Shown here: positions 1-64,000 of the stretch, piece after piece
Layout: every line of letters begins with the position of its first letter
Position numbering within the stretch: position 1 is the stretch's first letter
NCBI RefSeq assembly: GCF_038725785.1
Contig: NZ_CP109796.1
Span: 3,782,001 to 3,846,000, forward strand
Length of the DNA: 64,000 nt
Direction of reading: 5' to 3'
Source: Termitidicoccus mucosus
GTDB taxonomy: Bacteria > Verrucomicrobiota > Verrucomicrobiia > Opitutales > Opitutaceae
The notes under the pieces: generated by a model
Database searches by the model: none
Seen by the model: the letters and a program-made list of their open reading frames with translations, nothing else
What the model was told of the DNA's origin: nothing
Translations under genes and position numbers: made by a program

Positions 1-927
1 ACCGCCTGCGTGCGCTGCGGGGACTGCCTGAAGAATTGCAAGGCCCAATGCATCGACCTCCGCACGCAAACCATCGACCACTCGCGCTGCGTCGGCTGCT
101 TCGACTGCATTGCCGTCTGCGACGAGAACGGCATCGGCCACCGCTGGCTCGGCCGCGCGCCGAAAGGCCCGCCGAAAAATCCCCGCGTCCCGCAAAGGAA
201 AAACTTTTCCCAGCCGGCGCAAAGCGGGGACTCCACCTCGCGCCGCTCCTTCATCGCCGCCAACCTCGCCGGCGCGCTTGCCCTCGGCACGGCCGCGCCA
301 CTTTTCGCCGCGGCGCATGCCGGCGGCGACGGCGAGCGTCACCGGGAGCGCCATCGCGCCGGCGGACGCGCCATTGCCCCGCCTGGCTCGCGCGGCGCGC
401 GCGAGTTCACCGCGCGCTGCACCGCCTGCCAGCTCTGCGTGAGCGCGTGCCCCAGCCATGTCATCGAGCCCGCGCTTCTGGCTTACGGCACCCTCAACGG
501 CATGCTGAAGCCGCGCCTGAACTTCGACCACAGCTTTTGCAATTTCGACTGCACCGTGTGCGGCGAGGTTTGCCCCGACGGCGCCATCCAGCCGCTCACC
601 CGCGACACGAAGCACACCACGCGCATCGGCGTGGCCGAGGTGACGCTCTCGCATTGCATCGTCATCACCGAGGACACCGCCTGCGGCGCGTGCGCCGAGC
701 ACTGCCCGACCGCGGCGTTGCAAATGAAACCGGGCGACGCCCGCTTCGCCCAGCCGGAAGTCAGCGCGGAATACTGCATCGGCTGCGGCGCCTGCCAATA
801 CGCCTGCCCCGCGCACCCGGTGAAAGCGGTCATCGTGCGCGGCCTGGCGAAGCATGAAACCGCCAGCGTGCTGGTGCAGGAAAAAGCCGAGGCCCCGAAA
901 GGGACCGAGGGCGATTTCGCGTTTTAG
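1..927 (+). CDS. NapH/NapG-like 4Fe-4S polyferredoxin, 5' end outside window
   Basis: The frame is open from base 1, so the N-terminus is missing. The visible 308 residues begin inside a ferredoxin cluster (CVRCGDCLKNC), followed by a second (CVGCFDCIAVC). About residue 79 there is a twin-arginine-like stretch (SRRSF followed by a hydrophobic Ala/Leu segment), and then four more Cys clusters (CTACQLCVSACP, CTVCGEVCP, CGACAEHCP, CIGCGACQYACP). Two clusters before and four after match a NapH C-terminal domain joined to a NapG-like domain, the electron-transfer partners of periplasmic nitrate reductase and of related quinol-oxidising modules. Its true partner enzyme is not in the window. The stop overlaps by a few bases the stop of the convergent giant gene, leaving no room for a terminator. 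Family call is firm; pathway is inference. Confidence 0.85.
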   Translation, partial: TACVRCGDCLKNCKAQCIDLRTQTIDHSRCVGCFDCIAVCDENGIGHRWLGRAPKGPPKNPRVPQRKNFSQPAQSGDSTSRRSFIAANLAGALALGTAAPLFAAAHAGGDGERHRERHRAGGRAIAPPGSRGAREFTARCTACQLCVSACPSHVIEPALLAYGTLNGMLKPRLNFDHSFCNFDCTVCGEVCPDGAIQPLTRDTKHTTRIGVAEVTLSHCIVITEDTACGACAEHCPTAALQMKPGDARFAQPEVSAEYCIGCGACQYACPAHPVKAVIVRGLAKHETASVLVQEKAEAPKGTEGDFAF

Positions 928-3900
928 CCGGTTTTGTTTTTGCGGTATAAACGCAGCAGACCGAGCGCAGCCAGCGCGATGACAAACCACGGCGAAGGCG
1001 CGCCGCCGCCACCACCGCCGCTTCCTCCAGTCGAACCGCCACCGCCGCCGGTATTCCCTCCTGTGCCGCCGCCGGTGGTTCCCGAAGAGACGGGCGTCAC
1101 CGCCAGCGTGGTGACCTCGCGCGTGGCGAGATTGAGCTTGCGGATGACGGAGTTCGCGGTGTCGGCGATGTAGAGATTCCCGGATGAATCATAGGCCACA
1201 TCATGCGGATGGTCGAACCATGCATCCTCCGCGCTGCCATCCTTGAGTCCATGCACACCGGGATTGCCCGCGAGGGTGGTGACTTCGCCGACGGCCGAAA
1301 CACGGCGAATGGTGGAGTTGTTGGTATCGGCAATATAAAGGTTGCCGGAGGAATCGGTGGCGAGACCTCGGGGTGAATTAAATTCCGCCGCGCGCCCCGT
1401 GCCATCCCGCCAGCCGCCGGTGCCGGAACCGGCAAGGGTGGACACACTGCCCGAAGAAGAGACAATCCGGATGGCATGATTGCCGGCATCGGCGACAACA
1501 AGGTCGGCGCCGGTGGCTTTTCTCACCATGCCTGACGGCTGGTTGAATCGGGCGTCAGACCGTGCATTGTCGAGATAACCCGCCTGATCGGGGAATCCTG
1601 CTTTTATTGGCACGCGGGTGGTGCCGCTAATAGTCTCGATGGGGCCGAAGATTGCGTGTCCGGGATTGGCAGAGAAACAAACCTCGTCGCCGTATATGCT
1701 GGAAACCACCGAATAGGGAGTGATGGTCACGGATGTCGTGGTAAAACGCATCGTATATGTAATTTGTCCGTTGGTTGAGAGATAACGCAAGGCGTTGTTG
1801 CCTGAATCAGCAATATAAAGAGTGCTGCCGGCCGCGGATATGCCCATGGGCTGGCTGAAGCGGACGGAAGCGCCTGTGCCGTGCGCATACCCGCTTTGTC
1901 CTGTGGCACCGGCCAGCACGGCCGATTGAAGATTCGATAATCCGACTTTTTGCACGGTATGCAAACTCGCGTCGGTTATATAAAGTGCGCCACCTGACAC
2001 AACCAGGCCCTTGGGCTGGGAAAACTGCGCGGAAAGAACGGCGAGAGTGATGGGGGCGCCGGTGGAGTCGCCTTGGGAATTGGTGGCAACGCAGCGATAT
2101 TTGTAACCGTTCATGCCGGCGGTGACGTTGCTGATATCCAGCATGCTGCTGGAGGCGCCGTGATAATTTGCATTATCGGACAGGTTGTTCCATGTGCCGC
2201 CTCCATCGGTGGAAATCTGCCAGCGGTAGGCCGGCGACGGGTGGCCGGATGCATCGGCGGAAAGCGTGACATCACGGCCAACGACGACACCCTGACTGGT
2301 AATCCCGTTGTGATGGATTGGTGCGTGCACCACGGAGAGCGTTGCGGGATTGGTGACGGCGATGCCGTAGAGATTTTCGGCGGCGCATCGATACTGCCCA
2401 AGATGCATCGGCGCGTTCACATTGTTCAGCGTAAGCGTGGCATTGATGGCGCCCCCGACCGGCGCCCATGTCGAACCGCCAGTGGTCGAAACCTCCCACT
2501 GGAGCGCGGGCGCGGGCGCGCCGGAAAACGCGGCGATCAACGAGACGCTGGCCCCGGCGTTCACGGTTTGCGAAACCGGGTGCGTTATGACGGACGGCGG
2601 ATAGGCGACGGTGACGGTAAATGGAGTGCCCGTTACCAAGCCGTGCGCGTTCGTGGCGACGAAGCGGTAGCGGTTGCCCGTGATGGCGAGCGGAGCGTTG
2701 GAAATCGTGAGCGTGCCGTGCGCGTCAATCCCGTGGATGAGGTCGGCGGAGAGGTCTGCCCAAGTCGCGCCATCGTCGGTGGAGACCTGCCAGACAATCG
2801 TGGGGGCGGGCGTGCCGAGCACGGGGGCCTCGATGCTGATGGTGTTGCCCAAACGCACAAGCTGGTCGGGAATCGGTTCGCCGGGCACGGGCGGGTAAGC
2901 CGCCGAGTAAGTCGCGGCGCTGGAGACAACGCCGTCGAAGGTGCCGACGTGGATGGACTGGCCGTCCTCGACGGGAACGATTGGCGCGTAGGCGGTGATT
3001 TGCGTGTCGGAATCAACGGTGTAATTATCCGCTTCGATGCTGCCGAAATAAACACCGGCGAGATGATGAAAATTGGAGCCGGTGATGACGACTTTGGTTT
3101 GTGTGGTGATATTGGCCGGCGAGAAGCCGGTGATCACGGGCGGCGGCGGCGGGTCGAGCCGGATATCGCCGGTGGCGATGAAGAGGGTGTGGTTCCTGCC
3201 GGCGGAAACGGCGTCAACATTGGCGGCGACCTCAATGGGAATGTTGGAACTGTCGAAAGTGCCATTGCCAAACTGCCCGTGGGTGTTGTCGCCCATGGCC
3301 CGCAATCTGTTATCGTTGGTTATATATAATGTATGCTGTGAGTTTGTGCTCACGGCCCTGACGTTGGTTGCGATTTGGGCGGGCACGGTTATGCGGGCAT
3401 TGGCACCGCTGCCAAGCTGCCCGGAAGAATTAAGGCCGACGGCCCACAGGGAATCGTCGTTTTTTATCCAAAGACTGTGTTCGCCACTTGCGGCGATGGC
3501 GGCGACATTGTTGTCAATCCGCACCGGAGGCAAAACAGACCAGTTGGAAACAGGTTGTCCAAGTTGATAATTAAAATTTAAACCCATTCCCCAAAGAGTG
3601 CGGTCAGACTTGATATAAAGGCCATGGGCGGCGCCGGCCGCGACCGCCACGGCATCGGCGGCTATTTGCCTGGGGGTAAACAAATAGCCATAACTGCTGT
3701 CACCGCTCTCAACAAGTCCCGCATTCTGTCCCATGCCCCAAAGAGAGCCGTCGGATTTTATAAACAAGGTGTGCGCCCCTCCCGCCGCCACCGACACCGC
3801 GCCGGGCGCGATGCTTGTCCATCTGCGGACATCGCTGACGGTATGAGGCGCGTAATCCGAGGAAGAGCCAACCTGCCTTTCATAATTGTGCCCGACGCCA

Positions 3901-6900
3901 AACAGCACCCCGTCCGGTCTTATATACATGCTATACTCAACGGAAGCCGCGACAAACGCGGCCGAGGATGCCGTCTGCACCGGGGCCGGGTAATTCCCGA
4001 CGGGATGAAGCCCCATTTTCCAATACCCGTTGCCGCCGGCCGTCCATAGCGTCCCGTCGTCCTTTATATACATGCTATAATATGAGCCGGCGGAAATGAA
4101 ACGCACATCCGCGTCGATTTGCACGGGGATCGCGCGCCGTTGGAGCGAGCCTCCCGGCACCCCTGTCCCGAGCTGTCCGGGCTCATTGTTTCCCACGGCC
4201 CACAACTCCCGGACGAGGCTGCCGGCCGGCGCCTGGGTTATCGTATGAACAAGGCCGGCCACACTGACAGTCGCCGCGCGCTGAACCGGAAGGGGGTTGG
4301 GCGCCACGGTCACCTCGATGAAATCCGAGGAATTTCCTTCTTTCTTGGAAAAGGCCAGCCAGGGCGAATCAGTGGAAACGGCCCACGAGAAGGCCGAATT
4401 TACTTGGAGCATATATACAACGCGCCCGCAACCGGTGCGTTTCTGTTCCGGGAAAAGGCCGATGCCCCTGCCGCCGGCGGCGGGCTCTATTCCGGCCGCG
4501 ACCTCGTCGCTGGTGACGGAACCCGCGATATTTGAGGCGACCACCTTGTATTTGTCCGTGTTCCCGGAGCGAATATTACTCACAGTCAACAATGGCCCCG
4601 AATTGATCATTTTGACGCCGTTCTTATGCCATTCATAATCCGGGGCGGGATCGCCGTCGGCAAACACGGAAAAGGTGACGCTTCCGCCCTCATAGGCCGT
4701 CTGGTCCCTGGGTTGCGTGATGATCACCGGGGCGGACGCGGGCGCGACGGCAACGGCAACTTCTTTGCTTTCGACGCTTCCCCCGGGATTGGTGACGACA
4801 AGTTTATAGGTTCCAGAATCGGAAACCGCGGCGCTTGATATGAAAAAGCTATGGCTTGTGGCGCCGGCTATCGCCTGCCCGTCCTTATACCACTGGCAGG
4901 AATAACCGCCCGAGCTTGTCACGCCAGCTTCCAAATAAATCCCTTTCCCTTGTGTCAAATACAGGTCGCTCGGTTGAAGTCGAAAGGTCGGAACCGGCGG
5001 CAGGTTGACCGTGAGCACAGCCGCGCTGCTGAGCTGTTCGCCGCCGGCGTTCCAGACCCGCACGGCATAGCTTCCCGCGTCATCGATTTGCGGACTATAA
5101 ATGGACAACACGCTGGAGTTGACGCCGCCGTAGTGGGATGAGGCCGTCAAATCCGCGCCGTTTTTTTCCCACTGGTATCTCAATCCAATTCCGACGGCAC
5201 CGACTGAAAAAGTCACCGAATAATCCCCCGCCAGTGTCGTGCGGTTTTCGGGATGCGTCGAAATTGTCGGAGCAGGCGGCAGGTCAATGATTACGATCGC
5301 CTCGTTGCTTTGCGTGCCGCCGCCCTGGTTCGTGACCACCGCGCGATACCGTCCGGAATGGGCCGTTGTGTAATTATTTATAGACAATCTGGCCACTGGA
5401 TTAGCATAAGATATGACATTTGTAGAATAATCCCCGCCCGTCTCAATATCCACATCATCCTTTTGCCAGCGGAAGCTCAAGCTGCCTTGCCCGCTGGCCG
5501 TGACGGTCAGTTCAATGGGCGCCGACTGCCCTTCGAACCGCGTGACATTCGCCGGGTGTTCCACAATCGTCGGAGGCTCCGGCAAGGTTACTGCAATGCT
5601 TGCCGGCTCGCTCACGGTTTCACCGCCCGCATTGCCGACCCTGACCCGGTATTCTCCCGCATCGGACGCCTCCGGGGAATAGACATATAGAGTGGGGCCG
5701 TTGACGCCGGAGTAATGCGAACTCGGGACCAGGTCCACGCCGTCCTTTTGCCATTGGAAGCTCAATGTGCCCGCGCCTGTCGCCCAAACATCAATCAAAA
5801 AATGGGAAGCCGTGGCCGAGACGGTCTTGGACTGCGGGTGGGTGATGATGGCCGGCGGCGGCGGGGCGGTCACGGTAACAGTCGCGGGGGCGCTCGTGGC
5901 CTCACCGCCGGCGTTGCGGACTTTTATTGCATATTGCCCCGCGTCGGCGGCGACGGGGGCGAGCACGGTCAGCGTCGCGCTGGTGGCGTCGGCGACGCGC
6001 GCCGATGTTGCCATATCCACGCCGTTCTTTTGCCATTGGTAGCGCAGCGCGCCGGGGCCGCTGGCCGCGGCGGTGAGCGTGAAGCTCGCGGCCTCGGTGT
6101 GGGTGGCCGTGTTTTGCGGGTACTGGGTGATAGTGGGCGCGTTGACGGCGGTCGCGACGCCGGCGGTGAGCGTGTATTGGCCGATGCTGCCGTAGCGGGT
6201 GTAGCCCTCGGTCAGGCCGCCGCCATAGGCGGCGCCCTGAATTTTTATATAATAGGTGCCCGGCGAAAGTTTCTTTTCAATAAGGGCGGACAGGGACAGC
6301 GAGGGGTTGTCGGTGACGAGCGGGTTTCCACCCGCGTCCAGGAGCTGCATGAGGATGTCGAGCCTGGGCGTAGTGGCGGCGGGTTCGGCGGAGAAAGAAC
6401 AGGTTTTTTCCGCCGCAAGGGTGAAGGTAAACCACGCCTCGTCCGCCGCCGACGTGAGGACGCCCGACTTCGTCACGCTGCCGGAGGCCGGAAGACCGAG
6501 CGCGGTGGCGGCGGCACGCGTGCCGCCAATGCCGTCGTTGAAAAAGCCGAAACCGTTGGTCGAACTGCTGATGATCGCGAGGTCGTCCTCGGTGCTGCTG
6601 GCGTAGGCATACTCTCCTTTGCTCCATTGCGTGATGTTCCTGTAGGAGGGGTTGCCCATGATCGGCCCCCAGGACATTTCGCCGGTGCCGTGGCCGCCGA
6701 AATACTCGCTGCGCGCGCCCGTGGCGGGATTATAGGTGCCGTCGTGGATCAAACCGAGCGTGTGGCCAAGCTCGTGCGCGGAGACCATGGCAATATACGT
6801 ATAAAACGAAGGGACAAAGATCCAGCACGGGGTGTCGCCGGCGAACAAGCTGCCGGCCCTGGCAAAACTGTGCCGAAGCGCGACGCCGCGGGTGCCGGTC

Positions 6901-7919
6901 GAGCTGGTGTACCATTGGTAGGTCGGCGTGATGATGCAGCGCATGCGTTTGCCGGCGGGCATGGCGGCATAACGCGCGGCGTTGGTGGTGACGTCGATGT
7001 TGAAGGGACTGTAGGCTTCGCTGACCCCCTGCCAGACATCCCTGATTTGCGCCTCGGTGAGATTGGCGGCGGCGGCGTTGATGGTGGCGCCGCCGTTCCA
7101 GTAGGGGTCGTTCACCACCGCGCCGTCGAAGTCGAGATAGAGCACGGCGGGCGCGGCGGGACGGCTGCTGAGCGAGGGGACGGCGGCGGCTTGCGGCGCG
7201 GGCGCGACAGCGTCGGCGGCGAAGGCTTGCACGGCTTGCCGGCCCGCGGCGGCATCCGCATCCGTGTCGCCGGGCGGGTCCTGATAGGGAAAACAAATGA
7301 CATCGCCCAAGGGGAGGGCTTCCATGCGCGAATTGTCCGGGCGTCCGCCGGGTTCGATCGCATAGGCGAGTTCCATGCCGGGCAGCAGGATGTGCCCCAT
7401 GAGCTGCAATTTATCATTGAGCGCGAGGGCGAAGGAGCCGCGTTCTTTCTCCGGCAACCCGCCGCCGATGCGCAGCACGCCGTTGTCGTTGAGGACGAGG
7501 TTGACGTGGCCGCGCGTGACTTCTCCGTTGGGCAGCGCGAGCTCGATGTCGTCGCCCTGTTTCAGATTCCACAGCGTCTCAGCCGCCGGACGGGTGTCGA
7601 GATCGGCCACCACGACGGCGGAATGCTCCGGTGCCGCATCCGGCGCGGATGCCATTTGGCGCGGAGTCAACCGCCACAAGGCGTCCGCCGTAAACGCTGG
7701 CCAGGGTTCCTCCACCGCGGTGGCGTTTCCCTCCGCCTCTCCCGTGCCGCCTGCATCGCGCGGTTGCGCGTTTTGCCGCGATGCATTCTGCGAAACGGTG
7801 GTGCTGCCCTTGGGCGGCGTTGGTCGCGGTGGATTGCGGCTGGCAGCTAAAAACGCAATGATTACGGCAGCACAGGCACAGGCCACGCCAGCCGTGATCT
7901 TGAATCCGGAGGTTTTCAT
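924..7919 (-). CDS. Giant exported mosaic protein: metalloprotease, Ig repeats, RCC1 and NHL propellers, C-terminal membrane tail
   Basis: 2331 residues. Residues 1-27 form a signal-peptide-like start. A zincin motif HELGHTLGLIHD lies at 382-393 (HExxHxxGxxHD, as in M12/M10 metallopeptidases), so residues about 255-450 are probably a protease domain. A pre-peptidase C-terminal-like beta domain follows (about 465-590), then Ig-like repeats with the WQK/WEK core (590-1140), a BACON-like segment, seven RCC1-type repeats (LWAVG/LWGMG, about 1236-1580), an IPT/TIG domain (about 1590-1680), three more Ig-like repeats, and five NHL repeats (LYIADT.N..IRR, about 1966-2275). The C-terminus is a Gly-rich linker, a hydrophobic helix and a basic end. 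Likely secreted and held at the cell envelope; substrate unknown. The ATG at 7919 directly precedes the signal peptide. Confidence 0.85.
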   Translation of the reverse strand: MKTSGFKITAGVACACAAVIIAFLAASRNPPRPTPPKGSTTVSQNASRQNAQPRDAGGTGEAEGNATAVEEPWPAFTADALWRLTPRQMASAPDAAPEHSAVVVADLDTRPAAETLWNLKQGDDIELALPNGEVTRGHVNLVLNDNGVLRIGGGLPEKERGSFALALNDKLQLMGHILLPGMELAYAIEPGGRPDNSRMEALPLGDVICFPYQDPPGDTDADAAAGRQAVQAFAADAVAPAPQAAAVPSLSSRPAAPAVLYLDFDGAVVNDPYWNGGATINAAAANLTEAQIRDVWQGVSEAYSPFNIDVTTNAARYAAMPAGKRMRCIITPTYQWYTSSTGTRGVALRHSFARAGSLFAGDTPCWIFVPSFYTYIAMVSAHELGHTLGLIHDGTYNPATGARSEYFGGHGTGEMSWGPIMGNPSYRNITQWSKGEYAYASSTEDDLAIISSSTNGFGFFNDGIGGTRAAATALGLPASGSVTKSGVLTSAADEAWFTFTLAAEKTCSFSAEPAATTPRLDILMQLLDAGGNPLVTDNPSLSLSALIEKKLSPGTYYIKIQGAAYGGGLTEGYTRYGSIGQYTLTAGVATAVNAPTITQYPQNTATHTEAASFTLTAAASGPGALRYQWQKNGVDMATSARVADATSATLTVLAPVAADAGQYAIKVRNAGGEATSAPATVTVTAPPPPAIITHPQSKTVSATASHFLIDVWATGAGTLSFQWQKDGVDLVPSSHYSGVNGPTLYVYSPEASDAGEYRVRVGNAGGETVSEPASIAVTLPEPPTIVEHPANVTRFEGQSAPIELTVTASGQGSLSFRWQKDDVDIETGGDYSTNVISYANPVARLSINNYTTAHSGRYRAVVTNQGGGTQSNEAIVIIDLPPAPTISTHPENRTTLAGDYSVTFSVGAVGIGLRYQWEKNGADLTASSHYGGVNSSVLSIYSPQIDDAGSYAVRVWNAGGEQLSSAAVLTVNLPPVPTFRLQPSDLYLTQGKGIYLEAGVTSSGGYSCQWYKDGQAIAGATSHSFFISSAAVSDSGTYKLVVTNPGGSVESKEVAVAVAPASAPVIITQPRDQTAYEGGSVTFSVFADGDPAPDYEWHKNGVKMINSGPLLTVSNIRSGNTDKYKVVASNIAGSVTSDEVAAGIEPAAGGRGIGLFPEQKRTGCGRVVYMLQVNSAFSWAVSTDSPWLAFSKKEGNSSDFIEVTVAPNPLPVQRAATVSVAGLVHTITQAPAGSLVRELWAVGNNEPGQLGTGVPGGSLQRRAIPVQIDADVRFISAGSYYSMYIKDDGTLWTAGGNGYWKMGLHPVGNYPAPVQTASSAAFVAASVEYSMYIRPDGVLFGVGHNYERQVGSSSDYAPHTVSDVRRWTSIAPGAVSVAAGGAHTLFIKSDGSLWGMGQNAGLVESGDSSYGYLFTPRQIAADAVAVAAGAAHGLYIKSDRTLWGMGLNFNYQLGQPVSNWSVLPPVRIDNNVAAIAASGEHSLWIKNDDSLWAVGLNSSGQLGSGANARITVPAQIATNVRAVSTNSQHTLYITNDNRLRAMGDNTHGQFGNGTFDSSNIPIEVAANVDAVSAGRNHTLFIATGDIRLDPPPPPVITGFSPANITTQTKVVITGSNFHHLAGVYFGSIEADNYTVDSDTQITAYAPIVPVEDGQSIHVGTFDGVVSSAATYSAAYPPVPGEPIPDQLVRLGNTISIEAPVLGTPAPTIVWQVSTDDGATWADLSADLIHGIDAHGTLTISNAPLAITGNRYRFVATNAHGLVTGTPFTVTVAYPPSVITHPVSQTVNAGASVSLIAAFSGAPAPALQWEVSTTGGSTWAPVGGAINATLTLNNVNAPMHLGQYRCAAENLYGIAVTNPATLSVVHAPIHHNGITSQGVVVGRDVTLSADASGHPSPAYRWQISTDGGGTWNNLSDNANYHGASSSMLDISNVTAGMNGYKYRCVATNSQGDSTGAPITLAVLSAQFSQPKGLVVSGGALYITDASLHTVQKVGLSNLQSAVLAGATGQSGYAHGTGASVRFSQPMGISAAGSTLYIADSGNNALRYLSTNGQITYTMRFTTTSVTITPYSVVSSIYGDEVCFSANPGHAIFGPIETISGTTRVPIKAGFPDQAGYLDNARSDARFNQPSGMVRKATGADLVVADAGNHAIRIVSSSGSVSTLAGSGTGGWRDGTGRAAEFNSPRGLATDSSGNLYIADTNNSTIRRVSAVGEVTTLAGNPGVHGLKDGSAEDAWFDHPHDVAYDSSGNLYIADTANSVIRKLNLATREVTTLAVTPVSSGTTGGGTGGNTGGGGGSTGGSGGGGGGAPSPWFVIALAALGLLRLYRKNKTG

Positions 7920-8195
7920 GGAAGTGGGGTTGAATTTTTAACTCACCAAGGGCTCATGACTTAAGTCTTCGAAAATATTTCGTGATCAAACCAAGGATCC
8001 AGGCGATTGCAACACCGCAAAACGCACAACGAGCCCCGTGCACCGTTAATAATCAGCCCGAGGGGCAGGAGTTTTACCTTCCATATGTCAGGCCCGACGG
8101 CAAAACATACTGCAAGGCCGTGGCGCGTGCGCGTTGCGGCCTCGCGGAGCGACGCCCTCCCGCTTGTTTCGGGTGGGCGCGGATCGGCAAGTTTC

Positions 8196-9374
8196 TTATT
8201 CGCCGAGCAGGCGCCTGACCTCGGTTTCGAGTTTGCCGCCGCGCGCGTTGGTCGAGACGACTTTGCCCTCCTGGTCGAGCAGGAACATCGCCGGGATGCC
8301 CGTGATGGCGTATTCAACGGCGAATTTGTTCTGCCAGCCCTTGCCGTCGAAATACTGCGGCCAGGGCATGGATTCCTTCTCGATAAATTTGAGGAGCTTT
8401 TGTTTGTCGCGCTCGCTGTCGAGCGAGATGCCGACGATTTCGAAGCCCTTGTCGTGATACGCGGCATGGACTTTTTTCATCTCGGGCAGTTCGGCGATGC
8501 AGGGGCCGCACCACGTGGCCCAGAAATCGATGAGCACGACTTTGCCGCGCAGTTTTTTCAGGTCCACCTCGCGCCCGTCGATCGCGGTGTAGGCGATGTC
8601 GAGGGGCTTTTGTATTTTCTCAAAAAAGCCGACACGCGTCCTGGCGTAATCGCGCACGGCGGCGTTGGGCGAGTCGAAGAAGGTCTTGAGGGTTTCAATT
8701 TCGTCGTCCTTGCCCATGCCCTTGCGGAACGAAACGTAATAGGAGACGGCGCCGCCCGACTGGCTGTCGGGCCAGCGGGCGAAAAACGCTTCGAAGATGC
8801 CGCGGATTTCGTCGAGATCGACGGGCTTCTTGTCGCGCATGAGCCCGGCGTAGGCCTCGTTGAGTTTCGCGAAGGTGTCGCGCGTGTCGAGTTCCTCGCG
8901 CGCGGCGGCAGTCAGGTCGGTGGCGGAGCGGAGCGCGGTCTCGAGTTGCTCGGCGCGCTGCCGCCAGGCCTCGGCGGCGGCGGTGTCGAATTCGGCGACA
9001 GGCTCGGCGTCCGGCCCGGCGACAGGGACGAGGCTCTTGTAGAAACGCGGCTGGTAGCGGCGCATGATCATGACGGCGTCCCAGCGGCGCGGGTCGGACG
9101 GATTTCCCGTGTAGATCGCAAGGGCTTTTTCGCCGATGGCCTGGCACTGCCGGTCAAACCAGAGGTTGTGCTCGATGGGCGAGATGCCTTCGGGCGGCGG
9201 TGTCTGCGAGAGCGTTTTCAATTCGTCGAGCGCGCCGGCGAGCGGGTCGGCCGCGGCGATTGCCGCGGGCGCGGCCTGTTCCGGCGGCGCGGCGGATGCG
9301 GCGGTTTGTTTTTGGTCGCCGCAGCCGGCGAGGGCGAGGGCGGCGAAGAGGGATAGGGCGATGGTGGTTTTCAT
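8196..9374 (-). CDS. TlpA/ResA-like thioredoxin-fold lipoprotein
   Basis: 392 residues from ATG 9374; an in-frame TTG at 9383 is a less likely start because MKTTIALSLF opens the signal peptide. A lipobox LAGC near residue 20 predicts a lipid-anchored envelope protein. Residues about 30-250 are a charged helical region I do not recognise. The last 140 residues are a TlpA-type thioredoxin domain with the active-site WCGPC at about 285-289 and a cis-Pro region (GIPAMFLLD). Such proteins reduce or isomerise periplasmic disulfides, for example during cytochrome maturation. A strong hairpin (9388-9424) separates it from the upstream TonB receptor on the same strand, so it may be transcribed separately. 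Confidence 0.88.
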   Translation of the reverse strand: MKTTIALSLFAALALAGCGDQKQTAASAAPPEQAAPAAIAAADPLAGALDELKTLSQTPPPEGISPIEHNLWFDRQCQAIGEKALAIYTGNPSDPRRWDAVMIMRRYQPRFYKSLVPVAGPDAEPVAEFDTAAAEAWRQRAEQLETALRSATDLTAAAREELDTRDTFAKLNEAYAGLMRDKKPVDLDEIRGIFEAFFARWPDSQSGGAVSYYVSFRKGMGKDDEIETLKTFFDSPNAAVRDYARTRVGFFEKIQKPLDIAYTAIDGREVDLKKLRGKVVLIDFWATWCGPCIAELPEMKKVHAAYHDKGFEIVGISLDSERDKQKLLKFIEKESMPWPQYFDGKGWQNKFAVEYAITGIPAMFLLDQEGKVVSTNARGGKLETEVRRLLGE

Positions 9375-9387
9375 GATAAACAAATGG

Positions 9388-9424
9388 CGCAGGAAGGGCT
9401 TCGTTTTTCGAGGCCCTTCCTGCG
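9388..9424 (-). terminator. Long hairpin between TonB receptor and thioredoxin lipoprotein
   Basis: A 16-bp stem (9388-9403 pairing with 9409-9424, one G-U pair) encloses a five-base loop. It sits 24 bases after the receptor stop and just before the lipoprotein start on the minus strand. The downstream tract is only moderately T-rich, so termination is likely but may be partial. Confidence 0.55.
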
Positions 9425-9447
9425 AGGCGAGTGTGTGTCGATGCGGG

Positions 9448-12378
9448 TCAGAAACTCTTTTTTACCTGCACGTAGAGGAATCGCTGGCGCGGATCGTCGT
9501 AGCCGTTGTAGTAGCTGGAACCGTCGGTGACGAAGGCGGGCTTGCGGTTGAAGATATTGAGCATGCCGACCGTCCAAGTGGTGCCGGCAAACCAAGTGTC
9601 GGATCTGCTCAAGCGGGTTCTTTGGTAGGGTACCGAATAGGAGATTTGGTAATCCCAATTAAGGATGGAGGCGATGTGGCTGCCGTCGTAGCCGGCGGCG
9701 TTCGGGAAGTTCGCGGAGGGCGTGTTGGTGTTGGTGCGGTAGGTGTGGGTGTAACGCGCGGTCACGGTGTTGGTCCAGCGTTTCTTGGCCCAAGTGAAGA
9801 CGCTGGCGCCGCGCCAGCGGAGCGGACCACCCGCGCCGACGGTGTTGATCGGGCGGACCAGCGGGGATTCCTGCATGACGAACTGGTTGGTGTAGGTGGC
9901 CGAGGTGAGCCAGTCAAAAGTGCCCCAGCGTTCGGTGGCGCGAAGGTAGCGGAGCTTGAAATCAACGCCGTCGGTCTCGATGCGGTCGGCATTGAGCGTG
10001 CGCGAGTCGATGGAGATCACGCGTCCGAGCCATCCCTTGGCGATGTCCTCGGGGGTGGGGTCGGCGCGCGTGATGTTGGCGTGGAAGATGTCGGCGTGGG
10101 CGAGGATGTCGGGGAAGTTGGTGATATAGATGCCGTCCTTCTTTTTGGTTTTCCAGTAATCGACGGAAAGCGTGACGCCGGGCAGGAAGCGCGGGGTCAG
10201 GATGACACCGTAGTTGGCCGATTTCGAGGTCTCCGGGCGCAGGTTGGGGTTGCCGCCCATGGTCACGCTTATGAAAGCCATGTCGGGGGGAACGGTGGTA
10301 AAATCCGCCTGCATGGTGTAGCCGCGCGCGGAGTCGGGAAAAACGCCGGGGACTTGCTGCGTGAAAACCGGGGAGCCGATGTCGTCCCAGTTCGGGGGAT
10401 AAAATCCTTCCGTGTAGGAGGCGCGCAGGGCGATGTCCTTGGTGACTTGGAGCTTCACGGCGCCCACATAGGTGTGCGCGTCCACGTCGCTGCTGACGGG
10501 CAGGCCGGAGCTGGCGTTGATGCCACCGCTTTTGTTCGATTCCCACGAGGCGCTGAAGTTGAGGTCGAGCGCGTCAACGGGCACGGGGCGCCACTTGGCG
10601 CCAAGAACAGGAATGACCGCCTCGAAGCCGCCCTGCCATGTCTTGCGCGTGCTGTCGTTCGACGACGATTCGTATTGATCGGCATTGTTGAAATATTCCA
10701 CTCCGCGGTATGACTGCCCTTGGACGTATTCCCAGCTCGAGTATCTGCCGATAAACGAGGCGCGCAGCGGCCCGGCGGGCAGCTCGAACACGTCCCCGGT
10801 GACGCGGGCATTTCCCTCGAAAAGCGTCGTGCGCGAGTGGCTGTTGCGCGCGTAGTTGAAATATTGATCCAGCAGTTCCCGGCTGATCGGGTAAAGCGAG
10901 TGATCGGCGAAGACATTGTAGGCCGTGCGCGCCTCGGGCGATATGATGCCTTCCAGCGCCAGACGCGGGTTGCCGCTTGCGAGCCTGTTATCCGAGTAAT
11001 CGACGGTGCCGTCCGCCGACCATTCCCAATTTTTGCCGATCCAGCCGCGCACGCCCGCGACGGCGCGCACACTGTCATAGCGCGAATTGTCATTTGCCTC
11101 GGGAAGGTCGGGGGTGTCGAGATAGACCGTGACGGTTTTCCCAAAGGGGTTTGCGGGATCGGCGGCATCCAGTGTCGTGGAAGTCTGCCTCGGACTGTTG
11201 TAACTTTGGCGCGTGCGCCCGTAGGTGAATTCGCCGTAGCCGCGCAAGATTTTGGGGATGAAATCGTATTCCACCTGCGCGTTGGCGGAAAACACCTCCA
11301 TGGGCTTGTAGAGCACCACGCGTCCGAGGCTTTCGCCCTTGTTGACCACGCCGGCGGTTGGCGTGAAGTCGGCGATGGTGAGCGCCTGCGCTTGCGCGGG
11401 AGAAAGCCCCTTGGGTATGGCCGCGTAGCGCGCGCTTGTGGCTCCGGGGATGCCGAGGGTGGGCGCTGGATCCGACAGGGAGGTGAGCGCGACCATGCCC
11501 ACCCCAAAAGAGCGGATGCCGTAATCCTCGAACGCCGACACACCGTATTGGTTCTTGAGCGTGGTGTCGGGGCCGTAACGCCTCCACGCCTCGTCCAGAT
11601 AGTCGCGGTCGCGCGCGTAGAGCGGGTTGCGGTGCTGGTAATTGAGCGTGAGCGTCATGTTGCCGCGCCCGTGGCCGAAGGAAATGCCCTCGACATAATT
11701 CAGGCGATACTCGGTCGCGCCTCCCTCAGTCGCGGAGCCGATGTAAGCGGTCAGGTCGCGCCCGTGGTAATCGCGGCGCAAAATGATGTTGATGCCGCCG
11801 CTGATCGCGCCCGCGCCGTAAATCGCGGAGGCGGCGGAGGGCAGGATTTCGATGCGCTCGATGGCTGCCAGCGGGATGCGAGAGAGATCGGGTCCGCCGT
11901 TGTCCGTGTCGCCGCTGCGAGGGAGCGCGCGCCCGTTGACAAGAACGACCGTCTGATCCGACGAGAAGCCGCGCAATCCGACAGTCGAAAACTTAACCCA
12001 TCCACCGCCGGACTCAACGAGGTTTCCCGGCGCGGTCTGCAAGAGACTCGCTCCAGCCGTGGTTTGCGGCAGGTTGCGCATGAGTTCCTCGATGCTCGTA
12101 AACCCCATGCGCTCGATGTCCACACGGCTGATGATGTCCTGGTAGACGGGCGCGTTTTCGCCGCTTTGCAGAAGGCTTTTGTTGATGAGTCCGTCGACGC
12201 GCTGGGCGGTGACTTCAAATTTTTCGAGCTGCACCGCGCTGCCCGGGTCATCAGGCGAATCGCCGGCAGGTGGGGGCGTGCTGCTTTGCGCCGCGAGGTT
12301 TGCGGCAAACGCGGGTATCGCGAGAAATGCAAACAGGGCGTGTCTGCGCGCGGACAGGGAGCGTGTGGTATGGTGCAT
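9448..12378 (-). CDS. TonB-dependent outer-membrane receptor
   Basis: 976 residues. A signal peptide ends near AANLAAQ. A TonB-box-like segment (LEKFEVTAQRV) is followed by a plug domain (about 60-200: SIEELMRNLPQTTAG, LRGFSSDQTVVLVNGRALP, IERIEILPSAASAIYGAGAISGG with conserved Gly and Arg) and a long beta-barrel ending in aromatic YVQVKKSF. The family imports siderophores, vitamins or glycans across the outer membrane using TonB energy. No ligand can be assigned, and I see no TonB/ExbBD or glycan-utilisation gene beside it. The ATG at 12378 is immediately preceded by a small dyad. Confidence 0.93.
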   Translation of the reverse strand: MHHTTRSLSARRHALFAFLAIPAFAANLAAQSSTPPPAGDSPDDPGSAVQLEKFEVTAQRVDGLINKSLLQSGENAPVYQDIISRVDIERMGFTSIEELMRNLPQTTAGASLLQTAPGNLVESGGGWVKFSTVGLRGFSSDQTVVLVNGRALPRSGDTDNGGPDLSRIPLAAIERIEILPSAASAIYGAGAISGGINIILRRDYHGRDLTAYIGSATEGGATEYRLNYVEGISFGHGRGNMTLTLNYQHRNPLYARDRDYLDEAWRRYGPDTTLKNQYGVSAFEDYGIRSFGVGMVALTSLSDPAPTLGIPGATSARYAAIPKGLSPAQAQALTIADFTPTAGVVNKGESLGRVVLYKPMEVFSANAQVEYDFIPKILRGYGEFTYGRTRQSYNSPRQTSTTLDAADPANPFGKTVTVYLDTPDLPEANDNSRYDSVRAVAGVRGWIGKNWEWSADGTVDYSDNRLASGNPRLALEGIISPEARTAYNVFADHSLYPISRELLDQYFNYARNSHSRTTLFEGNARVTGDVFELPAGPLRASFIGRYSSWEYVQGQSYRGVEYFNNADQYESSSNDSTRKTWQGGFEAVIPVLGAKWRPVPVDALDLNFSASWESNKSGGINASSGLPVSSDVDAHTYVGAVKLQVTKDIALRASYTEGFYPPNWDDIGSPVFTQQVPGVFPDSARGYTMQADFTTVPPDMAFISVTMGGNPNLRPETSKSANYGVILTPRFLPGVTLSVDYWKTKKKDGIYITNFPDILAHADIFHANITRADPTPEDIAKGWLGRVISIDSRTLNADRIETDGVDFKLRYLRATERWGTFDWLTSATYTNQFVMQESPLVRPINTVGAGGPLRWRGASVFTWAKKRWTNTVTARYTHTYRTNTNTPSANFPNAAGYDGSHIASILNWDYQISYSVPYQRTRLSRSDTWFAGTTWTVGMLNIFNRKPAFVTDGSSYYNGYDDPRQRFLYVQVKKSF

Positions 12379-12413
12379 TGTAGTCGGCGACTACAGTCCC
12401 TGTATGCATAGGG
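12379..12413 (-). promoter_or_regulatory. Two short dyads in the receptor leader
   Basis: TGTAGTCGGCGACTACA (12379-12395) abuts the receptor start codon, and a second dyad centred on TATGCATA lies at 12398-12413. They could be an operator or a leader hairpin controlling translation. No regulator is identifiable from the sequence. Confidence 0.3.
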
Positions 12414-12559
12414 CAGGCCAAAGTTACCCAGAACGGATGAAAGAAAGGAGGATGCTCAAACAGCGGGACGAAGGAACGCTCCCAGTCGCTCACGCGCCAG
12501 CGCGGCCTCTTATGACCTCCGATGTGGGCGGCCACGGACAAGGCCGGACGCGGATCGCG

Positions 12560-13369
12560 TCAGACCGTCGGGAGCGTGCCTCCGTCGATGACGTATTCGC
12601 TGCCGGTGATGGCCGAGGCGCGGTCGGAGGCCAGGAACGCCACCAGCTCGGCCACCTCCCCGGGGCGGTTGGGCCGGCCCAGCGGGATGCCACCGAGCGC
12701 ATCCATCAACTGCCGGCGCGCCGTTGTCTCGTCGACTCCGGCGTCCGCCGCCAGCCGGGCGATCAACCCGGTCGCCGAGGCGGTTTCCGTAAAACCCGGC
12801 GCCACCGTGTTCACCCGCACGCCCCGCGGGCCGACTTCGTTGGCCAGGCCCTTGCTGTAGGTCGCCAGGGCCGCCTTGGCCGCGGCATAGGCCAGCGTCG
12901 CCTCGAACAACGGCAGCCGGCGCTGGATGGAGGTGATGTGAACGATCACGCCCGCCGCCTGCCGCAGCATCGCGGGAAGCAGCGCGCGGTCGAGCCGCAC
13001 CGCGGAAAGCAGGTTCAGCTCCAGCGTCTCCTGCCACATCGCATCGGTCAGCGCCAGCACGCCTCCGCCGGGCGCGGTCGAACCGCCGAGATTGCTGACG
13101 AGGATGTCCACTCCGCCCCGCCATTCCTCGACGACGCGGGCCACCTCCCCGACGCCTTCGGCGGTGCCGATGTCGGCGGCGACAAACCGGACGCCCGGCG
13201 GCAGGCCCGGGGCGGGCGAACGGGCGGTCGCGATGACATCGGCGCCGCCGGCGGCCAGACGGCAGACGATGGCGGCGCCGATTCCCCGGGTGCCGCCGGT
13301 GACAAGCGCGCGCTTGCCGGCAAATTCGGTGGGATCGATGGGCATGGCGGAAGAAACGGTGGCGGACAT
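12560..13369 (-). CDS. Short-chain dehydrogenase/reductase (SDR)
   Basis: 269 residues if started at ATG 13369, one base after the stop of the SnoaL gene (TGA-A-ATG arrangement), which suggests translational coupling; ATG 13345 is an alternative. The Rossmann glycine motif TGGTRGIG lies near the N-terminus, the NNAG-equivalent is SNLGG, the catalytic region has Ser (HITSIQ) and YAAAKAAL (YxxxK), and the C-terminal Gly-rich end is [12 protein letters not shown]. This is a classical SDR of the FabG-like oxidoreductase group, NAD(P)-dependent. Substrate unknown. It is the last gene of a WYL regulator - SnoaL - SDR unit. Confidence 0.92.
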
Positions 13370-13370
13370 T

Positions 13371-13700
13371 TCAGGGAGCGATGGCCAGCGCGGCGATTTT
13401 CCCGCCCTCGATGGTGAAACGAAAACGAAGCCGGACCGGGCTTCCCTCGAAGTCGCCGGAGACCTCGCCCGCCAGCACGGCGCCGTCGTCAAGCGGCGAA
13501 ACTTCGTCCACGGCCAGCACGGCGCGGTAGTTGCGGCTCACGTCGGCATACCATGCCGCGATCGCCGGGCGGCCGCGGTATTCGTGGCCCTCGTCGCGGA
13601 CGAGCGCGTCGTCGGTGAAGCAGGCGGCCAAGGCCGCGCTGTCGTGGCGGTTGTGGGCTGCGACAAACGCAGCGAGGAGCGGAGTGAGTGAAATCGACAT
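13371..13700 (-). CDS. SnoaL-like / NTF2-fold protein
   Basis: 109 residues from ATG 13700. The pattern ([20 protein letters not shown], then [28 protein letters not shown], and a C-terminal beta-sheet) is that of the SnoaL-like NTF2 superfamily, which holds small cone-shaped hydrolases, isomerases and binding proteins. It lies 36 bases after the WYL regulator stop and one base before the SDR start, so the three genes are probably one transcript. A longer upstream frame exists, but it only reads through the regulator gene. Confidence 0.8.
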
Positions 13701-13735
13701 GCCCCATTCTGCCACAGGCCACTGACAGCCCTGTG

Positions 13736-14689
13736 TCAGCAGGGTTGCCCCGGGGCGATTTTGTGATGGCTCGCCGCCGCCGCGCCCGCGTCCGCGAGCA
13801 GTTTTCGCAAGCGGGCCGGGGACAGCACGGTGGCGGCGGTCCCGAAGGAGAGCAGCCAGCCGACGAGCCGGTCCCATTCCACCGCGGCAAGCGTGAACAC
13901 GATGCCGTTTTCGCCGGGCTGCTCATTCATGATGCCCTGCCACCATTCGCGTTTCACCCGGTCGGCCGCGAGCGGCGCGAATCTTATCCGGGCTTGCAGG
14001 GTCGGCGCCGGCATCGTCTCCCGCATGAAACCGGCGAGGTCGAAATCCGCCCGCGGCGCGAAATTTTCGCGGGCAACCCGCACCTCGCTCATCCGGTCCG
14101 TGCGGAAGTCCCGATACGCGCCGCGCGTCCGGCACCAGGCGATCAAGTGCCAGCGTTCGAGGTAATGGATCAGCCCCTGCGGCTCGACCGTGCGCGGCTC
14201 GGGCCCGTCCCTGCCCGCGCCCTGATAGAAAAATTGCAGCACCTGCCGTCCGGACAGCGCCCGCTGGATCAGGTCGAGCGACGCCTGCGGCGGGCGCGGC
14301 GGACTGGCCGTGGTCGCGAGGGCGCGCTCCAGCCTCGACAGCCGGTCCTGCTCGCCGCGGGGCAGCACCGCCCTCACCTTGGCCACGGCCGAACGCATCT
14401 GCGTCGCGACGGAGGCGTCGGTGAAGCGCTCGACCAGCAGGCCGCCAACCGCCAGCGCGTGGGCCTCCCCCGGGGTGAAATTGACCGGCGGAAGCAGGTA
14501 GCCGCGCCGCAGCGCATAACCGACGCCCGCTTCCGCCACGATCGGCACGCCCGCCTCGCCCAGCGCCGCCAGATCGCGGTAGACCGTGCGCACGCTCAAG
14601 CCGAAATGACGGGCCATTTCGCCGGCCGTGATCACGCGCCTGGATTGCAGAAGAAGGATCTGGGCGAGCAAACGGTCCACCCGGTTCAT
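13736..14689 (-). CDS. WYL-domain transcriptional regulator (DeoR/HTH_11 type)
   Basis: 317 residues. The N-terminal winged helix-turn-helix (RLLAQILLLQSRR, then EMARHFGLSVRTVYRDLAAL) and the wing (GYALRRGYLLPP) are typical of YafY-like regulators. The C-terminal part has the WYL-type ligand-sensing core (QGLIHYLERWHLIAWCRTRGAYRDFRTDRM) and a WCX-like end. Such proteins often control the adjacent SDR/SnoaL genes, here directly downstream on the same strand. Likely autoregulated; the inducer is unknown. Confidence 0.9.
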   Translation of the reverse strand: MNRVDRLLAQILLLQSRRVITAGEMARHFGLSVRTVYRDLAALGEAGVPIVAEAGVGYALRRGYLLPPVNFTPGEAHALAVGGLLVERFTDASVATQMRSAVAKVRAVLPRGEQDRLSRLERALATTASPPRPPQASLDLIQRALSGRQVLQFFYQGAGRDGPEPRTVEPQGLIHYLERWHLIAWCRTRGAYRDFRTDRMSEVRVARENFAPRADFDLAGFMRETMPAPTLQARIRFAPLAADRVKREWWQGIMNEQPGENGIVFTLAAVEWDRLVGWLLSFGTAATVLSPARLRKLLADAGAAAASHHKIAPGQPC

Positions 14690-14765
14690 GGCCGGGTTGT
14701 GCAGAAGAATGCGGGCGTTGGCAATGCCGGCGAACGGTCCGGCCCGGAAGGCCCGGCGGGACCGC

Positions 14766-15875
14766 TCATGCGCCCAGGCAACGCACGGTCATCTCGCGCA
14801 GGACATCCTCCTGCTCGGCCGGCCTGCGGATGATCTCTTCGAAGGCGTTGACCAGCTCCATCTGGTTGTCAATGAGGCGGCGCATGCCCGGGAGTTTTTT
14901 GGCATCGGCCAGCTTGCCCAGGTAAAAGGGATGCTGCGTGAAGAGATTGTAGGCGCTTTTCTCCGTCGCACCCGCGAAATGCCGCCCGTAGGTCTCCGCC
15001 GCGCGGTCGAGGTCGGCCTTGCTGAAGCCGCGCGGCCCGGGCCGCAAATCGCCCGCGTCCACCAGCGCGCGCACCTGAAGCAGCAGGCGGTTGCGATTTT
15101 GGAGCGACGAGATGACCGGGCGCGCGTCGCCGCCGCCGAAAAAATGCCGGTGCAGCGCGGCCAGCGTCCATTTCAGGTCGCCGCTGAAAAACGCCTCCGC
15201 CGCCTCGAAGAAATCGCCCTCGGCGACGTTGGGCGTGAGCTCGTCCACGAGCGGCTCCTCGATCACGGCCGCGCCCTCGTCAAGCGCGGTGGCGAGCTTG
15301 TGCGTCTCCTCGATGAGCAGGCGGGTGTTGGGGCCCACGCGCGCGAGCAGCAGGCGCAGCGCGCCTTCGCTGAAGGTCACGCCCAGCACGCGCGCCTCGG
15401 CCATGACGACGCCGGCGAGCGCGTCGGCATTTTTGTCGGTGTCGGTCCCGCCGGTGAACACGAAGTCGGCGGTCTTCTCGCACCATTTATAAAACGCCCG
15501 CCGCCGGTCGATGGGCGCGGCGGTGATGAGCACGAGCACCTCGGCGGGATTCACCTTGGCGAGCAGCTCCTGCAAATCCTCCACGACCTTGAGCGTGCTC
15601 TCGGCGCGGCCGGTCGGAGTGTCGGCGAGGAAGTTCACGTCCTTCAGCCACACGAGACGCCTGCCGCCGAACATCGACACGGTTTGCACGCTCTCGCGAA
15701 AGCGTCCCACGGCGGCCTCGACCTCGGCGACATTACTGGCGAAGCCGCTCAGCATCTCGCGGGAAAACTCGTCCTCGACCTCGCGCGCCAGTTCGCCGAA
15801 ACGCGTTTTGCCCGCGCGGTTGACCAGAAAGTCATCCGCGCCGCAGACAAAGATGAAGGGCTTCGCCGAGGACAT
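14766..15875 (-). CDS. holA: DNA polymerase III delta subunit
   Basis: 369 residues from ATG 15875 (MSSAKPFIFVCGADDFLV); the longer open frame upstream lies in repeat DNA. The N-terminal domain has the divergent P-loop-like clamp-loader region, followed by FGGRRLVWLKDVNFL, VLVLITAAPID, and the C-terminal collar domain (DLKWTLAALHRHFFGG, NRLLLQVRALVDAG). The delta subunit is the wrench that opens the beta clamp during loading at replication forks. Length fits the family (about 340 residues). Confidence 0.85.
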   Translation of the reverse strand: MSSAKPFIFVCGADDFLVNRAGKTRFGELAREVEDEFSREMLSGFASNVAEVEAAVGRFRESVQTVSMFGGRRLVWLKDVNFLADTPTGRAESTLKVVEDLQELLAKVNPAEVLVLITAAPIDRRRAFYKWCEKTADFVFTGGTDTDKNADALAGVVMAEARVLGVTFSEGALRLLLARVGPNTRLLIEETHKLATALDEGAAVIEEPLVDELTPNVAEGDFFEAAEAFFSGDLKWTLAALHRHFFGGGDARPVISSLQNRNRLLLQVRALVDAGDLRPGPRGFSKADLDRAAETYGRHFAGATEKSAYNLFTQHPFYLGKLADAKKLPGMRRLIDNQMELVNAFEEIIRRPAEQEDVLREMTVRCLGA

Positions 15876-15992
15876 GGCGCTAGGGAGAAGTAACAAGTAA
15901 CAAGTGGCAAGTAACAAGACGGGAGGCGGGACGGGGGCGACGGCACAAAAGGCGGAGGCACATGGTGCGATCCAAAGGATGTCACACTGCCG

Positions 15993-16062
15993 CCCTCTTT
16001 CCTCTTTATTCTTTCTCTTTCCTCTTTCTCCCTGCTCGTCCCTGACGAACGAGGAAAGAGGG
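15993..16062. repeat. Pyrimidine-rich inverted repeat, copy 1
   Basis: Positions 16001-16030 are identical, base for base, to the left arm of the inverted repeat at 25133-25162. Here the facing arm is short (16051-16062 pairs with 15993-16004), as if the element were truncated. It sits after the glycosyltransferase start-to-stop unit and before holA on the minus strand. Confidence 0.7.
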
Positions 16063-16079
16063 CGTGGCGATACTTTGCA

Positions 16080-17996
16080 TCACCTCTGTGCCGGCGCGGG
16101 CGGCGGCATGAGCGCGGGATTGATCAGGATATGCAAATCGTCCGCCACGCGCGCCGCCCGCGAAAGCGGAAAGCCCGGCGGCACGCGCCCCGTCGCCAAC
16201 CCGCGGTAAACCTGCGCCCAGGCGGCCGTCTCGCCTGCCGCCGCCGTCTCCCCGCCTTTCGCCAACTCCGCGAAAAACGGCCGCGCCAGCGTGTGCGGGG
16301 TGAGCACGAGCGCGGCCTGCGGTTGCAGCGCATTGACCTCCAGAAAATCGCGCACCGTCGCCGGCTGCGCCCAAACGCGTCCGCCCGCCCCTCCCGCCGC
16401 GCCGCCGCCATACCAGGCCGCGCCCGCCGGCACATCGCACATCCAGCCCGCCTCGCGCCCGGACATGGCGGCCGCGACACTCTCGCTTTCGACCTGGCGC
16501 GCCACGCCTTGGAACAGCGCCGGATAATACGGCGGGTAGCTGAAATGCAGCTTGCGCGGCTCCGCCAGCTCGCGCGCGAGCGGCAGCGCCTGCACCGCCA
16601 GCAACACCCACGCCGCCCGCGCCGCGTGCGCGCCGAGCGTCGCGTGGCTCGCCACCAGCACCGTGAAAAACCGCGCGCCAAACACCGCCATCACCGGCGC
16701 CGCGCACACCCACGGCGAACGCTCCCCCTCGCCCGAGTCGAGAAACGCCCGCGCCACCACCCACGCGCCCAGCGCCGCGACGAAAAGCCAGCGCGCTCCA
16801 TTCGCCTCCCCGCGGCGAAACCGATACAGGCAGCCCGCCACAAAAAACGCCGTCAGCAACAAACCGCCGCCGCTCCACGCCTCCACGCCCAGGCCGCGTT
16901 GCAGGCTCGTGAGCACCTTGTTGCCCAGCTTCGCCACGTCGATGCGCGGCGCATCGGGCGAGAAGGTCGCCCGCACGGTCGCGGGCTCGGCAGTCGGATC
17001 ACCCGCCTTCAACGCCACACCCTGCCACGCAAACGCCAGCGGATTGCCCGTCAGCGCGATGTTGCGTCCGACCCACGGCCCCGCCACGACCGCAAACGCC
17101 GCCAGCAGCACCGCCGCCGTGCGCGCTCCCGCGCGGCGCCGCCATGCCCCCGCGAGCGCCACCGGCAGCACCGCCAGCGCCGCGTAGTCGGTCAAAAACA
17201 GCAGTCCGCACACCACGCCCGCGCCCGCCGCCGGCAGGACGGATGCGGCACGCGCATCCCGTCTGCGCGGGTCGGGTGGCACGGGCGTCCCGCCCGTGGG
17301 ATTGTGTGGCATGGGCGACCCGCCCATGTTTTCGAGCGATTGCCCCGCGAAGCACGGGCGAGACGCCCGTGCCACCCGATCCGCCGCCGCTTCGATTTGA
17401 AACAGCGCGAGCAACAATACCATCGCCAGCGGCGCTCCATTTACCGCCACCGTCGCCTGCCAGACCGGGGCCGACACCAGCATCGCGCCCATCGCCACCC
17501 ACGCCGTCGGCGCGTCAAACCACCGCCGCGCCAGCCGCCACGTCTGCCACGCCGCGCACCAAAGCAGCAGCACGTTCAGCGCGAGCAGCACGTAGTCCGC
17601 CCGAAATCCGTTCGGCGGCTCGGGCGCCCGGCCGAACAACCCCGCGCGCGTCTCCGCCGGAAAAACCTTCAACGCCCCCGCGATGACCAGCGGATAGAGC
17701 GGCGCGTGATGCAGCTCCGGCAGCGCCGCCTCCGCGCCCGGCTCGAAACGCTCCCGCGCCCAGGCCGCCGTCTGCGGATAATTCACCGGCGTGGAGAACC
17801 CGCGTCCCTCCGCGAGCTGCCGTGCCATCGCCGCCTGCGCGAGCGTTTCCTCCGATGCCGGTCCGCGGAATTGTTTGTATCCGACCAATCCTGACAAAAT
17901 CAGCACGCCCGCCACAAACGCGGCGCGCCGCAGCCAGAGCGTCCCGTCGCCCACTTCCAGCCAGTGCACCCATTCCTGAAGCGAACGCGCGCTCAT
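16080..17996 (-). CDS. Multi-spanning membrane glycosyltransferase-like protein (GT39/ArnT-like)
   Basis: 638 residues from ATG 17996 (MSARSLQEWVHWLEVG); the open frame upstream runs through repeat DNA. One N-terminal membrane helix (FVAGVLILSGLVGYKQF) precedes a periplasmic loop with the SEETLAQAAMARQLAEGRGFSTP pattern, seen in polyprenyl-phosphate sugar transferases of the GT-C fold. Further hydrophobic segments extend to about residue 500, with a soluble C-terminal domain. Likely transfers a lipid-linked sugar outside the membrane; the acceptor is unknown. Residues about 204-240 (Arg/Pro-rich) are encoded by an inserted palindromic repeat and have no counterpart in such families. Confidence 0.6.
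   Translation of the reverse strand: MSARSLQEWVHWLEVGDGTLWLRRAAFVAGVLILSGLVGYKQFRGPASEETLAQAAMARQLAEGRGFSTPVNYPQTAAWARERFEPGAEAALPELHHAPLYPLVIAGALKVFPAETRAGLFGRAPEPPNGFRADYVLLALNVLLLWCAAWQTWRLARRWFDAPTAWVAMGAMLVSAPVWQATVAVNGAPLAMVLLLALFQIEAAADRVARASRPCFAGQSLENMGGSPMPHNPTGGTPVPPDPRRRDARAASVLPAAGAGVVCGLLFLTDYAALAVLPVALAGAWRRRAGARTAAVLLAAFAVVAGPWVGRNIALTGNPLAFAWQGVALKAGDPTAEPATVRATFSPDAPRIDVAKLGNKVLTSLQRGLGVEAWSGGGLLLTAFFVAGCLYRFRRGEANGARWLFVAALGAWVVARAFLDSGEGERSPWVCAAPVMAVFGARFFTVLVASHATLGAHAARAAWVLLAVQALPLARELAEPRKLHFSYPPYYPALFQGVARQVESESVAAAMSGREAGWMCDVPAGAAWYGGGAAGGAGGRVWAQPATVRDFLEVNALQPQAALVLTPHTLARPFFAELAKGGETAAAGETAAWAQVYRGLATGRVPPGFPLSRAARVADDLHILINPALMPPPAPAQR
17275..17381. repeat. Composite GGGCG palindrome cluster inserted in a coding sequence
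   Basis: Three consecutive hairpins built on GGCACGGGCGT/ACGCCCGTGCC and GCATGGGCG/CGCCCATGC. The same composite arrangement occurs in non-coding DNA at 57008-57125. Here it keeps the reading frame of the glycosyltransferase gene and adds about 35 residues. Confidence 0.8.
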
Positions 17997-18070
17997 GGCG
18001 TGGCGCGAGCATCGCGGCCTGCGAAAAAGCAGGCGGCCTCCAGCCGTTTGGACGGCGGAGCCGCCGGATC

Positions 18071-18186
18071 TCGTAGCGCAGGCATCCTGCCTGCCGTCGT
18101 TTCCCGGCGCGAAGCGCCGCTGACTTGAAAACCACCGCGCTGCGCGCCGCCGCTTGGGGACGGCAGGCAGGATGCCTGCGCTACGA
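18071..18186. repeat. Inverted repeat with 28-bp perfect arms (GCAGGCATCCTGCCTGC family)
   Basis: Arms at 18071-18098 and 18159-18186 are exact reverse complements, separated by 60 bases. Each arm itself contains the palindrome GCAGGCATCCTGCCTGC. A related single hairpin follows htpG at 34595-34616. The element fills the gap between the response-regulator stop and the membrane protein start. Confidence 0.85.
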
Positions 18187-18231
18187 GGCGAGGCCACGTC
18201 CTTCGTCCGCCGCGCATTTTGCCCGCGGCCC

Positions 18232-19677
18232 TCATCGATCGATCACGTCGAGTTCCGGCCATTGCGCGAGCTTGCGGTGCAGCGTGCGGCGGCTGATGCC
18301 CATGAGTCCGGCCGCGCGCGTGCGGTTGCCGCGCGCCTTCAGCAACGCCTCGCGCAGCAGCCGCTTCTCGTTTTCCTCCACCGACAGCGAGGCGCCCGCA
18401 GCGCCCGCCGGGAGCGCCGGCATCCTGCCGGCATTGTCCGCGGGAGCGGGCATCCCCGCCGTGTCCGCCCCCGCGCCGGCCGCCGACGGCAGCATCAATG
18501 CCGGGGCCTCGCCGCGGAAACGCGGCTCCAGATCGAACTCCGTGAGCTTGCCGCCGCGGTGCAGCACGACCGCGTTTTCCACGAAATTGCGCAGCTCGCG
18601 GATGTTGCCCGGCCACGGATACGCCTGCAAATAACGCAGCGCGCCCGGCTCGACGGTGAGCGGCGGCACGGCATTTTCCTTGCTGAATTGCGCGATGTAA
18701 TGCGCCAGCAGCAGCGGGATGTCGTCGGGACGGACGCGCAGCGGCGGCATCGTGATGCGCACCACGTTCAGGCGGAAAAACAAATCCTCGCGAAACTTCC
18801 CCTCGCGCACCATCTGCTCCAAGGTGCGGTTCGTCGCCGCCACCAGCCGCACGTCGAGCTGGATGGGCTTCGTGCCGCCCACGCGCTCGATGGTCTTGGT
18901 CTCCAGAAAACGCAGCAGCTTCACCTGCGTGGAGGCCGAGATCTCGCCGATCTCGTCGAGAAACAAGGTGCCGCCATCCGCCGCCTCGAAACGCCCCACG
19001 CGCCGCTCCGTCGCGCCGGTGAACGCGCCGCGCTCGTGCCCGAAAATCTCGCTCTCCAGCAGGTTCTCCGACAACGCCGCGCAGTGCACCGCGACAAACG
19101 GCGCGCGCGCGCGCGGGCTCGACTGGTGGACGGCCTGCGCCACGAGCTCCTTGCCCGTGCCCGACTCGCCCTCGACGAGGATGGTGGCGCGCGAAGGCGC
19201 GACGAGCCGCACGCGGTCGATCACGTCCTTCAGCGCCTGCGAATTGCCGACGATGCCATCGAAGTTGTATTTCTCGTCGAGCCGCTCGTGCAGTTGTTTG
19301 ACCTCGATTTCGAGCGTCTTGGTCTTGAGCGCGCGCTGGATGAGCACCTCGAGGCGCTCGATGTTGACCGGCTTGGTGAGAAAATCGACCGCGCCGCGCT
19401 TCATCGCCTCGACGGCGGTCTCGATGTTGCCGTAGGCGGTCATCATGATGACGGCGGGCTTGTTCGGCAGTGCGAGCGCGCGGTCGATCACGCGCAGGCC
19501 CGATTTGCCCGGCATGCGCAGGTCGGTGACGATGACGTCGAACTCCTGCGCGTCCATGAGGTTGGCCGCCTCGTCGGCGCTGCCGGCGACGGAGACATCG
19601 AAGTTGTCTTCCAACGCCTGTTGCAGCCCTTCGCGGGTATGTTTCTCGTCATCGACGATGAGGACGCTCGGCACCAT
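18232..19677 (-). CDS. Sigma-54-dependent response regulator (NtrC family)
   Basis: 481 residues from ATG 19677, preceded by an AGGGG-type ribosome site; a GTG 15 bases upstream is less likely. Receiver domain 1-120 (LIVDDEKHTREG, phospho-Asp in VTDLRMPGKSG, Lys in LTKPV). AAA+ domain about 140-380 with Walker A GESGTGKE, the sigma-54 contact GAFTGA and LFLDEIGE. The C-terminal Fis-type helix-turn-helix is NRTRAAGLMGISRRTLHRKL. It activates sigma-54 promoters when phosphorylated by a histidine kinase not found in the window. The linker before the HTH (about 395-425) is Ala/Pro-rich and appears to come from a palindromic repeat. Confidence 0.95.
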   Translation of the reverse strand: MVPSVLIVDDEKHTREGLQQALEDNFDVSVAGSADEAANLMDAQEFDVIVTDLRMPGKSGLRVIDRALALPNKPAVIMMTAYGNIETAVEAMKRGAVDFLTKPVNIERLEVLIQRALKTKTLEIEVKQLHERLDEKYNFDGIVGNSQALKDVIDRVRLVAPSRATILVEGESGTGKELVAQAVHQSSPRARAPFVAVHCAALSENLLESEIFGHERGAFTGATERRVGRFEAADGGTLFLDEIGEISASTQVKLLRFLETKTIERVGGTKPIQLDVRLVAATNRTLEQMVREGKFREDLFFRLNVVRITMPPLRVRPDDIPLLLAHYIAQFSKENAVPPLTVEPGALRYLQAYPWPGNIRELRNFVENAVVLHRGGKLTEFDLEPRFRGEAPALMLPSAAGAGADTAGMPAPADNAGRMPALPAGAAGASLSVEENEKRLLREALLKARGNRTRAAGLMGISRRTLHRKLAQWPELDVIDR

Positions 19678-19727
19678 GGCGCCCCTATTCACGCCGCCCC
19701 GGGCGGCGCGGTCAAGCCCCGCGAGGA

Positions 19728-19834
19728 AATTACGATTTACTGATTACGATGTACGATTTGAGGGCGCAGCCGCGCCGTCATGCGCATGGCGCGGCTGCGC
19801 CCAAATCGTAAATCGTCCATCGTAAATCGTAATT
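19728..19834. repeat. Near-palindromic element after the MazG-like gene
   Basis: Two arms of about 47 bases (from 19728 and up to 19834) match as reverse complements with a few differences. They are built from TTACGATT units plus GGGCGCAGCCGCGCC, around a 12-base centre. It lies between the MazG-like stop and the response-regulator start on the minus strand and may act as a terminator, although it looks like a dispersed repeat. Confidence 0.75.
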
Positions 19835-19841
19835 TTTCCCC

Positions 19842-20216
19842 TCACAGCTCCGTGTATTTGTCCGAGCGCCCGCGCGCTTTTTCGACGGGGTATTTTTTGG
19901 CGTTGGCGGACATCTTTGCCTCGATCACGGCGGCCACGTCCATGCCGGTCATGTTGGCGAACTCCAGCGCGTAGATCACGACGTCGGCCAGTTCCTCCTC
20001 GATTTTTTTGCGCCGCGCCTCGTCGCGCGCGACGGCGCGCGATGCCTCCGGGGTGCTCCACAAGAAGTGCTCCATCAACTCGCCGGCCTCGGCGGCGAGC
20101 GCCATGCTCAGGTTCTTGGGGGCGTGAAACTGCTCCCATTCGCGTTCGCGCGCAAAGGCCAGCACGCGAGCCTTCAGTTCCGCCAGTGTCGTAGTCGAGT
20201 CGGAGAGGGCATTCAT
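19842..20216 (-). CDS. MazG-like nucleotide pyrophosphohydrolase (dCTPase/RS21-C6 type)
   Basis: 124 residues, the usual size for the single-domain family. The metal-binding helices show EAGELMEHFLW and EEELADVVIYALEFANMTGMD (ExxE and ExxD pattern), and the C-terminal NAKKYPVEKARG is characteristic. It hydrolyses non-canonical or excess (d)NTPs to monophosphate and pyrophosphate as house-cleaning. Divergent from the downstream Hsp20 unit; no partner gene. Confidence 0.9.
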   Translation of the reverse strand: MNALSDSTTTLAELKARVLAFAREREWEQFHAPKNLSMALAAEAGELMEHFLWSTPEASRAVARDEARRKKIEEELADVVIYALEFANMTGMDVAAVIEAKMSANAKKYPVEKARGRSDKYTEL

Positions 20217-20316
20217 TGGTCTGGTTGTAAAGCATGGACGAAATCGTCACAAAACGAAAATTAAATCTTGGCGGTTGGCCCGGCACCTGCTGAGATGCAT
20301 CCGCAACGTTCATTAC

Positions 20317-20451
20317 ATGAGTCTGCATCACCAACATCTTCGCGCTTGCGCCGACGCTTCGTTTACGAAGGTCGTGTGTGCCCGCGCCCAGATGCAGCAG
20401 GCCATTGTCAAATGGACGAAACGATCCACCGGCACGGGCTTTGAGGCCTAA
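20317..20451 (+). CDS. Possible 44-residue ORF ending in an intrinsic terminator
   Basis: ATG at 20317 opens a short frame (MSLHHQHLRACADASFTKVV...) that stops at 20449-20451, inside the left arm of a hairpin followed by seven T's. I do not recognise the peptide, and no good ribosome site is visible. The terminator suggests a real small transcript, which could equally be a leader or small RNA. Confidence 0.25.
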   Translation: MSLHHQHLRACADASFTKVVCARAQMQQAIVKWTKRSTGTGFEA

Positions 20452-20490
20452 ACACTCCGCAAGCACGGAAACAGTTTAGCCCATTTTTTT
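20445..20490 (+). terminator. Intrinsic terminator upstream of the Hsp20 gene
   Basis: CTAAAC (20448-20453) pairs with GTTTAG (20474-20479), with an inner TCCG/CGGA stem, and is followed by T's at 20484-20490. It ends a transcript coming from the left, 40 bases before the Hsp20 start, so it could also act as an attenuator. Confidence 0.6.
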
Positions 20491-20529
20491 AAGCCCGGCC
20501 TTTCACAAGAAGAGCACGAGTCAACCGCC

Positions 20530-20937
20530 ATGCATACCATGATCCATCCGCTCAACACCGCCACCGCCTCCAGTCGCGCCCACGAGTCTTCGGACAAATC
20601 GTTCCGAAGCCCTCACTACGACTGCACGGAACAGGACGACACGATGCGGCTCACGGTTTATGTGCCCGGGGTTGATGCGGCCGGCGTGGAGATCACCGCG
20701 CGCGGCCCCGACCTCACCGTGATCGCCCGCAAGACCCGTTTTGTGCGCGACAACTGGAAGGCGCTCCACCTGGAAAACGCGCAACGCGACTACATGCTCA
20801 GGCTGCGCATCGGCCACGGCTACGATCACGACGGCATCGCGGCGGAACTGAACCGCGGCATCCTCACGATCGCGCTGCCGCGGCGCGCGCCCGCGCCCGC
20901 CATCGCGCCGGTGCTCCGCCACTGCTTCGCGGCGTGA
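20530..20937 (+). CDS. Small heat-shock protein, Hsp20/alpha-crystallin family
   Basis: 135 residues. After a 30-residue variable N-terminus, the alpha-crystallin domain shows TMRLTVYVPGVDAAGVEITARGPDLTVIARK, then FVRDNWKALHLEN, and the signature GxLTIxxPR as RGILTIALPR before a short tail. ATP-independent holdase that keeps unfolding proteins soluble. The DYML segment (QRDYMLRLRIGHGYD) replaces the more common FxRxFxLP motif, so it belongs to a divergent subgroup. No CIRCE-type operator was seen upstream. Confidence 0.75.
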   Translation: MHTMIHPLNTATASSRAHESSDKSFRSPHYDCTEQDDTMRLTVYVPGVDAAGVEITARGPDLTVIARKTRFVRDNWKALHLENAQRDYMLRLRIGHGYDHDGIAAELNRGILTIALPRRAPAPAIAPVLRHCFAA

Positions 20938-20956
20938 GCCGGCGCGCAGCGCCGGC

Positions 20957-21116
20957 AAATCCCAAATCACGAAATTCCAAAGCCCAAAAAATCTCAAATT
21001 CCAAAAGACCGAAATTCCAAAGGCGCATGCCGCCGGCGCGGTTCTGTTTTTTTTGAAATTTGAAATTTTAAAATTTGGAATTTTTTTGGGATTTGGGATT
21101 TCGTGATTTGGAATTT
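20957..21116. repeat. A/T-rich inverted repeat of AAATCCCAAATC type
   Basis: Runs such as AAATCCCAAATCACGAAATTCC on the left face their complements (GGGATTTGGGATTTCGTGATTTGG) on the right, around a GC-rich centre with 8 T's. The element fills the gap between the convergent Hsp20 and mtnN genes. This class of text-like repeat is common in environmental genomes. Confidence 0.75.
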
Positions 21117-21137
21117 GCCGGTGCCGTCGGCACCGGC
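21117..21137 (-). terminator. GC hairpin at the mtnN 3' end
   Basis: GCCGGTGCC (21117-21125) pairs perfectly with GGCACCGGC (21129-21137) around a three-base loop, directly adjoining the mtnN stop codon. On the minus strand it is followed by an A/T-rich stretch. Likely terminator. Confidence 0.5.
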
Positions 21138-21890
21138 CTATGCACTGCGTTCCAACATCACGCGCACGATGCCGCCGGTGAGGTATTCGGCGATGTCATC
21201 GACGAACCGCTGGAAATCGACCGCAGCCGAGCCGTCCGCGCGGTCGGAGATCACGCGGACAATCGCCGCCGGCACGCCGCCCATCTCGTGGCAGACCTGC
21301 GCCACCGCCGCGCCCTCCATCTCGACGCCGAGCGCGTCCGGCTGCAAGCCGCGCAGCGCCGCCGCCTGCGCGGCCCCGCCCACGAACTGGTCGCCGCTGA
21401 TCACCAGCCCCCGCCGGACCGACGGCGTGGCGATGCCGAAGGCCGCCCGCCGCTCCGCCGGAATCTCCGCCTCCAGCGCGCCCGCGATGTAGGCGCGCGC
21501 GGCGGCCTCGGCCTCGGGCGCAAGCGCGGCGGGAAACTCGGAGCGATTGAGCAGCGGCACCTCGAAACGCGGGAAAATCGGGCGCGCATCCATGTCGTGT
21601 TGCAAGAGCCGGTCGGCGATCACCACGTCGCCCGGGCGCAGCCTCGGGTCGAGCGCGCCGGCCACGCCGGTGAAAATGACGCGATCCACGCCGAACCGCT
21701 CCAGCAACAGCGTGGTGGTCAGGGCCGCGGAGACTTTTCCGACGCGCGACAAGGCCAGCACGATGCGCCGCCCGCCCCACTCGCCCTCATGGAATGTCCG
21801 CGTGCCGACCACGACGCTCCGGTGCGCCGTCATGCAGCGTTTGATCAAGGCCACCTCCTGGGGCAGCGCGCCGAGAATGCCAAATTTCAT
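21138..21890 (-). CDS. mtnN: 5'-methylthioadenosine/S-adenosylhomocysteine nucleosidase
   Basis: 250 residues from the ATG at 21890 (MKFGILGALPQEVALI); the longer open frame upstream overlaps the ACP gene and is not coding. Family motifs: GVGKVSAA-like SRVGKVSAA, FTGVAGALDPRLRPGDVVIAD, HDMDARP, SGDQFVGG, and the purine/ribose-binding VEMEGAAVAQVC, with the catalytic Asp in ISDRADGSA. It cleaves adenine from MTA and SAH, recycling the by-products of SAM reactions. That could serve the radical SAM/SAM chemistry of the adjacent divergent operon, but the enzyme is a general housekeeping one. Confidence 0.9.
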   Translation of the reverse strand: MKFGILGALPQEVALIKRCMTAHRSVVVGTRTFHEGEWGGRRIVLALSRVGKVSAALTTTLLLERFGVDRVIFTGVAGALDPRLRPGDVVIADRLLQHDMDARPIFPRFEVPLLNRSEFPAALAPEAEAAARAYIAGALEAEIPAERRAAFGIATPSVRRGLVISGDQFVGGAAQAAALRGLQPDALGVEMEGAAVAQVCHEMGGVPAAIVRVISDRADGSAAVDFQRFVDDIAEYLTGGIVRVMLERSA

Positions 21891-22017
21891 ATCAGGTCGA
21901 ATCTGCGAATCGGAAAGGCGCCGAGTCAACGCGCCAACGCTTGGGCGCGCGCGATTTGCCTTGTTTCCGGGCTTGCGGACGAGACGGTGGAAATTCACCT
22001 TTTTGCATCTTCCTGAC

Positions 22018-22293
22018 ATGTCCAGCGACCCGCTCATCACCCGCCTCAAACACCTTATCGTGGAAACCCTCAACCTTGAGGACATCAACCCCGATGAAAT
22101 CGACGAAAACGCGCCGCTCATCGGCTCCGGGCTCGCGCTCGATTCCATCGACGCGCTCGAGCTCGTCGTGAAGCTCGAGAAGGAATTCGGCATCAAAATC
22201 AGCAGCAGCGAGGAATCCAAGGCCGCCCTCGCCAGCGTCAAGGCGCTCGCCGATTTCATCCGCGAACGCTCCGGCGGTGCCGCCTCGGATTAA
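22018..22293 (+). CDS. Acyl carrier protein
   Basis: 91 residues. The phosphopantetheine site is Ser43 in LALDSIDALELVVKLEKEFGI. The N-terminus (RLKHLIVETLNLEDINPDEID) and acidic helix II are typical. It carries growing acyl chains for the ketosynthases just downstream and is the first gene of the plus-strand lipid operon. The 127-base gap to the divergent mtnN probably holds both promoters. A strong hairpin overlaps its stop codon. Confidence 0.93.
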   Translation: MSSDPLITRLKHLIVETLNLEDINPDEIDENAPLIGSGLALDSIDALELVVKLEKEFGIKISSSEESKAALASVKALADFIRERSGGAASD

Positions 22294-22317
22294 GTCGATT
22301 TTGATCGACTTAATCCG
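22286..22317 (+). promoter_or_regulatory. Perfect hairpin spanning the ACP stop codon
   Basis: A 14-bp perfect stem (22286-22299 with 22304-22317) and a TTTG loop, with the ACP TAA inside the left arm. There is no T-run after it, so it is more likely an RNA-stability or processing element that keeps ACP expression above that of the downstream genes than a full terminator. Confidence 0.5.
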
Positions 22318-22362
22318 ACTCAAATCGCGCCGCCGCAAAAAATCGCCGCCGCCAACCACGCC

Positions 22363-23472
22363 ATGCCCGCCCCCGTCCGCCTCGCCGCCTGCGAATGCCT
22401 CACGCCTTTCGGCGGGACGGCGGACACGCTCGCGGCGTTGCTGCGCGGGAAAAGCGCGTTGCGCGCGACGCCGGTGCTCGGGCGCGAGGGCGGCGACGCG
22501 GTGCCGCTGGCGCTGCTGCCGGGGCGCGCGCTCGACGAGACCGCGCCGCCCGCGTGGCTGGCGGCGCTGCGCGGGTTTCTCGCGCCGGTTTGCGGGCCGG
22601 ACTGGGGCGCGGCCCGGCGGCCGGTTTGCGTGACGAGCAGCAACTTCGGCGTGGGCAGCCTCTACGCGTTTCGGCGCTCGGGCGACGCGGCGCACACGCC
22701 GCATGGCTCCACGCACGGCTCGGTCGCGCTGGTGCGCGGGGCGTGCGGCTGGGGCGAAAATGTCACGGTGTTTTCGCATGCGTGCGTGTCGGCGCACCTC
22801 GGCCTGCTGCACGCCGCGCGGCTGGTCGGGAGCGGCGCGGCGGACGAGGCGCTGGTGGTGTCGTATGACTTTTTGAGCCCGTTTGTGGCGGGGGGTTTTC
22901 ACGCGCTGAAAATCCTCAACGCCGATTTCCCCGCGCCCTACTGCGAGCGCGCGACCGGCTCCATCGGGCTCGGCGACGGCGCGGCGTTCGCGATCGTGGC
23001 GCGCGACCGCGGCGACTTCGCGCTCGGCGCGCACGCGCTGCACAACGAGATGTTTCACGCCACGGCGAACCAGCCCGACGGCGCGGGGTTCGCGACGGCG
23101 TTCGCGCCCGTGGCGCGCGCGGCGGCGGAGCGCGGCCTGCGCAACCTCTGGGTGAAGGGGCACGGCACCGGCACGCTGGAGGCGGGCCGGCTCGAAACCG
23201 CGGCGGTGGCGGCGGCGTTTCCCGGCGCGCGGCTCACCGGCTGGAAAGGCGGGCTGGGGCACACGCTCGGCAGTTGCGGGCTGGTCGAGCTGGCGGTGGC
23301 GGCGGCGGCGATGCGCGGCGGGCGCGCGCCCGGCGTGGCCGGCGGCGCGGCGCCCGCGTTTGCGGATCACGTGGCGCTCGACGCCATCGACACCGGCGCG
23401 AGCGACGGCGTCGTTTGCGCGAGCAACGCTTTCGGCGGCGCGCACGCGGCGCTGCTTCTTCATCATGTTTGA
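22363..23472 (+). CDS. Beta-ketoacyl-ACP synthase (condensing enzyme)
   Basis: 369 residues, a little short for FabF (about 410). The catalytic triad is intact: Cys141 (FSHACVSAH), His267 (KGHGTGT) and His300 (GGLGHTLGSCG), with the Gly-rich C-terminus (ASNAFGGAHAALLL). It performs decarboxylative Claisen condensation on ACP-bound chains. Its N-terminal part is shorter and more divergent than FabF, as in the ketosynthases of aryl-polyene-type clusters. It overlaps the next gene by eight bases, so the two products are probably made in equal amounts, as expected for a KS/chain-length-factor pair. Confidence 0.9.
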   Translation: MPAPVRLAACECLTPFGGTADTLAALLRGKSALRATPVLGREGGDAVPLALLPGRALDETAPPAWLAALRGFLAPVCGPDWGAARRPVCVTSSNFGVGSLYAFRRSGDAAHTPHGSTHGSVALVRGACGWGENVTVFSHACVSAHLGLLHAARLVGSGAADEALVVSYDFLSPFVAGGFHALKILNADFPAPYCERATGSIGLGDGAAFAIVARDRGDFALGAHALHNEMFHATANQPDGAGFATAFAPVARAAAERGLRNLWVKGHGTGTLEAGRLETAAVAAAFPGARLTGWKGGLGHTLGSCGLVELAVAAAAMRGGRAPGVAGGAAPAFADHVALDAIDTGASDGVVCASNAFGGAHAALLLHHV

Positions 23473-24163
23473 ACGCCTCATCACCGCCCTCCATACCGAC
23501 TCCGCCTGCGCCGGAGACGAGGAGCCGTCCGCCACGCGCGAACGCCTGAAGGCGTGCTTCCCGCCCGGCGCGGCGCGGCGCATGACGCAGCTCGGCATGC
23601 TCGTGAGCGCGGCGCTCGCGCGCGTGGAGCCGGGCGCGGACGACGCCATCATCTACGCCACGCAATTCGGCGAGGGGCGCACGCTGGAGTCGTTCCTGGA
23701 AAGTTTTCCGGCCGCGAGCCCGACGGGTTTCCAGACCTCGATCCATCCCGGCGCGGTGCAGCAGGGCATGATCCGCCGCGCGCAGCCGGTGCGCGAATTT
23801 TTTCCGATGGCGGGCGGCGCGTTTCTGCCGGGGCAGGCGCTGCTGGCCGCGATGCTTTCCCCGGCGCCGCGCGTGGTGCTTTGCGGCGGTGAGGAGCGGG
23901 GCACGTGGCTGCGCGAGGTCGGCGCGGCGGCCGGCGCGACCTTCGCGTATGCGCTGGCGCTGCTGGGTATCAATAAATCGGATACAAATGAAAATGCGGC
24001 GCATGCGGAGAGGGCGCTTGGCCGCGTCATGCTCGCGCCCGCGGATGAACCGGCGGCGGGGCTTGCGCCCGCGGAGTGGTTCGCGTTGCTGCACGGGCGG
24101 AAAAACTTCGACGGCATCGCCGCGCCCGGCTGGCGGCTGCGTCTCACCTGGAGCGACGCATGA
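23465..24163 (+). CDS. Chain-length-factor-like ketosynthase homologue
   Basis: 232 residues from ATG 23465, inside the last codons of the ketosynthase gene. Features of the Ketoacyl-synt_2 type: RRMTQLGMLVSAALARV, YATQFGEGRTLESFLESF, TGFQTSIHPGAVQQGMI. It covers only a half-thiolase fold and I see no Cys-His-His triad, so it is probably a non-catalytic partner that shapes chain length or stabilises the active KS. The stop overlaps the next start (ATGA). Confidence 0.78.
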   Translation: MFERLITALHTDSACAGDEEPSATRERLKACFPPGAARRMTQLGMLVSAALARVEPGADDAIIYATQFGEGRTLESFLESFPAASPTGFQTSIHPGAVQQGMIRRAQPVREFFPMAGGAFLPGQALLAAMLSPAPRVVLCGGEERGTWLREVGAAAGATFAYALALLGINKSDTNENAAHAERALGRVMLAPADEPAAGLAPAEWFALLHGRKNFDGIAAPGWRLRLTWSDA

Positions 24164-25107
24164 ACGCTTCCTCCGCCACTCCTCATGCCCCCGCGCGCCG
24201 CAATCCCGGGCCGAGCTGGGGCTATCGTTTCCTGCGCGCGGCGGACCGCGTGCTGCCCGAGCGCATCTACAAGCCGCTGCGCGCGCTCGGCACGCTCATC
24301 GCGATGACGCGCATGCCCGCCGAGCGCCGCCACTCGCGCGAATATCTTTCCATCGTGCTCGGCCGGCGACCGGCCTGGCGCGAGGTCTTCCGGCATTTTT
24401 TCGCGTTCGAGGAAATGCTGATGGACCGCCTCCGCGTCGCCGGCGGCCGCGATTACCGCACGACCTTCGGGCCGGACACGGCGGATTTCAAGGCGTGGCT
24501 CGAGCACGGCGGACGTGTGCTGATCGGCTCGTTTCACGTGGGCGCGTCGGATTTGCAGGGCTGCCAGATCGGCGGCTACGAGCACCTTGCCGTGCGCATC
24601 GTGCGGCAGCGCGTGGGCAACTCGCACGACACCGACAAGCTCGCCGAGCGTTTCGGCGAGCGCCTGAAATTCATCTGGATCAACGAGCCGCAGGAGGCGC
24701 TCTACGCGCTGAAGGTCGCCGCCGATTCGTCCGCGGCCATCGTGATGCATTGCGACCGCGTGGAGTTCAGCGCGCGCACGGCGGCGTTTGAGTTTCTCGG
24801 CGCGCGGCGGCTGTTTCCGGTGACCATCTACAACCTCGCGCTTATCTTCAACCGGCCCGTGATTCTCGCCGTCGGCATGCCGAGCGGGCCGGCGGCGGCG
24901 GTGCTGCACGCGTCGCCGCGCTTCGATCCCGTCGAAGGCGAGCCGCGCGCCGCCGCGATGCGCCGGGCGCACGCGCATTTCCAGGCGTTTCTGGGCAGGC
25001 TCGAAGCCCTGCTGCACTCCGATCCGTGGCAGTGGTTTAATTTCATTCCGCTGAATCCGGTGGCGGAGGGGGCTGCGGCGGGCGGACAAGGAGGAGAAAA
25101 CAGATGA
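24160..25107 (+). CDS. Lysophospholipid acyltransferase family protein (LpxL-like)
   Basis: 315 residues from ATG 24160, overlapping the previous stop. The pattern RFLRAADRVLPERIYKPLRA, then GRRPAWREVFRHFFAFEEMLMDR, GRVLIGSFHVGASDLQG and AAIVMHCDRVEF resembles the LPLAT/LpxL-HtrB superfamily (HX4D-type variant as HVGASD). A membrane-associated enzyme that moves an acyl chain from ACP to a lipid or glycolipid acceptor. In aryl-polyene-type clusters such a gene attaches the finished chain to its head group. Confidence 0.82.
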   Translation: MNASSATPHAPARRNPGPSWGYRFLRAADRVLPERIYKPLRALGTLIAMTRMPAERRHSREYLSIVLGRRPAWREVFRHFFAFEEMLMDRLRVAGGRDYRTTFGPDTADFKAWLEHGGRVLIGSFHVGASDLQGCQIGGYEHLAVRIVRQRVGNSHDTDKLAERFGERLKFIWINEPQEALYALKVAADSSAAIVMHCDRVEFSARTAAFEFLGARRLFPVTIYNLALIFNRPVILAVGMPSGPAAAVLHASPRFDPVEGEPRAAAMRRAHAHFQAFLGRLEALLHSDPWQWFNFIPLNPVAEGAAAGGQGGENR

Positions 25108-25132
25108 GCGCCGTCGTCGCGCCTTGTTCTTC

Positions 25133-25211
25133 CCTCTTTATTCTTTCTCTTTCCTCTTTCTCTCCTCTCCGCGTTTTTTTGGAGAAAGAGGAAAGAGAAA
25201 GAATAAAGAGG
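25133..25211. repeat. Perfect 30-bp inverted repeat, pyrimidine/purine arms
   Basis: Arms 25133-25162 and 25182-25211 are exact complements around a 19-base centre with seven T's. The left arm is identical to 16001-16030. It separates the two acyltransferase genes and would form a long RNA hairpin in the operon transcript. Confidence 0.9.
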
Positions 25212-25243
25212 AAAGAGCACGGGCGGGGAGGTCGGCCCGCGCC

Positions 25244-26017
25244 ATGACCCGCCGTATCGCATGCATTTATTATGCCCTCGCCTACTATGCCTCGTGGGCC
25301 TGGTTCGGCCTCGGCGGATGCGCCGTGAACCTGCTCAGCCTGCCGTTGCTGCCGTGGCGGCAATCCCCGCGGGTGAACCGCCTCGCGCGCCGCGCGGTGC
25401 GCGTGCTGTTCCGCCAATGGGTGTTCTGGTTTCGCACCAGCCGCATGCTGCGCATCACATGGCGCGGTTTCGCGAGGCCGGCGGCGGCGCCGGCGGCCCG
25501 CCCCGGCACGGTGTTCATCGCGAATCATCCGACGCTGGTTGACGCGCCCATTTTGCTCGCGCGGCTGCCCGCCGACACCGTTTGCATTTTCAAACCCGCG
25601 CTCATGCGCAATCCGGCCATCGGCCCGGCGGCGATCGTGGGCGGGCACGCCTCGGGCACGGGCGGCATCGACCTCGTGCGCGATCTCGCGGAGCGAATCG
25701 CCGGCGGGCTTTCGCTGCTCATTTTCCCCGAAGGCACGCGCACCGACGCGGGCGCGGCGCTGAACCCGCTCAAGCCCGGCTTTGCGCTCATCGCCAACCG
25801 CGCCGGCGCGGCGGTGCGACTCGTGCGCATCCGCAGTTCGCGCGGGCTCGTGCCGCGCGGACGCGCGTGGTGGAAGCCGCCGGCGGTGCTGCCGGCCACG
25901 CTGGAATTTGCGCTCGACCGCGAGTGGCCGCATGACCCGCGAAAGCCGGCGGCGGCATTGACCGCTGAAATCGAGGCGTATTTGCGCGGGGAACTGGTAA
26001 AGGAGGCCGGGCGATGA
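25244..26017 (+). CDS. PlsC-type 1-acylglycerol-3-phosphate acyltransferase family protein
   Basis: 257 residues from ATG 25244; the frame upstream is repeat DNA. Membrane-anchoring N-terminus (YYALAYYASWAWFGLGGCAVNLL), acyltransferase block I NHPTLVD (H95, D100) and block III FPEGTR, with a Lys/Pro-rich end. It transfers an acyl group to a glycerol-phosphate or related hydroxyl. Because a general plsC is expected elsewhere, this copy probably serves the lipid made by this operon. Confidence 0.88.
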   Translation: MTRRIACIYYALAYYASWAWFGLGGCAVNLLSLPLLPWRQSPRVNRLARRAVRVLFRQWVFWFRTSRMLRITWRGFARPAAAPAARPGTVFIANHPTLVDAPILLARLPADTVCIFKPALMRNPAIGPAAIVGGHASGTGGIDLVRDLAERIAGGLSLLIFPEGTRTDAGAALNPLKPGFALIANRAGAAVRLVRIRSSRGLVPRGRAWWKPPAVLPATLEFALDREWPHDPRKPAAALTAEIEAYLRGELVKEAGR

Positions 26018-26076
26018 GCGCATCACCGACATTTTATCGTTCTCTTATGCCATTTACGAACAAGCTTGTCCCTTCA

Positions 26077-26141
26077 GGTAGGGCGAGGCGTCCCGCCGAG
26101 CCGCAATCCGCCAACGGCTCGGCGGGACGCCTCGCCCTACC
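26077..26141. repeat. Perfect 27-bp inverted repeat (GTAGGGCGAGGCGTCCCGCC family)
   Basis: Arms 26077-26103 and 26115-26141 are exact complements around an 11-base loop. A degenerate member lies at 55625-55680. It fills the only other sizeable gap in the lipid operon, between the PlsC-like and GT2 genes (26018-26246). Confidence 0.9.
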
Positions 26142-26246
26142 ACTCATGACGTCTCATAGTGCCATTCTCATTCGTAAGTGGTGTTGCTCGTTCTCGAAAC
26201 AGTGCGAAAACCAAAAAGAGGACGAGCAAGAGAACTGTCTTCCCGC

Positions 26247-27017
26247 ATGAACCCTCCCGTTTCCAGCACGCATCTTGTCCTTGTCCCGAGTTACAACACC
26301 GGGGCGGAGCTGCTGCTTTCCACGGTGCGCGGCGCGCTGGCGCACTGGCGTCCGGTCTGGGTGGTGGTTGACGGCAGCAACGACGGCAGCGCCGAGGCCG
26401 TCGCGCGGCTTGCGCTGGAGGAGCCGGGCTTGCGCGTCATCATGCGCGCGAAGAACGGGGGCAAGGGGGCGGCCGTGCTCGAAGGCGCGGAGCTGGCGGC
26501 GGCGAAGGGGTTTTCCCACGTGCTCGTGATGGACGCCGACGGGCAGCACCCGGCCGGCCGTATCCAGGATTTCATGACAGCCTCGCTGCGCGAGCCGTCC
26601 GCGCTCGTGCTGGGACGCCCGGTGTTCGGCCCGGAGGCGCCGCCGGTGCGGCTGAAGGGGCGCAGGCTCAGCGTCGGGCTGGTGCATTGCGAGTGCCTCG
26701 GCGGCGGCATCGACGATCCGTTGTTCGGTTTTCGGGTGTATCCCGTCGCGCCGCTCGTGCGCGTGATGAGGCGCACGCGGTTTGCGCGGCGCTACGACTT
26801 CGATCCCGAGATGGCGGTGCGTTTGTTCTGGGCGGGCGTGCCCACGGTGAACATTCCGGCGGCGTGCCGCTACCTGTCGCGCGCGGATGGCGGCGTGTCG
26901 CACTTTCATTACGTGCGCGACAACATCCGCATGGCCTGGCTGCACACGCGGCTCATCGCCGCGCTGCTGTTGTGGCAATGGCCGGCGGCGCGGCGCGCGC
27001 AAAGGAAGAGGAAATGA
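26247..27017 (+). CDS. Family 2 glycosyltransferase
   Basis: 256 residues from ATG 26247. GT-A fold: LVLVPSYNTG, VVVDGSNDGSAEA, NGGKGAAVLEGAELA, metal-binding DADGQHP, and a C-terminal RRYDFDPEMAVRLFWAG. Resembles dolichol/undecaprenyl-phosphate sugar transferases but lacks long membrane helices, with a single hydrophobic stretch near the end. It probably glycosylates the lipid product or its carrier. Follows the repeat gap and precedes the LolA-like gene by 45 bases. Confidence 0.9.
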   Translation: MNPPVSSTHLVLVPSYNTGAELLLSTVRGALAHWRPVWVVVDGSNDGSAEAVARLALEEPGLRVIMRAKNGGKGAAVLEGAELAAAKGFSHVLVMDADGQHPAGRIQDFMTASLREPSALVLGRPVFGPEAPPVRLKGRRLSVGLVHCECLGGGIDDPLFGFRVYPVAPLVRVMRRTRFARRYDFDPEMAVRLFWAGVPTVNIPAACRYLSRADGGVSHFHYVRDNIRMAWLHTRLIAALLLWQWPAARRAQRKRK

Positions 27018-27062
27018 TTTTCGATGTCAGGTTTCTCAAATACCAAAATCCCAGCGTCACCC

Positions 27063-27722
27063 ATGACCAAACTTCCATCGCTCCGCCCCGTTCTCGTCAT
27101 CCTTCTGCTGCTCGCCGCCATCGTGCGCGCCGCGCCGCCAGCGGAACCGGGGCCGGTCATCGAGGCGGGCCGGAACGACGGCGAGTGGCGCTGGTTGTTT
27201 TCCGCGCTCGCGGCGAAGGGCGCGATGATGTCCACCTTCACCGAGGAGCGCTGGTTTTCCATGCGCAAGACGCCGACCGTGCTTCAAGGCGAGATGCGTC
27301 TGCTGCCGGGCCGCGGGCTGAGCCTGCATTACACGGAGCCCGAGGAGCAGTTGCTCGTGGTGGACGACGCGGGCCTGCTGATGCGCGACGCAAAGGGGCG
27401 GACGCGCGAGATCAAAACCGAAGCGCGCGCGGCGGGGCTGTCGGCGGCGTTGCTGCCGGTGATGCAGTTCGACCTGGAAAAACTGCGGGAGGATTTTTAT
27501 CTGCACGCGGCGCGCGACGGAAACGACTGGCGCCTGGATTTTGTGCCGCGCGACCGCGAACTGGCGCGCACGCTGGGCAGCCTGGTCGTGACCGGCATCG
27601 GCACGACGGTGCGGCGGCTGGAATTTCGCCACTCGGCCAGGCAGCGCATCGTGGTCATCATCAAAACCGCCGACACAGGCGTGACGTTCTCGGAGGAGGA
27701 CGCGCGGAGATTTTTCAGGTGA
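27063..27722 (+). CDS. LolA-like outer-membrane lipid carrier
   Basis: 219 residues from ATG 27063 with a signal peptide (LVILLLLAAIVRA); an in-frame ATG at 27024 is possible. Pattern of the LolA superfamily: FTEERWFSMRKTPTVLQGEMRLLPGRGLSLHYTEPEEQLLVVDD, then a beta-strand-rich body and ADTGVTFSEEDARRFF. The half-barrel fold carries hydrophobic molecules across the periplasm. Paired with an MMPL exporter as in aryl-polyene clusters, so it likely passes the exported lipid to the outer membrane. Confidence 0.85.
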   Translation: MTKLPSLRPVLVILLLLAAIVRAAPPAEPGPVIEAGRNDGEWRWLFSALAAKGAMMSTFTEERWFSMRKTPTVLQGEMRLLPGRGLSLHYTEPEEQLLVVDDAGLLMRDAKGRTREIKTEARAAGLSAALLPVMQFDLEKLREDFYLHAARDGNDWRLDFVPRDRELARTLGSLVVTGIGTTVRRLEFRHSARQRIVVIIKTADTGVTFSEEDARRFFR

Positions 27723-27732
27723 GCGACAAGCA

Positions 27733-30099
27733 ATGAATCCCCTGAAACAGAAATGGCTCGCGCGCGCCCTGCTCCTGACCGGGGCGGTTGTGGGCGGGGC
27801 GTGGCTGTGGTCGTTGGATTTTTCGCGAAAGATTTCGCATGATCTCCTCGACCTCGTCCCGAGCGGGGAACGCGCGGCGGAACTGGCGGTGGTGCGCTCG
27901 CTGGCGAACGAGAAGCAGGCGCGGGTGGCGTTGTTCGCGTTGCGCGCGCCGGAGGGAAGCGCGCGCGCGGGCGAAGCGGCGGAGGCGTTCGCGGGCGCGC
28001 TGCGCGCGTCGCCGGCGTTTGCCGAGGTGGAGATGGCGGGCGACACCCGTTCGCGCGACGCGCTGGGCCGGCAGATTTTCGAGCAGCGCATGGAGCTGTT
28101 GCTGCCCGGCTGGCTGGCGGAGAAGCGGCGGGAGTTCGAGTCGGCGACGGAAACGGCGGCGGCGGATTTTCCCGCCTGGCTGGCGGAACGGACGGCGGCG
28201 GAACTGGAGGCGTTTCTGGCCCGGCCGGAGGCCCTGGCGTTTCAGGAGGTGCTGCCGGCGGACCCGTTGCTGCTGCTGCCGGGACTGGTGGAAAAGGTGA
28301 TGGCGCTCGGCGGGGAGCCGGCGGCGCCGGCGGGAATGTCGCTGGTGTGGGCGCTGACGCGCGACAAGCCGATGGACGAGGCGGGACAGGGGCCGGTGTT
28401 CGCGGCCGTGGAGACGGCGCTGGCGGCGGCGCGCGCGGTGGAGCCGGGGGTGTCGCTGCGGTGGACGGGCATCGCGCGGTTCGTGGAGGAAAACAGCCGC
28501 CGCATCCAGCATGAGATGTCGCTGCTGAACGCGCTTTCGCTCGTGGCGGTGCTCGGGGTGGCGGCGGTCTGCCTGCGGCGGATACCGAAGGCGCTGCACC
28601 TCGCGCCGGTCGTGCTGGGCGCGGTGCTGGGGGCGTGGGTGGCCGTGACGCTGGCGTTTGAGCGCGTGCACGTGCTGGTGTTTGTCATCGGCTCGCTGCT
28701 GGCGGGCGTGGCGATCGACTACGGGTTCTATCTTTATCTCCAGCCGCCGTTGTATCCGGGTGAGCACTACAGCGAAAAGGCGCGCCGGCTGATGAAACCG
28801 CTGCTGGGGAGCGCGCTGACCACGGTCATCGGGTTTTCGCTGCTGATGTTCTCCGACCTTCCGCTGATCCGCCAGCTCGGGGTGTTTGTCAGCGCGGGGC
28901 TGCTGGCGGCGCTGGCGGCGGCGCTGCTGTGGTTCGCGCAGGTGCGCGAGCCATTCATGCAGACGCGGGCGTTTGCCCGGGCGCAGGCGCGTCCGTCGCG
29001 GCGGGGGCGCGGGGCGGCGCGGGTGGCGCTGGGCGTCATCGCGGCGGCGGCGCTGGGCGGGCCGTGGCTGCTGCATTGGCGCGACAATATTCGCGAGCTG
29101 GAAATCCCGACCCCGGAGCTGCGGCGCGAGGCGATGGAGCTGCGGGCGTTGTTCGGGGAATCGGCGCAGCGCACGATTTACCTGACGCGCGGCGCGACGC
29201 CGGGCGCGGCCCGGGAGTCGCTGGAGACGTTTTTTGCGTGGCACGCCGAGGCGTTTCCGGGGAGCGCGGCGGCGTCGCTGGGGCAGGCGCTGCCGTTGCC
29301 GGGGGATTGGGACGCGGCGGACGCGCGGCTGGCGGAGCTGGAGCGCGGGGATTTTGCCAAAAAACTTCGCGCGGCGCTGGCGCGGCGGGAATTCGACGCG
29401 GAGGGATTCGGGCCGTTTTTCGCGGCGTGGGGGAAGAGGATGACGACCGCGAAAAATTACGACGACGCGACGCGCGCGCTGGCGGGGGCGTTGCGCGGGC
29501 GGATGTCTCTGTTGATGTCAACGACGCCGGGCGAAAGCTGGTTTTTGACCGTGGCCAATCACGCGCCGGGCGCGGAGCCGCCGGCGGAGCTGGGCACCAT
29601 CAGCCTCGATCAGCTGGAGACGCTGAACCGCCTGTTTGCGCGGTATCGCGTGTCGGCGCTGCGCCTGAGCGCGCTCGGGCTGGCGCTGGTAGGGCTGAGC
29701 ATGTGGGTGATTTACGGCGTGGGGCGCGGCACGCGGATTTTCGCGACGCCGGTAGGGTCGTGCCTGTTTGCGTTCGGCGTGCTCGGGCTGGCGGGGCAGA
29801 CCTTGAACCTGTTTCATCTGCTGGGCGCGTTTCTCGGTGTCTGCCTGAGCCATAACTACGCGATTTTCGCCGCGGAAAACGATGCCCGGGGCGAGGAGCC
29901 GCCGCCGTCCATCCGGCTGTCTGCGCTGAGCACGGCCGCCTCGTTCGGGGTGCTGGCGCTGAGCCACATCCCGGTGGTGAAGGCGCTGGGCTCCACGGTG
30001 GCGCTGATTGTGCTGGGCGCGCTCGCAATCGTGGAGTTGAAACGCGTGGCGCGGTGCGCCAAGGCTAATGAAAAATGCAGAATGAATAATGTGAAATGA
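27733..30099 (+). CDS. MMPL/RND-family lipid exporter
   Basis: 788 residues. One N-terminal helix (residues 8-25), a large extracytoplasmic domain, a first bundle of five helices (about 265-420) with the family hallmark GVAIDYGFYLYL, a second domain, and a second bundle (about 645-775) with GAFLGVCLSHNYAIF where the usual second Asp/Tyr pair is altered. Proton-driven inner-membrane export of lipids, matching the LolA-like neighbour. The last ten codons (CRMNNVK) appear to come from an AATGAAAAATG-type repeat. The ATGA overlap with the next gene implies coupling. Confidence 0.9.
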   Translation: MNPLKQKWLARALLLTGAVVGGAWLWSLDFSRKISHDLLDLVPSGERAAELAVVRSLANEKQARVALFALRAPEGSARAGEAAEAFAGALRASPAFAEVEMAGDTRSRDALGRQIFEQRMELLLPGWLAEKRREFESATETAAADFPAWLAERTAAELEAFLARPEALAFQEVLPADPLLLLPGLVEKVMALGGEPAAPAGMSLVWALTRDKPMDEAGQGPVFAAVETALAAARAVEPGVSLRWTGIARFVEENSRRIQHEMSLLNALSLVAVLGVAAVCLRRIPKALHLAPVVLGAVLGAWVAVTLAFERVHVLVFVIGSLLAGVAIDYGFYLYLQPPLYPGEHYSEKARRLMKPLLGSALTTVIGFSLLMFSDLPLIRQLGVFVSAGLLAALAAALLWFAQVREPFMQTRAFARAQARPSRRGRGAARVALGVIAAAALGGPWLLHWRDNIRELEIPTPELRREAMELRALFGESAQRTIYLTRGATPGAARESLETFFAWHAEAFPGSAAASLGQALPLPGDWDAADARLAELERGDFAKKLRAALARREFDAEGFGPFFAAWGKRMTTAKNYDDATRALAGALRGRMSLLMSTTPGESWFLTVANHAPGAEPPAELGTISLDQLETLNRLFARYRVSALRLSALGLALVGLSMWVIYGVGRGTRIFATPVGSCLFAFGVLGLAGQTLNLFHLLGAFLGVCLSHNYAIFAAENDARGEEPPPSIRLSALSTAASFGVLALSHIPVVKALGSTVALIVLGALAIVELKRVARCAKANEKCRMNNVK

Positions 30100-31598
30100 T
30101 GAGCGACGAACACATGTGCCAGTGCCGCGCGGGGAACGCGCCGGATGTATCTGAAACAAGGATACAGACGGACGGACGCGGGTCACGCGGCGGGGGTGGT
30201 GGCGGCGGGCGGGTTTTGTTGATCAATCTCAATCGCTACGAGCAGCCGTATCCGGTTTATCCGCTGGGGCTGAGTTATGTGGACGGGGCGTTGCGCGCCG
30301 CGGGATTCGAGACGCGGCTGTGGGATTCCTACGCGGGACGGGGCACGATCGAGGAGTGCCTCGACGCCTTCCAGCCGGATTTCGTGGGGCTTTCATTGCG
30401 CAACATCGACAACGCGCAGAGCCACAACCCGCTGTCGTTTGTGCGCGACCTGGCGGATTGCTGCGGGCGGCTGCGTCCGCGCACGCGCGCGCCGCTCATC
30501 GTGGGCGGGAGCGGCTTTTCCGTTTTCCCGAAGGAGCTGCTGGAGCTGACCGGCGCGGATTACGGCGTGCAGGGCGAGGGCGAGACGGTCCTCGTGGAAT
30601 TAATGGCGGCCTTGCGCGACGGGCGCGGTGTCGAGGGGCTGCCGGGCGTGGCGTGGCGCGACGCGGAAGGCGCGACGCATTGCAACGCGCGGCTGGCCGT
30701 GCAGGCGGGGTTCACCGCCGAGCCCGCGCACGATCCGGTGGTGCTCAAGGCCTACGCGGCGCACGGCTCGCTCATCGGCGTGCAGACCCAGCGCGGCTGC
30801 CCGCTGAAATGCTGTTACTGCGCGTATCCGCTCATCGAGGGGCGGCGCAGCCGGTTCCGCAGCGGGCCGGAGGTCGCGGAGGAGATGTCGCGGCTGGCGG
30901 CGGAGGGCGTGCGCTATACGTTCGTCGTCGATTCGGTTTTCAACACCCGCGACGACCACGTGGTCGAGGTCTGCGAGGCGCTCATCAAGGCCGGCATCGA
31001 CATGGAATGGGAGTGTTTCCTGCGGCCGCGCGGGGTGAGCCGCGAATTGCTCGCGCTGATGCGGCGCGCGGGGCTGCGGCACGTGGAGTTCGGCTCGGAC
31101 AGTTTTTGCGACCCGGTGCTCGCGCGCTACGGGAAAAGTTTCACCTACGACGACGTGCGCCGCATCAGCGAGGACGCCGCCGCGCTCGACATCAAATACA
31201 GCCACTTCCTGATTTTCGGCGGCCCGGGCGAGACGCCGGAATCGGTCGAGGAAACGCTGCGCCGCGCGGAGACGCTGCCGGGCGCGTTTTATTTCGCGAC
31301 CATCGGCATGCGGATTTACCCGGGCACGGCGCTCTGGGAGCAGGCCGGCCCCGGGGCGACGGGCGAGCGGCCGGAGGATTTTCTCGGCGTGCCGCGCTTT
31401 TATCTGGAGCCGCCGCTGACGGTGGAGAGCCTCTATTCGCGTCTGTGGAAAGTGCGGGAAAACGCGCACAACTGGGTGGTGGGCGACCCGCCGCCGGCGT
31501 TTGTGGCGACGATGGAAAAACTCCGCAAACGCGGCATTCGCGGCCCGCTCTGGGAATACATCGAGGTGCTGCAACGCTACGCAGGGGCGAAGGGCTGA
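30096..31598 (+). CDS. B12-binding domain radical SAM enzyme
   Basis: 500 residues. After a Gly-rich N-terminus, residues about 38-180 form a cobalamin-binding Rossmann domain (VLLINLNRYEQPYPVYPLGLSYVDGALRAAG, then IVGGSGFSVFPKELLE). The 4Fe-4S motif is C235-x3-C239-x2-C242 (RGCPLKCCYCAYP), followed by a TIM barrel (FVVDSVFN, EFGSDSF, HFLIFGGPGETPES). Related to BchE/HpnP-type enzymes that methylate or cyclise inactive carbons. As the last gene of the lipid operon it may modify the acyl or polyene chain; substrate is inference. The DxHLxxxG region of the classic B12 motif is not obvious, so cofactor use needs a test. Confidence 0.9.
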   Translation: MMSDEHMCQCRAGNAPDVSETRIQTDGRGSRGGGGGGGRVLLINLNRYEQPYPVYPLGLSYVDGALRAAGFETRLWDSYAGRGTIEECLDAFQPDFVGLSLRNIDNAQSHNPLSFVRDLADCCGRLRPRTRAPLIVGGSGFSVFPKELLELTGADYGVQGEGETVLVELMAALRDGRGVEGLPGVAWRDAEGATHCNARLAVQAGFTAEPAHDPVVLKAYAAHGSLIGVQTQRGCPLKCCYCAYPLIEGRRSRFRSGPEVAEEMSRLAAEGVRYTFVVDSVFNTRDDHVVEVCEALIKAGIDMEWECFLRPRGVSRELLALMRRAGLRHVEFGSDSFCDPVLARYGKSFTYDDVRRISEDAAALDIKYSHFLIFGGPGETPESVEETLRRAETLPGAFYFATIGMRIYPGTALWEQAGPGATGERPEDFLGVPRFYLEPPLTVESLYSRLWKVRENAHNWVVGDPPPAFVATMEKLRKRGIRGPLWEYIEVLQRYAGAKG

Positions 31599-31626
31599 TA
31601 CTATTTCCCAATGAAAATCACCTTTC

Positions 31627-31713
31627 GTCTGGAGGGCCGAGCTCCTGCGAGGCCGTCGCGGTTATACGCGATGTTTTTCCGCGACGGCCTCGCAGGAGCT
31701 CGGCCCTCCAGAC
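31627..31713. terminator. Perfect 35-bp inverted repeat between convergent genes
   Basis: Arms 31627-31661 and 31679-31713 are exact complements around a 17-base loop. It lies between the radical SAM stop (+) and the SGNH hydrolase stop (-), so it could end transcripts from both sides. Its sequence (GGAGGGCCGAGCTCCTGCG) also looks like a dispersed mobile repeat. Confidence 0.7.
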
Positions 31714-31780
31714 GGGTGAATCTCGTTCGGAATTGGCATGAGGGAGGCGGGCGTGGACGCGCCCGGGTCCCCGGCGGCGC

Positions 31781-32512
31781 TTACTTCAACAGCTTCGCGA
31801 GCGGCTCCCTGATGGCGTCGGCCCAGATCTTGTAACCCTGCTCGTTGGGGTGCAGCAAATCCGGCATGATGTCGCGCGGGAGCGTGCCGTCGGACGTGAG
31901 GAATTTCGGGCCGATATCCAGGAAGAAGACGCTTTTCCCGTCGTGCAGCGGGGCGATGAGCTTGTTGAGCTCGTTGACCTGCGCGCGCGATTTCGAGTCT
32001 TTTTCGCCGCGTGGAAACACGGCGAGCAGGAGGATTTTCGCATCGGGCAGTTTCGCGCGCAGGTAGCTGACCAGCGTGGCGACGCCCTCGGCGATTTCCG
32101 GCGAGGTGTTGCGCGGGGTCTTCTTGTCGCTCTCGAAGCCGGTGTTGTTCGTGCCGATCATCATCACGATGGCTTTCGGGCGGAGCGCGCCGATCTCGCC
32201 GTTTTGCAGGCGCCAGAGCAGGTGCTGCGTGCGGTCGCCGCTGATGCCGAAGTTCACCGCGTGGAGCGGCGCGTAGTTTTCATTCCAGGTTTCGAGTCCC
32301 TTTTTGCGCCAGCCGTCGGTGATGGAATCGCCGAGGAACAGCACTTGGCAGCCGGTTTCTTTTTTGGCGATTTCGACGAAACCTTCGTGGCGTTTCACCC
32401 AGTTTTCGCTGCGGGGCACCGGCTCGATCGCGGTGTTGGCGAAGACGGCGGCGGGGATGACGAGGGCAAAAGCCAGCAGGCTGGCGAGGATGCGGACAGG
32501 GGATGTTTTCAT
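31781..32512 (-). CDS. SGNH/GDSL hydrolase (exported)
   Basis: 243 residues from ATG 32512. Signal peptide (MKTSPVRILASLLAFALVIPAAVFA). The four blocks are present: GDSITDG (nucleophile Ser), GISGDRT (Gly), GTNN (Asn), and DLLHPN (Asp/His). An esterase or acetyl-hydrolase of the PAF-acetylhydrolase/rhamnogalacturonan-acetylesterase group, acting outside the cytoplasm on O-acyl groups. Substrate unknown; could trim acetylated glycans or lipids. Confidence 0.92.
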   Translation of the reverse strand: MKTSPVRILASLLAFALVIPAAVFANTAIEPVPRSENWVKRHEGFVEIAKKETGCQVLFLGDSITDGWRKKGLETWNENYAPLHAVNFGISGDRTQHLLWRLQNGEIGALRPKAIVMMIGTNNTGFESDKKTPRNTSPEIAEGVATLVSYLRAKLPDAKILLLAVFPRGEKDSKSRAQVNELNKLIAPLHDGKSVFFLDIGPKFLTSDGTLPRDIMPDLLHPNEQGYKIWADAIREPLAKLLK

Positions 32513-32709
32513 GTTTTTGCAGGATTGGAGAATTAAGCGAACCGCCTCAACGATGCCTCCGCCCCGAGGGAACACAACAAGGAGTTTTCCGCCCGCGGCC
32601 ATCTCTCCTCTTGATTTTCCCGAAAGTCCGCTAAAATCACCGCTCCCTGTTTCCGTTCCCAACATTTTCCTGTCAACACACGCAACCTACAACATCCACC
32701 ACCATCACC

Positions 32710-34566
32710 ATGTCCGACACCGCCGCCGCCCCCCAGAAGTTCGAGTTCCAGGCCGAGATCAAACAGCTCCTCGATATCGTCATCCACTCGCTCTACACCG
32801 AGAAGGAAATCTTCATCCGCGAGCTCACCTCGAACGCGTCCGACGCCCTCGAAAAGCTCCGCCACCTCCAGCTCACCGAGAAAAACATCCTCGACGACAA
32901 CCTCCCGCTGGAAATCAACATCACCACCGACGACACCGCCAAGACCATCACCATCCAGGATTTCGGCATCGGCATGACCAGCGCCGAGCTGGTCGAAAAC
33001 CTCGGCACCATCGCGCATTCCGGCTCGAAGGCTTTCCTCAAGGCCCTCGGCGAGTCCGGCCAGAAAAACGCCAATCTCATCGGCCAGTTCGGCGTCGGTT
33101 TCTATTCCGCCTTCATGGTCGCGAAAACCGTGACGGTCCGCTCGCGCTCCTGGCGCGCCGACGAGCCCGGCCACGTCTGGACGAGCGACGGCTCCGGCTC
33201 CTACACCCTCTCGCCCTCCGACGGTGAACGCCGCGGCACCAAGATCGTCATCCAGCTCAAGGACGACGCCACCGACTTCGCCGCCGACTCCCGGGTGAAG
33301 GACATCCTCGAACGCTACTCCGCCTTCGTCACCTTCCCCATCAACCTCAACGGCAAACGCATCAACACCGTCCAGGCGCTCTGGCTGCGCAACAAGAACG
33401 AAATCAAGGACGAGGAATACACCGAGTTCTACAAGTTCCAGGCCCACGCCTACGACGACCCGCGCCTGCGCCTTCACTTCAGCGCCGACGCGCCCCTCTC
33501 CATCAACGCCCTCCTCTTCGTCCCCAAGGAGAACACCGAGCGCTACGGCCTCGCCCGCCTCGAACCCGCCGTCTCCCTCTACTGCCGCAAAGTCCTCATC
33601 GACGCCCGCCCGAAAGACCTCCTCCCCGAATGGCTCCGTTTCCTCAAGGGAGTCGTGGACAGCGAGGACCTCCCGCTCAACATCTCCCGCGAGACCATGC
33701 AGGACAAGGCCCTGCTCGACAAAATCGGCAAGGTCATCACCAAGCGCTTCCTCAAATTCCTCGAGGACGAAGCCAAGTCCCGGCCCGAGTCCTACGACGA
33801 ATTTTACCGGCAGTTCGGCATCTTCATCAAGGAAGGCGCCGCCCTCGATTTCACCCACAAGGAGCAACTCACCAAACTCCTCCGCTACGAGTCCTCGCTC
33901 ACCGACAAAGGCAAGGCCACCTCGCTCGCCGACTACGTCTCGCGCATGAAGGAAGGCCAGGCGGAAATCTACTACCTCGTCGGCGCCAGCCGCGAGGCCA
34001 TCGAAAGCGGCCCCTATCTGGAAGGCTTCAAGTCCCGCAACCTCGAAGTCCTCTTCTGCTACGAGCCCGTCGATGAATACGTGATGAACAACGTCCGCGA
34101 ATACGACGGCAAAAAACTCACCGCCGCCGACCACGCCGACGTGAAACTCCCCGACGCGCCCAAGCCCCCCGCCGACGCCACGCTCTCCGAAGCCGACACC
34201 AAGACGCTCGTCGAATGGCTCGCCAAAACCCTCGCCGCCCACGGCGTGGCCGAGGTGAAAGCCAGCGACCGCCTCGTCGATTCGCCCGCGCTCGCGCTCA
34301 ACGCCGACAAGTTCATGACCCCGCACATGCGCCGCATGATGAAAGCCATGAACAAGGACGAAGGCAGCGCGCCCCTCCGCGTGAACCTGGAAATCAACCC
34401 GGCCTCGCCCGTCATCAAGCACCTCTTCGCCACGCACACCGCCGCGCCGGAGAAAGCCGCGCTGGTCGCCGAGCAAATCCTGGACAACGCCCTCATCGCC
34501 GCCGGTCTCCTGGAGGACGCCAGCAAGATGGTCTCCCGCATTTACAAGCTGCTCGAAACCGTGTGA
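32710..34566 (+). CDS. htpG: Molecular chaperone HtpG (bacterial Hsp90)
   Basis: 618 residues, normal for HtpG. N-terminal GHKL ATPase: LLDIVIHSLYTEKEIFIRELTSNASDALEKLR, DFGIGMTSAELVENLGTIAHSG, and GQFGVGFYSAFMVA. Middle domain with LPLNISRET, and a C-terminal dimerisation part. ATP-dependent chaperone for stress-sensitive clients. Stands alone, with a hairpin-forming repeat just after its stop. Confidence 0.97.
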   Translation: MSDTAAAPQKFEFQAEIKQLLDIVIHSLYTEKEIFIRELTSNASDALEKLRHLQLTEKNILDDNLPLEINITTDDTAKTITIQDFGIGMTSAELVENLGTIAHSGSKAFLKALGESGQKNANLIGQFGVGFYSAFMVAKTVTVRSRSWRADEPGHVWTSDGSGSYTLSPSDGERRGTKIVIQLKDDATDFAADSRVKDILERYSAFVTFPINLNGKRINTVQALWLRNKNEIKDEEYTEFYKFQAHAYDDPRLRLHFSADAPLSINALLFVPKENTERYGLARLEPAVSLYCRKVLIDARPKDLLPEWLRFLKGVVDSEDLPLNISRETMQDKALLDKIGKVITKRFLKFLEDEAKSRPESYDEFYRQFGIFIKEGAALDFTHKEQLTKLLRYESSLTDKGKATSLADYVSRMKEGQAEIYYLVGASREAIESGPYLEGFKSRNLEVLFCYEPVDEYVMNNVREYDGKKLTAADHADVKLPDAPKPPADATLSEADTKTLVEWLAKTLAAHGVAEVKASDRLVDSPALALNADKFMTPHMRRMMKAMNKDEGSAPLRVNLEINPASPVIKHLFATHTAAPEKAALVAEQILDNALIAAGLLEDASKMVSRIYKLLETV

Positions 34567-34594
34567 GGCCAACAGCCGGAGCCGCCCTTTCGTA

Positions 34595-34616
34595 GCGCAG
34601 GCATCCCTGCCTGCGC
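34595..34616. repeat. Hairpin of the GCAGGCAT family after htpG
   Basis: GCGCAGGCA (34595-34603) pairs with TGCCTGCGC (34608-34616). It matches the arm of the inverted repeat at 18071-18186. May double as the htpG terminator, though no T-run follows. Confidence 0.55.
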
Positions 34617-34689
34617 GAACCGGCCGGTTTCCAGAGGGAAGCCGGGGACTTCACAGAAAAGTTGCCAGTTGACGGCGGCAACCTGACCG

Positions 34690-35940
34690 ATGAAGTCAAA
34701 AAAGACCGCATTCACCATCAAGCCGTTCAAGAATCGCAACGGCACGATCTCCTACCGCGTGGCCGGCTGGCTGCTGGGCGAGCGCATCCGCAAAAACTTC
34801 AAAACTCGGGAGGCCGCCATCCTTGAACGCGGAACCCTGCAACTCAAGCAGGCGCAGGCCGATTCGGACTTGCGCGTGACCTCGACTTTCCTCACCGAGC
34901 CCCAGTTGCGCGAGGCCGAGGCCGCATTTCTCAAGCTCAAGGACAGGCCGCGCACGCTGACGTTCTACCTCGACCTTGGCCTTGAAACCCACCGCGAGCC
35001 GAAGTCCGACCACCTCCTTGCTGATGCGATTGTCGCCTACCTCGCGGAGCGCACCAAGGACGTGACCCGAAAGGCCATCTGTCAGCGGCAGCTCAATGCC
35101 ATCCGCATCGAATTGACGCTCTTCAAGGAAGAGTTTCCCGATTGTACCTTGGGTGAATTGACGACCGAGAAACTCCTAAAATACCTCCGTCGGGACTCTG
35201 CCACGGCGAAGACGCAGAACAACCGCCGCGCCACCCTGTCCACCTTTTTCAAATACGCCCTCGCCCAAGGCTGGTTGCTGGAAAACCCGGCCAAGGCCAT
35301 TGTCCGGCAGCGCACCGGGCACAACCGGGGCTCGGCCCCGGCGCTGAACGCCGCGCAGGCCGCCGAACTCATGGCGCACGTGGAAACCGTCCACGACGGG
35401 GCGCTCGTGCCGTATTTCGCGCTGTGCCTGTTCGCCGGCATCCGGCCCGAGGGGGAGGTCACCAAGCTGCCCGCCGACGACGTGCGCGTGGAAACCGCCG
35501 CGATCACCATCGAGCCGTGGGTGTCGAAGGTGAACATGCGCCGTCTCGTGACCATTCAGCCGAACCTTGCGGCATGGCTCCAAGCGTATCCGCTGGAAAA
35601 ATACCCCATCATCCCGTCCAAGGACAAGATGAAGAACGTCACCGGAAAAATCACGCGCATCCGGCGGCAATTCACACTCGGGCACGACGTGTTGCGGCAC
35701 ACGTTTATTTCGATGCACGTGGCAAAGTTCCGCTCGATGGGCGACGCGGCGTTGCAGGCGGGCAACTCGGAAAAAATCATCCGCCGGCATTACCTGAATG
35801 TGACCACCCCGCAGGAGGCGGAGGCATTCTTCGGGATTGTGCCATTGAAAAAATCGGAGGCGAAAGCGCCACAGGCCGTCCCGGTCACCGTCGCCCCTGC
35901 CGCCGCCACGCTTCCCGAGGCCCCCCGGCTCGCGGCCTGA
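34690..35940 (+). CDS. Tyrosine recombinase / integrase
   Basis: 416 residues. N-terminal Arm-type DNA-binding part (FKNRNGTISYRVAGWLLGERIRKNFKT), a SAM-like core-binding domain (about 110-205), and a catalytic domain with Arg252 (FAGIRPEGE), Lys in the VSKVNMRR hairpin, His332-x3-Arg336-His337 (HDVLRHTF) and nucleophile Tyr368 (RRHYLN). The H-x3-R spacing is one residue longer than in lambda Int, but it resembles HNALRHS-type recombinases. It probably mobilised an island here, yet no other phage or transfer gene is visible; the following kilobase has no gene. Confidence 0.9.
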   Translation: MKSKKTAFTIKPFKNRNGTISYRVAGWLLGERIRKNFKTREAAILERGTLQLKQAQADSDLRVTSTFLTEPQLREAEAAFLKLKDRPRTLTFYLDLGLETHREPKSDHLLADAIVAYLAERTKDVTRKAICQRQLNAIRIELTLFKEEFPDCTLGELTTEKLLKYLRRDSATAKTQNNRRATLSTFFKYALAQGWLLENPAKAIVRQRTGHNRGSAPALNAAQAAELMAHVETVHDGALVPYFALCLFAGIRPEGEVTKLPADDVRVETAAITIEPWVSKVNMRRLVTIQPNLAAWLQAYPLEKYPIIPSKDKMKNVTGKITRIRRQFTLGHDVLRHTFISMHVAKFRSMGDAALQAGNSEKIIRRHYLNVTTPQEAEAFFGIVPLKKSEAKAPQAVPVTVAPAAATLPEAPRLAA

Positions 35941-36173
35941 ACGCCAGGGACGCCGCGTGCCACGGCACGGCGTGGACGGGCGCAAAGGCCGGTCCGCCCC
36001 ATGCCGTGCTTCCCCGTCGTTTTGGGCCGCCCCATTCGGGGATGCGCAATCGGCACAGCCGCCGTATTGCGATGACCGCGTGACAAGGGCATGGAAACCA
36101 CGCGAAACACCAACCGCCGCCACCAGAAGCACCGCGCCGTTGCCAATGCCGCCGCGCGACCAGGCGCGGGACT

Positions 36174-36195
36174 AATTTCCCATATGTGGGAAATT
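36174..36195. other. Dyad AATTTCCC-6-GGGAAATT, possible recombination core
   Basis: Eight-base perfect arms flank a six-base spacer (ATATGT), the geometry of a tyrosine-recombinase crossover site, 234 bases after the integrase stop. No second copy was found in the window. Could also be an operator. Confidence 0.3.
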
Positions 36196-36870
36196 CACCG
36201 GAAGCACTCCGCACTCGCATCGCACGAAAACCACCCATGGGCCTGCATCACGCGGAGCCTGTTTTGAAGGATACGGGGAGCGCCGCGTCTGGCGAGACCA
36301 TGGCCGCGTTTGCCGACACGGCTTCCTGCACTTATGAAACGAAGCATCGTTTCTTTGAGCTGAGACACCACACCCGCTGCCGCCACCGCCGCAAACGTCA
36401 CCGGCAATGATGCCGACATCCAGTCGCTCACCGACATCAACGGACTGCACATGAACGGGATTTTCCCGCGAGGAAAAGAACCCTCGATCCACACGCCGCA
36501 CAGGACCAAGCGCCGCCGTATCCCCGTTCACCGCCTCGACTGACACCGAGCAATTTTCCACCCGTGAAAAATTCCACCTGAAACGTAAGCATGCAATTGT
36601 GACGTGTAGTGGAGGAGACGAGAGACTGGAGTAGCGTTAGCGAAATTACAACTCATAGGGGACAGAAGCGAACCCCGTCTGGCAATCAATGAGGAGTCAT
36701 GGCACAACTGCCTGTGCGTGCTGTGCTTTCCGCCCAAGTTGGAAACGGGGCCAACGACTGCGGCAGGACACCGATGGGGAGGATTCCAGCTCTTCAAACT
36801 TTTTCGCACTCACCTCTGTTTCTCTATGCTGGAAAATAAGATATGAATAATAAATAGACCAAACCAAGTT

Positions 36871-36910
36871 TTGACAAAAATCAACCGAATATTCACTTTT
36901 ATCTTAATTT
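36871..36910 (+). promoter_or_regulatory. Possible promoter of the Oar-like receptor
   Basis: A perfect TTGACA lies at 36871-36876 in an A/T-rich leader, but the -10 region (around 36894-36905) is weak. Start site predicted only from composition and the -35 box. Confidence 0.25.
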
Positions 36911-36988
36911 AACATTGAGCATTGGGGAGATAGCCTTCCGCAAAACAAACCCGCAGCCCAGTGATCATCCCGTCAAACCCGCCAGCAC

Positions 36989-39900
36989 ATGCCATCAACT
37001 ACCACACACCTGACCCGCATACTACTGACCGTGGGCATTGCGGTCCTCGGCTTCACTGTTCCATCCCATGCCCAAGCAATCAACACCGCGCCGCTCTCCG
37101 GCATCATTCGAACCGAGGATGGCCGGCCTGTCGGTGGGGCACGAGTTAAAATCACCCATGAGCCGACAGCTACCGTAACGCACGCCGTGTCCGCGCCGGA
37201 CGGCTCCTATGTCAGCCGCGGTTTGCGACCGGGCGGCCCTTATACCGTTCTCGCGGAAGCGTCCGGCTACCATGCGGTTGAAGTGAAGGACGTGCATCTT
37301 GCCGTGGAATCCGGCGCCAGCGTGAACGTCGCCATGCGCCCGTCGGACATCGTTTATCTGGAAAAATTCTCCGTCGTCGCCGACGCCACCGACCCGCTCT
37401 TCGACCCCGCCGCGACCGACAAGGGCACTTATTTGAGCAGCCGCGACATTGAAAACACGATCACCGGCGACCGCTCCATCAACAGTCTCGCCGCCTCCGA
37501 CCCGCGCATCATCTACAACCGCGACCCCGCCGCCAAATCCATCTCCGTAAACGGCCTCAACAACCGCTACAACTCCATCATGGTCGATGGTGTCAGCGCC
37601 TCCGACCCCTTCGGCCTCAACGCCAACAACACCGCCGCCGAGCGCAACCCCATCCCCGTCGAGGCCATCGAGGCCGTCGCCATCAGCGCCTCGCCCTACG
37701 ACGTGCGCAAGGGCAACGCCATCGGCGCCTTCCTCAACAGCATCACCAAGAGCGGCGGCAACGAATTCCACGGCTCCCTCTACTACGCCTATCGCGACGC
37801 CGACTTCGTGGGCGAGCGCCTCGACGGCCGGAAATACCCCGTCTCTGCCTTCAAGGAGCAAACCTTCGGCGCCAGTCTCGGCGGCCCCATCATCCCGAAA
37901 AGACTCTTCTTCTTCGCCTCCTACGAAAAAGTGGACGAGGACCGCGACGCCCCTCGCCCCGGCGCATGGGCGGACGCCGCCGTCATCGCCCAAATCAAGG
38001 CCGCCGCCGAACACCTCGGCTTCAACCCCGGCGACGTCGGCGCGCCCGGCGGAAACAAATACGAGGACACCAACCTCTTCCTCAAGGCCGACTGGCAAAT
38101 CAATGACGACCACCGCCTCTCCGCCTCCTACCGGGGCTCCGATTCCACCCGCCCCAAGTTCCCCGGCTTCAGCACCGGCTCCGGCATCAACAACTTCTCT
38201 TTCTCCAACTCCTGGTATGACCAGACCCTGAAAAACGATTCCTTCTCCGCCCAGCTTGTCAGCCGCTGGACCGACAGATGGAACACCGAAATCGCCGTCT
38301 CCCGCAGCAAATACTCCAGCAAACCCGACATCGGCGTCCCCCAGCCCTACCTGCAAATCCAGAGAATCTCCGTGCCCGGCTCTGCCAACACCGCCTACGC
38401 CACCATCGGCACCGACTACAGCTACCATGTCAACGCCCTCGAAGTCGAAAGCACCACCGCCGAACTCTACAGCACCTACGCGCTCGGCGCGGGCCACACC
38501 CTCCACGCCGGCCTGCAATACGAGACCAGCGATGTCTATAATATTTATATGCAGCACGCCTACGGCAGCTACGAATTTGCCACCTTGGGCGAGTTCCTCG
38601 CCATCGCCGACCCCGTCACCGGCGTGAACAACGGTACCCTCGACTACTACCGCTACCGCTACGCCGCGCCCATCCCCGGCGTGAACCCCGCCGCCGAGTT
38701 CACCGAAGGCAAGCTCGGCGTCTTCGTCCGCGACGTGTGGCGCCTCCACCCACGCTTTCAAGTGGACATGGGCCTGCGCCTCGACACCGCCATCATCGGC
38801 GACGACGTGCCCTTCAACCAGAGCTTCTACAACACCTTCGGCGTGCGCAACGACGCCACTTACGATGGCAAGACCATCGTCCAGCCCCGCGTCGGCTTCA
38901 ACTGGCAGCCCAAGATTAATGACGGCATCCTCCGCACCATCGTGCGTGGCGGCGCCGGACTTTTCTACGGCGGCATGCCCCGCGTCTGGCTCTCCAACAG
39001 CTACGCCAATACCGGCATGAACTACGTCAGCTACTCCGCCGGCACCAGCATCACCGGCGACGACCCCGCGCCCGCCGTCTCCGGCGACTTGGGCAATCAA
39101 TCAACACCGGCCAGCCTCCCGCCCAAGCAACTCGTCTCCTTCATGAGCCCCGCCTTCCGCCTCCCCTCCATGTGGAAAGCCAACCTCGCCATCGAGCGCG
39201 AACTCGGACTCTGGGGCATGAAAGCCACCTTCGAGTTGGAAAAATCATGGGTCAAGGACGACGTCCATTTCAGGAACATCAACCTCAGGCAAACCGCCAC
39301 CGCCTCCGATGGCCGCGCCCTCTACGCCGGCACCTACGCGGGCGGCACGCCCGGCGGCGGCACCGCCGTCCGCTCCACCGCCTTCGACAACCGCATCGTC
39401 GAAATCACCAACACCGGCAAGGGCCACTCCGACACCTTCATCTTCATGCTTGAGCGCCCCCGCAAAAAAGACGGCTGGTCGTGGACGCTCTCCTACGCCT
39501 ACACCGACAGGAAGGAAGTCACCCAAGGCAACGCCTCCACGCCCGGCTCGCTCTGGTCAAACCGGACGGTGTTCAACGCCAACGACGAGGAGCTGCATCG
39601 CGGCGACCTGGAAATCCGCCACAGCATCAAGGCCCGCGTGACGAAGGAATTCAACCTCCTCCCCGCTGTGGGCCGCACGACCGTCACCCTCCGCTACGAA
39701 GGGCGCAGCGGCCTGCCCTTCAGCATCGTCGGCAGAAACGACATCAACCTCGACGGCTACACGCAAAACGACCTCCTCTACATCCCCCACCGCGACGGCG
39801 ACCCGCTCGCCGTCTTCGCCTCCGCCGCCGACAAGGAAATTTTCTACCGCATCGTTGACCGCTACGGCCTGCGCGAAGGCTCCGCCGTCTCCGCCAACAG

Positions 39901-40237
39901 TTGCACCTACCCGTGGGTCAACCTCGTTGACCTCGCCCTCTCGCAGGAAGTCAAACTCCCCGGCTGGCGCCACAAGCTGAAAGTGGGCGTTGACATCCTC
40001 AACCTCGGCAACCTCCTCAACGACAAATGGGGCGTCATCCACGGCAGCAGCCAGTTCTTCACGAAAAAGCAGGCCGCGGCCAATGTTGTGTATAACAAGG
40101 ACACCGGCCAATACACCTACAGCGCCGCCAACGCCGAACTCGCCGCCGGCAAGTTCGCGCCCGAACTGAGCAACTACATCGGCGAGCCCGCCGCCACCCG
40201 CTGGTCGATCCTGTTCAGCGTGAGGTATGAGTTCTGA
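36989..40237 (+). CDS. TonB-dependent receptor, Oar-like with N-terminal carboxypeptidase-regulatory domain
   Basis: 1082 residues. Signal peptide ends near SHAQA. Residues about 35-115 are a CarboxypepD_reg-like Ig-fold (GIIRTEDGRPVGGARVKITHEPT, PYTVLAEASGYH). The plug follows (about 120-260; SVNGLNNRYNSIMVDGVSASDPFG, EAIEAVAISASPYDVRKGNAIGAFLNSITKSGGNEFHGS), then a 22-strand-type barrel ending in ILFSVRYEF. Similar to Oar proteins, which in Myxococcus export or import large substrates and signals. It has no TonB partner in the window. It begins the large plus-strand block of exported proteins and is separated from the sigma factor by palindromic DNA. Confidence 0.93.
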   Translation: MPSTTTHLTRILLTVGIAVLGFTVPSHAQAINTAPLSGIIRTEDGRPVGGARVKITHEPTATVTHAVSAPDGSYVSRGLRPGGPYTVLAEASGYHAVEVKDVHLAVESGASVNVAMRPSDIVYLEKFSVVADATDPLFDPAATDKGTYLSSRDIENTITGDRSINSLAASDPRIIYNRDPAAKSISVNGLNNRYNSIMVDGVSASDPFGLNANNTAAERNPIPVEAIEAVAISASPYDVRKGNAIGAFLNSITKSGGNEFHGSLYYAYRDADFVGERLDGRKYPVSAFKEQTFGASLGGPIIPKRLFFFASYEKVDEDRDAPRPGAWADAAVIAQIKAAAEHLGFNPGDVGAPGGNKYEDTNLFLKADWQINDDHRLSASYRGSDSTRPKFPGFSTGSGINNFSFSNSWYDQTLKNDSFSAQLVSRWTDRWNTEIAVSRSKYSSKPDIGVPQPYLQIQRISVPGSANTAYATIGTDYSYHVNALEVESTTAELYSTYALGAGHTLHAGLQYETSDVYNIYMQHAYGSYEFATLGEFLAIADPVTGVNNGTLDYYRYRYAAPIPGVNPAAEFTEGKLGVFVRDVWRLHPRFQVDMGLRLDTAIIGDDVPFNQSFYNTFGVRNDATYDGKTIVQPRVGFNWQPKINDGILRTIVRGGAGLFYGGMPRVWLSNSYANTGMNYVSYSAGTSITGDDPAPAVSGDLGNQSTPASLPPKQLVSFMSPAFRLPSMWKANLAIERELGLWGMKATFELEKSWVKDDVHFRNINLRQTATASDGRALYAGTYAGGTPGGGTAVRSTAFDNRIVEITNTGKGHSDTFIFMLERPRKKDGWSWTLSYAYTDRKEVTQGNASTPGSLWSNRTVFNANDEELHRGDLEIRHSIKARVTKEFNLLPAVGRTTVTLRYEGRSGLPFSIVGRNDINLDGYTQNDLLYIPHRDGDPLAVFASAADKEIFYRIVDRYGLREGSAVSANSCTYPWVNLVDLALSQEVKLPGWRHKLKVGVDILNLGNLLNDKWGVIHGSSQFFTKKQAAANVVYNKDTGQYTYSAANAELAAGKFAPELSNYIGEPAATRWSILFSVRYEF

Positions 40238-40310
40238 GGCCGGGGTGAGCATGTTCGTTTTTTTAATCGCGGAAGCGCGGAAGGACGAAAAAAGAAAATG
40301 GGTTTTATTT

Positions 40311-40510
40311 AACAGAAGGAAACGAAGGGAACCAAGAAAACCATAATCATAAAAGTATTCTTCGTTCCCTTTGTTTCCTTCTGTTAAAAACAATGGTTCA
40401 ATTTTTTATTTCACAGCGAAGGCGCGAAGGGATTTTATAATCGGTATTCTTTGCGAAACTTTGCGCCGCTTTGCCCCTTTGCTGTTAATTTATTGGTTCG
40501 TTTTTATTTT
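40311..40510. repeat. Palindromic array 1, junction motif in reverse orientation
   Basis: Unit A (40311-40385) has 28-base arms of the AACAGAAGGAAACGAAGGGAAC type. Unit B (about 40413-40485) has CAGCGAAGGCGCGAAGG facing CTTTGC...GCTGTT. Each is followed by ATGGTTC or TTATTGGTTCG, the reverse complement of the GAACC junction. Confidence 0.8.
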
Positions 40511-40526
40511 AATATCATAACAGACA

Positions 40527-41261
40527 TTGCAAACAGAACCCATTCATAGCCCCACCGGGGCCGTCTTCGCGACCACCCAATGGAGCGTCGTTTACGCCGC
40601 CGCGCAATCGCGGCAGCCCGGCGCAAGCGACGCGCTCACACAACTCTGCCGCCATTACTGGACGCCCCTCTACGCCTTCGCGCGACGCCAGGGGCTCGAC
40701 CCGCACGACGCCCGCGACCTGGTGCAGGGCTTCTTCGAGTCGCTCCTCGCCAGCCGCACCTATGCAAACGCCACCCCCGCGCGCGGGAAATTCCGCTCCT
40801 TCCTCATCGGCGGCCTCAAACACTACCAAGGCGACATGCGCGACAGGGCCGAAGCCCTCAAGCGCGGCGGCGGCTCGACCATCATCCCCCTGAACGAAAA
40901 CGCCCTCGAAGACCGTTATGCCGCCGGCGCGGCTTCGCTCTCCCCCGAAAAAGCCTACGAACGCCGCTGGGCCATCGCCGTCATCGACCACGCGCTGGCC
41001 GGCCTGCGCGCCGAGTTCGACGCCGCGGACAACGCCGCCGCCTTCGCCGTCATGGTCCCGTTCCTCACCGGCGACCCGACCCAGTCCTACGACGACGCCT
41101 GCCGGACGCTCGGCGTCTCGCTCCCCGCCTTCAAGGCGCAGGTCCACCGCCTGCGCATAAAATTCCGCGCCCACCTGCGCCGCGAAATCGCCGCCACCGT
41201 CGATTCGCCCCTCGAAATCGACGAGGAGATGCGCCACCTGCGCGAAATCCTGGCCTCCTGA
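40527..41261 (+). CDS. ECF-like sigma-70 factor
   Basis: 244 residues. A TAA codon lies nine bases upstream in frame, so TTG at 40527 is the only plausible start. Sigma region 2 is TTQWSVVYAA, then HYWTPLYAFARRQGLDPHDARDLVQGFFESLLA; region 4 is YDDACRTLGVSLPAFKAQVHRLRIKFRAHLRREI. It matches the ECF-like sigma factors of planctomycetes and Verrucomicrobia that sit beside Ser/Thr kinases, as here. Probably redirects RNA polymerase to a small regulon, perhaps including the exported-protein genes downstream. No anti-sigma factor is visible; the kinases may take that role. Confidence 0.85.
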   Translation: MQTEPIHSPTGAVFATTQWSVVYAAAQSRQPGASDALTQLCRHYWTPLYAFARRQGLDPHDARDLVQGFFESLLASRTYANATPARGKFRSFLIGGLKHYQGDMRDRAEALKRGGGSTIIPLNENALEDRYAAGAASLSPEKAYERRWAIAVIDHALAGLRAEFDAADNAAAFAVMVPFLTGDPTQSYDDACRTLGVSLPAFKAQVHRLRIKFRAHLRREIAATVDSPLEIDEEMRHLREILAS

Positions 41262-41269
41262 GCGGAGGA

Positions 41270-41465
41270 AAACCAAACCAATAAATTAACCACAAAGAAC
41301 GCAAAGATTTGAAAACATGATCTTCCCTGAATTCTTTGCGTTCTCTGCGGTTATAAAAACGAACCATTAAAATGGCCGCAAAGACGCACAAGAAGCACAA
41401 AAAACAATCACTCCATCTTGTGCCTTTTGTGCCTCTTTGTGGCTATTAAAACCGAACCAATAAAC
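41270..41465. repeat. Palindromic array 2
   Basis: Unit 41288-41352 has CACAAAGAACGCAAAG facing CTTTGCGTTCTCTGCGG. Unit 41373-41445 has GGCCGCAAAGACGCACAAG facing CTTGTGCCTTTTGTGCC. The joints are AAACCAAACCAATAAAT, ATAAAAACGAACCATTAAAA and TTAAAACCGAACCAATAAA, the last abutting the next gene. Confidence 0.85.
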
Positions 41466-41475
41466 CGGCATTCCC

Positions 41476-44400
41476 CTGAACCCCGCGCCTGACAACCTTT
41501 GCCCGCGCTGCGGCACCCCCCTGCCGCCCGCCGCCACCGACGACGACGCGCCGCCGCTCTGCCCCGTGTGCCTGCTCGACGCCGCGCTCGACCTCGGCGA
41601 CGCCGGCGCGGACACCCGCGCGCCCTTCACCAGCCCCGCCGCCGGCAAGCCCGGCAACTTCGGGCATTTCGCGCTTGAGGAGGAAATCGGGCGCGGCGGC
41701 ATGGGCATCGTGTATCGAGCCCGCGAATACGCCTCGGGCCGCGTCGTCGCGCTCAAGATGATGCACCTCCTGCACCTCCAGACCCCCGAGATGATGAGCC
41801 GCTTCGAGTCGGAGGTCCGCGCCGTCGCCTCCCTCGACCACCCCGGCATCATGCCCGTTTACGAGGTCGGCCATTGCGACGGCATCCCGTATTTCAGCAT
41901 GAAGTTCGCCGAACGCGGTTCGCTCGCCGGCAAGGCCCGCGACCATGCCGGCGACCCGCGCGCCGTCGCCGCGCTCGTCGCCAAGCTCGCCCGCGCCGTG
42001 TTCCACGCGCACCGGCGCGGCGTCATCCACCGCGATCTCAAGCCCGGCAACATCCTCCTCGACGCGGACGGCGAGCCTTACGTCGCCGATTTCGGCATCG
42101 CAAAAATCATCGGCGAGCACGACCGCACCGCCACTGCCACGCGCGCCCTCGGCACGCCCGCCTATCTCGCGCCCGAGCTGGCGCGCGGCGGCCCCGTCGA
42201 AATCACCACCGCCGTGGACATCTACGGCCTCGGCGCCATCCTCTACGAATTGCTGACGGGCCGCCCGCCCGCCACCGGCTCCAGCCCGCTCGAAGTTTTC
42301 CGCCAGATCGCCCAAGGCGCCCCGCCCGCGCCGCGTGCGCTTGTCCCCGCGCTCAGCCGCGACCTCTCCGCCGTGTGCATGAAGTGCCTCGCCCCGTTCC
42401 CGGACAACCGCTACGCCAGCGCCGCCGAACTTGCCGACGACCTCGACAACTACCTCGCCGGGCGCCCCGTGCTCGCCCGCCCGCCCGGGATGGCCGGGCA
42501 AATCCGGCTTTTTTGCCGCCGCCAACCCGTCGTTGCCGGCCTCGCCGCGGGCATCGCCGTGCTCCTCGCGGCCATCGGCGCGGGCAGCACCATCGCCGCC
42601 GTCACCGTCGCCGCGCAACGCGACCGCGCCCTCCACGCCGAGCAATCCGCACAAGACCGACTCCACGATTCGCTCCTCATGCAGGCGCGCCTCGGACGCC
42701 AGACCGGACAGGCCGGCCAGCGCTTCGACGGCCTCGATGTCCTCCGCCAGGCCGCCGCCATCCGCACCACCGCCGACTTGCGCGACGAAGCCGCCGCGCT
42801 CCTCACCCTCACCGACCTGCGCGTCGGGCGCACCACGCAAGTCCGCGAGTCCCCGAACTTCCCCGTCTCATTCGACCCCGCGCTCGAACGTTACCTCGTC
42901 TGCGTGCAAAAGGACAACGCCCTCTCCCTCCGCCGCCTCTCCGACCACGCCGAAATCGCCGCCTTCCCCGGCACCGCGAAAAACGTTCTCTCGCTCTCGC
43001 CCTTTTCCGCCGACGGACGCTACGTCGCCTCGCGCCACTACGACGGCCCCATCCGCGTCTGGGACACCCGCGAGCTCCGCATGGCCTTTGAGCTCCGGCA
43101 GACACCACCCAAAAAGCGCCCCTACCAAAGCGTCCGCTTCTGGTTCGGCTGCGCGTTCTCGCGCGATGGCAAACTCGCCGCCATCGAGCTGGCCGAAGGC
43201 GGCTACACCGTCCACGAGACCGCCACCGGAAAAGAACTCGCGCGCTTCCCCGACAAATTCAGCGCCTACGCCCTCGCCCTCGATGGCGACGGACGCCGCC
43301 TCGCCTACGCCGACCGCGGCGCCGGCATGGTCGAAATCCGCGACACCCTCACCGGCGAAAAACGCCACACCCTCGAACACCCCTCCGAAGTCTTCTGCCT
43401 CGAATGGAGCCCCGACGGCGCGCTCCTCGCCGTCGGCTGCACCGACGCGCTCATCTACATCTGGAACACCGCCACCGGCGAGCGCCACCGTGTGCTCGAC
43501 GAGCACCGCAACCGCGTCACCCACCTCGCCTTTTCGCCCGACGGACGCGTCCTCGCCTCCACCTCGCAGGAGAAAAACATCATCCTCTGGGACCCCGAGT
43601 CCGGCAAAAAACTCGTCTCCTACCCCGACCTCGGCCACGAACCCGTGCTCCGTTTTTCGCGCGACGGCAAACGCCTCGTCTCGACCAATTTTCAAGTCAA
43701 CGCCACCGTATTCGAAGTCGCCACGGACGACGGCATCAGCCTCGCCTTCTCCCCGCCAGGCCGCAGCCACAACGCCGTCGTCACCGCCAGCGTCGATTTC
43801 TCGCCCGACGAACGCTGGCTCGTCTCCTCCACGCGCCGCGCCATCAGCCTCTGGGACCTCCGCCGCCACCGCCTCGCCGCCAGTCTCCAACCCGGCGGCG
43901 ACACCGAGACCTCCGCGCTCTTCACGCCCGACGGCGCCGCCCTCCTTGTCGCCAACCGCGCCACCGGCCTCGCGCGCCATCCCTTCGACCCCGCCAACGC
44001 CGACGCGCCTTTGGGCCGGCCCGCGCTGTTGATGAAAGAGCCGGACTTCACCCTCAGCGATTTCGGCGCCAGCAAACACCACGCCCTTCTCGCCAACCGC
44101 GCCACCGGCCACGCCCTCCTCTGGCCGCTCGATGCCGCCGGCGGCGCGCTCCGCCGCTTCGCCGTGCAACCGGAGGCGCTCTCCGCCGCGCTCTCGCCCG
44201 ATGGGAAAATCCTCGCCACCACCACCTCCGGCCAAAGCACCCGCACGCCCTCCTTCAAAGTTCACCTCTGGGACGCCGCCACCGGCGAAAAACTCCGCGA
44301 ACTCGAAGGCGGCCACGGCGGACTCGTCCGTTTCACGCCCGACGGCGCGCGCCTCCTCGCCTCCGGCCACGGCCCCTTCGCCGCGTGGGATCTCGCCACG

Positions 44401-44703
44401 CTGACCCTCGTCCCCGGCGCCCCGCGCCTCACCGAAACGCTCGGCTTCTCCCTCTCCCCCGATGGGCGCTATCTCTGCCTGTCCGGCGGCGACAAAATCG
44501 CCCTGTATCAAGGAAAAAACTACGAGGACTTGGTCATCCAGCTCCAACCCCTCGGCGTCCGCAACGCCGGCAGCCGCGTGACCTTCAGCCGCACAGGAAA
44601 TCTCCTCGCCGTGCAGGAAAGCGACGGCGTCGTGCGCATCTGGGACCTGCCCAAACTCCGCGCCAAGCTCGCCGAACTCTCCCTCGACTGGCCCGACAAG
44701 TAG
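41476..44703 (+). CDS. Zinc-ribbon Ser/Thr protein kinase with WD40 propeller, paralogue 1
   Basis: 1075 residues if CTG at 41476 is the start; a TAA lies 15 bases upstream and the first ATG is far inside, while the paralogue at 45015 starts with TTG at the matching codon. N-terminal zinc ribbon (CPRCGTP...CPVC), kinase domain with GRGGMGIVYRA (about 71-81), H185-R-D187 and DFG (D205), activation loop GTPAYLAPEL. One membrane helix (about 350-380), then a WD40 propeller to the end (many HLWD/RIWD repeats). A transmembrane sensor kinase of the Hanks type whose propeller lies outside the cytoplasm if the topology is as predicted. It probably phosphorylates the adjacent sigma factor or partners; this is inference. 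Confidence 0.88.
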   Translation: MNPAPDNLCPRCGTPLPPAATDDDAPPLCPVCLLDAALDLGDAGADTRAPFTSPAAGKPGNFGHFALEEEIGRGGMGIVYRAREYASGRVVALKMMHLLHLQTPEMMSRFESEVRAVASLDHPGIMPVYEVGHCDGIPYFSMKFAERGSLAGKARDHAGDPRAVAALVAKLARAVFHAHRRGVIHRDLKPGNILLDADGEPYVADFGIAKIIGEHDRTATATRALGTPAYLAPELARGGPVEITTAVDIYGLGAILYELLTGRPPATGSSPLEVFRQIAQGAPPAPRALVPALSRDLSAVCMKCLAPFPDNRYASAAELADDLDNYLAGRPVLARPPGMAGQIRLFCRRQPVVAGLAAGIAVLLAAIGAGSTIAAVTVAAQRDRALHAEQSAQDRLHDSLLMQARLGRQTGQAGQRFDGLDVLRQAAAIRTTADLRDEAAALLTLTDLRVGRTTQVRESPNFPVSFDPALERYLVCVQKDNALSLRRLSDHAEIAAFPGTAKNVLSLSPFSADGRYVASRHYDGPIRVWDTRELRMAFELRQTPPKKRPYQSVRFWFGCAFSRDGKLAAIELAEGGYTVHETATGKELARFPDKFSAYALALDGDGRRLAYADRGAGMVEIRDTLTGEKRHTLEHPSEVFCLEWSPDGALLAVGCTDALIYIWNTATGERHRVLDEHRNRVTHLAFSPDGRVLASTSQEKNIILWDPESGKKLVSYPDLGHEPVLRFSRDGKRLVSTNFQVNATVFEVATDDGISLAFSPPGRSHNAVVTASVDFSPDERWLVSSTRRAISLWDLRRHRLAASLQPGGDTETSALFTPDGAALLVANRATGLARHPFDPANADAPLGRPALLMKEPDFTLSDFGASKHHALLANRATGHALLWPLDAAGGALRRFAVQPEALSAALSPDGKILATTTSGQSTRTPSFKVHLWDAATGEKLRELEGGHGGLVRFTPDGARLLASGHGPFAAWDLATLTLVPGAPRLTETLGFSLSPDGRYLCLSGGDKIALYQGKNYEDLVIQLQPLGVRNAGSRVTFSRTGNLLAVQESDGVVRIWDLPKLRAKLAELSLDWPDK

Positions 44704-44734
44704 CCCCCCGGACGTCCGCGGCATTTTCAGGAGC

Positions 44735-44840
44735 GCGGACATTCCTGCCCGCGATGTCGCGGGCTGGTTCCGAGCGAAGCGAGAAGCTTGACAAGCCCGC
44801 GCTCCTGTTCACGGGCACGGACGCCCGTGCCACGCGACCC
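44735..44840. repeat. Hairpin-forming repeat between the kinase genes
   Basis: AGGAGCGCGG (44735 region) faces CCGCGCTCCT (near 44797-44806), followed by GGGCACGGACGCCCGTGCC, a member of the composite family seen at 17275 and 57008. The 311-base gap between the two kinases otherwise holds no gene. Confidence 0.6.
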
Positions 44841-45014
44841 GGTGTTTTCGTCCATTGCGCAGTGGTGCCGTTGCACGCCCGAAAAATGTCCGGGAAAACC
44901 TCCCTTCCGTCTCTTCAAAAAAGATTTTTCCACTGAAAACGGCGGAAACCCAAAATACCCCGCAACCCGCCGCGCGAAAATCCCAAAGACAAGGGTGAAC
45001 CAATCCGCGCACCC

Positions 45015-48320
<3,306 letters not shown>

Positions 48321-48440
48321 TCCGAAATTTTCCCGCAACTTCTCCCAGCCCTTTCCCAAAGGATGGTTGGACGGGTCTCATGCCCGGCCACCCGACCATC
48401 AATTCCGACCTTCTCCTCCCTTCAACCCTCCACTCGTATC

Positions 48441-48677
48441 ATGAAAAACAAAAAACATCACATCGCCATCATCACCGCCGCGCTCGCGGCCCTCTTCGCC
48501 TCGGGGTGCACCACCCCGGCGGGCCAGAAAGTCCAGGAAGGCAACCAGCAGGCCAACCAGGTCATGGACGGCGTTGACTCCGCCAACAGCACCGCCAACC
48601 GCGCCGCCGACACCGCCAACACCACCGCCGACACCGTCAACAAGGTCAACGAAACCCTCAACCGCTTCTTCAAGTAA
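48441..48677 (+). CDS. Small lipoprotein with Asn/Thr/Ala repeat tail
   Basis: 78 residues from ATG 48441. Lipobox FASGC puts the mature Cys near residue 23; the rest is a low-complexity helix (QQANQVMDGVDSANSTANRAADTANTTADTVNKVNETLNRF) with heptad-like spacing, resembling a murein-lipoprotein coiled coil. No enzymatic residues. Likely an envelope tether or spacer. Confidence 0.7.
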   Translation: MKNKKHHIAIITAALAALFASGCTTPAGQKVQEGNQQANQVMDGVDSANSTANRAADTANTTADTVNKVNETLNRFFK

Positions 48678-48893
48678 CCAATAAAATAGCCGCAAAGCCG
48701 CGCAGGAAGCACAAGGCGAAACACTCACGCCCGTGCCTTTCGCTCCTCTCTCTGATTATTAAAACCGAACCCTTTATCTCACACAAAGGCGCCAAGACAC
48801 AAAGGAGTGAATCATACCGGCACACCGCCCTGCTCTTTGTGCCTTCGTGCCTTTGTGTGAGATAAAAAACCGAACCATTAAAATTAATCGCCC
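48678..48893. repeat. Palindromic array 3
   Basis: Two units: one with GCCGCAAAGCCGCGCAGG facing a degenerate GTGCCTTTCGCTCC, and one with TCTCACACAAAGGCGCCAAG facing GCCTTTGTGTGAGA. Joints: TTAAAACCGAACCCTTTA and AAAACCGAACCATTAAAA. Confidence 0.8.
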
Positions 48894-48915
48894 CCCTCCC
48901 ACCCGCACACACAAC

Positions 48916-49200
48916 ATGAAAATCGAACTAAACCCAAAAGAACTCTTCTCCTTCGAGAAGGTCATCTCCCCCGCGACCATCAAACTGGTCTTCTTCGCCG
49001 CCGTCGCCGTCAAGCTCGTTGACGCGATTGTCGATCTCATCCGCTACCGCTTCACCGGCTACGCCGTCATGGATTTCCTGACCGGCGTCATCCTCTGGGC
49101 GGTGTCAACATTCCTCGCCGCGCAGTTGCTCCTTGCCCTCCAGCAAAAATTTGCGCCCGAGCCGCCCGCCGCGCCTCCGCCCCCGGCCCCGCAAGCCTGA
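48916..49200 (+). CDS. Small two-helix membrane protein (DUF4282-like)
   Basis: 94 residues from ATG 48916. Two membrane helices (TIKLVFFAAVAVKLVDAIVDLI and VMDFLTGVILWAVSTFLAAQLLL) after FSFEKVISP, then a Pro-rich end. The FxFxKxISP start and topology resemble DUF4282. Function unknown; 48 bases before the Cys-repeat protein, so possibly co-transcribed. Confidence 0.65.
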   Translation: MKIELNPKELFSFEKVISPATIKLVFFAAVAVKLVDAIVDLIRYRFTGYAVMDFLTGVILWAVSTFLAAQLLLALQQKFAPEPPAAPPPPAPQA

Positions 49201-49248
49201 CCCGCGCCGCATCCACCCATCCGTCCCATCAGCCCAAACCCTCCCATC

Positions 49249-50181
49249 ATGAAATACACACCCACCACCAGCCGCGCGCTCCCGCGCCGCCATATCATCC
49301 CCGGCCTGCTGGCCGTTATAATATCCACCGTTTCCCTCGCCGCCGCGCCCGCGACCGCCACCAAGCAGGCCCCCGCCGCCGCCAAGACCGCCGTCACCGG
49401 CACCAAATCCGTGCAGGCCAGAGCCGACGTCACCGGCACCGTGCGTATTACCGGCACCAAGAGCATGGAAGGCACGGTGGTGACGGCGACCAAAACCTAC
49501 GAGTGCACCAAATGCACCCAGCGCAAAGACGGCACCATCACCACCCCGCCACCCACCACCGTCGGCGGCGAAAAATGCAAGCACACATGGAATAGCACCC
49601 CCGCCAGCCTCGCGCAATACAAGCACACCTGCACGAACCAAGGCTGCACCGAATCCGTCACCAACACCAGCTCCTCACCGAGCAGCCAGATGCTCTCCTC
49701 CATGACTTGCAATACCTTGCCTCACACATGGGCGCAGATAGCCGATCACGGCAGCGACCCCATCGGCTTTGCGTCATCCCGCGCATACACACTCGTCCAC
49801 AAATGCAGCAAGTGCAACTTTGTATATACGGATGTCAACGATAACATCAAGGCCACGCCGCCCAAAAACAACCCCGCCGGCACCAGTTGCGGCTCCAACC
49901 ACAATTACGTGTTTGTCGAGGGATTTGCCAGTTACCGGTGCAATATTTGCCGCCGGACGGAGCGGCTCCCCTTTGGCGCCTCGGTGCGCCAAAGCGGGAA
50001 GCCCCCGCCGCCCCCGCCCGCAAAAACCTGCCCGACAAAGCATGCGTTCAAGAGCGCTCCTTACTCTCCGGCGACCTACACGCACAAGTGCTCCGGCTGC
50101 AACAAAACCATCAACGCCTCCACCAGCGCCACCGCCCCCGACACCCGCGACTGCCCCAAAGGCCCGCACGTCTGGAAATAA
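49249..50181 (+). CDS. Exported protein with five CxxC...H zinc-ribbon-like repeats
   Basis: 310 residues. A signal peptide (LLAVIISTVSLAAAP) is followed by a Thr/Ala-rich region and then five units of the form C-x2/3-C, 25-35 residues, C-x4/5-H-x-aromatic: YECTKC...CKHTW, KHTCTNQGC...CNTLPHTW, HKCSKC...CGSNHNYVF, YRCNIC...CPTKHAF, HKCSGC...CPKGPHVW. Nothing else in the window shares this pattern and I do not recognise a family. The Cys/His spacing suggests metal binding outside the cytoplasm; unpaired Cys could also form disulfides. Confidence 0.75.
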   Translation: MKYTPTTSRALPRRHIIPGLLAVIISTVSLAAAPATATKQAPAAAKTAVTGTKSVQARADVTGTVRITGTKSMEGTVVTATKTYECTKCTQRKDGTITTPPPTTVGGEKCKHTWNSTPASLAQYKHTCTNQGCTESVTNTSSSPSSQMLSSMTCNTLPHTWAQIADHGSDPIGFASSRAYTLVHKCSKCNFVYTDVNDNIKATPPKNNPAGTSCGSNHNYVFVEGFASYRCNICRRTERLPFGASVRQSGKPPPPPPAKTCPTKHAFKSAPYSPATYTHKCSGCNKTINASTSATAPDTRDCPKGPHVWK

Positions 50182-50310
50182 TAATCCGCTGACACTTCCC
50201 CACGGCGCGGGTTGCGGTGACAAACGTGAACACTACACTCACCAGCAAACCGCGCACCCAATCCGCGCCGTGGGCAAACCAGCATAAAAACCGTCCGCGG
50301 ATTATCATGA

Positions 50311-50868
50311 TTAAAACTCAATCCTGTTAATCCTGAAAAATCCTGCAATCCTGTCCAAAAAACCGAGCCAATAAAGATCCTCGGGGCAAGCCCCGAGGTA
50401 TTGAAGACACCAGCAACGGATTCCGTTGCCCTGATAAACGAAGCAAGCTTCGGGGTATTGCACCCAAAGAGAATAAATTAGCCAAAATGGACAGAATGAA
50501 AAACCATTCCGTTCATTTCATTAAATTCTGTTCATTCTGTCTAAAAATAACGAACCATTATTTTTAACAGAAGGAAACGAAGGACACCAAGAAGACAATA
50601 ATCATAAAATGTATTCTTCGCTCCCTTCGTTTCCTTCTGTTTAATAAAAACCGAACCAATAAATTAACCACAAAGAACTCAAAGATTTGAAAACATGATC
50701 TTCCCTGGGTTCTTTGCGTTCTCTTCGGTTAATAAAAACGAACCGATAAAATGGCCGCTCCACGAACGAAGCGGGTGGCCGGACAAAACGCGCAGGATGC
50801 GCAAAGAAAAACACCTCAATCTTGTGCCTTTTGCGCCTCTTTGTGGCTATTAAAAAACGAACCACTAA
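50311..50868. repeat. Palindromic array 4, at least five different units
   Basis: In order: AATCCTGTTAATCCTG, CCTCGGGGCAAGCCCCGAGG, a CATTCTGTC/GACAGAATG unit, AACAGAAGGAAACGAAGG (50567-50640), ACCACAAAGAACTCAAAG (50665-50730), and GGCCGCTCC...TGTGGC. The joints are AACCGAGCCAATAAA, AACGAACCATTA, AAACCGAACCAATAAA, AAACGAACCGATAAA and AAACGAACCACTAAA. The 694-base gap holds no gene. Confidence 0.85.
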
Positions 50869-50875
50869 AAACATC

Positions 50876-52048
50876 ATGAAACACCCGGCCCTCCCCTTCC
50901 TTCTTGCGACGCTCGCCCTCGTCCCCGCCGCGCCCGCCCGCGCCCAAGTCTCCCTCGATAACGCCGCCACGCCCGTCGCCGTCGTCGGACAATGCCCGAC
51001 CATCCCCTCCGGTGCTGCCCTCGCCGCCCACTACTGCGGTCTCGACGCCCCGTCGGCGTCCGAATTCGCAGCCAAACTGGACGCCCTCCAAGAGCAAGCC
51101 ATCAAAGCCAGACAGCGTGAACTCGAACCGTTCATGGAAGCCGCCGTCGCAGCCGCCAGCAAACAACTCAAAGCCACGACTGGCAAAACCATCGCCGAAG
51201 TCGAAGCCATGTCCGACGCCCAACGCAAAGCCTATGCTGAATCCGTCGCCGACCAAGAGGCGAAAAAACTCACCGGCCGCTCCGTCGCCGACCTGCAAAA
51301 CATGTCCCCCGCCGAGCAGGAAAAAATGGGCATGGAACTCGCCAATAAAATGCTCGCCGGCTCCGGCGTCTCCGGCCTCGACATGTCCGATCTCCTGAAA
51401 ATGCAGGACATGAGCGAGGAGCAGCTCCTCGCCCAAATGCAGAAAAAAGGCGTCACCGTCGCCGGTCTCTCCATCGAGGAAATCCAAAACCTGCAAGGTA
51501 TGAGCGACGACATGGCATCCGTCTATATGCAGGAGCAAGGTCGCATGGACCGCGTGCAGGAATCCGGTGCCATCGCCAAAAAAACGAAAACGCCCGACAT
51601 CCTCGCCCCCGGCGTCACCGCCGCCCAAATAGACGCCGCTGGCAAAAAATCCAAAAACTCCTCCTCGTTCGGCCTGCAAATCCTTGAGGAACGCAACCTC
51701 GCCCTCCAGCAAAGCATGGAACTCTATAAACAAACCGAGCCTTACTGGAAAAAAGCCAACGCGACGCGCAAAACCAAGGACGGCTACGACACGCAACCCT
51801 CCCCCGAGGAGCGCGCCGCCATCCTCGCCCCTGCCTTCGACCTCGTGCGCGACTATATTATCAAACGCCAAGGCCGCCTAAAATCCCTGCTCCCCCTCGC
51901 CGCCGAAATAGACGCCGCAAACAAAGCCCAGCTGTCCCTCCTAAAAAACACCGCCACCGCCGCCGCCATGCAACCCGAGCTGCTCGCATGGGAAATAGCC
52001 GGCGAATACCTCGAAATGACTGGCAAGGCCCTCAGCGGCCACCCGTGA
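50876..52048 (+). CDS. Exported helical protein of unknown function
   Basis: 390 residues from ATG 50876. Signal peptide (FLLATLALVPAAPARA), then a long charged helical region with repeated MS-x-E/D-Q/E-x-M units (MSDAQRKAY, MSPAEQEKM, MSEEQLLAQM, MSDDMASVYM) and a Lys/Leu-rich C-terminal half. Coiled-coil-like; no catalytic motif seen and no family recognised. Confidence 0.75.
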   Translation: MKHPALPFLLATLALVPAAPARAQVSLDNAATPVAVVGQCPTIPSGAALAAHYCGLDAPSASEFAAKLDALQEQAIKARQRELEPFMEAAVAAASKQLKATTGKTIAEVEAMSDAQRKAYAESVADQEAKKLTGRSVADLQNMSPAEQEKMGMELANKMLAGSGVSGLDMSDLLKMQDMSEEQLLAQMQKKGVTVAGLSIEEIQNLQGMSDDMASVYMQEQGRMDRVQESGAIAKKTKTPDILAPGVTAAQIDAAGKKSKNSSSFGLQILEERNLALQQSMELYKQTEPYWKKANATRKTKDGYDTQPSPEERAAILAPAFDLVRDYIIKRQGRLKSLLPLAAEIDAANKAQLSLLKNTATAAAMQPELLAWEIAGEYLEMTGKALSGHP

Positions 52049-52113
52049 CCGCCTGTCCAATGACTTTCAAGTCCATCCGGACTGAACCCAAGACACAAAC
52101 CAAACATAAAATC

Positions 52114-53142
52114 ATGCAAAATAGCATAAAACTCACGGGCGCGCTTTTCGCCTCCGTTCTCCTCGCCGGCGCGGCCCGGGCTGAAATCGCCCTTGTCCCC
52201 GGCCTCAATATCACCGGCTACGCCGCCGGTTCTGTCGGCTACGACCGGCTGGATTTCGACGCCGGCGATGACGCGGACGAGGCGCGCATGGACCTGGACG
52301 CCATCCGTCTGGACGCGCTCTTTAATTATAACGACACTGTCAGCGCCAAACTCAGCCTCTATTCACTCGCTGGCGACGGGCTCGTGGTGCCCGAGGCATT
52401 CGTTTCCTATAAAACCGGCGACCTCACCGTCACCGCCGGGCGTTTCCTGACCTGGGCCGGCTACGAATCCTTTGACATCCCGGCGGCCGGCGCGATCACC
52501 TCCGGCGACGTCTTTGGCCTCCTTCCCAAGCACCACAACGGCGTGAAGGCGACCTGGGCCCTCGATAATTTCACCGTGGGCGCTGCCCTGCTGGACTCGG
52601 TATGGGGCTACACCTACTACAAGGGCGACGGCGACATCAACCACGGCAGCCTCGGCGCCGAATTATACGCGGCCTACGACGACAAGACCTTCAGCTTCGC
52701 CGCCACCATCGCCTACGAACACGACCATGTGCTGATGGACGCCGACGCGTTGAATATCAATGTCTGGGGTCAGTATTACATCGACAGCAGCAAAACCACC
52801 CTCGGCGCCGAGTTTACCTACCAGCGAAGCGAAAACAAACTGGGCCACGGCGACGCCTTCAGCGCCCTGCTGTTCGCCAGGCAGGCGCTCGGTGACAAAT
52901 GGACGCTCGCCGGCCGCGTCTCCGCCGGCAGGGCCGATGCCGACATCGGCTCCGTCGGGCTTGACGATCCCGGTTTCGTCAAGCTGTCCGTCATCCCCGC
53001 CGTGGCGCTCAGCGAAAACCTCGAGGTCCGCGCCGAGGTGAGCTACGGCGCGTATGATAATTATTATGACCTCGACGGCCTCGCGCCCCGCGAACTGAAA
53101 AACGAGGTCTTCGCTGGCGTGCAGGTCATCTTCAAATTCTGA
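52114..53142 (+). CDS. Outer-membrane beta-barrel protein (porin-like)
   Basis: 342 residues from ATG 52114. Signal peptide (ASVLLAGAARA), then alternating strands with aromatic girdles (TFSFAATIAYEHDHV, NVWGQYYID, TTLGAEFTYQRSE) and a C-terminal Phe (VQVIFKF) as needed for BAM insertion. Resembles small-porin/BBP2 type proteins. Probably a diffusion channel. A clear terminator follows. Confidence 0.85.
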   Translation: MQNSIKLTGALFASVLLAGAARAEIALVPGLNITGYAAGSVGYDRLDFDAGDDADEARMDLDAIRLDALFNYNDTVSAKLSLYSLAGDGLVVPEAFVSYKTGDLTVTAGRFLTWAGYESFDIPAAGAITSGDVFGLLPKHHNGVKATWALDNFTVGAALLDSVWGYTYYKGDGDINHGSLGAELYAAYDDKTFSFAATIAYEHDHVLMDADALNINVWGQYYIDSSKTTLGAEFTYQRSENKLGHGDAFSALLFARQALGDKWTLAGRVSAGRADADIGSVGLDDPGFVKLSVIPAVALSENLEVRAEVSYGAYDNYYDLDGLAPRELKNEVFAGVQVIFKF

Positions 53143-53164
53143 CGCACCCCGCGCAAATAAACAC

Positions 53165-53190
53165 ACCGGCGGCGGAAAACCGCCGCCGGT
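53165..53190 (+). terminator. Rho-independent terminator after the porin-like gene
   Basis: ACCGGCGGCGG (53165-53175) pairs perfectly with CCGCCGCCGGT (53180-53190) around AAAA, followed by TTATAAT. The best terminator in the region. Confidence 0.8.
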
Positions 53191-53239
53191 TTATAATCAA
53201 CTAAAAAATCCATTCCTCAAAATATTTTCCCATCCCTCC

Positions 53240-53786
53240 ATGACTGTTCCCGTCCTTAAATCGCGCATTGCCATTCCCGCCGCGCTCTGTGCCGCTCTGC
53301 TTCTCGCAGGTTGCGGAAAATCGCAAAAAACCGGAACCGCCTACGAGTCCGACGCAAAATCCAACCTCGCCCGCGCCGAGAAATCCATGAAAGGCGAGCA
53401 CGACATGTCGGACTGGCAGTTGAAAAAAAATGGCCGAAATCGGCAAGTCCGTCCCCGGCAAAAGCGTCGTAGAGGAACATTCGGGCCAAGGCTACACCTA
53501 CCGTGTCCGCCTCTTCGAGGACGGGAAATATAAAACGACGGTCACCCGCCTCCTTCTTTCCGAGGACTATGCCGACCGCTACGAAAGCGAGCGCGAAAAT
53601 ATGAGCGTCGGAGTCATCGAAGAGGCGGACAAGGCCCGGCGCTACATCCGCAGCACCTACGACGAGTATAAATACCGGGACAAAACCTGGCAGGAGGTTT
53701 ACGACGACCAGAAATCCTGGGTCGAGAAAAACGCCGCCGCCGCCGCCGAATACAACATGAAATCCGGCTACCGCCTTGTCGAATGA
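53240..53786 (+). pseudogene. Lipoprotein gene split by a frameshift at an A8 tract
   Basis: The first frame (from ATG 53240) has a signal peptide with lipobox LAGC and reads to 53423-53430, a run of eight A's, after which it becomes a nonsense Arg-rich tail ending at 53533. One base later, a second frame (ATG 53430) reads 118 sensible residues (EEHSGQGYTYRVRLFEDGKYK...) to 53786. Removing one A would fuse them into a single lipoprotein. It could be a true pseudogene, a phase-variable gene, transcriptional slippage, or a sequencing error in a homopolymer. Confidence 0.75.
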
Positions 53787-53888
53787 CAAAGAGGCAGGGC
53801 GGCTTCGCCGAAAGCCGCCGCCCCGCAACTCCATCCATCCCACCACTCCCATCCCTCACATTTCTCCCATTCTTCCCATCTTCCCCCC

Positions 53889-54626
53889 ATGAATACAAAA
53901 CACACCACCTGCCTCCTCCTCACCACAATCGCGGCCATCGCCGCGTTGTCCCTCGCCGGCTGCGGCAAATCCGGCTCGTCCGGCCCGTCCGCGTCCGGCT
54001 CTTCCTCCGCCCGCGAAGGCGCCCTCTCCATAAAATATAAAAAGGACAATACCGTTTACATCTTCACCAAAAGCGCCGACGGTCAGAAAAAGCGCATGGA
54101 TAGCATATCCAGTCACGACGGCCACCAGCACCAGGAAACGCAGATATGGGACCGCAACGGCGGCCCCAACAAAAAAGGCATCGTCCACAAATACGAGGAT
54201 GGCGCGTGGAAGGAACTCCTCCGCACCGACGCCAGCGGCAATCTCGACATGGCCGCCCTCCGCGTCGAGCAGAACCTCAACAACGCCTTCTCCGACCCCG
54301 TCGCCGACCTGACCAAATACTATGTCCACGAAAAGGTAGGCTTCACCAAGCAGCCCTCCGTCACCATCGCCGGCAAAACCTGCGACGTCTATGCCGGCGT
54401 GCGCCCGGAGAACACCGGAGGCCTGCCGCGCTACGGCGACCTGAACTTCGGGAAGTCCTACGAGGAAATCGCCGTCTGGAACGGTATCACCATGCGCCTG
54501 AAATACACCCGGACGCTCTCCAACGGCGCCAAAGAGGAAACCGTCTGCCTTGAGGCGCTGGCCGTCACCCAAAAAGTCCCCGACTCCGCCTTCACCAAGA
54601 CCCTCGAAACCACCTGGATCAAATAA
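53889..54626 (+). CDS. Exported lipoprotein of unknown function
   Basis: 245 residues. Lipobox SLAGC. Beta-rich body with IKYKKDNTVYIFTKSADGQKKR and a C-terminal MRLKYTRTLSNGAKEETVCLEALAV. No family recognised. It starts like its frameshifted neighbour (Lys/Thr signal and LAGCGKSxxxG), so the two may be distant relatives. A palindromic array follows. Confidence 0.75.
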   Translation: MNTKHTTCLLLTTIAAIAALSLAGCGKSGSSGPSASGSSSAREGALSIKYKKDNTVYIFTKSADGQKKRMDSISSHDGHQHQETQIWDRNGGPNKKGIVHKYEDGAWKELLRTDASGNLDMAALRVEQNLNNAFSDPVADLTKYYVHEKVGFTKQPSVTIAGKTCDVYAGVRPENTGGLPRYGDLNFGKSYEEIAVWNGITMRLKYTRTLSNGAKEETVCLEALAVTQKVPDSAFTKTLETTWIK

Positions 54627-54643
54627 GAACCAACAAACAAACT

Positions 54644-54753
54644 CACCACAAAGACACAAAGATCACAAGAAAACCCTAATCATGGTTTTATACACAAACC
54701 TCCTTTTTCGTCCTTTGAGTTCTTTGTGTCTTTGTGTCTTTGTGGTTAATAAA
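54644..54753. repeat. Palindromic array 5
   Basis: ACCACAAAGACACAAAGATCACAAG faces CTTTGTGTCTTTGTGGTT. A GAACCAACAAA joint precedes the unit and a TTAATAAAAATC joint follows it. Confidence 0.8.
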
Positions 54754-54766
54754 AATCATCACCATC

Positions 54767-55456
54767 ATGACCGCAAAATCCACCGCCAAAATCCTCATGC
54801 GGTTCCTACCACTGCTTTTAATCGCATCGGTCCTCCCGGCCCGTGCCGCCGTCGTCTCGCCCTTCATCCGCGCGGGCGTTGACTACAGCAAACCCAACGC
54901 CATCGAGGAAGTCCGGGGTGCCAATTCCGACAACTGGAAGGACAAGCTCGACGGCTGGAAGCCCGGCTACTTCGCCGAGATCGGCCTCACCCTTTTCGAC
55001 AGTCACACCTTCGGCCTCGAAGCCGGATATATGAAAATCAGCGATTCCGTGGACAATTCGCTCATCGGCTCCGGCACCGGCCAGACGCCGGTTGCCATCA
55101 CCGAAAAAACCCAAATCCCGATTCTCCTCAATTACCGCTACACCCTCGGCCTCGGCCCCGTCGGCCTCTACGTCGGCGCCTCCGTCGGCATGATGAGCGA
55201 CAAGGCCGGCTGGAAGGCCGATGTCAACCACGCGATCGAAAACTACAAGGATTCCAACTGGATCGGCCTCTACGGCGCGACCGCCGGCGTCGTTATAAAA
55301 CTCGGCAAGACATGGGCGCTGGATGTCGGCGCCCGCGCTCTGGCCTCCAAGGAAAAAACCTTCTCCGACAACGTCGAGGACGAGTCCGTCACCATCGGCA
55401 AAAACAAACTCTACTGGCGCCCCAACGTCCGCGCCGCCCTGAGCTGCCGCTGGTGA
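54767..55456 (+). CDS. Outer-membrane beta-barrel protein (OmpA-N/OmpW-like)
   Basis: 229 residues from ATG 54767. Signal peptide ends near LPARA. An eight-strand-like pattern (FIRAGVDYSKPNA, YFAEIGLTLFDSHTFGLEAGYM, IPILLNYRYTLGLGPVGLYVGASVGMM, NWIGLYGATAGVVIKLG) and a C-terminal aromatic end (RAALSCRW). Small barrel of the outer membrane; substrate unknown. Confidence 0.82.
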   Translation: MTAKSTAKILMRFLPLLLIASVLPARAAVVSPFIRAGVDYSKPNAIEEVRGANSDNWKDKLDGWKPGYFAEIGLTLFDSHTFGLEAGYMKISDSVDNSLIGSGTGQTPVAITEKTQIPILLNYRYTLGLGPVGLYVGASVGMMSDKAGWKADVNHAIENYKDSNWIGLYGATAGVVIKLGKTWALDVGARALASKEKTFSDNVEDESVTIGKNKLYWRPNVRAALSCRW

Positions 55457-55461
55457 GAACC

Positions 55462-55680
55462 GAACCGATATTTTGAACAGAAGAAAACGAAGGACGCCAG
55501 GAAAACCATAATTATAAAATGTATTCTTCGCTCCCTTTGTTTCCTTCTGTTCAATAAAAACCGAACCTTTATTTTAACAGGATTTCAAGATCTGGCAGGA
55601 TTATAGTATTATTTGCACATGCACCAGGTAGGGCGAACCCTCCGGGTGAGCCGCGGCTCGGCGGGGACGCCTCGCCCTGC
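55462..55680. repeat. Palindromic array 6 with a GTAGGGCG-family tail
   Basis: AACAGAAGAAAACGAAGGACGCC faces its complement (ends 55553), then an ACAGGAT unit, then a degenerate copy of the 26077 repeat at 55625-55680. Joints: GAACCGAACCGATATTT and AAAAACCGAACCTTTA. The rest of the 412-base gap (55681-55868) shows no gene. Confidence 0.75.
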
Positions 55681-55868
55681 CGTTATGTATAAATATCGAT
55701 AGAAAATACTATAAAAACAAGCCTGACAACCAAAACCACCTTCCCCGCGAATGGACACCGCTGGCACGGATATTTTTTCCAAAACCACGAGGAGCCACGC
55801 AAAACAACGGCCGAGAGGTTTGATCCGCGCCCGGCCGTGTTCATTCGCGGTCAATAAATTTCCCCGCC

Positions 55869-56987
55869 ATGCCCGACGAAAACCAACCCGACACCACCGC
55901 CGCGCCCATTGACGCGCCCGCCGCTCCTGAAAACCCGCCGACGCCGCAGCCGGCGGACGCGCCCCCGCCGCCGGAAGGCCGCTGGGTGTGGGTCGCCGAC
56001 ACCGCGCAACCCTCACAATCCGCGCAACTCTCGCAGCCCGCACCCGCCCCGGCTCCCGTGCCCGCGGCGGCGCCCGCACCCGTTGCGGACACCGCGCCCG
56101 CCGCCGCTCCCGGCGCGTCGCCGGCATCCGCCGCGCCGGAGAAGCGTTTCAGCAAACTCTCGCTCGTCACGCTGCTGGCTGGCCTGCTTGTGCTCATCTG
56201 GCCGTTCACGATCATCTGCGGCCATATCGCGCGCGGGCGCATCCGTCGCTCCAAGGGCGCTCTCACCGGCGGCGGCGTGGCGCTGCTCGGGCTGTTGCTC
56301 GGCTACCTCGGCATGGTGGCCTGCGTCGCCTCGACGGTCTCCGGCGGCCTCTGGATCTGGCGCACCAGCTCCGGCATCCGCGACGACATCGCCGCCGGGC
56401 GCGACCCGGCGGAGGCGGTGGTCAGCCGCGTCGCCCCGGCGGTCTCGAAGCTCGGCGAGCCGCTCGTCAAGGGCATCATGAAGAGCGAGGCCCTCCTCCC
56501 CGCCGGCGTGCGCGAGCAAATCAACACCGCGCTCGACGAATCCGCCGACCAGCGCCTCTCCCTCGCCGGCCAGTGGCTGCTCCAGCAGGCCGCCGCCAAC
56601 GGCGGGTGCCTGCCCGGCACGCTCGACGGCTTTGGCAAAAACGCCCTCGGCTCCCTCGGCACGCAACTGCCGGGCGGCGCCGCCCCCGCCGCTCCCGCGC
56701 AACCCGGCGACGCCGCCGGCGCCGCGCTGCCCGGCGGCATGCCGCTGCCGGCCTCCGGCATGGCGTCCGCGCTCGGCGGCCTCGACCTCTCGATGTTCTC
56801 CTCGATTCTCACGCGCGGCCTCGCCGTCGTCCCCGGCCTCACGACCGCCCTGCCGCCCGACACCGTCGCCCTGCATTACACAAAACCGCTCGCCGACGGC
56901 ACCGTGCCGGTCTTCCTGCTCGGCGGCGAAACCGCCCGCCTCCAGCCCGGCGACCCGCGCCTCGCGGGCCTCGCGCTCGAAAAGTGA
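55869..56987 (+). CDS. DUF4190-like membrane protein with Pro/Ala-rich N-terminus
   Basis: 372 residues. N-terminal 90 residues are Pro/Ala-rich and lack a signal. Two membrane helices (KLSLVTLLAGLLVLIWPFTIICGHIARGRIRRSKGAL and GGGVALLGLLLGYLGMVACVASTV) match DUF4190, followed by a long Ala/Gly-rich extracytoplasmic domain of unknown fold with GGxxxP repeats. Function unknown. Confidence 0.7.
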   Translation: MPDENQPDTTAAPIDAPAAPENPPTPQPADAPPPPEGRWVWVADTAQPSQSAQLSQPAPAPAPVPAAAPAPVADTAPAAAPGASPASAAPEKRFSKLSLVTLLAGLLVLIWPFTIICGHIARGRIRRSKGALTGGGVALLGLLLGYLGMVACVASTVSGGLWIWRTSSGIRDDIAAGRDPAEAVVSRVAPAVSKLGEPLVKGIMKSEALLPAGVREQINTALDESADQRLSLAGQWLLQQAAANGGCLPGTLDGFGKNALGSLGTQLPGGAAPAAPAQPGDAAGAALPGGMPLPASGMASALGGLDLSMFSSILTRGLAVVPGLTTALPPDTVALHYTKPLADGTVPVFLLGGETARLQPGDPRLAGLALEK

Positions 56988-57007
56988 CAGCAATCTCCGT
57001 GGTTTGA

Positions 57008-57125
57008 GTGGCACGGGCGTCACGCCCGTGGGTTTGGCGTTTTTCCGGCAAAGCATGGGCGGGACGCCCATGCCACACGAACCGGCGGCTTCGCCGTCCA
57101 CGGGCGAGGACGCCCGTGCCACTCA
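57008..57125. repeat. Composite GGGCG palindrome cluster, intergenic copy
   Basis: Three hairpins (GTGGCACGGGCGT/ACGCCCGTG, GCATGGGCG/CGCCCATGC, GGGCGAGGACGCCCGTGCCAC) in the same order as the copy inside the glycosyltransferase gene at 17275-17381. Also explains most of the 284-base gap to the next gene. Confidence 0.85.
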
Positions 57126-57271
57126 AGCCACGCTTGCCCGGACGGCCCGATTGCGACCAAGCAAAGGCCATTCCGAAAGTTTTTTCAAAAAAATCCGGAT
57201 AAATCCGCAACTCTTGGCGGTGTTTCCCCAATGGATGGGTGGACGAAACTATTCCGCTCCCATTCCCATCC

Positions 57272-59122
57272 ATGAAAACCACCAAACTATCACTCACCCG
57301 CTGCCTCGCGACCTTCGCGGCGGCGCTTCTCATCGCGCTGGGCGCGCCCGCCGCCGCCACCGCGCAGCCGGAGTCGGCTGCATCCGCCGTCCCTGCGTCC
57401 GTCCTCGTCACGCTCGACCCGCAAGGCGGCGCGTTCCCCGCCGCCGCCGCCAACGCCAACGCCGCCACGCCCGCCACCCTCGCCGTCACGCCCGGCGAAG
57501 CCTACGGCGCGCTCCCCGTGCCCGCGCGCGACGGCCACGTCTTCCACGGCTGGTGGACGCTCCCCGACGGCACCGGCGCGCTCATCACGCCCGGCACCCT
57601 CGTGCCGGTGCCGGCAAACACCGCCGCCGCCGCGCCCGCGTCCGCCAGCGACACCGCCCTCACGCTTTACGCCAAATGGTCGCCCGCCGCCGCGTCCGTG
57701 GCCGCCGCCGCTCCCGCCGCTCCCGCGCCTGCCGCCGCCGCGCTTCCCGACGAAATCATAGACGTCTCCCTGCTTGTTCCCGGCACGGGCACAATCCGCG
57801 GCAACGGCTGGCAGTTCCAGTCCACCGGCACTGGCCACGCCAACATCAACACGGTGTATCTCTTTAATTATGCCTACAATTTCATCCTGACCGGCACCGG
57901 CGCGGCCGGCGTGGATGTGGAAGCGTATCGGTGGTCCGGCACGCCAGCCTGCACCATCACCCTCGACAACCTCTCGCTCACCGGCATCCGGGGCCGGTCC
58001 CTTGCCTCGATGAGCTTAAAGACGGACGGCGGAAACCTCACCATTTACGCGAAAAACAACACGGTCATCACCGGACGTTCCCCGGCAGGCGGCATTTGGG
58101 TTAGCGCCACCGGCGCCACCACCGGCACGCTCACCCTCGACCTCGCCCCCGGCGCCGTGCTCGACACCACCAGCGCCGACGGCGGCGGCCTCACCTGCAG
58201 CGGCACCGCCGCCGGCGCCGCCCTCGTCGTGCAAGGCTCCGGCACGCTCAACGCCCTCACCGCCAGCGGCACCGACGTTTTTGGCACGTCCATTGGGGAT
58301 GCCCTCTTCGGCTACCGCGTGCCCGCCGCGGGCATCCTCGTGGAAGGCCCCGTGCTCCTCACCGGCAGCGTCGCCGTCAACGCCATCGGCGGCAACTACT
58401 CCGGCACCTACACCACCCCATCCAACTACGCCCCCGGCGACGGCGTGCGCGCCGCCGCGCTCACCCTCGACGGCGCGGCCCGCCTCACCGCCGCCGCCGG
58501 CAGCTACACCGGCACGCTCACCGCCTCCGGCTCCGGGCGCACCGGCGGCAACGGCATCGTCCTCTTCGCCGCCTCCGCCACCGCGCCCGCCGCGCTCACC
58601 GTCAACTCCACCGCCGCAAACGCCCTCGTCGCCACCGGCGGCGCCACCGCCGCCTCCGGTGCCGTCCCCGCGTGGACCGGCAACGGCGTCGCCGCCATTG
58701 ACATAAATTATCCGACCGACCTCGTCATCAGCGGCACCGGCCAAATCAAAACCGCCGGCCACAACGGCGTTTATTCCGACGGCGACCTCGCCATCAACGG
58801 CGGCAAAATCACCGCCGAGGGCCGCGGCTCCGGCTACGCCCTCCACGCCGCCGGTGGCGTCGCCACCGGCACCGTCACCCTCGCCAACACCGCCGCCCTC
58901 ATCGTCACCGCCACCAACCGCGACACCCCCGCCAACATCGTCAAAGGCACGCTCGTTGACCCCGGCCACAAACTAAACGCCACCGGCACGACGACCGGCA
59001 CCGGTGGCACCGGAAATAATAACAACACCGGCGGCGGCGGTGGTGGCGCGCCCTCGCTCCCCTTGCTGGCGCTCCTCGCCCTCCTCGCCGCCCTCCGCGC
59101 GAGGAAAACCACCCGCGAATAA
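57272..59122 (+). CDS. Exported protein with InlB-like repeat, carbohydrate-binding-like region and membrane tail
   Basis: 616 residues from ATG 57272. Signal peptide ends near ATAQP. Residues about 45-140 form an InlB B-repeat-like unit (VLVTLDPQGG, GHVFHGWWTLPDGTGALITPGT, ALTLYAKWSP). Residues about 160-580 are beta-helix or DUF4353-like (ITLDNLSLTGI..., GGKITAEGRG) with Ser/Thr/Gly repeats. The C-terminus is Gly-rich, then GGGGGGAPS, a hydrophobic helix and an Arg/Lys end, nearly identical in form to the tail of the giant protein at 924-7919. Probably a cell-surface adhesin or glycan binder. Confidence 0.8.
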   Translation: MKTTKLSLTRCLATFAAALLIALGAPAAATAQPESAASAVPASVLVTLDPQGGAFPAAAANANAATPATLAVTPGEAYGALPVPARDGHVFHGWWTLPDGTGALITPGTLVPVPANTAAAAPASASDTALTLYAKWSPAAASVAAAAPAAPAPAAAALPDEIIDVSLLVPGTGTIRGNGWQFQSTGTGHANINTVYLFNYAYNFILTGTGAAGVDVEAYRWSGTPACTITLDNLSLTGIRGRSLASMSLKTDGGNLTIYAKNNTVITGRSPAGGIWVSATGATTGTLTLDLAPGAVLDTTSADGGGLTCSGTAAGAALVVQGSGTLNALTASGTDVFGTSIGDALFGYRVPAAGILVEGPVLLTGSVAVNAIGGNYSGTYTTPSNYAPGDGVRAAALTLDGAARLTAAAGSYTGTLTASGSGRTGGNGIVLFAASATAPAALTVNSTAANALVATGGATAASGAVPAWTGNGVAAIDINYPTDLVISGTGQIKTAGHNGVYSDGDLAINGGKITAEGRGSGYALHAAGGVATGTVTLANTAALIVTATNRDTPANIVKGTLVDPGHKLNATGTTTGTGGTGNNNNTGGGGGGAPSLPLLALLALLAALRARKTTRE

Positions 59123-59131
59123 CAAAACCGG

Positions 59132-59549
59132 GCCGATAAATTAACCACGGAGACACGGAGGACACGGAGTCATGAAAGAGAATTTTATTAAAAAACTCCC
59201 TCCGAACTCCATGTCCTCCGTGCCTCCGTGGTTAAATAAAACCGAACCAATAAATTGAACCACAAAGAACGCAGAAAACGCAAAGACTGATAAATATGAT
59301 TTTTCCATGAGTTCTTTGCGTTCTTTGCGGTTAATTAAAAACGAACCATTATTTCTAACAGAAGGAAACGAAGGGAACCAGGAAAACCATAATCATAAAA
59401 TGTATTCTTCGTTCACTTCGTTTCCTTCTGTTCAATAAAGATTGAACCAAAAAATTTAACCGCAAAGAACGCAATGGGCGCAAAAAATGATCATACTCCT
59501 CCCTGCGTTCTTTGCGTTCTCTGCGGTTAATAAAAAAACACCCGAACTT
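59132..59549. repeat. Palindromic array 7
   Basis: Four units: ACCACGGAGACACGGAGGACACGG facing its complement; ACCACAAAGAACGCAG facing CTTTGCGTTCTTTGCGG; AACAGAAGGAAACGAAGGG; and AACCGCAAAGAACGCAATGG. The joints are AAACCGAACCAATAAATTG, AAAAACGAACCATTATTT, AAAGATTGAACCAAAAAATTT and AAAACACCCGAACTTAAAT. The 443-base gap has no gene. Confidence 0.85.
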
Positions 59550-59565
59550 AAATTTTTCCTCCATC

Positions 59566-60426
59566 ATGAACACACATAACAAACAACACACCAAGCCGCT
59601 GGCCCTCGCCGCCGCGCTTCTCATCACGCTGGGCGCGCTCGCCGCGCCCGCGTCCGCCGCCTCGGATTTCGAGGGGCGCATCGACATGAAAATCAGCAAC
59701 CCGCAATCCAAGGAAAACAACAACGCCGTCATCAGCACCTATATAAAAATGCCGAAACTGCGCATCGAGATGAATGCCGCGCTCGACGTGAGCGGCACCG
59801 CCGCCAAGCCCGGCAAAAAGCAGGCGCAGGAGTTTGCCATGACGATCATCACCGACACCGAGACCGAGGAAAACCTCATCCTCATGCCGCAGCAGAAAAT
59901 GTATATGGTGTCGAAAGGCAACCGCGGCAACGCCTCCGCGTCCGGCCAGGCCGAGGACGCCTACAAGCCCACCGGACGCACCGACACCATCCTCGGCCAT
60001 CGCGTCGAGGAATACGCCAGCACCGGCTCCGGCGAATACACGGAAATGTGGCTCGCCAGCGGCCTCGGCGCCTTCCGCATGGCCGGCACCGGCCCGAACG
60101 CCAGGCAGCAGGAAAAGAAAGGCTGGGAAAAATTCCTGGAGGAGAAGGGCCTGTTCCCGCTGAAAGTCACCACCTATAAAAAGGAGGGCGACGACAAGAT
60201 GATGTATCAAATGGAGGTGATCAAAATCGAAAAAGGCAGCCAGCCCGACTCGCTCTTCGTCCCTCCCGCCGATTACAAAAGACTCGACATGGGCGGCATG
60301 TTCGGCGGCATGTCGGACGCCATGAAGGACGCCGCCGCCGAAAGCGCCAAGGAAGGCGCGAAGGATGCCGCCAAGCAAAAAGCCAAAAGCAGCGTCTGGG
60401 ACCGGCTCAAGAATCTCGGGAAATAA
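59566..60426 (+). CDS. Exported DUF4412-like protein
   Basis: 286 residues from ATG 59566. Signal peptide ends near ASAAS. FEGRIDMKISNPQ, then PKLRIEMNAALD, ILMPQQKMYMVSKG and FPLKVTTYKKEGDDKMMYQMEVIKIEKG match DUF4412, a lipid-binding-like exported family. The last 50 residues are a Lys/Ala-rich helix. Function unknown. Confidence 0.75.
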   Translation: MNTHNKQHTKPLALAAALLITLGALAAPASAASDFEGRIDMKISNPQSKENNNAVISTYIKMPKLRIEMNAALDVSGTAAKPGKKQAQEFAMTIITDTETEENLILMPQQKMYMVSKGNRGNASASGQAEDAYKPTGRTDTILGHRVEEYASTGSGEYTEMWLASGLGAFRMAGTGPNARQQEKKGWEKFLEEKGLFPLKVTTYKKEGDDKMMYQMEVIKIEKGSQPDSLFVPPADYKRLDMGGMFGGMSDAMKDAAAESAKEGAKDAAKQKAKSSVWDRLKNLGK

Positions 60427-60459
60427 CCCCGCCCCGCCCGGACAAACGATGCGACTATA

Positions 60460-60890
60460 TTTAAACATGGAGATACAGAGACCGGGGAAAGTTCTTTAAT
60501 AAATTCTCTTTCATAACTCCGTGCCCTCCGTGTCTCCGTGGTTGATTTATTGGTTCGTTTTTATTGAACAGAAGGAAACGAAGGGAACGAAGAATACCTT
60601 TTTATGATTATTATCTTCTTTGTTCCCTTTGTTTCCTTCTGTTAAAAATAATGGTTTGTTTTTGCCGTCCACAAATTACACGGATTCGCACGGATTATTT
60701 TTATAATTTATTTTTCAATCTGTGTTAATCTGTAAAATCCGTGGACAGTTTATCGGTTCGGTTGTTATTAACAGCAAAGGCGCAAAGTCCGCGAAGGGGC
60801 GCGAAGGTTTTTGAAGGGTTTGTTTTCTTCGCGAAACTTTTCCGCGCTTTGCTCCTTTGCTGTTAATTTAGTGACTCGTTTTATTTCACC
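60460..60890. repeat. Palindromic array 8, junctions in reverse orientation
   Basis: Units: ACGGAG type (60460-60545), AACAGAAGG type (about 60566-60648), a CCACAAATTACACGGATTC type (60670-60748) and an AACAGCAAAGGCGCAAAG type (60769-60868). The joints read TTATTGGTTCG, AATGGTTTG, TTATCGGTTCGG and TTAGTGACTCG, the reverse complement of the usual motif. Confidence 0.8.
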
Positions 60891-60930
60891 ATCCGGGTTT
60901 CCAGAAGATTGGCACGACACCCTTTTCCGA

Positions 60931-63066
60931 ATGCCCACAACGAAACCATCCGCGCGCCTGCGCGCCGTCGCGCCGTTTGTCATCGCCGTCGCCGTCACGC
61001 TGTTGTTCGCCGCCAGCGGCATCACCGACGCGCTCGACCGCGCGTGGTTCGATCTGCTCCAGCGCGCCCTCGCCCGGAGCGGGCCCGCGCCGGACGACAC
61101 CGCCATCGTGCTCGTGGACGAGCAGTCGTTGCAAGCCCTCGGCGCCGATCCCTACGCCATGCGCTGGCCGTGGCCGCGCCGCGCCTTCGCGGGGCTTTTC
61201 ACCGCGCTGCACCGCGCGGGTGCGAGGCACGTCGTGGCGGATTTTCTTTTTCTGGAAAACTCCTCCGACGCTGCGGACGACGCGTTGCTCGGCTCCGCCG
61301 CCGCAGGTTTGCGCGACATCACGCTCGGCGCGCTGCGCCGGCCCGCCCCCGGCGCGCCGCCCGCGCTGCCTGTCGTATGGCCGGAGGCGTTTCGCCGGGA
61401 ACACGCCTCTTTTTTCGACGGCGGCACCGCCCGGTCGCGCTGGGGCTGGGTTGATGTTTCGCCCGATGCCGACGGCATCCAGCGCCGCTACACGCCCGCC
61501 GGTTCGCTGGGCGCGGCGGCGCTGGCGGAAAACAAACATATGCCCGGCGGCGAGCATCTCCTGCGCTGGGCCGGCGGGCTTGAACAGCTCAAGGCGCGCG
61601 GCGTGCCCGTGCTGCCCGCCGCGCCTTTCGCCGCAGCGGGCATGGCGATTCTAAACGAAGCATGCGCGCGCACCGGCGAGTTCGAAAATCCCGCCGCGCT
61701 CGGCGCCGCCATCGGGACGGAGCCCGCTCCTGTCGGCGGAATTTTCGAGCGCGTGCGCGGGCGCGTGGTGTTCGTAGGGGCCAACGCGGCGGGCGCCTTC
61801 GACGCCATCGCCACGCCCGCCGACGCGCCGGAGCCGGGTGTCATCGCGCATTGGACGGCGTTCGCCAACCTGCGCGCCGGCACCCTCACGCGCGACGCGG
61901 GCCGCGCTCCCGTGCTGGCGGCGGCGCTGGCGGCGATGCTCGCCGTGGCGCACGCCTCCCCTCGCCGGCGGCGAGGCCGGGCGGACGGCGGACATTCCCC
62001 GCAGGCAGGCGGGCTGCGCGCGCCCGCCGCCGTCGCCGTCGCGGTGACGCTGCTCGCGCTCCCCGGCGGCGCGGCGCTGCTGCATTTCGGCAACATCTGG
62101 CTCGCGCCGTCCCTCGTCGTCATCGGCTCGGTGGCCGCGTTCGGCGCCGGTGTCGCCGACGGTTATTTGCGCGAACGCGCGCTCAAGCGCGAAATCCAGA
62201 CGTGGTTCGGCGCCTATGTGTCGCCCGCCGTGGTTGAAAAATTGATACGCGATCCCGGCTCGCTCGCGCTCGGCGGCGAGCGGCGCGAACTGACGGTGTT
62301 TTTTTCGGACATCGCCGGCTTCACCTCGCTCAGCGAGCGGCTGGACTCCGCGCAACTCGTCGCGCTCGTGAACGGCTACCTGCACGAGTTCAGCGAGGGC
62401 GTGCTCGCGCACGGCTGCTACATCGACAAATACATCGGCGACGCGCTCATGGGCGTCTTCGGCGCGCCCGGGCCGCTGGAAAACCACGCGCTCGCCGCAT
62501 GCCGTGCCGCGCTCGAATGCCGCCGCCGGCTCGACGCCATCAACGAGCGTCTCGAACGCGACCACGGCATGCGGCTGGGCGTGCGCATCGGCATCAACAC
62601 CGGCCCGATGGTCGTCGGCAACGTGGGCACGGAGAAAAAGAAAAACTACACCGTGCTCGGCGACGCGGTGAACCTCGCCGCGCGCCTCGAAAGCGCAAAC
62701 AAGCAGTTCGGCACCGGCATCCTCATCGGCCCGCTCACCGCCGCGCGCGTGGCCGGGCTGCTGGCGACGCGCCCCGTCGGCCTGCTCCGCGTGAAAGGCA
62801 AGGCCGAGGCCGTGGCCGTGCACGAGCTCGTGGGCGAGCCCGATTCGCTCACCGCCGCGCAACGCGGGCACCTGGGTGCCTGCGCGGAGGGTTTCGCGGC
62901 GTGGTGCGAACGCCGTTTCGCCGATGCCGCCGCCGCCTACGCCCGCGCGGTCGCGCTCCGTGCCGACGACACCGTCTCCGCGCGCTACCACGAGGCCGCG
63001 CTCACCCTCGCCGCCAGTCCGCCCCCGGAGGATTGGGACCCGGTGATCGAGCTGCATTCAAAATGA
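60931..63066 (+). CDS. CHASE2-domain adenylate cyclase (class III)
   Basis: 711 residues from ATG 60931. N-terminal helix, then a CHASE2 sensor domain (VLVDEQSLQALGADPYAMRWPWPRRAFAGLF...), membrane helices near 325-410, and a C-terminal cyclase domain. Both metal Asp residues are present (D460 in FFSDIAGFTS, D504 in YIGDALMG), with Lys500 (IDKYIGDA) consistent with ATP specificity, and NTGPMVVGNVG and DAVNLAARLES. It makes cAMP in response to an extracytoplasmic signal. The loop before the last helices (RRRRGRADGGHSPQAG) looks like an inserted repeat. Confidence 0.93.
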   Translation: MPTTKPSARLRAVAPFVIAVAVTLLFAASGITDALDRAWFDLLQRALARSGPAPDDTAIVLVDEQSLQALGADPYAMRWPWPRRAFAGLFTALHRAGARHVVADFLFLENSSDAADDALLGSAAAGLRDITLGALRRPAPGAPPALPVVWPEAFRREHASFFDGGTARSRWGWVDVSPDADGIQRRYTPAGSLGAAALAENKHMPGGEHLLRWAGGLEQLKARGVPVLPAAPFAAAGMAILNEACARTGEFENPAALGAAIGTEPAPVGGIFERVRGRVVFVGANAAGAFDAIATPADAPEPGVIAHWTAFANLRAGTLTRDAGRAPVLAAALAAMLAVAHASPRRRRGRADGGHSPQAGGLRAPAAVAVAVTLLALPGGAALLHFGNIWLAPSLVVIGSVAAFGAGVADGYLRERALKREIQTWFGAYVSPAVVEKLIRDPGSLALGGERRELTVFFSDIAGFTSLSERLDSAQLVALVNGYLHEFSEGVLAHGCYIDKYIGDALMGVFGAPGPLENHALAACRAALECRRRLDAINERLERDHGMRLGVRIGINTGPMVVGNVGTEKKKNYTVLGDAVNLAARLESANKQFGTGILIGPLTAARVAGLLATRPVGLLRVKGKAEAVAVHELVGEPDSLTAAQRGHLGACAEGFAAWCERRFADAAAAYARAVALRADDTVSARYHEAALTLAASPPPEDWDPVIELHSK

Positions 63067-63127
63067 GAACCTTGTCACAAACCATCTGCGGGCGCCCGTC
63101 CGCGGTTGAAAAAATGCCCGTCAGACC

Positions 63128-63646
63128 ATGAAAACCACCACTAGAACCACCATGAAAACATCCGCATTCATCCTGCTAATCCCGCTCCTGCTTGCCGCCG
63201 CCCCGGCGGCGCGGGCCGCGTTCGCCAAGGGCGACACCGCCTACGCCAAACGTCTGGAGACCCTGCTGCTCACCGGGCCGGGGCCGTTTGCCGGGGCCGG
63301 CGGCAAGGTCGCCTTCGGCGCGCCGCTTAAAATCGAGGAGATGCGCGGCTCGTGGCTGCGCGTGTCGGCCAAAAAACCGAAGACCGCCGGCTGGGTCTAT
63401 GCCGGCAACGTCGCCGGTGAAAAACCGTCCATCCCGCCCGCCTCGGGCATGACGGCGGACACCGCGTCGGGCACCGCCGTCGCCGCCGCCGCGCGCCCCC
63501 TCACGCGCATCGCGGGCGACTACGCGGAAAAACGCAGCCTCGACCCCGGCGGCGACGAGTGGCTGACCGCGTTTGCCGCGGCCATCGTCGAGGAGGACAT
63601 CATCATCTGGCTCATCGAAAACAAGAAAGGGGAATACCAGCAATGA
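63128..63646 (+). CDS. Exported SH3-like domain protein
   Basis: 172 residues from ATG 63128; ATG 63152 is also possible. Signal peptide (FILLIPLLLAAAPAARA). An SH3-like barrel (LLTGPGPFAGAGGKVAFGAPLKIEEMRGSWLRVSAKKPKTAGWVYAGNV) followed by a Thr/Ala linker and an acidic end. Bacterial SH3 domains bind peptidoglycan. The stop overlaps the next start (ATGA). Confidence 0.78.
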   Translation: MKTTTRTTMKTSAFILLIPLLLAAAPAARAAFAKGDTAYAKRLETLLLTGPGPFAGAGGKVAFGAPLKIEEMRGSWLRVSAKKPKTAGWVYAGNVAGEKPSIPPASGMTADTASGTAVAAAARPLTRIAGDYAEKRSLDPGGDEWLTAFAAAIVEEDIIIWLIENKKGEYQQ

Positions 63647-64000
63647 AACCGCGTTTTTTTAAAACACACATTCGTGCCATCGCCGCCGGCGCCGTGATCG
63701 CTCTCGCATCGGCGGGCATTGCGCGCGCCGGCCTGCTGGACAAAATCCGCGACGCGGGCGGCGCCCTCCAAAAGGCAAAGGACACCACGCAAAAGGCCGC
63801 GACCGTGACGAAAAAAACCAAGCGCGTCGCCGACGGCGTGCGGGGTTTCCCGCTGGAGCAGGAAATCGCGCTGGGCGAGGCCGTCTCGCTCGAAATCACC
63901 GCCCGCTTCGGCGGCGTCTGGCGGGACGAGGAGGCCACGCGCCGCGTCAACCTCCTCGGCAAGGCCCTCGCCCGCTACTGCGACCGGCAGGAACTCGGCT
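63643..64000 (+). CDS. M48-like exported metalloprotease, N-terminal part only
   Basis: 119 residues visible. Signal peptide (AAGAVIALASAGIARA), a Lys/Ala-rich helix, and QEIALGEAVSLEITARFGGVWRDEEATRRVNLLGKALARYC, which matches the start of BepA/M48 family proteases. The zinc HExxH motif would lie beyond the window. Translationally coupled to the SH3-like gene. Confidence 0.72.
   Translation, partial: MKPRFFKTHIRAIAAGAVIALASAGIARAGLLDKIRDAGGALQKAKDTTQKAATVTKKTKRVADGVRGFPLEQEIALGEAVSLEITARFGGVWRDEEATRRVNLLGKALARYCDRQELG

What the first reader, a model, noticed from the sequence alone, without database searches (positions are those of the whole stretch)
40311..60890. Mosaic palindrome arrays joined by a common GAACC junction motif
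Eight intergenic gaps hold 15-20 palindromic units of at least eight unrelated arm sequences (for example AACAGAAGGAAACGAAGG, ACCACAAAGAACGCAAAG, ACCACGGAGACACGG, AATCCTGTTAATCCTG). Between units lies nearly the same short spacer, AAAACCGAACC(A/G)(A/T)TAAA. The spacer flips orientation only in the first and last arrays (40311-40510 and 60460-60890). Single palindromes of these sorts are known in many environmental genomes. I know of no description of different ones being collected side by side through one shared joint, which looks like an insertion site or assembly rule.
Basis: partly seen in the sequence, partly recalled or inferred. Interest (0 to 1): 0.78.

Follow-up and report, generated by a model that had tools for sequence, protein, structure and literature searches.

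The report
Directional palindrome cassettes sharing one joint
Gaps between genes in one genus of Opitutaceae bacteria are filled with rows of different DNA hairpins, nearly all facing the same way and separated by one shared short sequence, which suggests an unknown process that inserts or swaps hairpins like beads on a string.

Summary
Eight gaps (40.24-60.89 kb) hold about 22 palindromic units. The window has 21 matrix-scored copies of one directional joint, AAAAMCGAACCAWTAAA; 16 strict matches were found against 0.14 expected. The own genome has 61 (reversed control 2), two genus-mates 57 and 61, and 112 other relatives 0-9 each. Units also occur without the joint, so it is not simply part of the palindrome.

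New findings. Of 155 short inter-joint segments, 141 are hairpins. Joints in one array point one way (82 of 83 multi-joint arrays). Unit loops are oriented to the joint (106 same, 5 inverted, 9 unclear). Joint edges follow the neighbouring units, the core MCGAACCAW follows neither. The strand opposite the joint folds better in most units of each of 14 unit groups. At six orthologous gaps direction is kept while units differ in five.

Best reading: non-autonomous single-strand-hairpin cassettes inserted or exchanged at the joint. It works like REP/BIME or attC hairpins, but defining features of both were tested and not met. No enzyme is tied to it. New variant of a known kind.

The parts
40240..40510 (-). 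array 1 (joint direction minus); one remnant arm and two units between a TonB-dependent-type outer-membrane receptor gene and a gene with a weak sigma-70 region 2 match (below Pfam cut-off)
40265..40287 (-). remnant single arm, AATCGCGG family
   Evidence: by eye
40308..40388 (.). palindromic unit, AACAGAAGGAAACGAAGG family; loop inverted relative to its joint (by eye)
40389..40405 (-). joint
40406..40488 (-). palindromic unit, AACAGCAAAG family (not scored as a hairpin by the script; palindrome by eye)
40489..40505 (-). joint
41262..41465 (+). array 2: joint-unit-joint-unit-joint, first joint 7 bp after the upstream stop codon
41269..41285 (+). joint
41286..41354 (+). palindromic unit, AACCACAAAG family
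41355..41371 (+). joint
41372..41447 (+). palindromic unit, GGCCGCAAAG family
41448..41464 (+). joint (exact match)
48678..48883 (+). array 3; different units in the orthologous gap of genome G002
48685..48760 (+). palindromic unit, GCCGCAAAG family (degraded)
   Evidence: by eye
48761..48777 (+). joint
48778..48865 (+). palindromic unit, CTCACACAAAGG family
48866..48882 (+). joint (exact match)
50310..50870 (+). array 4, five units and one IS200-type miniature element
50318..50358 (+). palindromic unit, AATCCTG family
   Evidence: by eye
50359..50375 (+). joint
50376..50470 (+). miniature element whose end hairpins resemble those of the IS200-like element in L381
   Evidence: by eye
50472..50545 (+). 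palindromic unit, (A)GACAGAATG family
50546..50562 (+). joint
50563..50646 (+). palindromic unit, AACAGAAGGAAACGAAGG family
50647..50663 (+). joint (exact match)
50664..50733 (+). palindromic unit, AACCACAAAG family
50734..50750 (+). joint
50751..50852 (+). palindromic unit, GGCCGC family with an insertion in one arm (not scored as a hairpin by the script)
50853..50869 (+). joint, 6 bp before the next gene
54627..54755 (+). array 5: one unit with a degenerate joint below the matrix threshold
54645..54746 (+). palindromic unit, TCACCACAAAG family
55456..55620 (+). array 6, starting at the stop codon of the upstream gene
55456..55472 (+). joint (weak, 9.4)
55473..55556 (+). palindromic unit, AACAGAAGGAAACGAAGG family
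55557..55573 (+). joint
55574..55616 (+). truncated palindromic unit, AACAGGATT family
   Evidence: by eye
59123..59545 (+). array 7: four units, first joint 1 bp after a stop codon
59124..59140 (+). joint
59141..59237 (+). palindromic unit, AACCACGGAG family
59238..59254 (+). joint (exact match)
59255..59336 (+). palindromic unit, AACCACAAAG family
59337..59353 (+). joint
59354..59437 (+). palindromic unit, AACAGAAGGAAACGAAGG family
59456..59530 (+). palindromic unit, AACCGCAAAG family; preceded by a degenerate joint near 59439-59455
60460..60885 (-). array 8 (joint direction minus), four units
60468..60545 (-). palindromic unit, CACGGAG family
   Evidence: by eye
60546..60562 (-). joint
60563..60646 (-). 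palindromic unit, AACAGAAGGAAACGAAGG family
60647..60663 (-). joint
60664..60748 (-). palindromic unit, TGTCCACGGATT family
60749..60765 (-). joint
60766..60866 (-). palindromic unit, AACAGCAAAG family
60867..60883 (-). joint

Best explanation
The arrays are a genus-specific, directional cassette form of intergenic palindromic repeats. A cassette is one palindromic unit (usually 70-110 bp, stems with a 9-nt period) in fixed orientation, carrying the 3' part of one joint (AWTAAA..) at its left end and the A-run of the next joint at its right end. The common core CGAACC is where cassettes meet. Units without genes of their own fold as hairpins on single-stranded DNA, on the strand opposite the joint, and are cut out, copied or inserted at that core by an enzyme acting in trans. 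Repeated events at existing joints give head-to-tail rows of n units and about n+1 joints. Shown: the joint, its core, its direction, unit orientation to the joint, strand asymmetry, genus restriction within the genomes searched, turnover between sister species, and near-identical units in different contexts. Inferred: that a single-strand enzyme (IS200/IS605- or RAYT-like HUH, or an IntI-like tyrosine recombinase) does this. No such enzyme was identified.
For: Joint enrichment: 61 against 2 reversed control in the own genome; 57 and 61 in the two genus-mates, 0-9 in 112 other relatives. Layout: 141 of 155 inter-joint segments up to 160 bp are hairpins. Direction: 0 of 41 multi-joint clusters of G000 are mixed, 0 of 14 in G001, 1 of 22 in G002; with stricter settings 1 of 83 in all three. 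Orientation: loop to joint 106 same, 5 inverted, 9 unclear of 120. Boundaries: in 108 joints with known neighbours, positions up to +3 follow the left unit, +14 on follow the right unit, +4 to +12 follow neither, +13 weakly the right; unit pairs with at least 0.88 identity but different neighbours (85 pairs left, 65 right, not independent) lose most of their extra match inside the joint. Strand: joint-forward A-C mismatches 232 against G-U 108; the reverse strand folds better in 123 of 147 units, the forward in 23, one tie. In unit groups with at least two members, the reverse strand wins in most members in 14 of 14 and A-C exceeds G-U in 13 of 14. The lean is kept where genes point the other way (24 to 14) and is absent from other palindromes of a random sample (A-C 21, G-U 26). 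Turnover: G002 has six joints where G000 has none (L257 vs L343).
Against: No recombinase or transposase is linked. No joint lies within the sequence held around 7 Y1-transposase loci of G000 or in 13 stretches covering 18 of its 19 integrase matches. In G001 and G002, of 13 Y1 loci one has a strong joint, because an IS200 element has inserted into a unit, and one a weak joint. First joints of arrays carry the A-run as well, although no unit precedes them, so joint and cassette ends do not separate cleanly. No clean empty site was found, so a single insertion event was never seen. Units also exist alone or nested in loops without a joint. The strand lean in arrays opposed to genes is weak on its own (14 to 24, p=0.14; 6 of its 17 units come from one locus), and one unit group has slightly more G-U (20 to 19). 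In G000, near-identical units share the right core less than random pairs do (6.55 against 7.70, 11 pairs). The excess at core positions 7-13 is small, and on the right side a small excess reappears at positions 15-17.
Confidence: 0.45

Rival explanations
1. Ordinary REP/BIME biology: the units are REPs moved by a resident RAYT, and the joint is merely an inter-REP spacer that was amplified.
For: Small intergenic palindromes in arrays; one-strand hairpin preference; different REP families coexist in O. terrae (PMC3733652, passages); hybrid BIMEs exist (PMC2817692, passages). G000 has 7 Y1-transposase matches, and one of these genes is flanked by direct copies of another palindrome (L034).
Against: GTAG or CGTC near a unit foot in only 3 of 151 units. 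Units run head to tail in one direction, not alternately. No joint lies near the 7 G000 Y1 matches. One joint serves at least 14 unit groups as I sorted them.
Confidence: 0.2
2. Target-site duplication: palindromic miniature elements (the arms being terminal repeats) insert by a DDE transposase into a preferred target CGAACCAWT, duplicating about 10 bp.
For: About n+1 joints for n units; core length typical of some insertion-sequence families (recalled); a separate miniature element with inverted ends sits in some gaps. Joint position 4 agrees between neighbours somewhat above chance in G000 (31 of 49, P=0.03).
Against: Over the whole core the two copies flanking a unit are no more alike than random ones in G000 (7.56 against 7.55, n=59) or G001 (7.73 against 7.74, n=30); G002 shows an excess (8.30 against 7.98, n=53), where blocks of units are duplicated between loci. 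Strand asymmetry and fixed orientation are not expected for a symmetric element.
Confidence: 0.12
3. RNA function: the arrays are intercistronic mRNA hairpins (stability, processing or attenuation) and the joint is a linker or a stop/restart signal, kept by selection.
For: Joint direction follows genes (54 against 7 in co-directional contexts, p=4e-10), and the first joint lies within -16 to +12 bp of the upstream stop codon in 22 of 54 arrays against 5.7 expected. Terminator-like sites in 41.2-61.0 kb are 51 against 29.6 plus or minus 6.1 (not examined one by one).
Against: The better-folding strand is the antisense one. Unit content or order differs in 5 of 6 orthologous arrays. No Rfam match over gathering score in 36.5-63.2 kb. 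7 arrays oppose both neighbouring genes.
Confidence: 0.13
4. An integron-type system: units are attC-like hairpins moved by an integron integrase.
For: The bottom-strand hairpin preference resembles attC sites (PMC2727003, abstract). G000 has at least two integron integrases over the NCBIfam cut-off (367 and 365 bits), and a truncated copy lies beside a joint array (L248).
Against: That copy has the array on its 3' side, not the attI side expected for an integron (recalled). No joint in the 20-kb stretch holding each intact gene. None of 6 integrase matches found in G001 and G002 is an integron integrase over cut-off; both genomes are only about 70% complete. The joint does not fit GTTRRRY exactly (motif recalled).
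Confidence: 0.07

Closest known systems
REP / BIME / REPIN elements with RAYT (TnpAREP)
   Same: Short intergenic palindromes, arrays at many loci, one strand preferred, species-specific turnover, hybrid arrays of different families known (PMC2817692, PMC3733652, PMC3116915, PMC8266576; passages of each).
   Different: No GTAG/CGTC tag, longer stems with a 9-nt period, one direction instead of alternating REP and inverted REP, a single shared joint across at least 14 unit groups, no RAYT gene found flanked by units or joint.
Integron attC cassette arrays
   Same: Directional row of exchangeable units with a conserved core between them; hairpin on the bottom strand (PMC2727003, abstract).
   Different: No genes seen in the short cassettes, arrays at dozens of loci, no joint near the intact integrases, core motif not met.
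IS200/IS605-type miniature elements
   Same: Single-strand hairpin logic; an IS200-like element has inserted into a unit loop here.
   Different: Their ends are different hairpins, without the joint.
Solitary 9-nt-period palindromes of other Opitutaceae (for example AACCACRGAGACACRGAG)
   Same: Same arm sequences; 28 of 107 relatives outside the genus carry this family.
   Different: Five of them with 34, 26, 22, 21 and 18 arms have 0, 0, 0, 1 and 0 joints; no joint was seen by eye beside the unit in the 21 of 25 fetched loci where the unit was in view.

Membership tests
REP/BIME (RAYT-mobilised) | GTAG (or CGTC) tetranucleotide at the hairpin foot | tested here: not met
   3 of 151 units
REP/BIME (RAYT-mobilised) | REPs in alternating orientations within the array | tested here: not met
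   0 of 41 multi-joint G000 clusters mixed, 1 of 83 in three genomes; loop orientation 106 same, 5 inverted, 9 unclear
REP/BIME (RAYT-mobilised) | cognate Y1 transposase gene flanked by the repeat | tested here: not met
   7 G000 loci without joint; of 13 loci in G001 and G002 one has a strong joint, where the transposon sits in a unit loop, and one a weak joint. G001 and G002 are incomplete.
REP/BIME (RAYT-mobilised) | short extragenic palindrome in many copies | tested here: met
Integron | integrase gene next to the array with attI | tested here: not met
   intact genes without joints; the truncated one has the array on its 3' side
Integron | attC core GTTRRRY / RYYYAAC (motif recalled) | tested here: not met
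   joint core reads GTTCGKT on the bottom strand, by eye
Integron | cassettes carry genes | tested here: not met
   155 of 172 inter-joint segments are 160 bp or less; 7 of the rest exceed 1 kb and were not examined as cassettes
Integron | bottom-strand hairpin used for recombination | tested here: inconclusive
   the bottom strand folds better; recombination itself not testable
DDE element with target-site duplication | identical direct repeats flanking each insertion | tested here: inconclusive
   core of G000 and G001 at random level, G002 above it; age may hide it
CRISPR array | unique spacers between repeats, and cas genes | tested here: not met
   inter-joint segments are recurrent palindromes; cas genes not searched

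The most novel reading that the evidence does not exclude
A gene-free cassette system: an unidentified single-strand recombinase of this genus captures hairpins of many unrelated families into directional arrays through one joint, so that intergenic hairpins are shuffled like integron cassettes.
Probability: 0.25. Interest if true: 0.85.

Novelty: new variant of a known kind. Interest (0 to 1): 0.62.

Why it matters
How small palindromic repeats spread and are assembled is an old open question. Here a shared, directional joint with a definable exchange core, in three genomes with sister-species turnover, gives a sharp test: cassette gain and loss must end at the joint, and a protein must recognise joint plus hairpin on one named strand. 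If true, it would add a joint-guided assembly rule to the REP/BIME world, and perhaps a gene-free relative of cassette capture.

Tried and rejected
Rfam scan of 36.5-63.2 kb at gathering score: no match. Replication direction as the cause of joint orientation: GC skew of the sampled stretches appears to follow gene strand, so replichores could not be told apart. A replicon-wide unit census was not done; only arms of one family were counted (106 against 4 in the reversed control). Promoter- and terminator-like sites exceed shuffles (8 against 2.8; 51 against 29.6) but were not examined one by one. The integron idea was tested and mostly rejected; not every open frame of L442 and L443 was scanned. 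A clean empty site was sought and not found. Paper searches for unit and joint strings found nothing; other paper searches: 9, 41, 58, 59, 73, 74, 105. The statement that no such shared joint was found in print rests on these searches only.
Full report
Setting. The window lies in contig C1 of an unnamed 7.92-Mb genome, G000. The two genus-mates held are G001 and G002 (72 and 68% complete). A further Opitutaceae MAG, Gx485_bin97, has such arrays too (L089). Orthologous blocks of G002 are mostly 80-94% identical to G000.

The observation. Eight gaps hold about 22 units and 21 joints. The joint occurs 16 times in the window against 0.14 expected, and 61 times in the genome against 2 for the reversed pattern. 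In 115 genomes searched, G000, G001 and G002 have 61, 57 and 61. The other 112 have 0 to 9; the genome with 9 has 6 in its control. Among the genomes searched the joint is therefore a genus feature.

The joint is not part of the palindromes. The family AACCACRGAGACACRGAG.. occurs in 31 of 110 genomes, 28 of them outside the genus. Five of these with 34, 26, 22, 21 and 18 arms (G006, G032, G059, G026, G003) have 0, 0, 0, 1 and 0 joints. Of 25 loci fetched, 21 show the unit in the stretch printed, and by eye none shows the joint beside it. In G000 one unit family has 106 arm matches, control 4. Of 20 loci chosen by eye because they lack a strict joint, 10 have a joint by the matrix (score 8 or more), 9 have none at score 5 or more, and 1 is borderline. 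In three of these 20, another unit is nested in the loop (L365, L369, L375, by eye). In 480 kb of G000 taken at round coordinates, none of 56 intergenic palindromes lies by a joint; most belong, by eye, to other families, but two are unit families without a joint.

Anatomy. Of 172 inter-joint segments in the stretches held (41 of G000, 12 of G001, 28 of G002), 155 are at most 160 bp, and 141 of these are hairpins. Across 108 joints with known families on both sides, letters up to position +3 of the 17-mer depend on the left unit, letters from +14 on the right unit, +4 to +12 (MCGAACCAW) on neither, and +13 weakly on the right. Pairs of near-identical units with different neighbours (unit identity 0.88 or more: 85 pairs left, 65 right, not independent) keep their excess of matching letters only up to the inside of the joint, apart from a small excess at +15 to +17 on the right side. 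So unit lineages mostly end in the joint, and the exchange interval is about CGAACC. An example is a unit with 87 of 88 letters alike in L236 and L243 and different neighbours on both sides.

Direction. Of clusters with at least two joints, 0 of 41 in G000, 0 of 14 in G001 and 1 of 22 in G002 mix directions; at stricter settings 1 of 83 in the three genomes, there in G001. Loops are asymmetric, so unit orientation can be read: 106 of 120 stand the same way to the joint, 5 are inverted, 9 unclear. The window unit at 40308-40388 is a further inverted one and was not in that count. Joint and unit therefore travel as one oriented cassette, or are kept so.

Strand. Imperfect pairs in 141 stems are unequal: read along the joint, A-C 232 and G-U 108, which means G-U on the other strand. 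The other strand folds better in 123 of 147 units, the joint strand in 23, one tie. In the 14 unit groups with at least two members this majority holds in all 14 (one by 8 to 7), and A-C exceeds G-U in 13; the groups are my own sorting by arm motif. Where the joint opposes the flanking genes the lean is the same (A-C 24, G-U 14, 16 hairpins, 6 of 17 units from one locus), not significant alone; in mixed contexts it is 8 to 2; in other palindromes of the random sample it is absent (A-C 21, G-U 26). This points to hairpins kept on one single DNA strand, or to an antisense RNA; it speaks against the sense mRNA.

Position. Multi-joint arrays between two co-directional genes follow the genes in 54 cases and oppose them in 7 (p=4e-10). 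In 22 of these 54 the first joint begins within -16 to +12 bp of the stop codon, against 5.7 plus or minus 2.0 if arrays slid freely in the gap; the last joint lies near the start codon in only 2 of 54, though a unit may follow the last joint. Genes were called by a simple codon-composition script. I do not have an explanation for the stop-codon anchor.

Turnover. Six orthologous gaps with arrays in both G000 and G002 were compared by eye: window arrays 1, 2 and 3, L232/L258, L234/L306 and L240/L307. Joint direction is kept in 6 of 6; unit content or order differs in 5 of 6, two of these sharing a unit family at one end; L240/L307 keeps its units as far as seen. Opposite array 7, G002 has a lone joint of the same direction. 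Gaps with a joint or unit in one genome only: arrays 5 and 6 (not in G001), array 8 (not in G002), L218 (not in L309), L241 (not in L400 of G001), and L257 of G002, which has six joints and five units where G000 (L343) has a different palindrome. In none of these could a clean insertion boundary be read. G002 loci share blocks of about three units at 84-89% identity, and a unit marked by an insertion in its loop recurs in several contexts (L260, L263).

Mechanism. Fixed orientation, an exchange core, about n+1 joints and one-strand hairpins fit insertion or exchange of single-stranded hairpin cassettes at the joint. Neighbouring cores are no more alike than chance in G000 and G001, though somewhat alike in G002, which argues against recent plain target-site duplication. 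Y1 transposase genes and integrases show no convincing link. The exceptions are an IS200-like element inside a unit loop, and a truncated integron integrase beside one array on its 3' side, 93% identical over 367 aa to an intact copy elsewhere in the genome. The enzyme is unknown.

Known relatives. REPs carry a GTAG-type tag and form arrays with inverted REPs served by RAYTs (PMC8266576, PMC2817692, PMC3733652, passages); here tag, alternation and a flanking RAYT were tested and not met. Hybrid arrays of two REP types are known, so mixing as such is not new. The shared directional joint across many families was not found in print in the searches named under Tried and rejected.

Noticed in passing
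L248:10429-11574 (minus); L440, L441: At least two intact integron integrases in G000 and a truncated copy beside a joint array (TIGR02249 183.7 bits, below the 265-bit cut-off).
   Followed up: partly
L381 (G002:C174), around 1349-1960: IS200-like transposase element (one internal stop in its Y1 match) inserted into the loop of a palindromic unit just after a joint.
   Followed up: partly
G001 and G002 gaps such as L314 and L306:7355-7605: Miniature element with inverted ends like AACTGATGTTACGCRG..CYGCGTAACATCAGTT carrying variable palindromes, in one case inside a unit loop.
   Followed up: no
L034, near 1275 and 2187: RAYT-like gene flanked by direct copies of a different palindrome (CGCTTGCGCAAGGAGGGGCGGCG..), a possible true REP of this genome.
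   Followed up: no
L342-L345 and others: Many other palindrome families fill G000 gaps without joints, for example TCTTTCCTCTTTATTCTTTCTC and GTAGGGCGAGGCGTCCCGCCGAGCCG.
   Followed up: no
arms of the palindromic units in G000, G001 and G002: Pooled arms of the many families repeat with a period of about 9 nt; why different arms share it is unexplained.
   Followed up: partly
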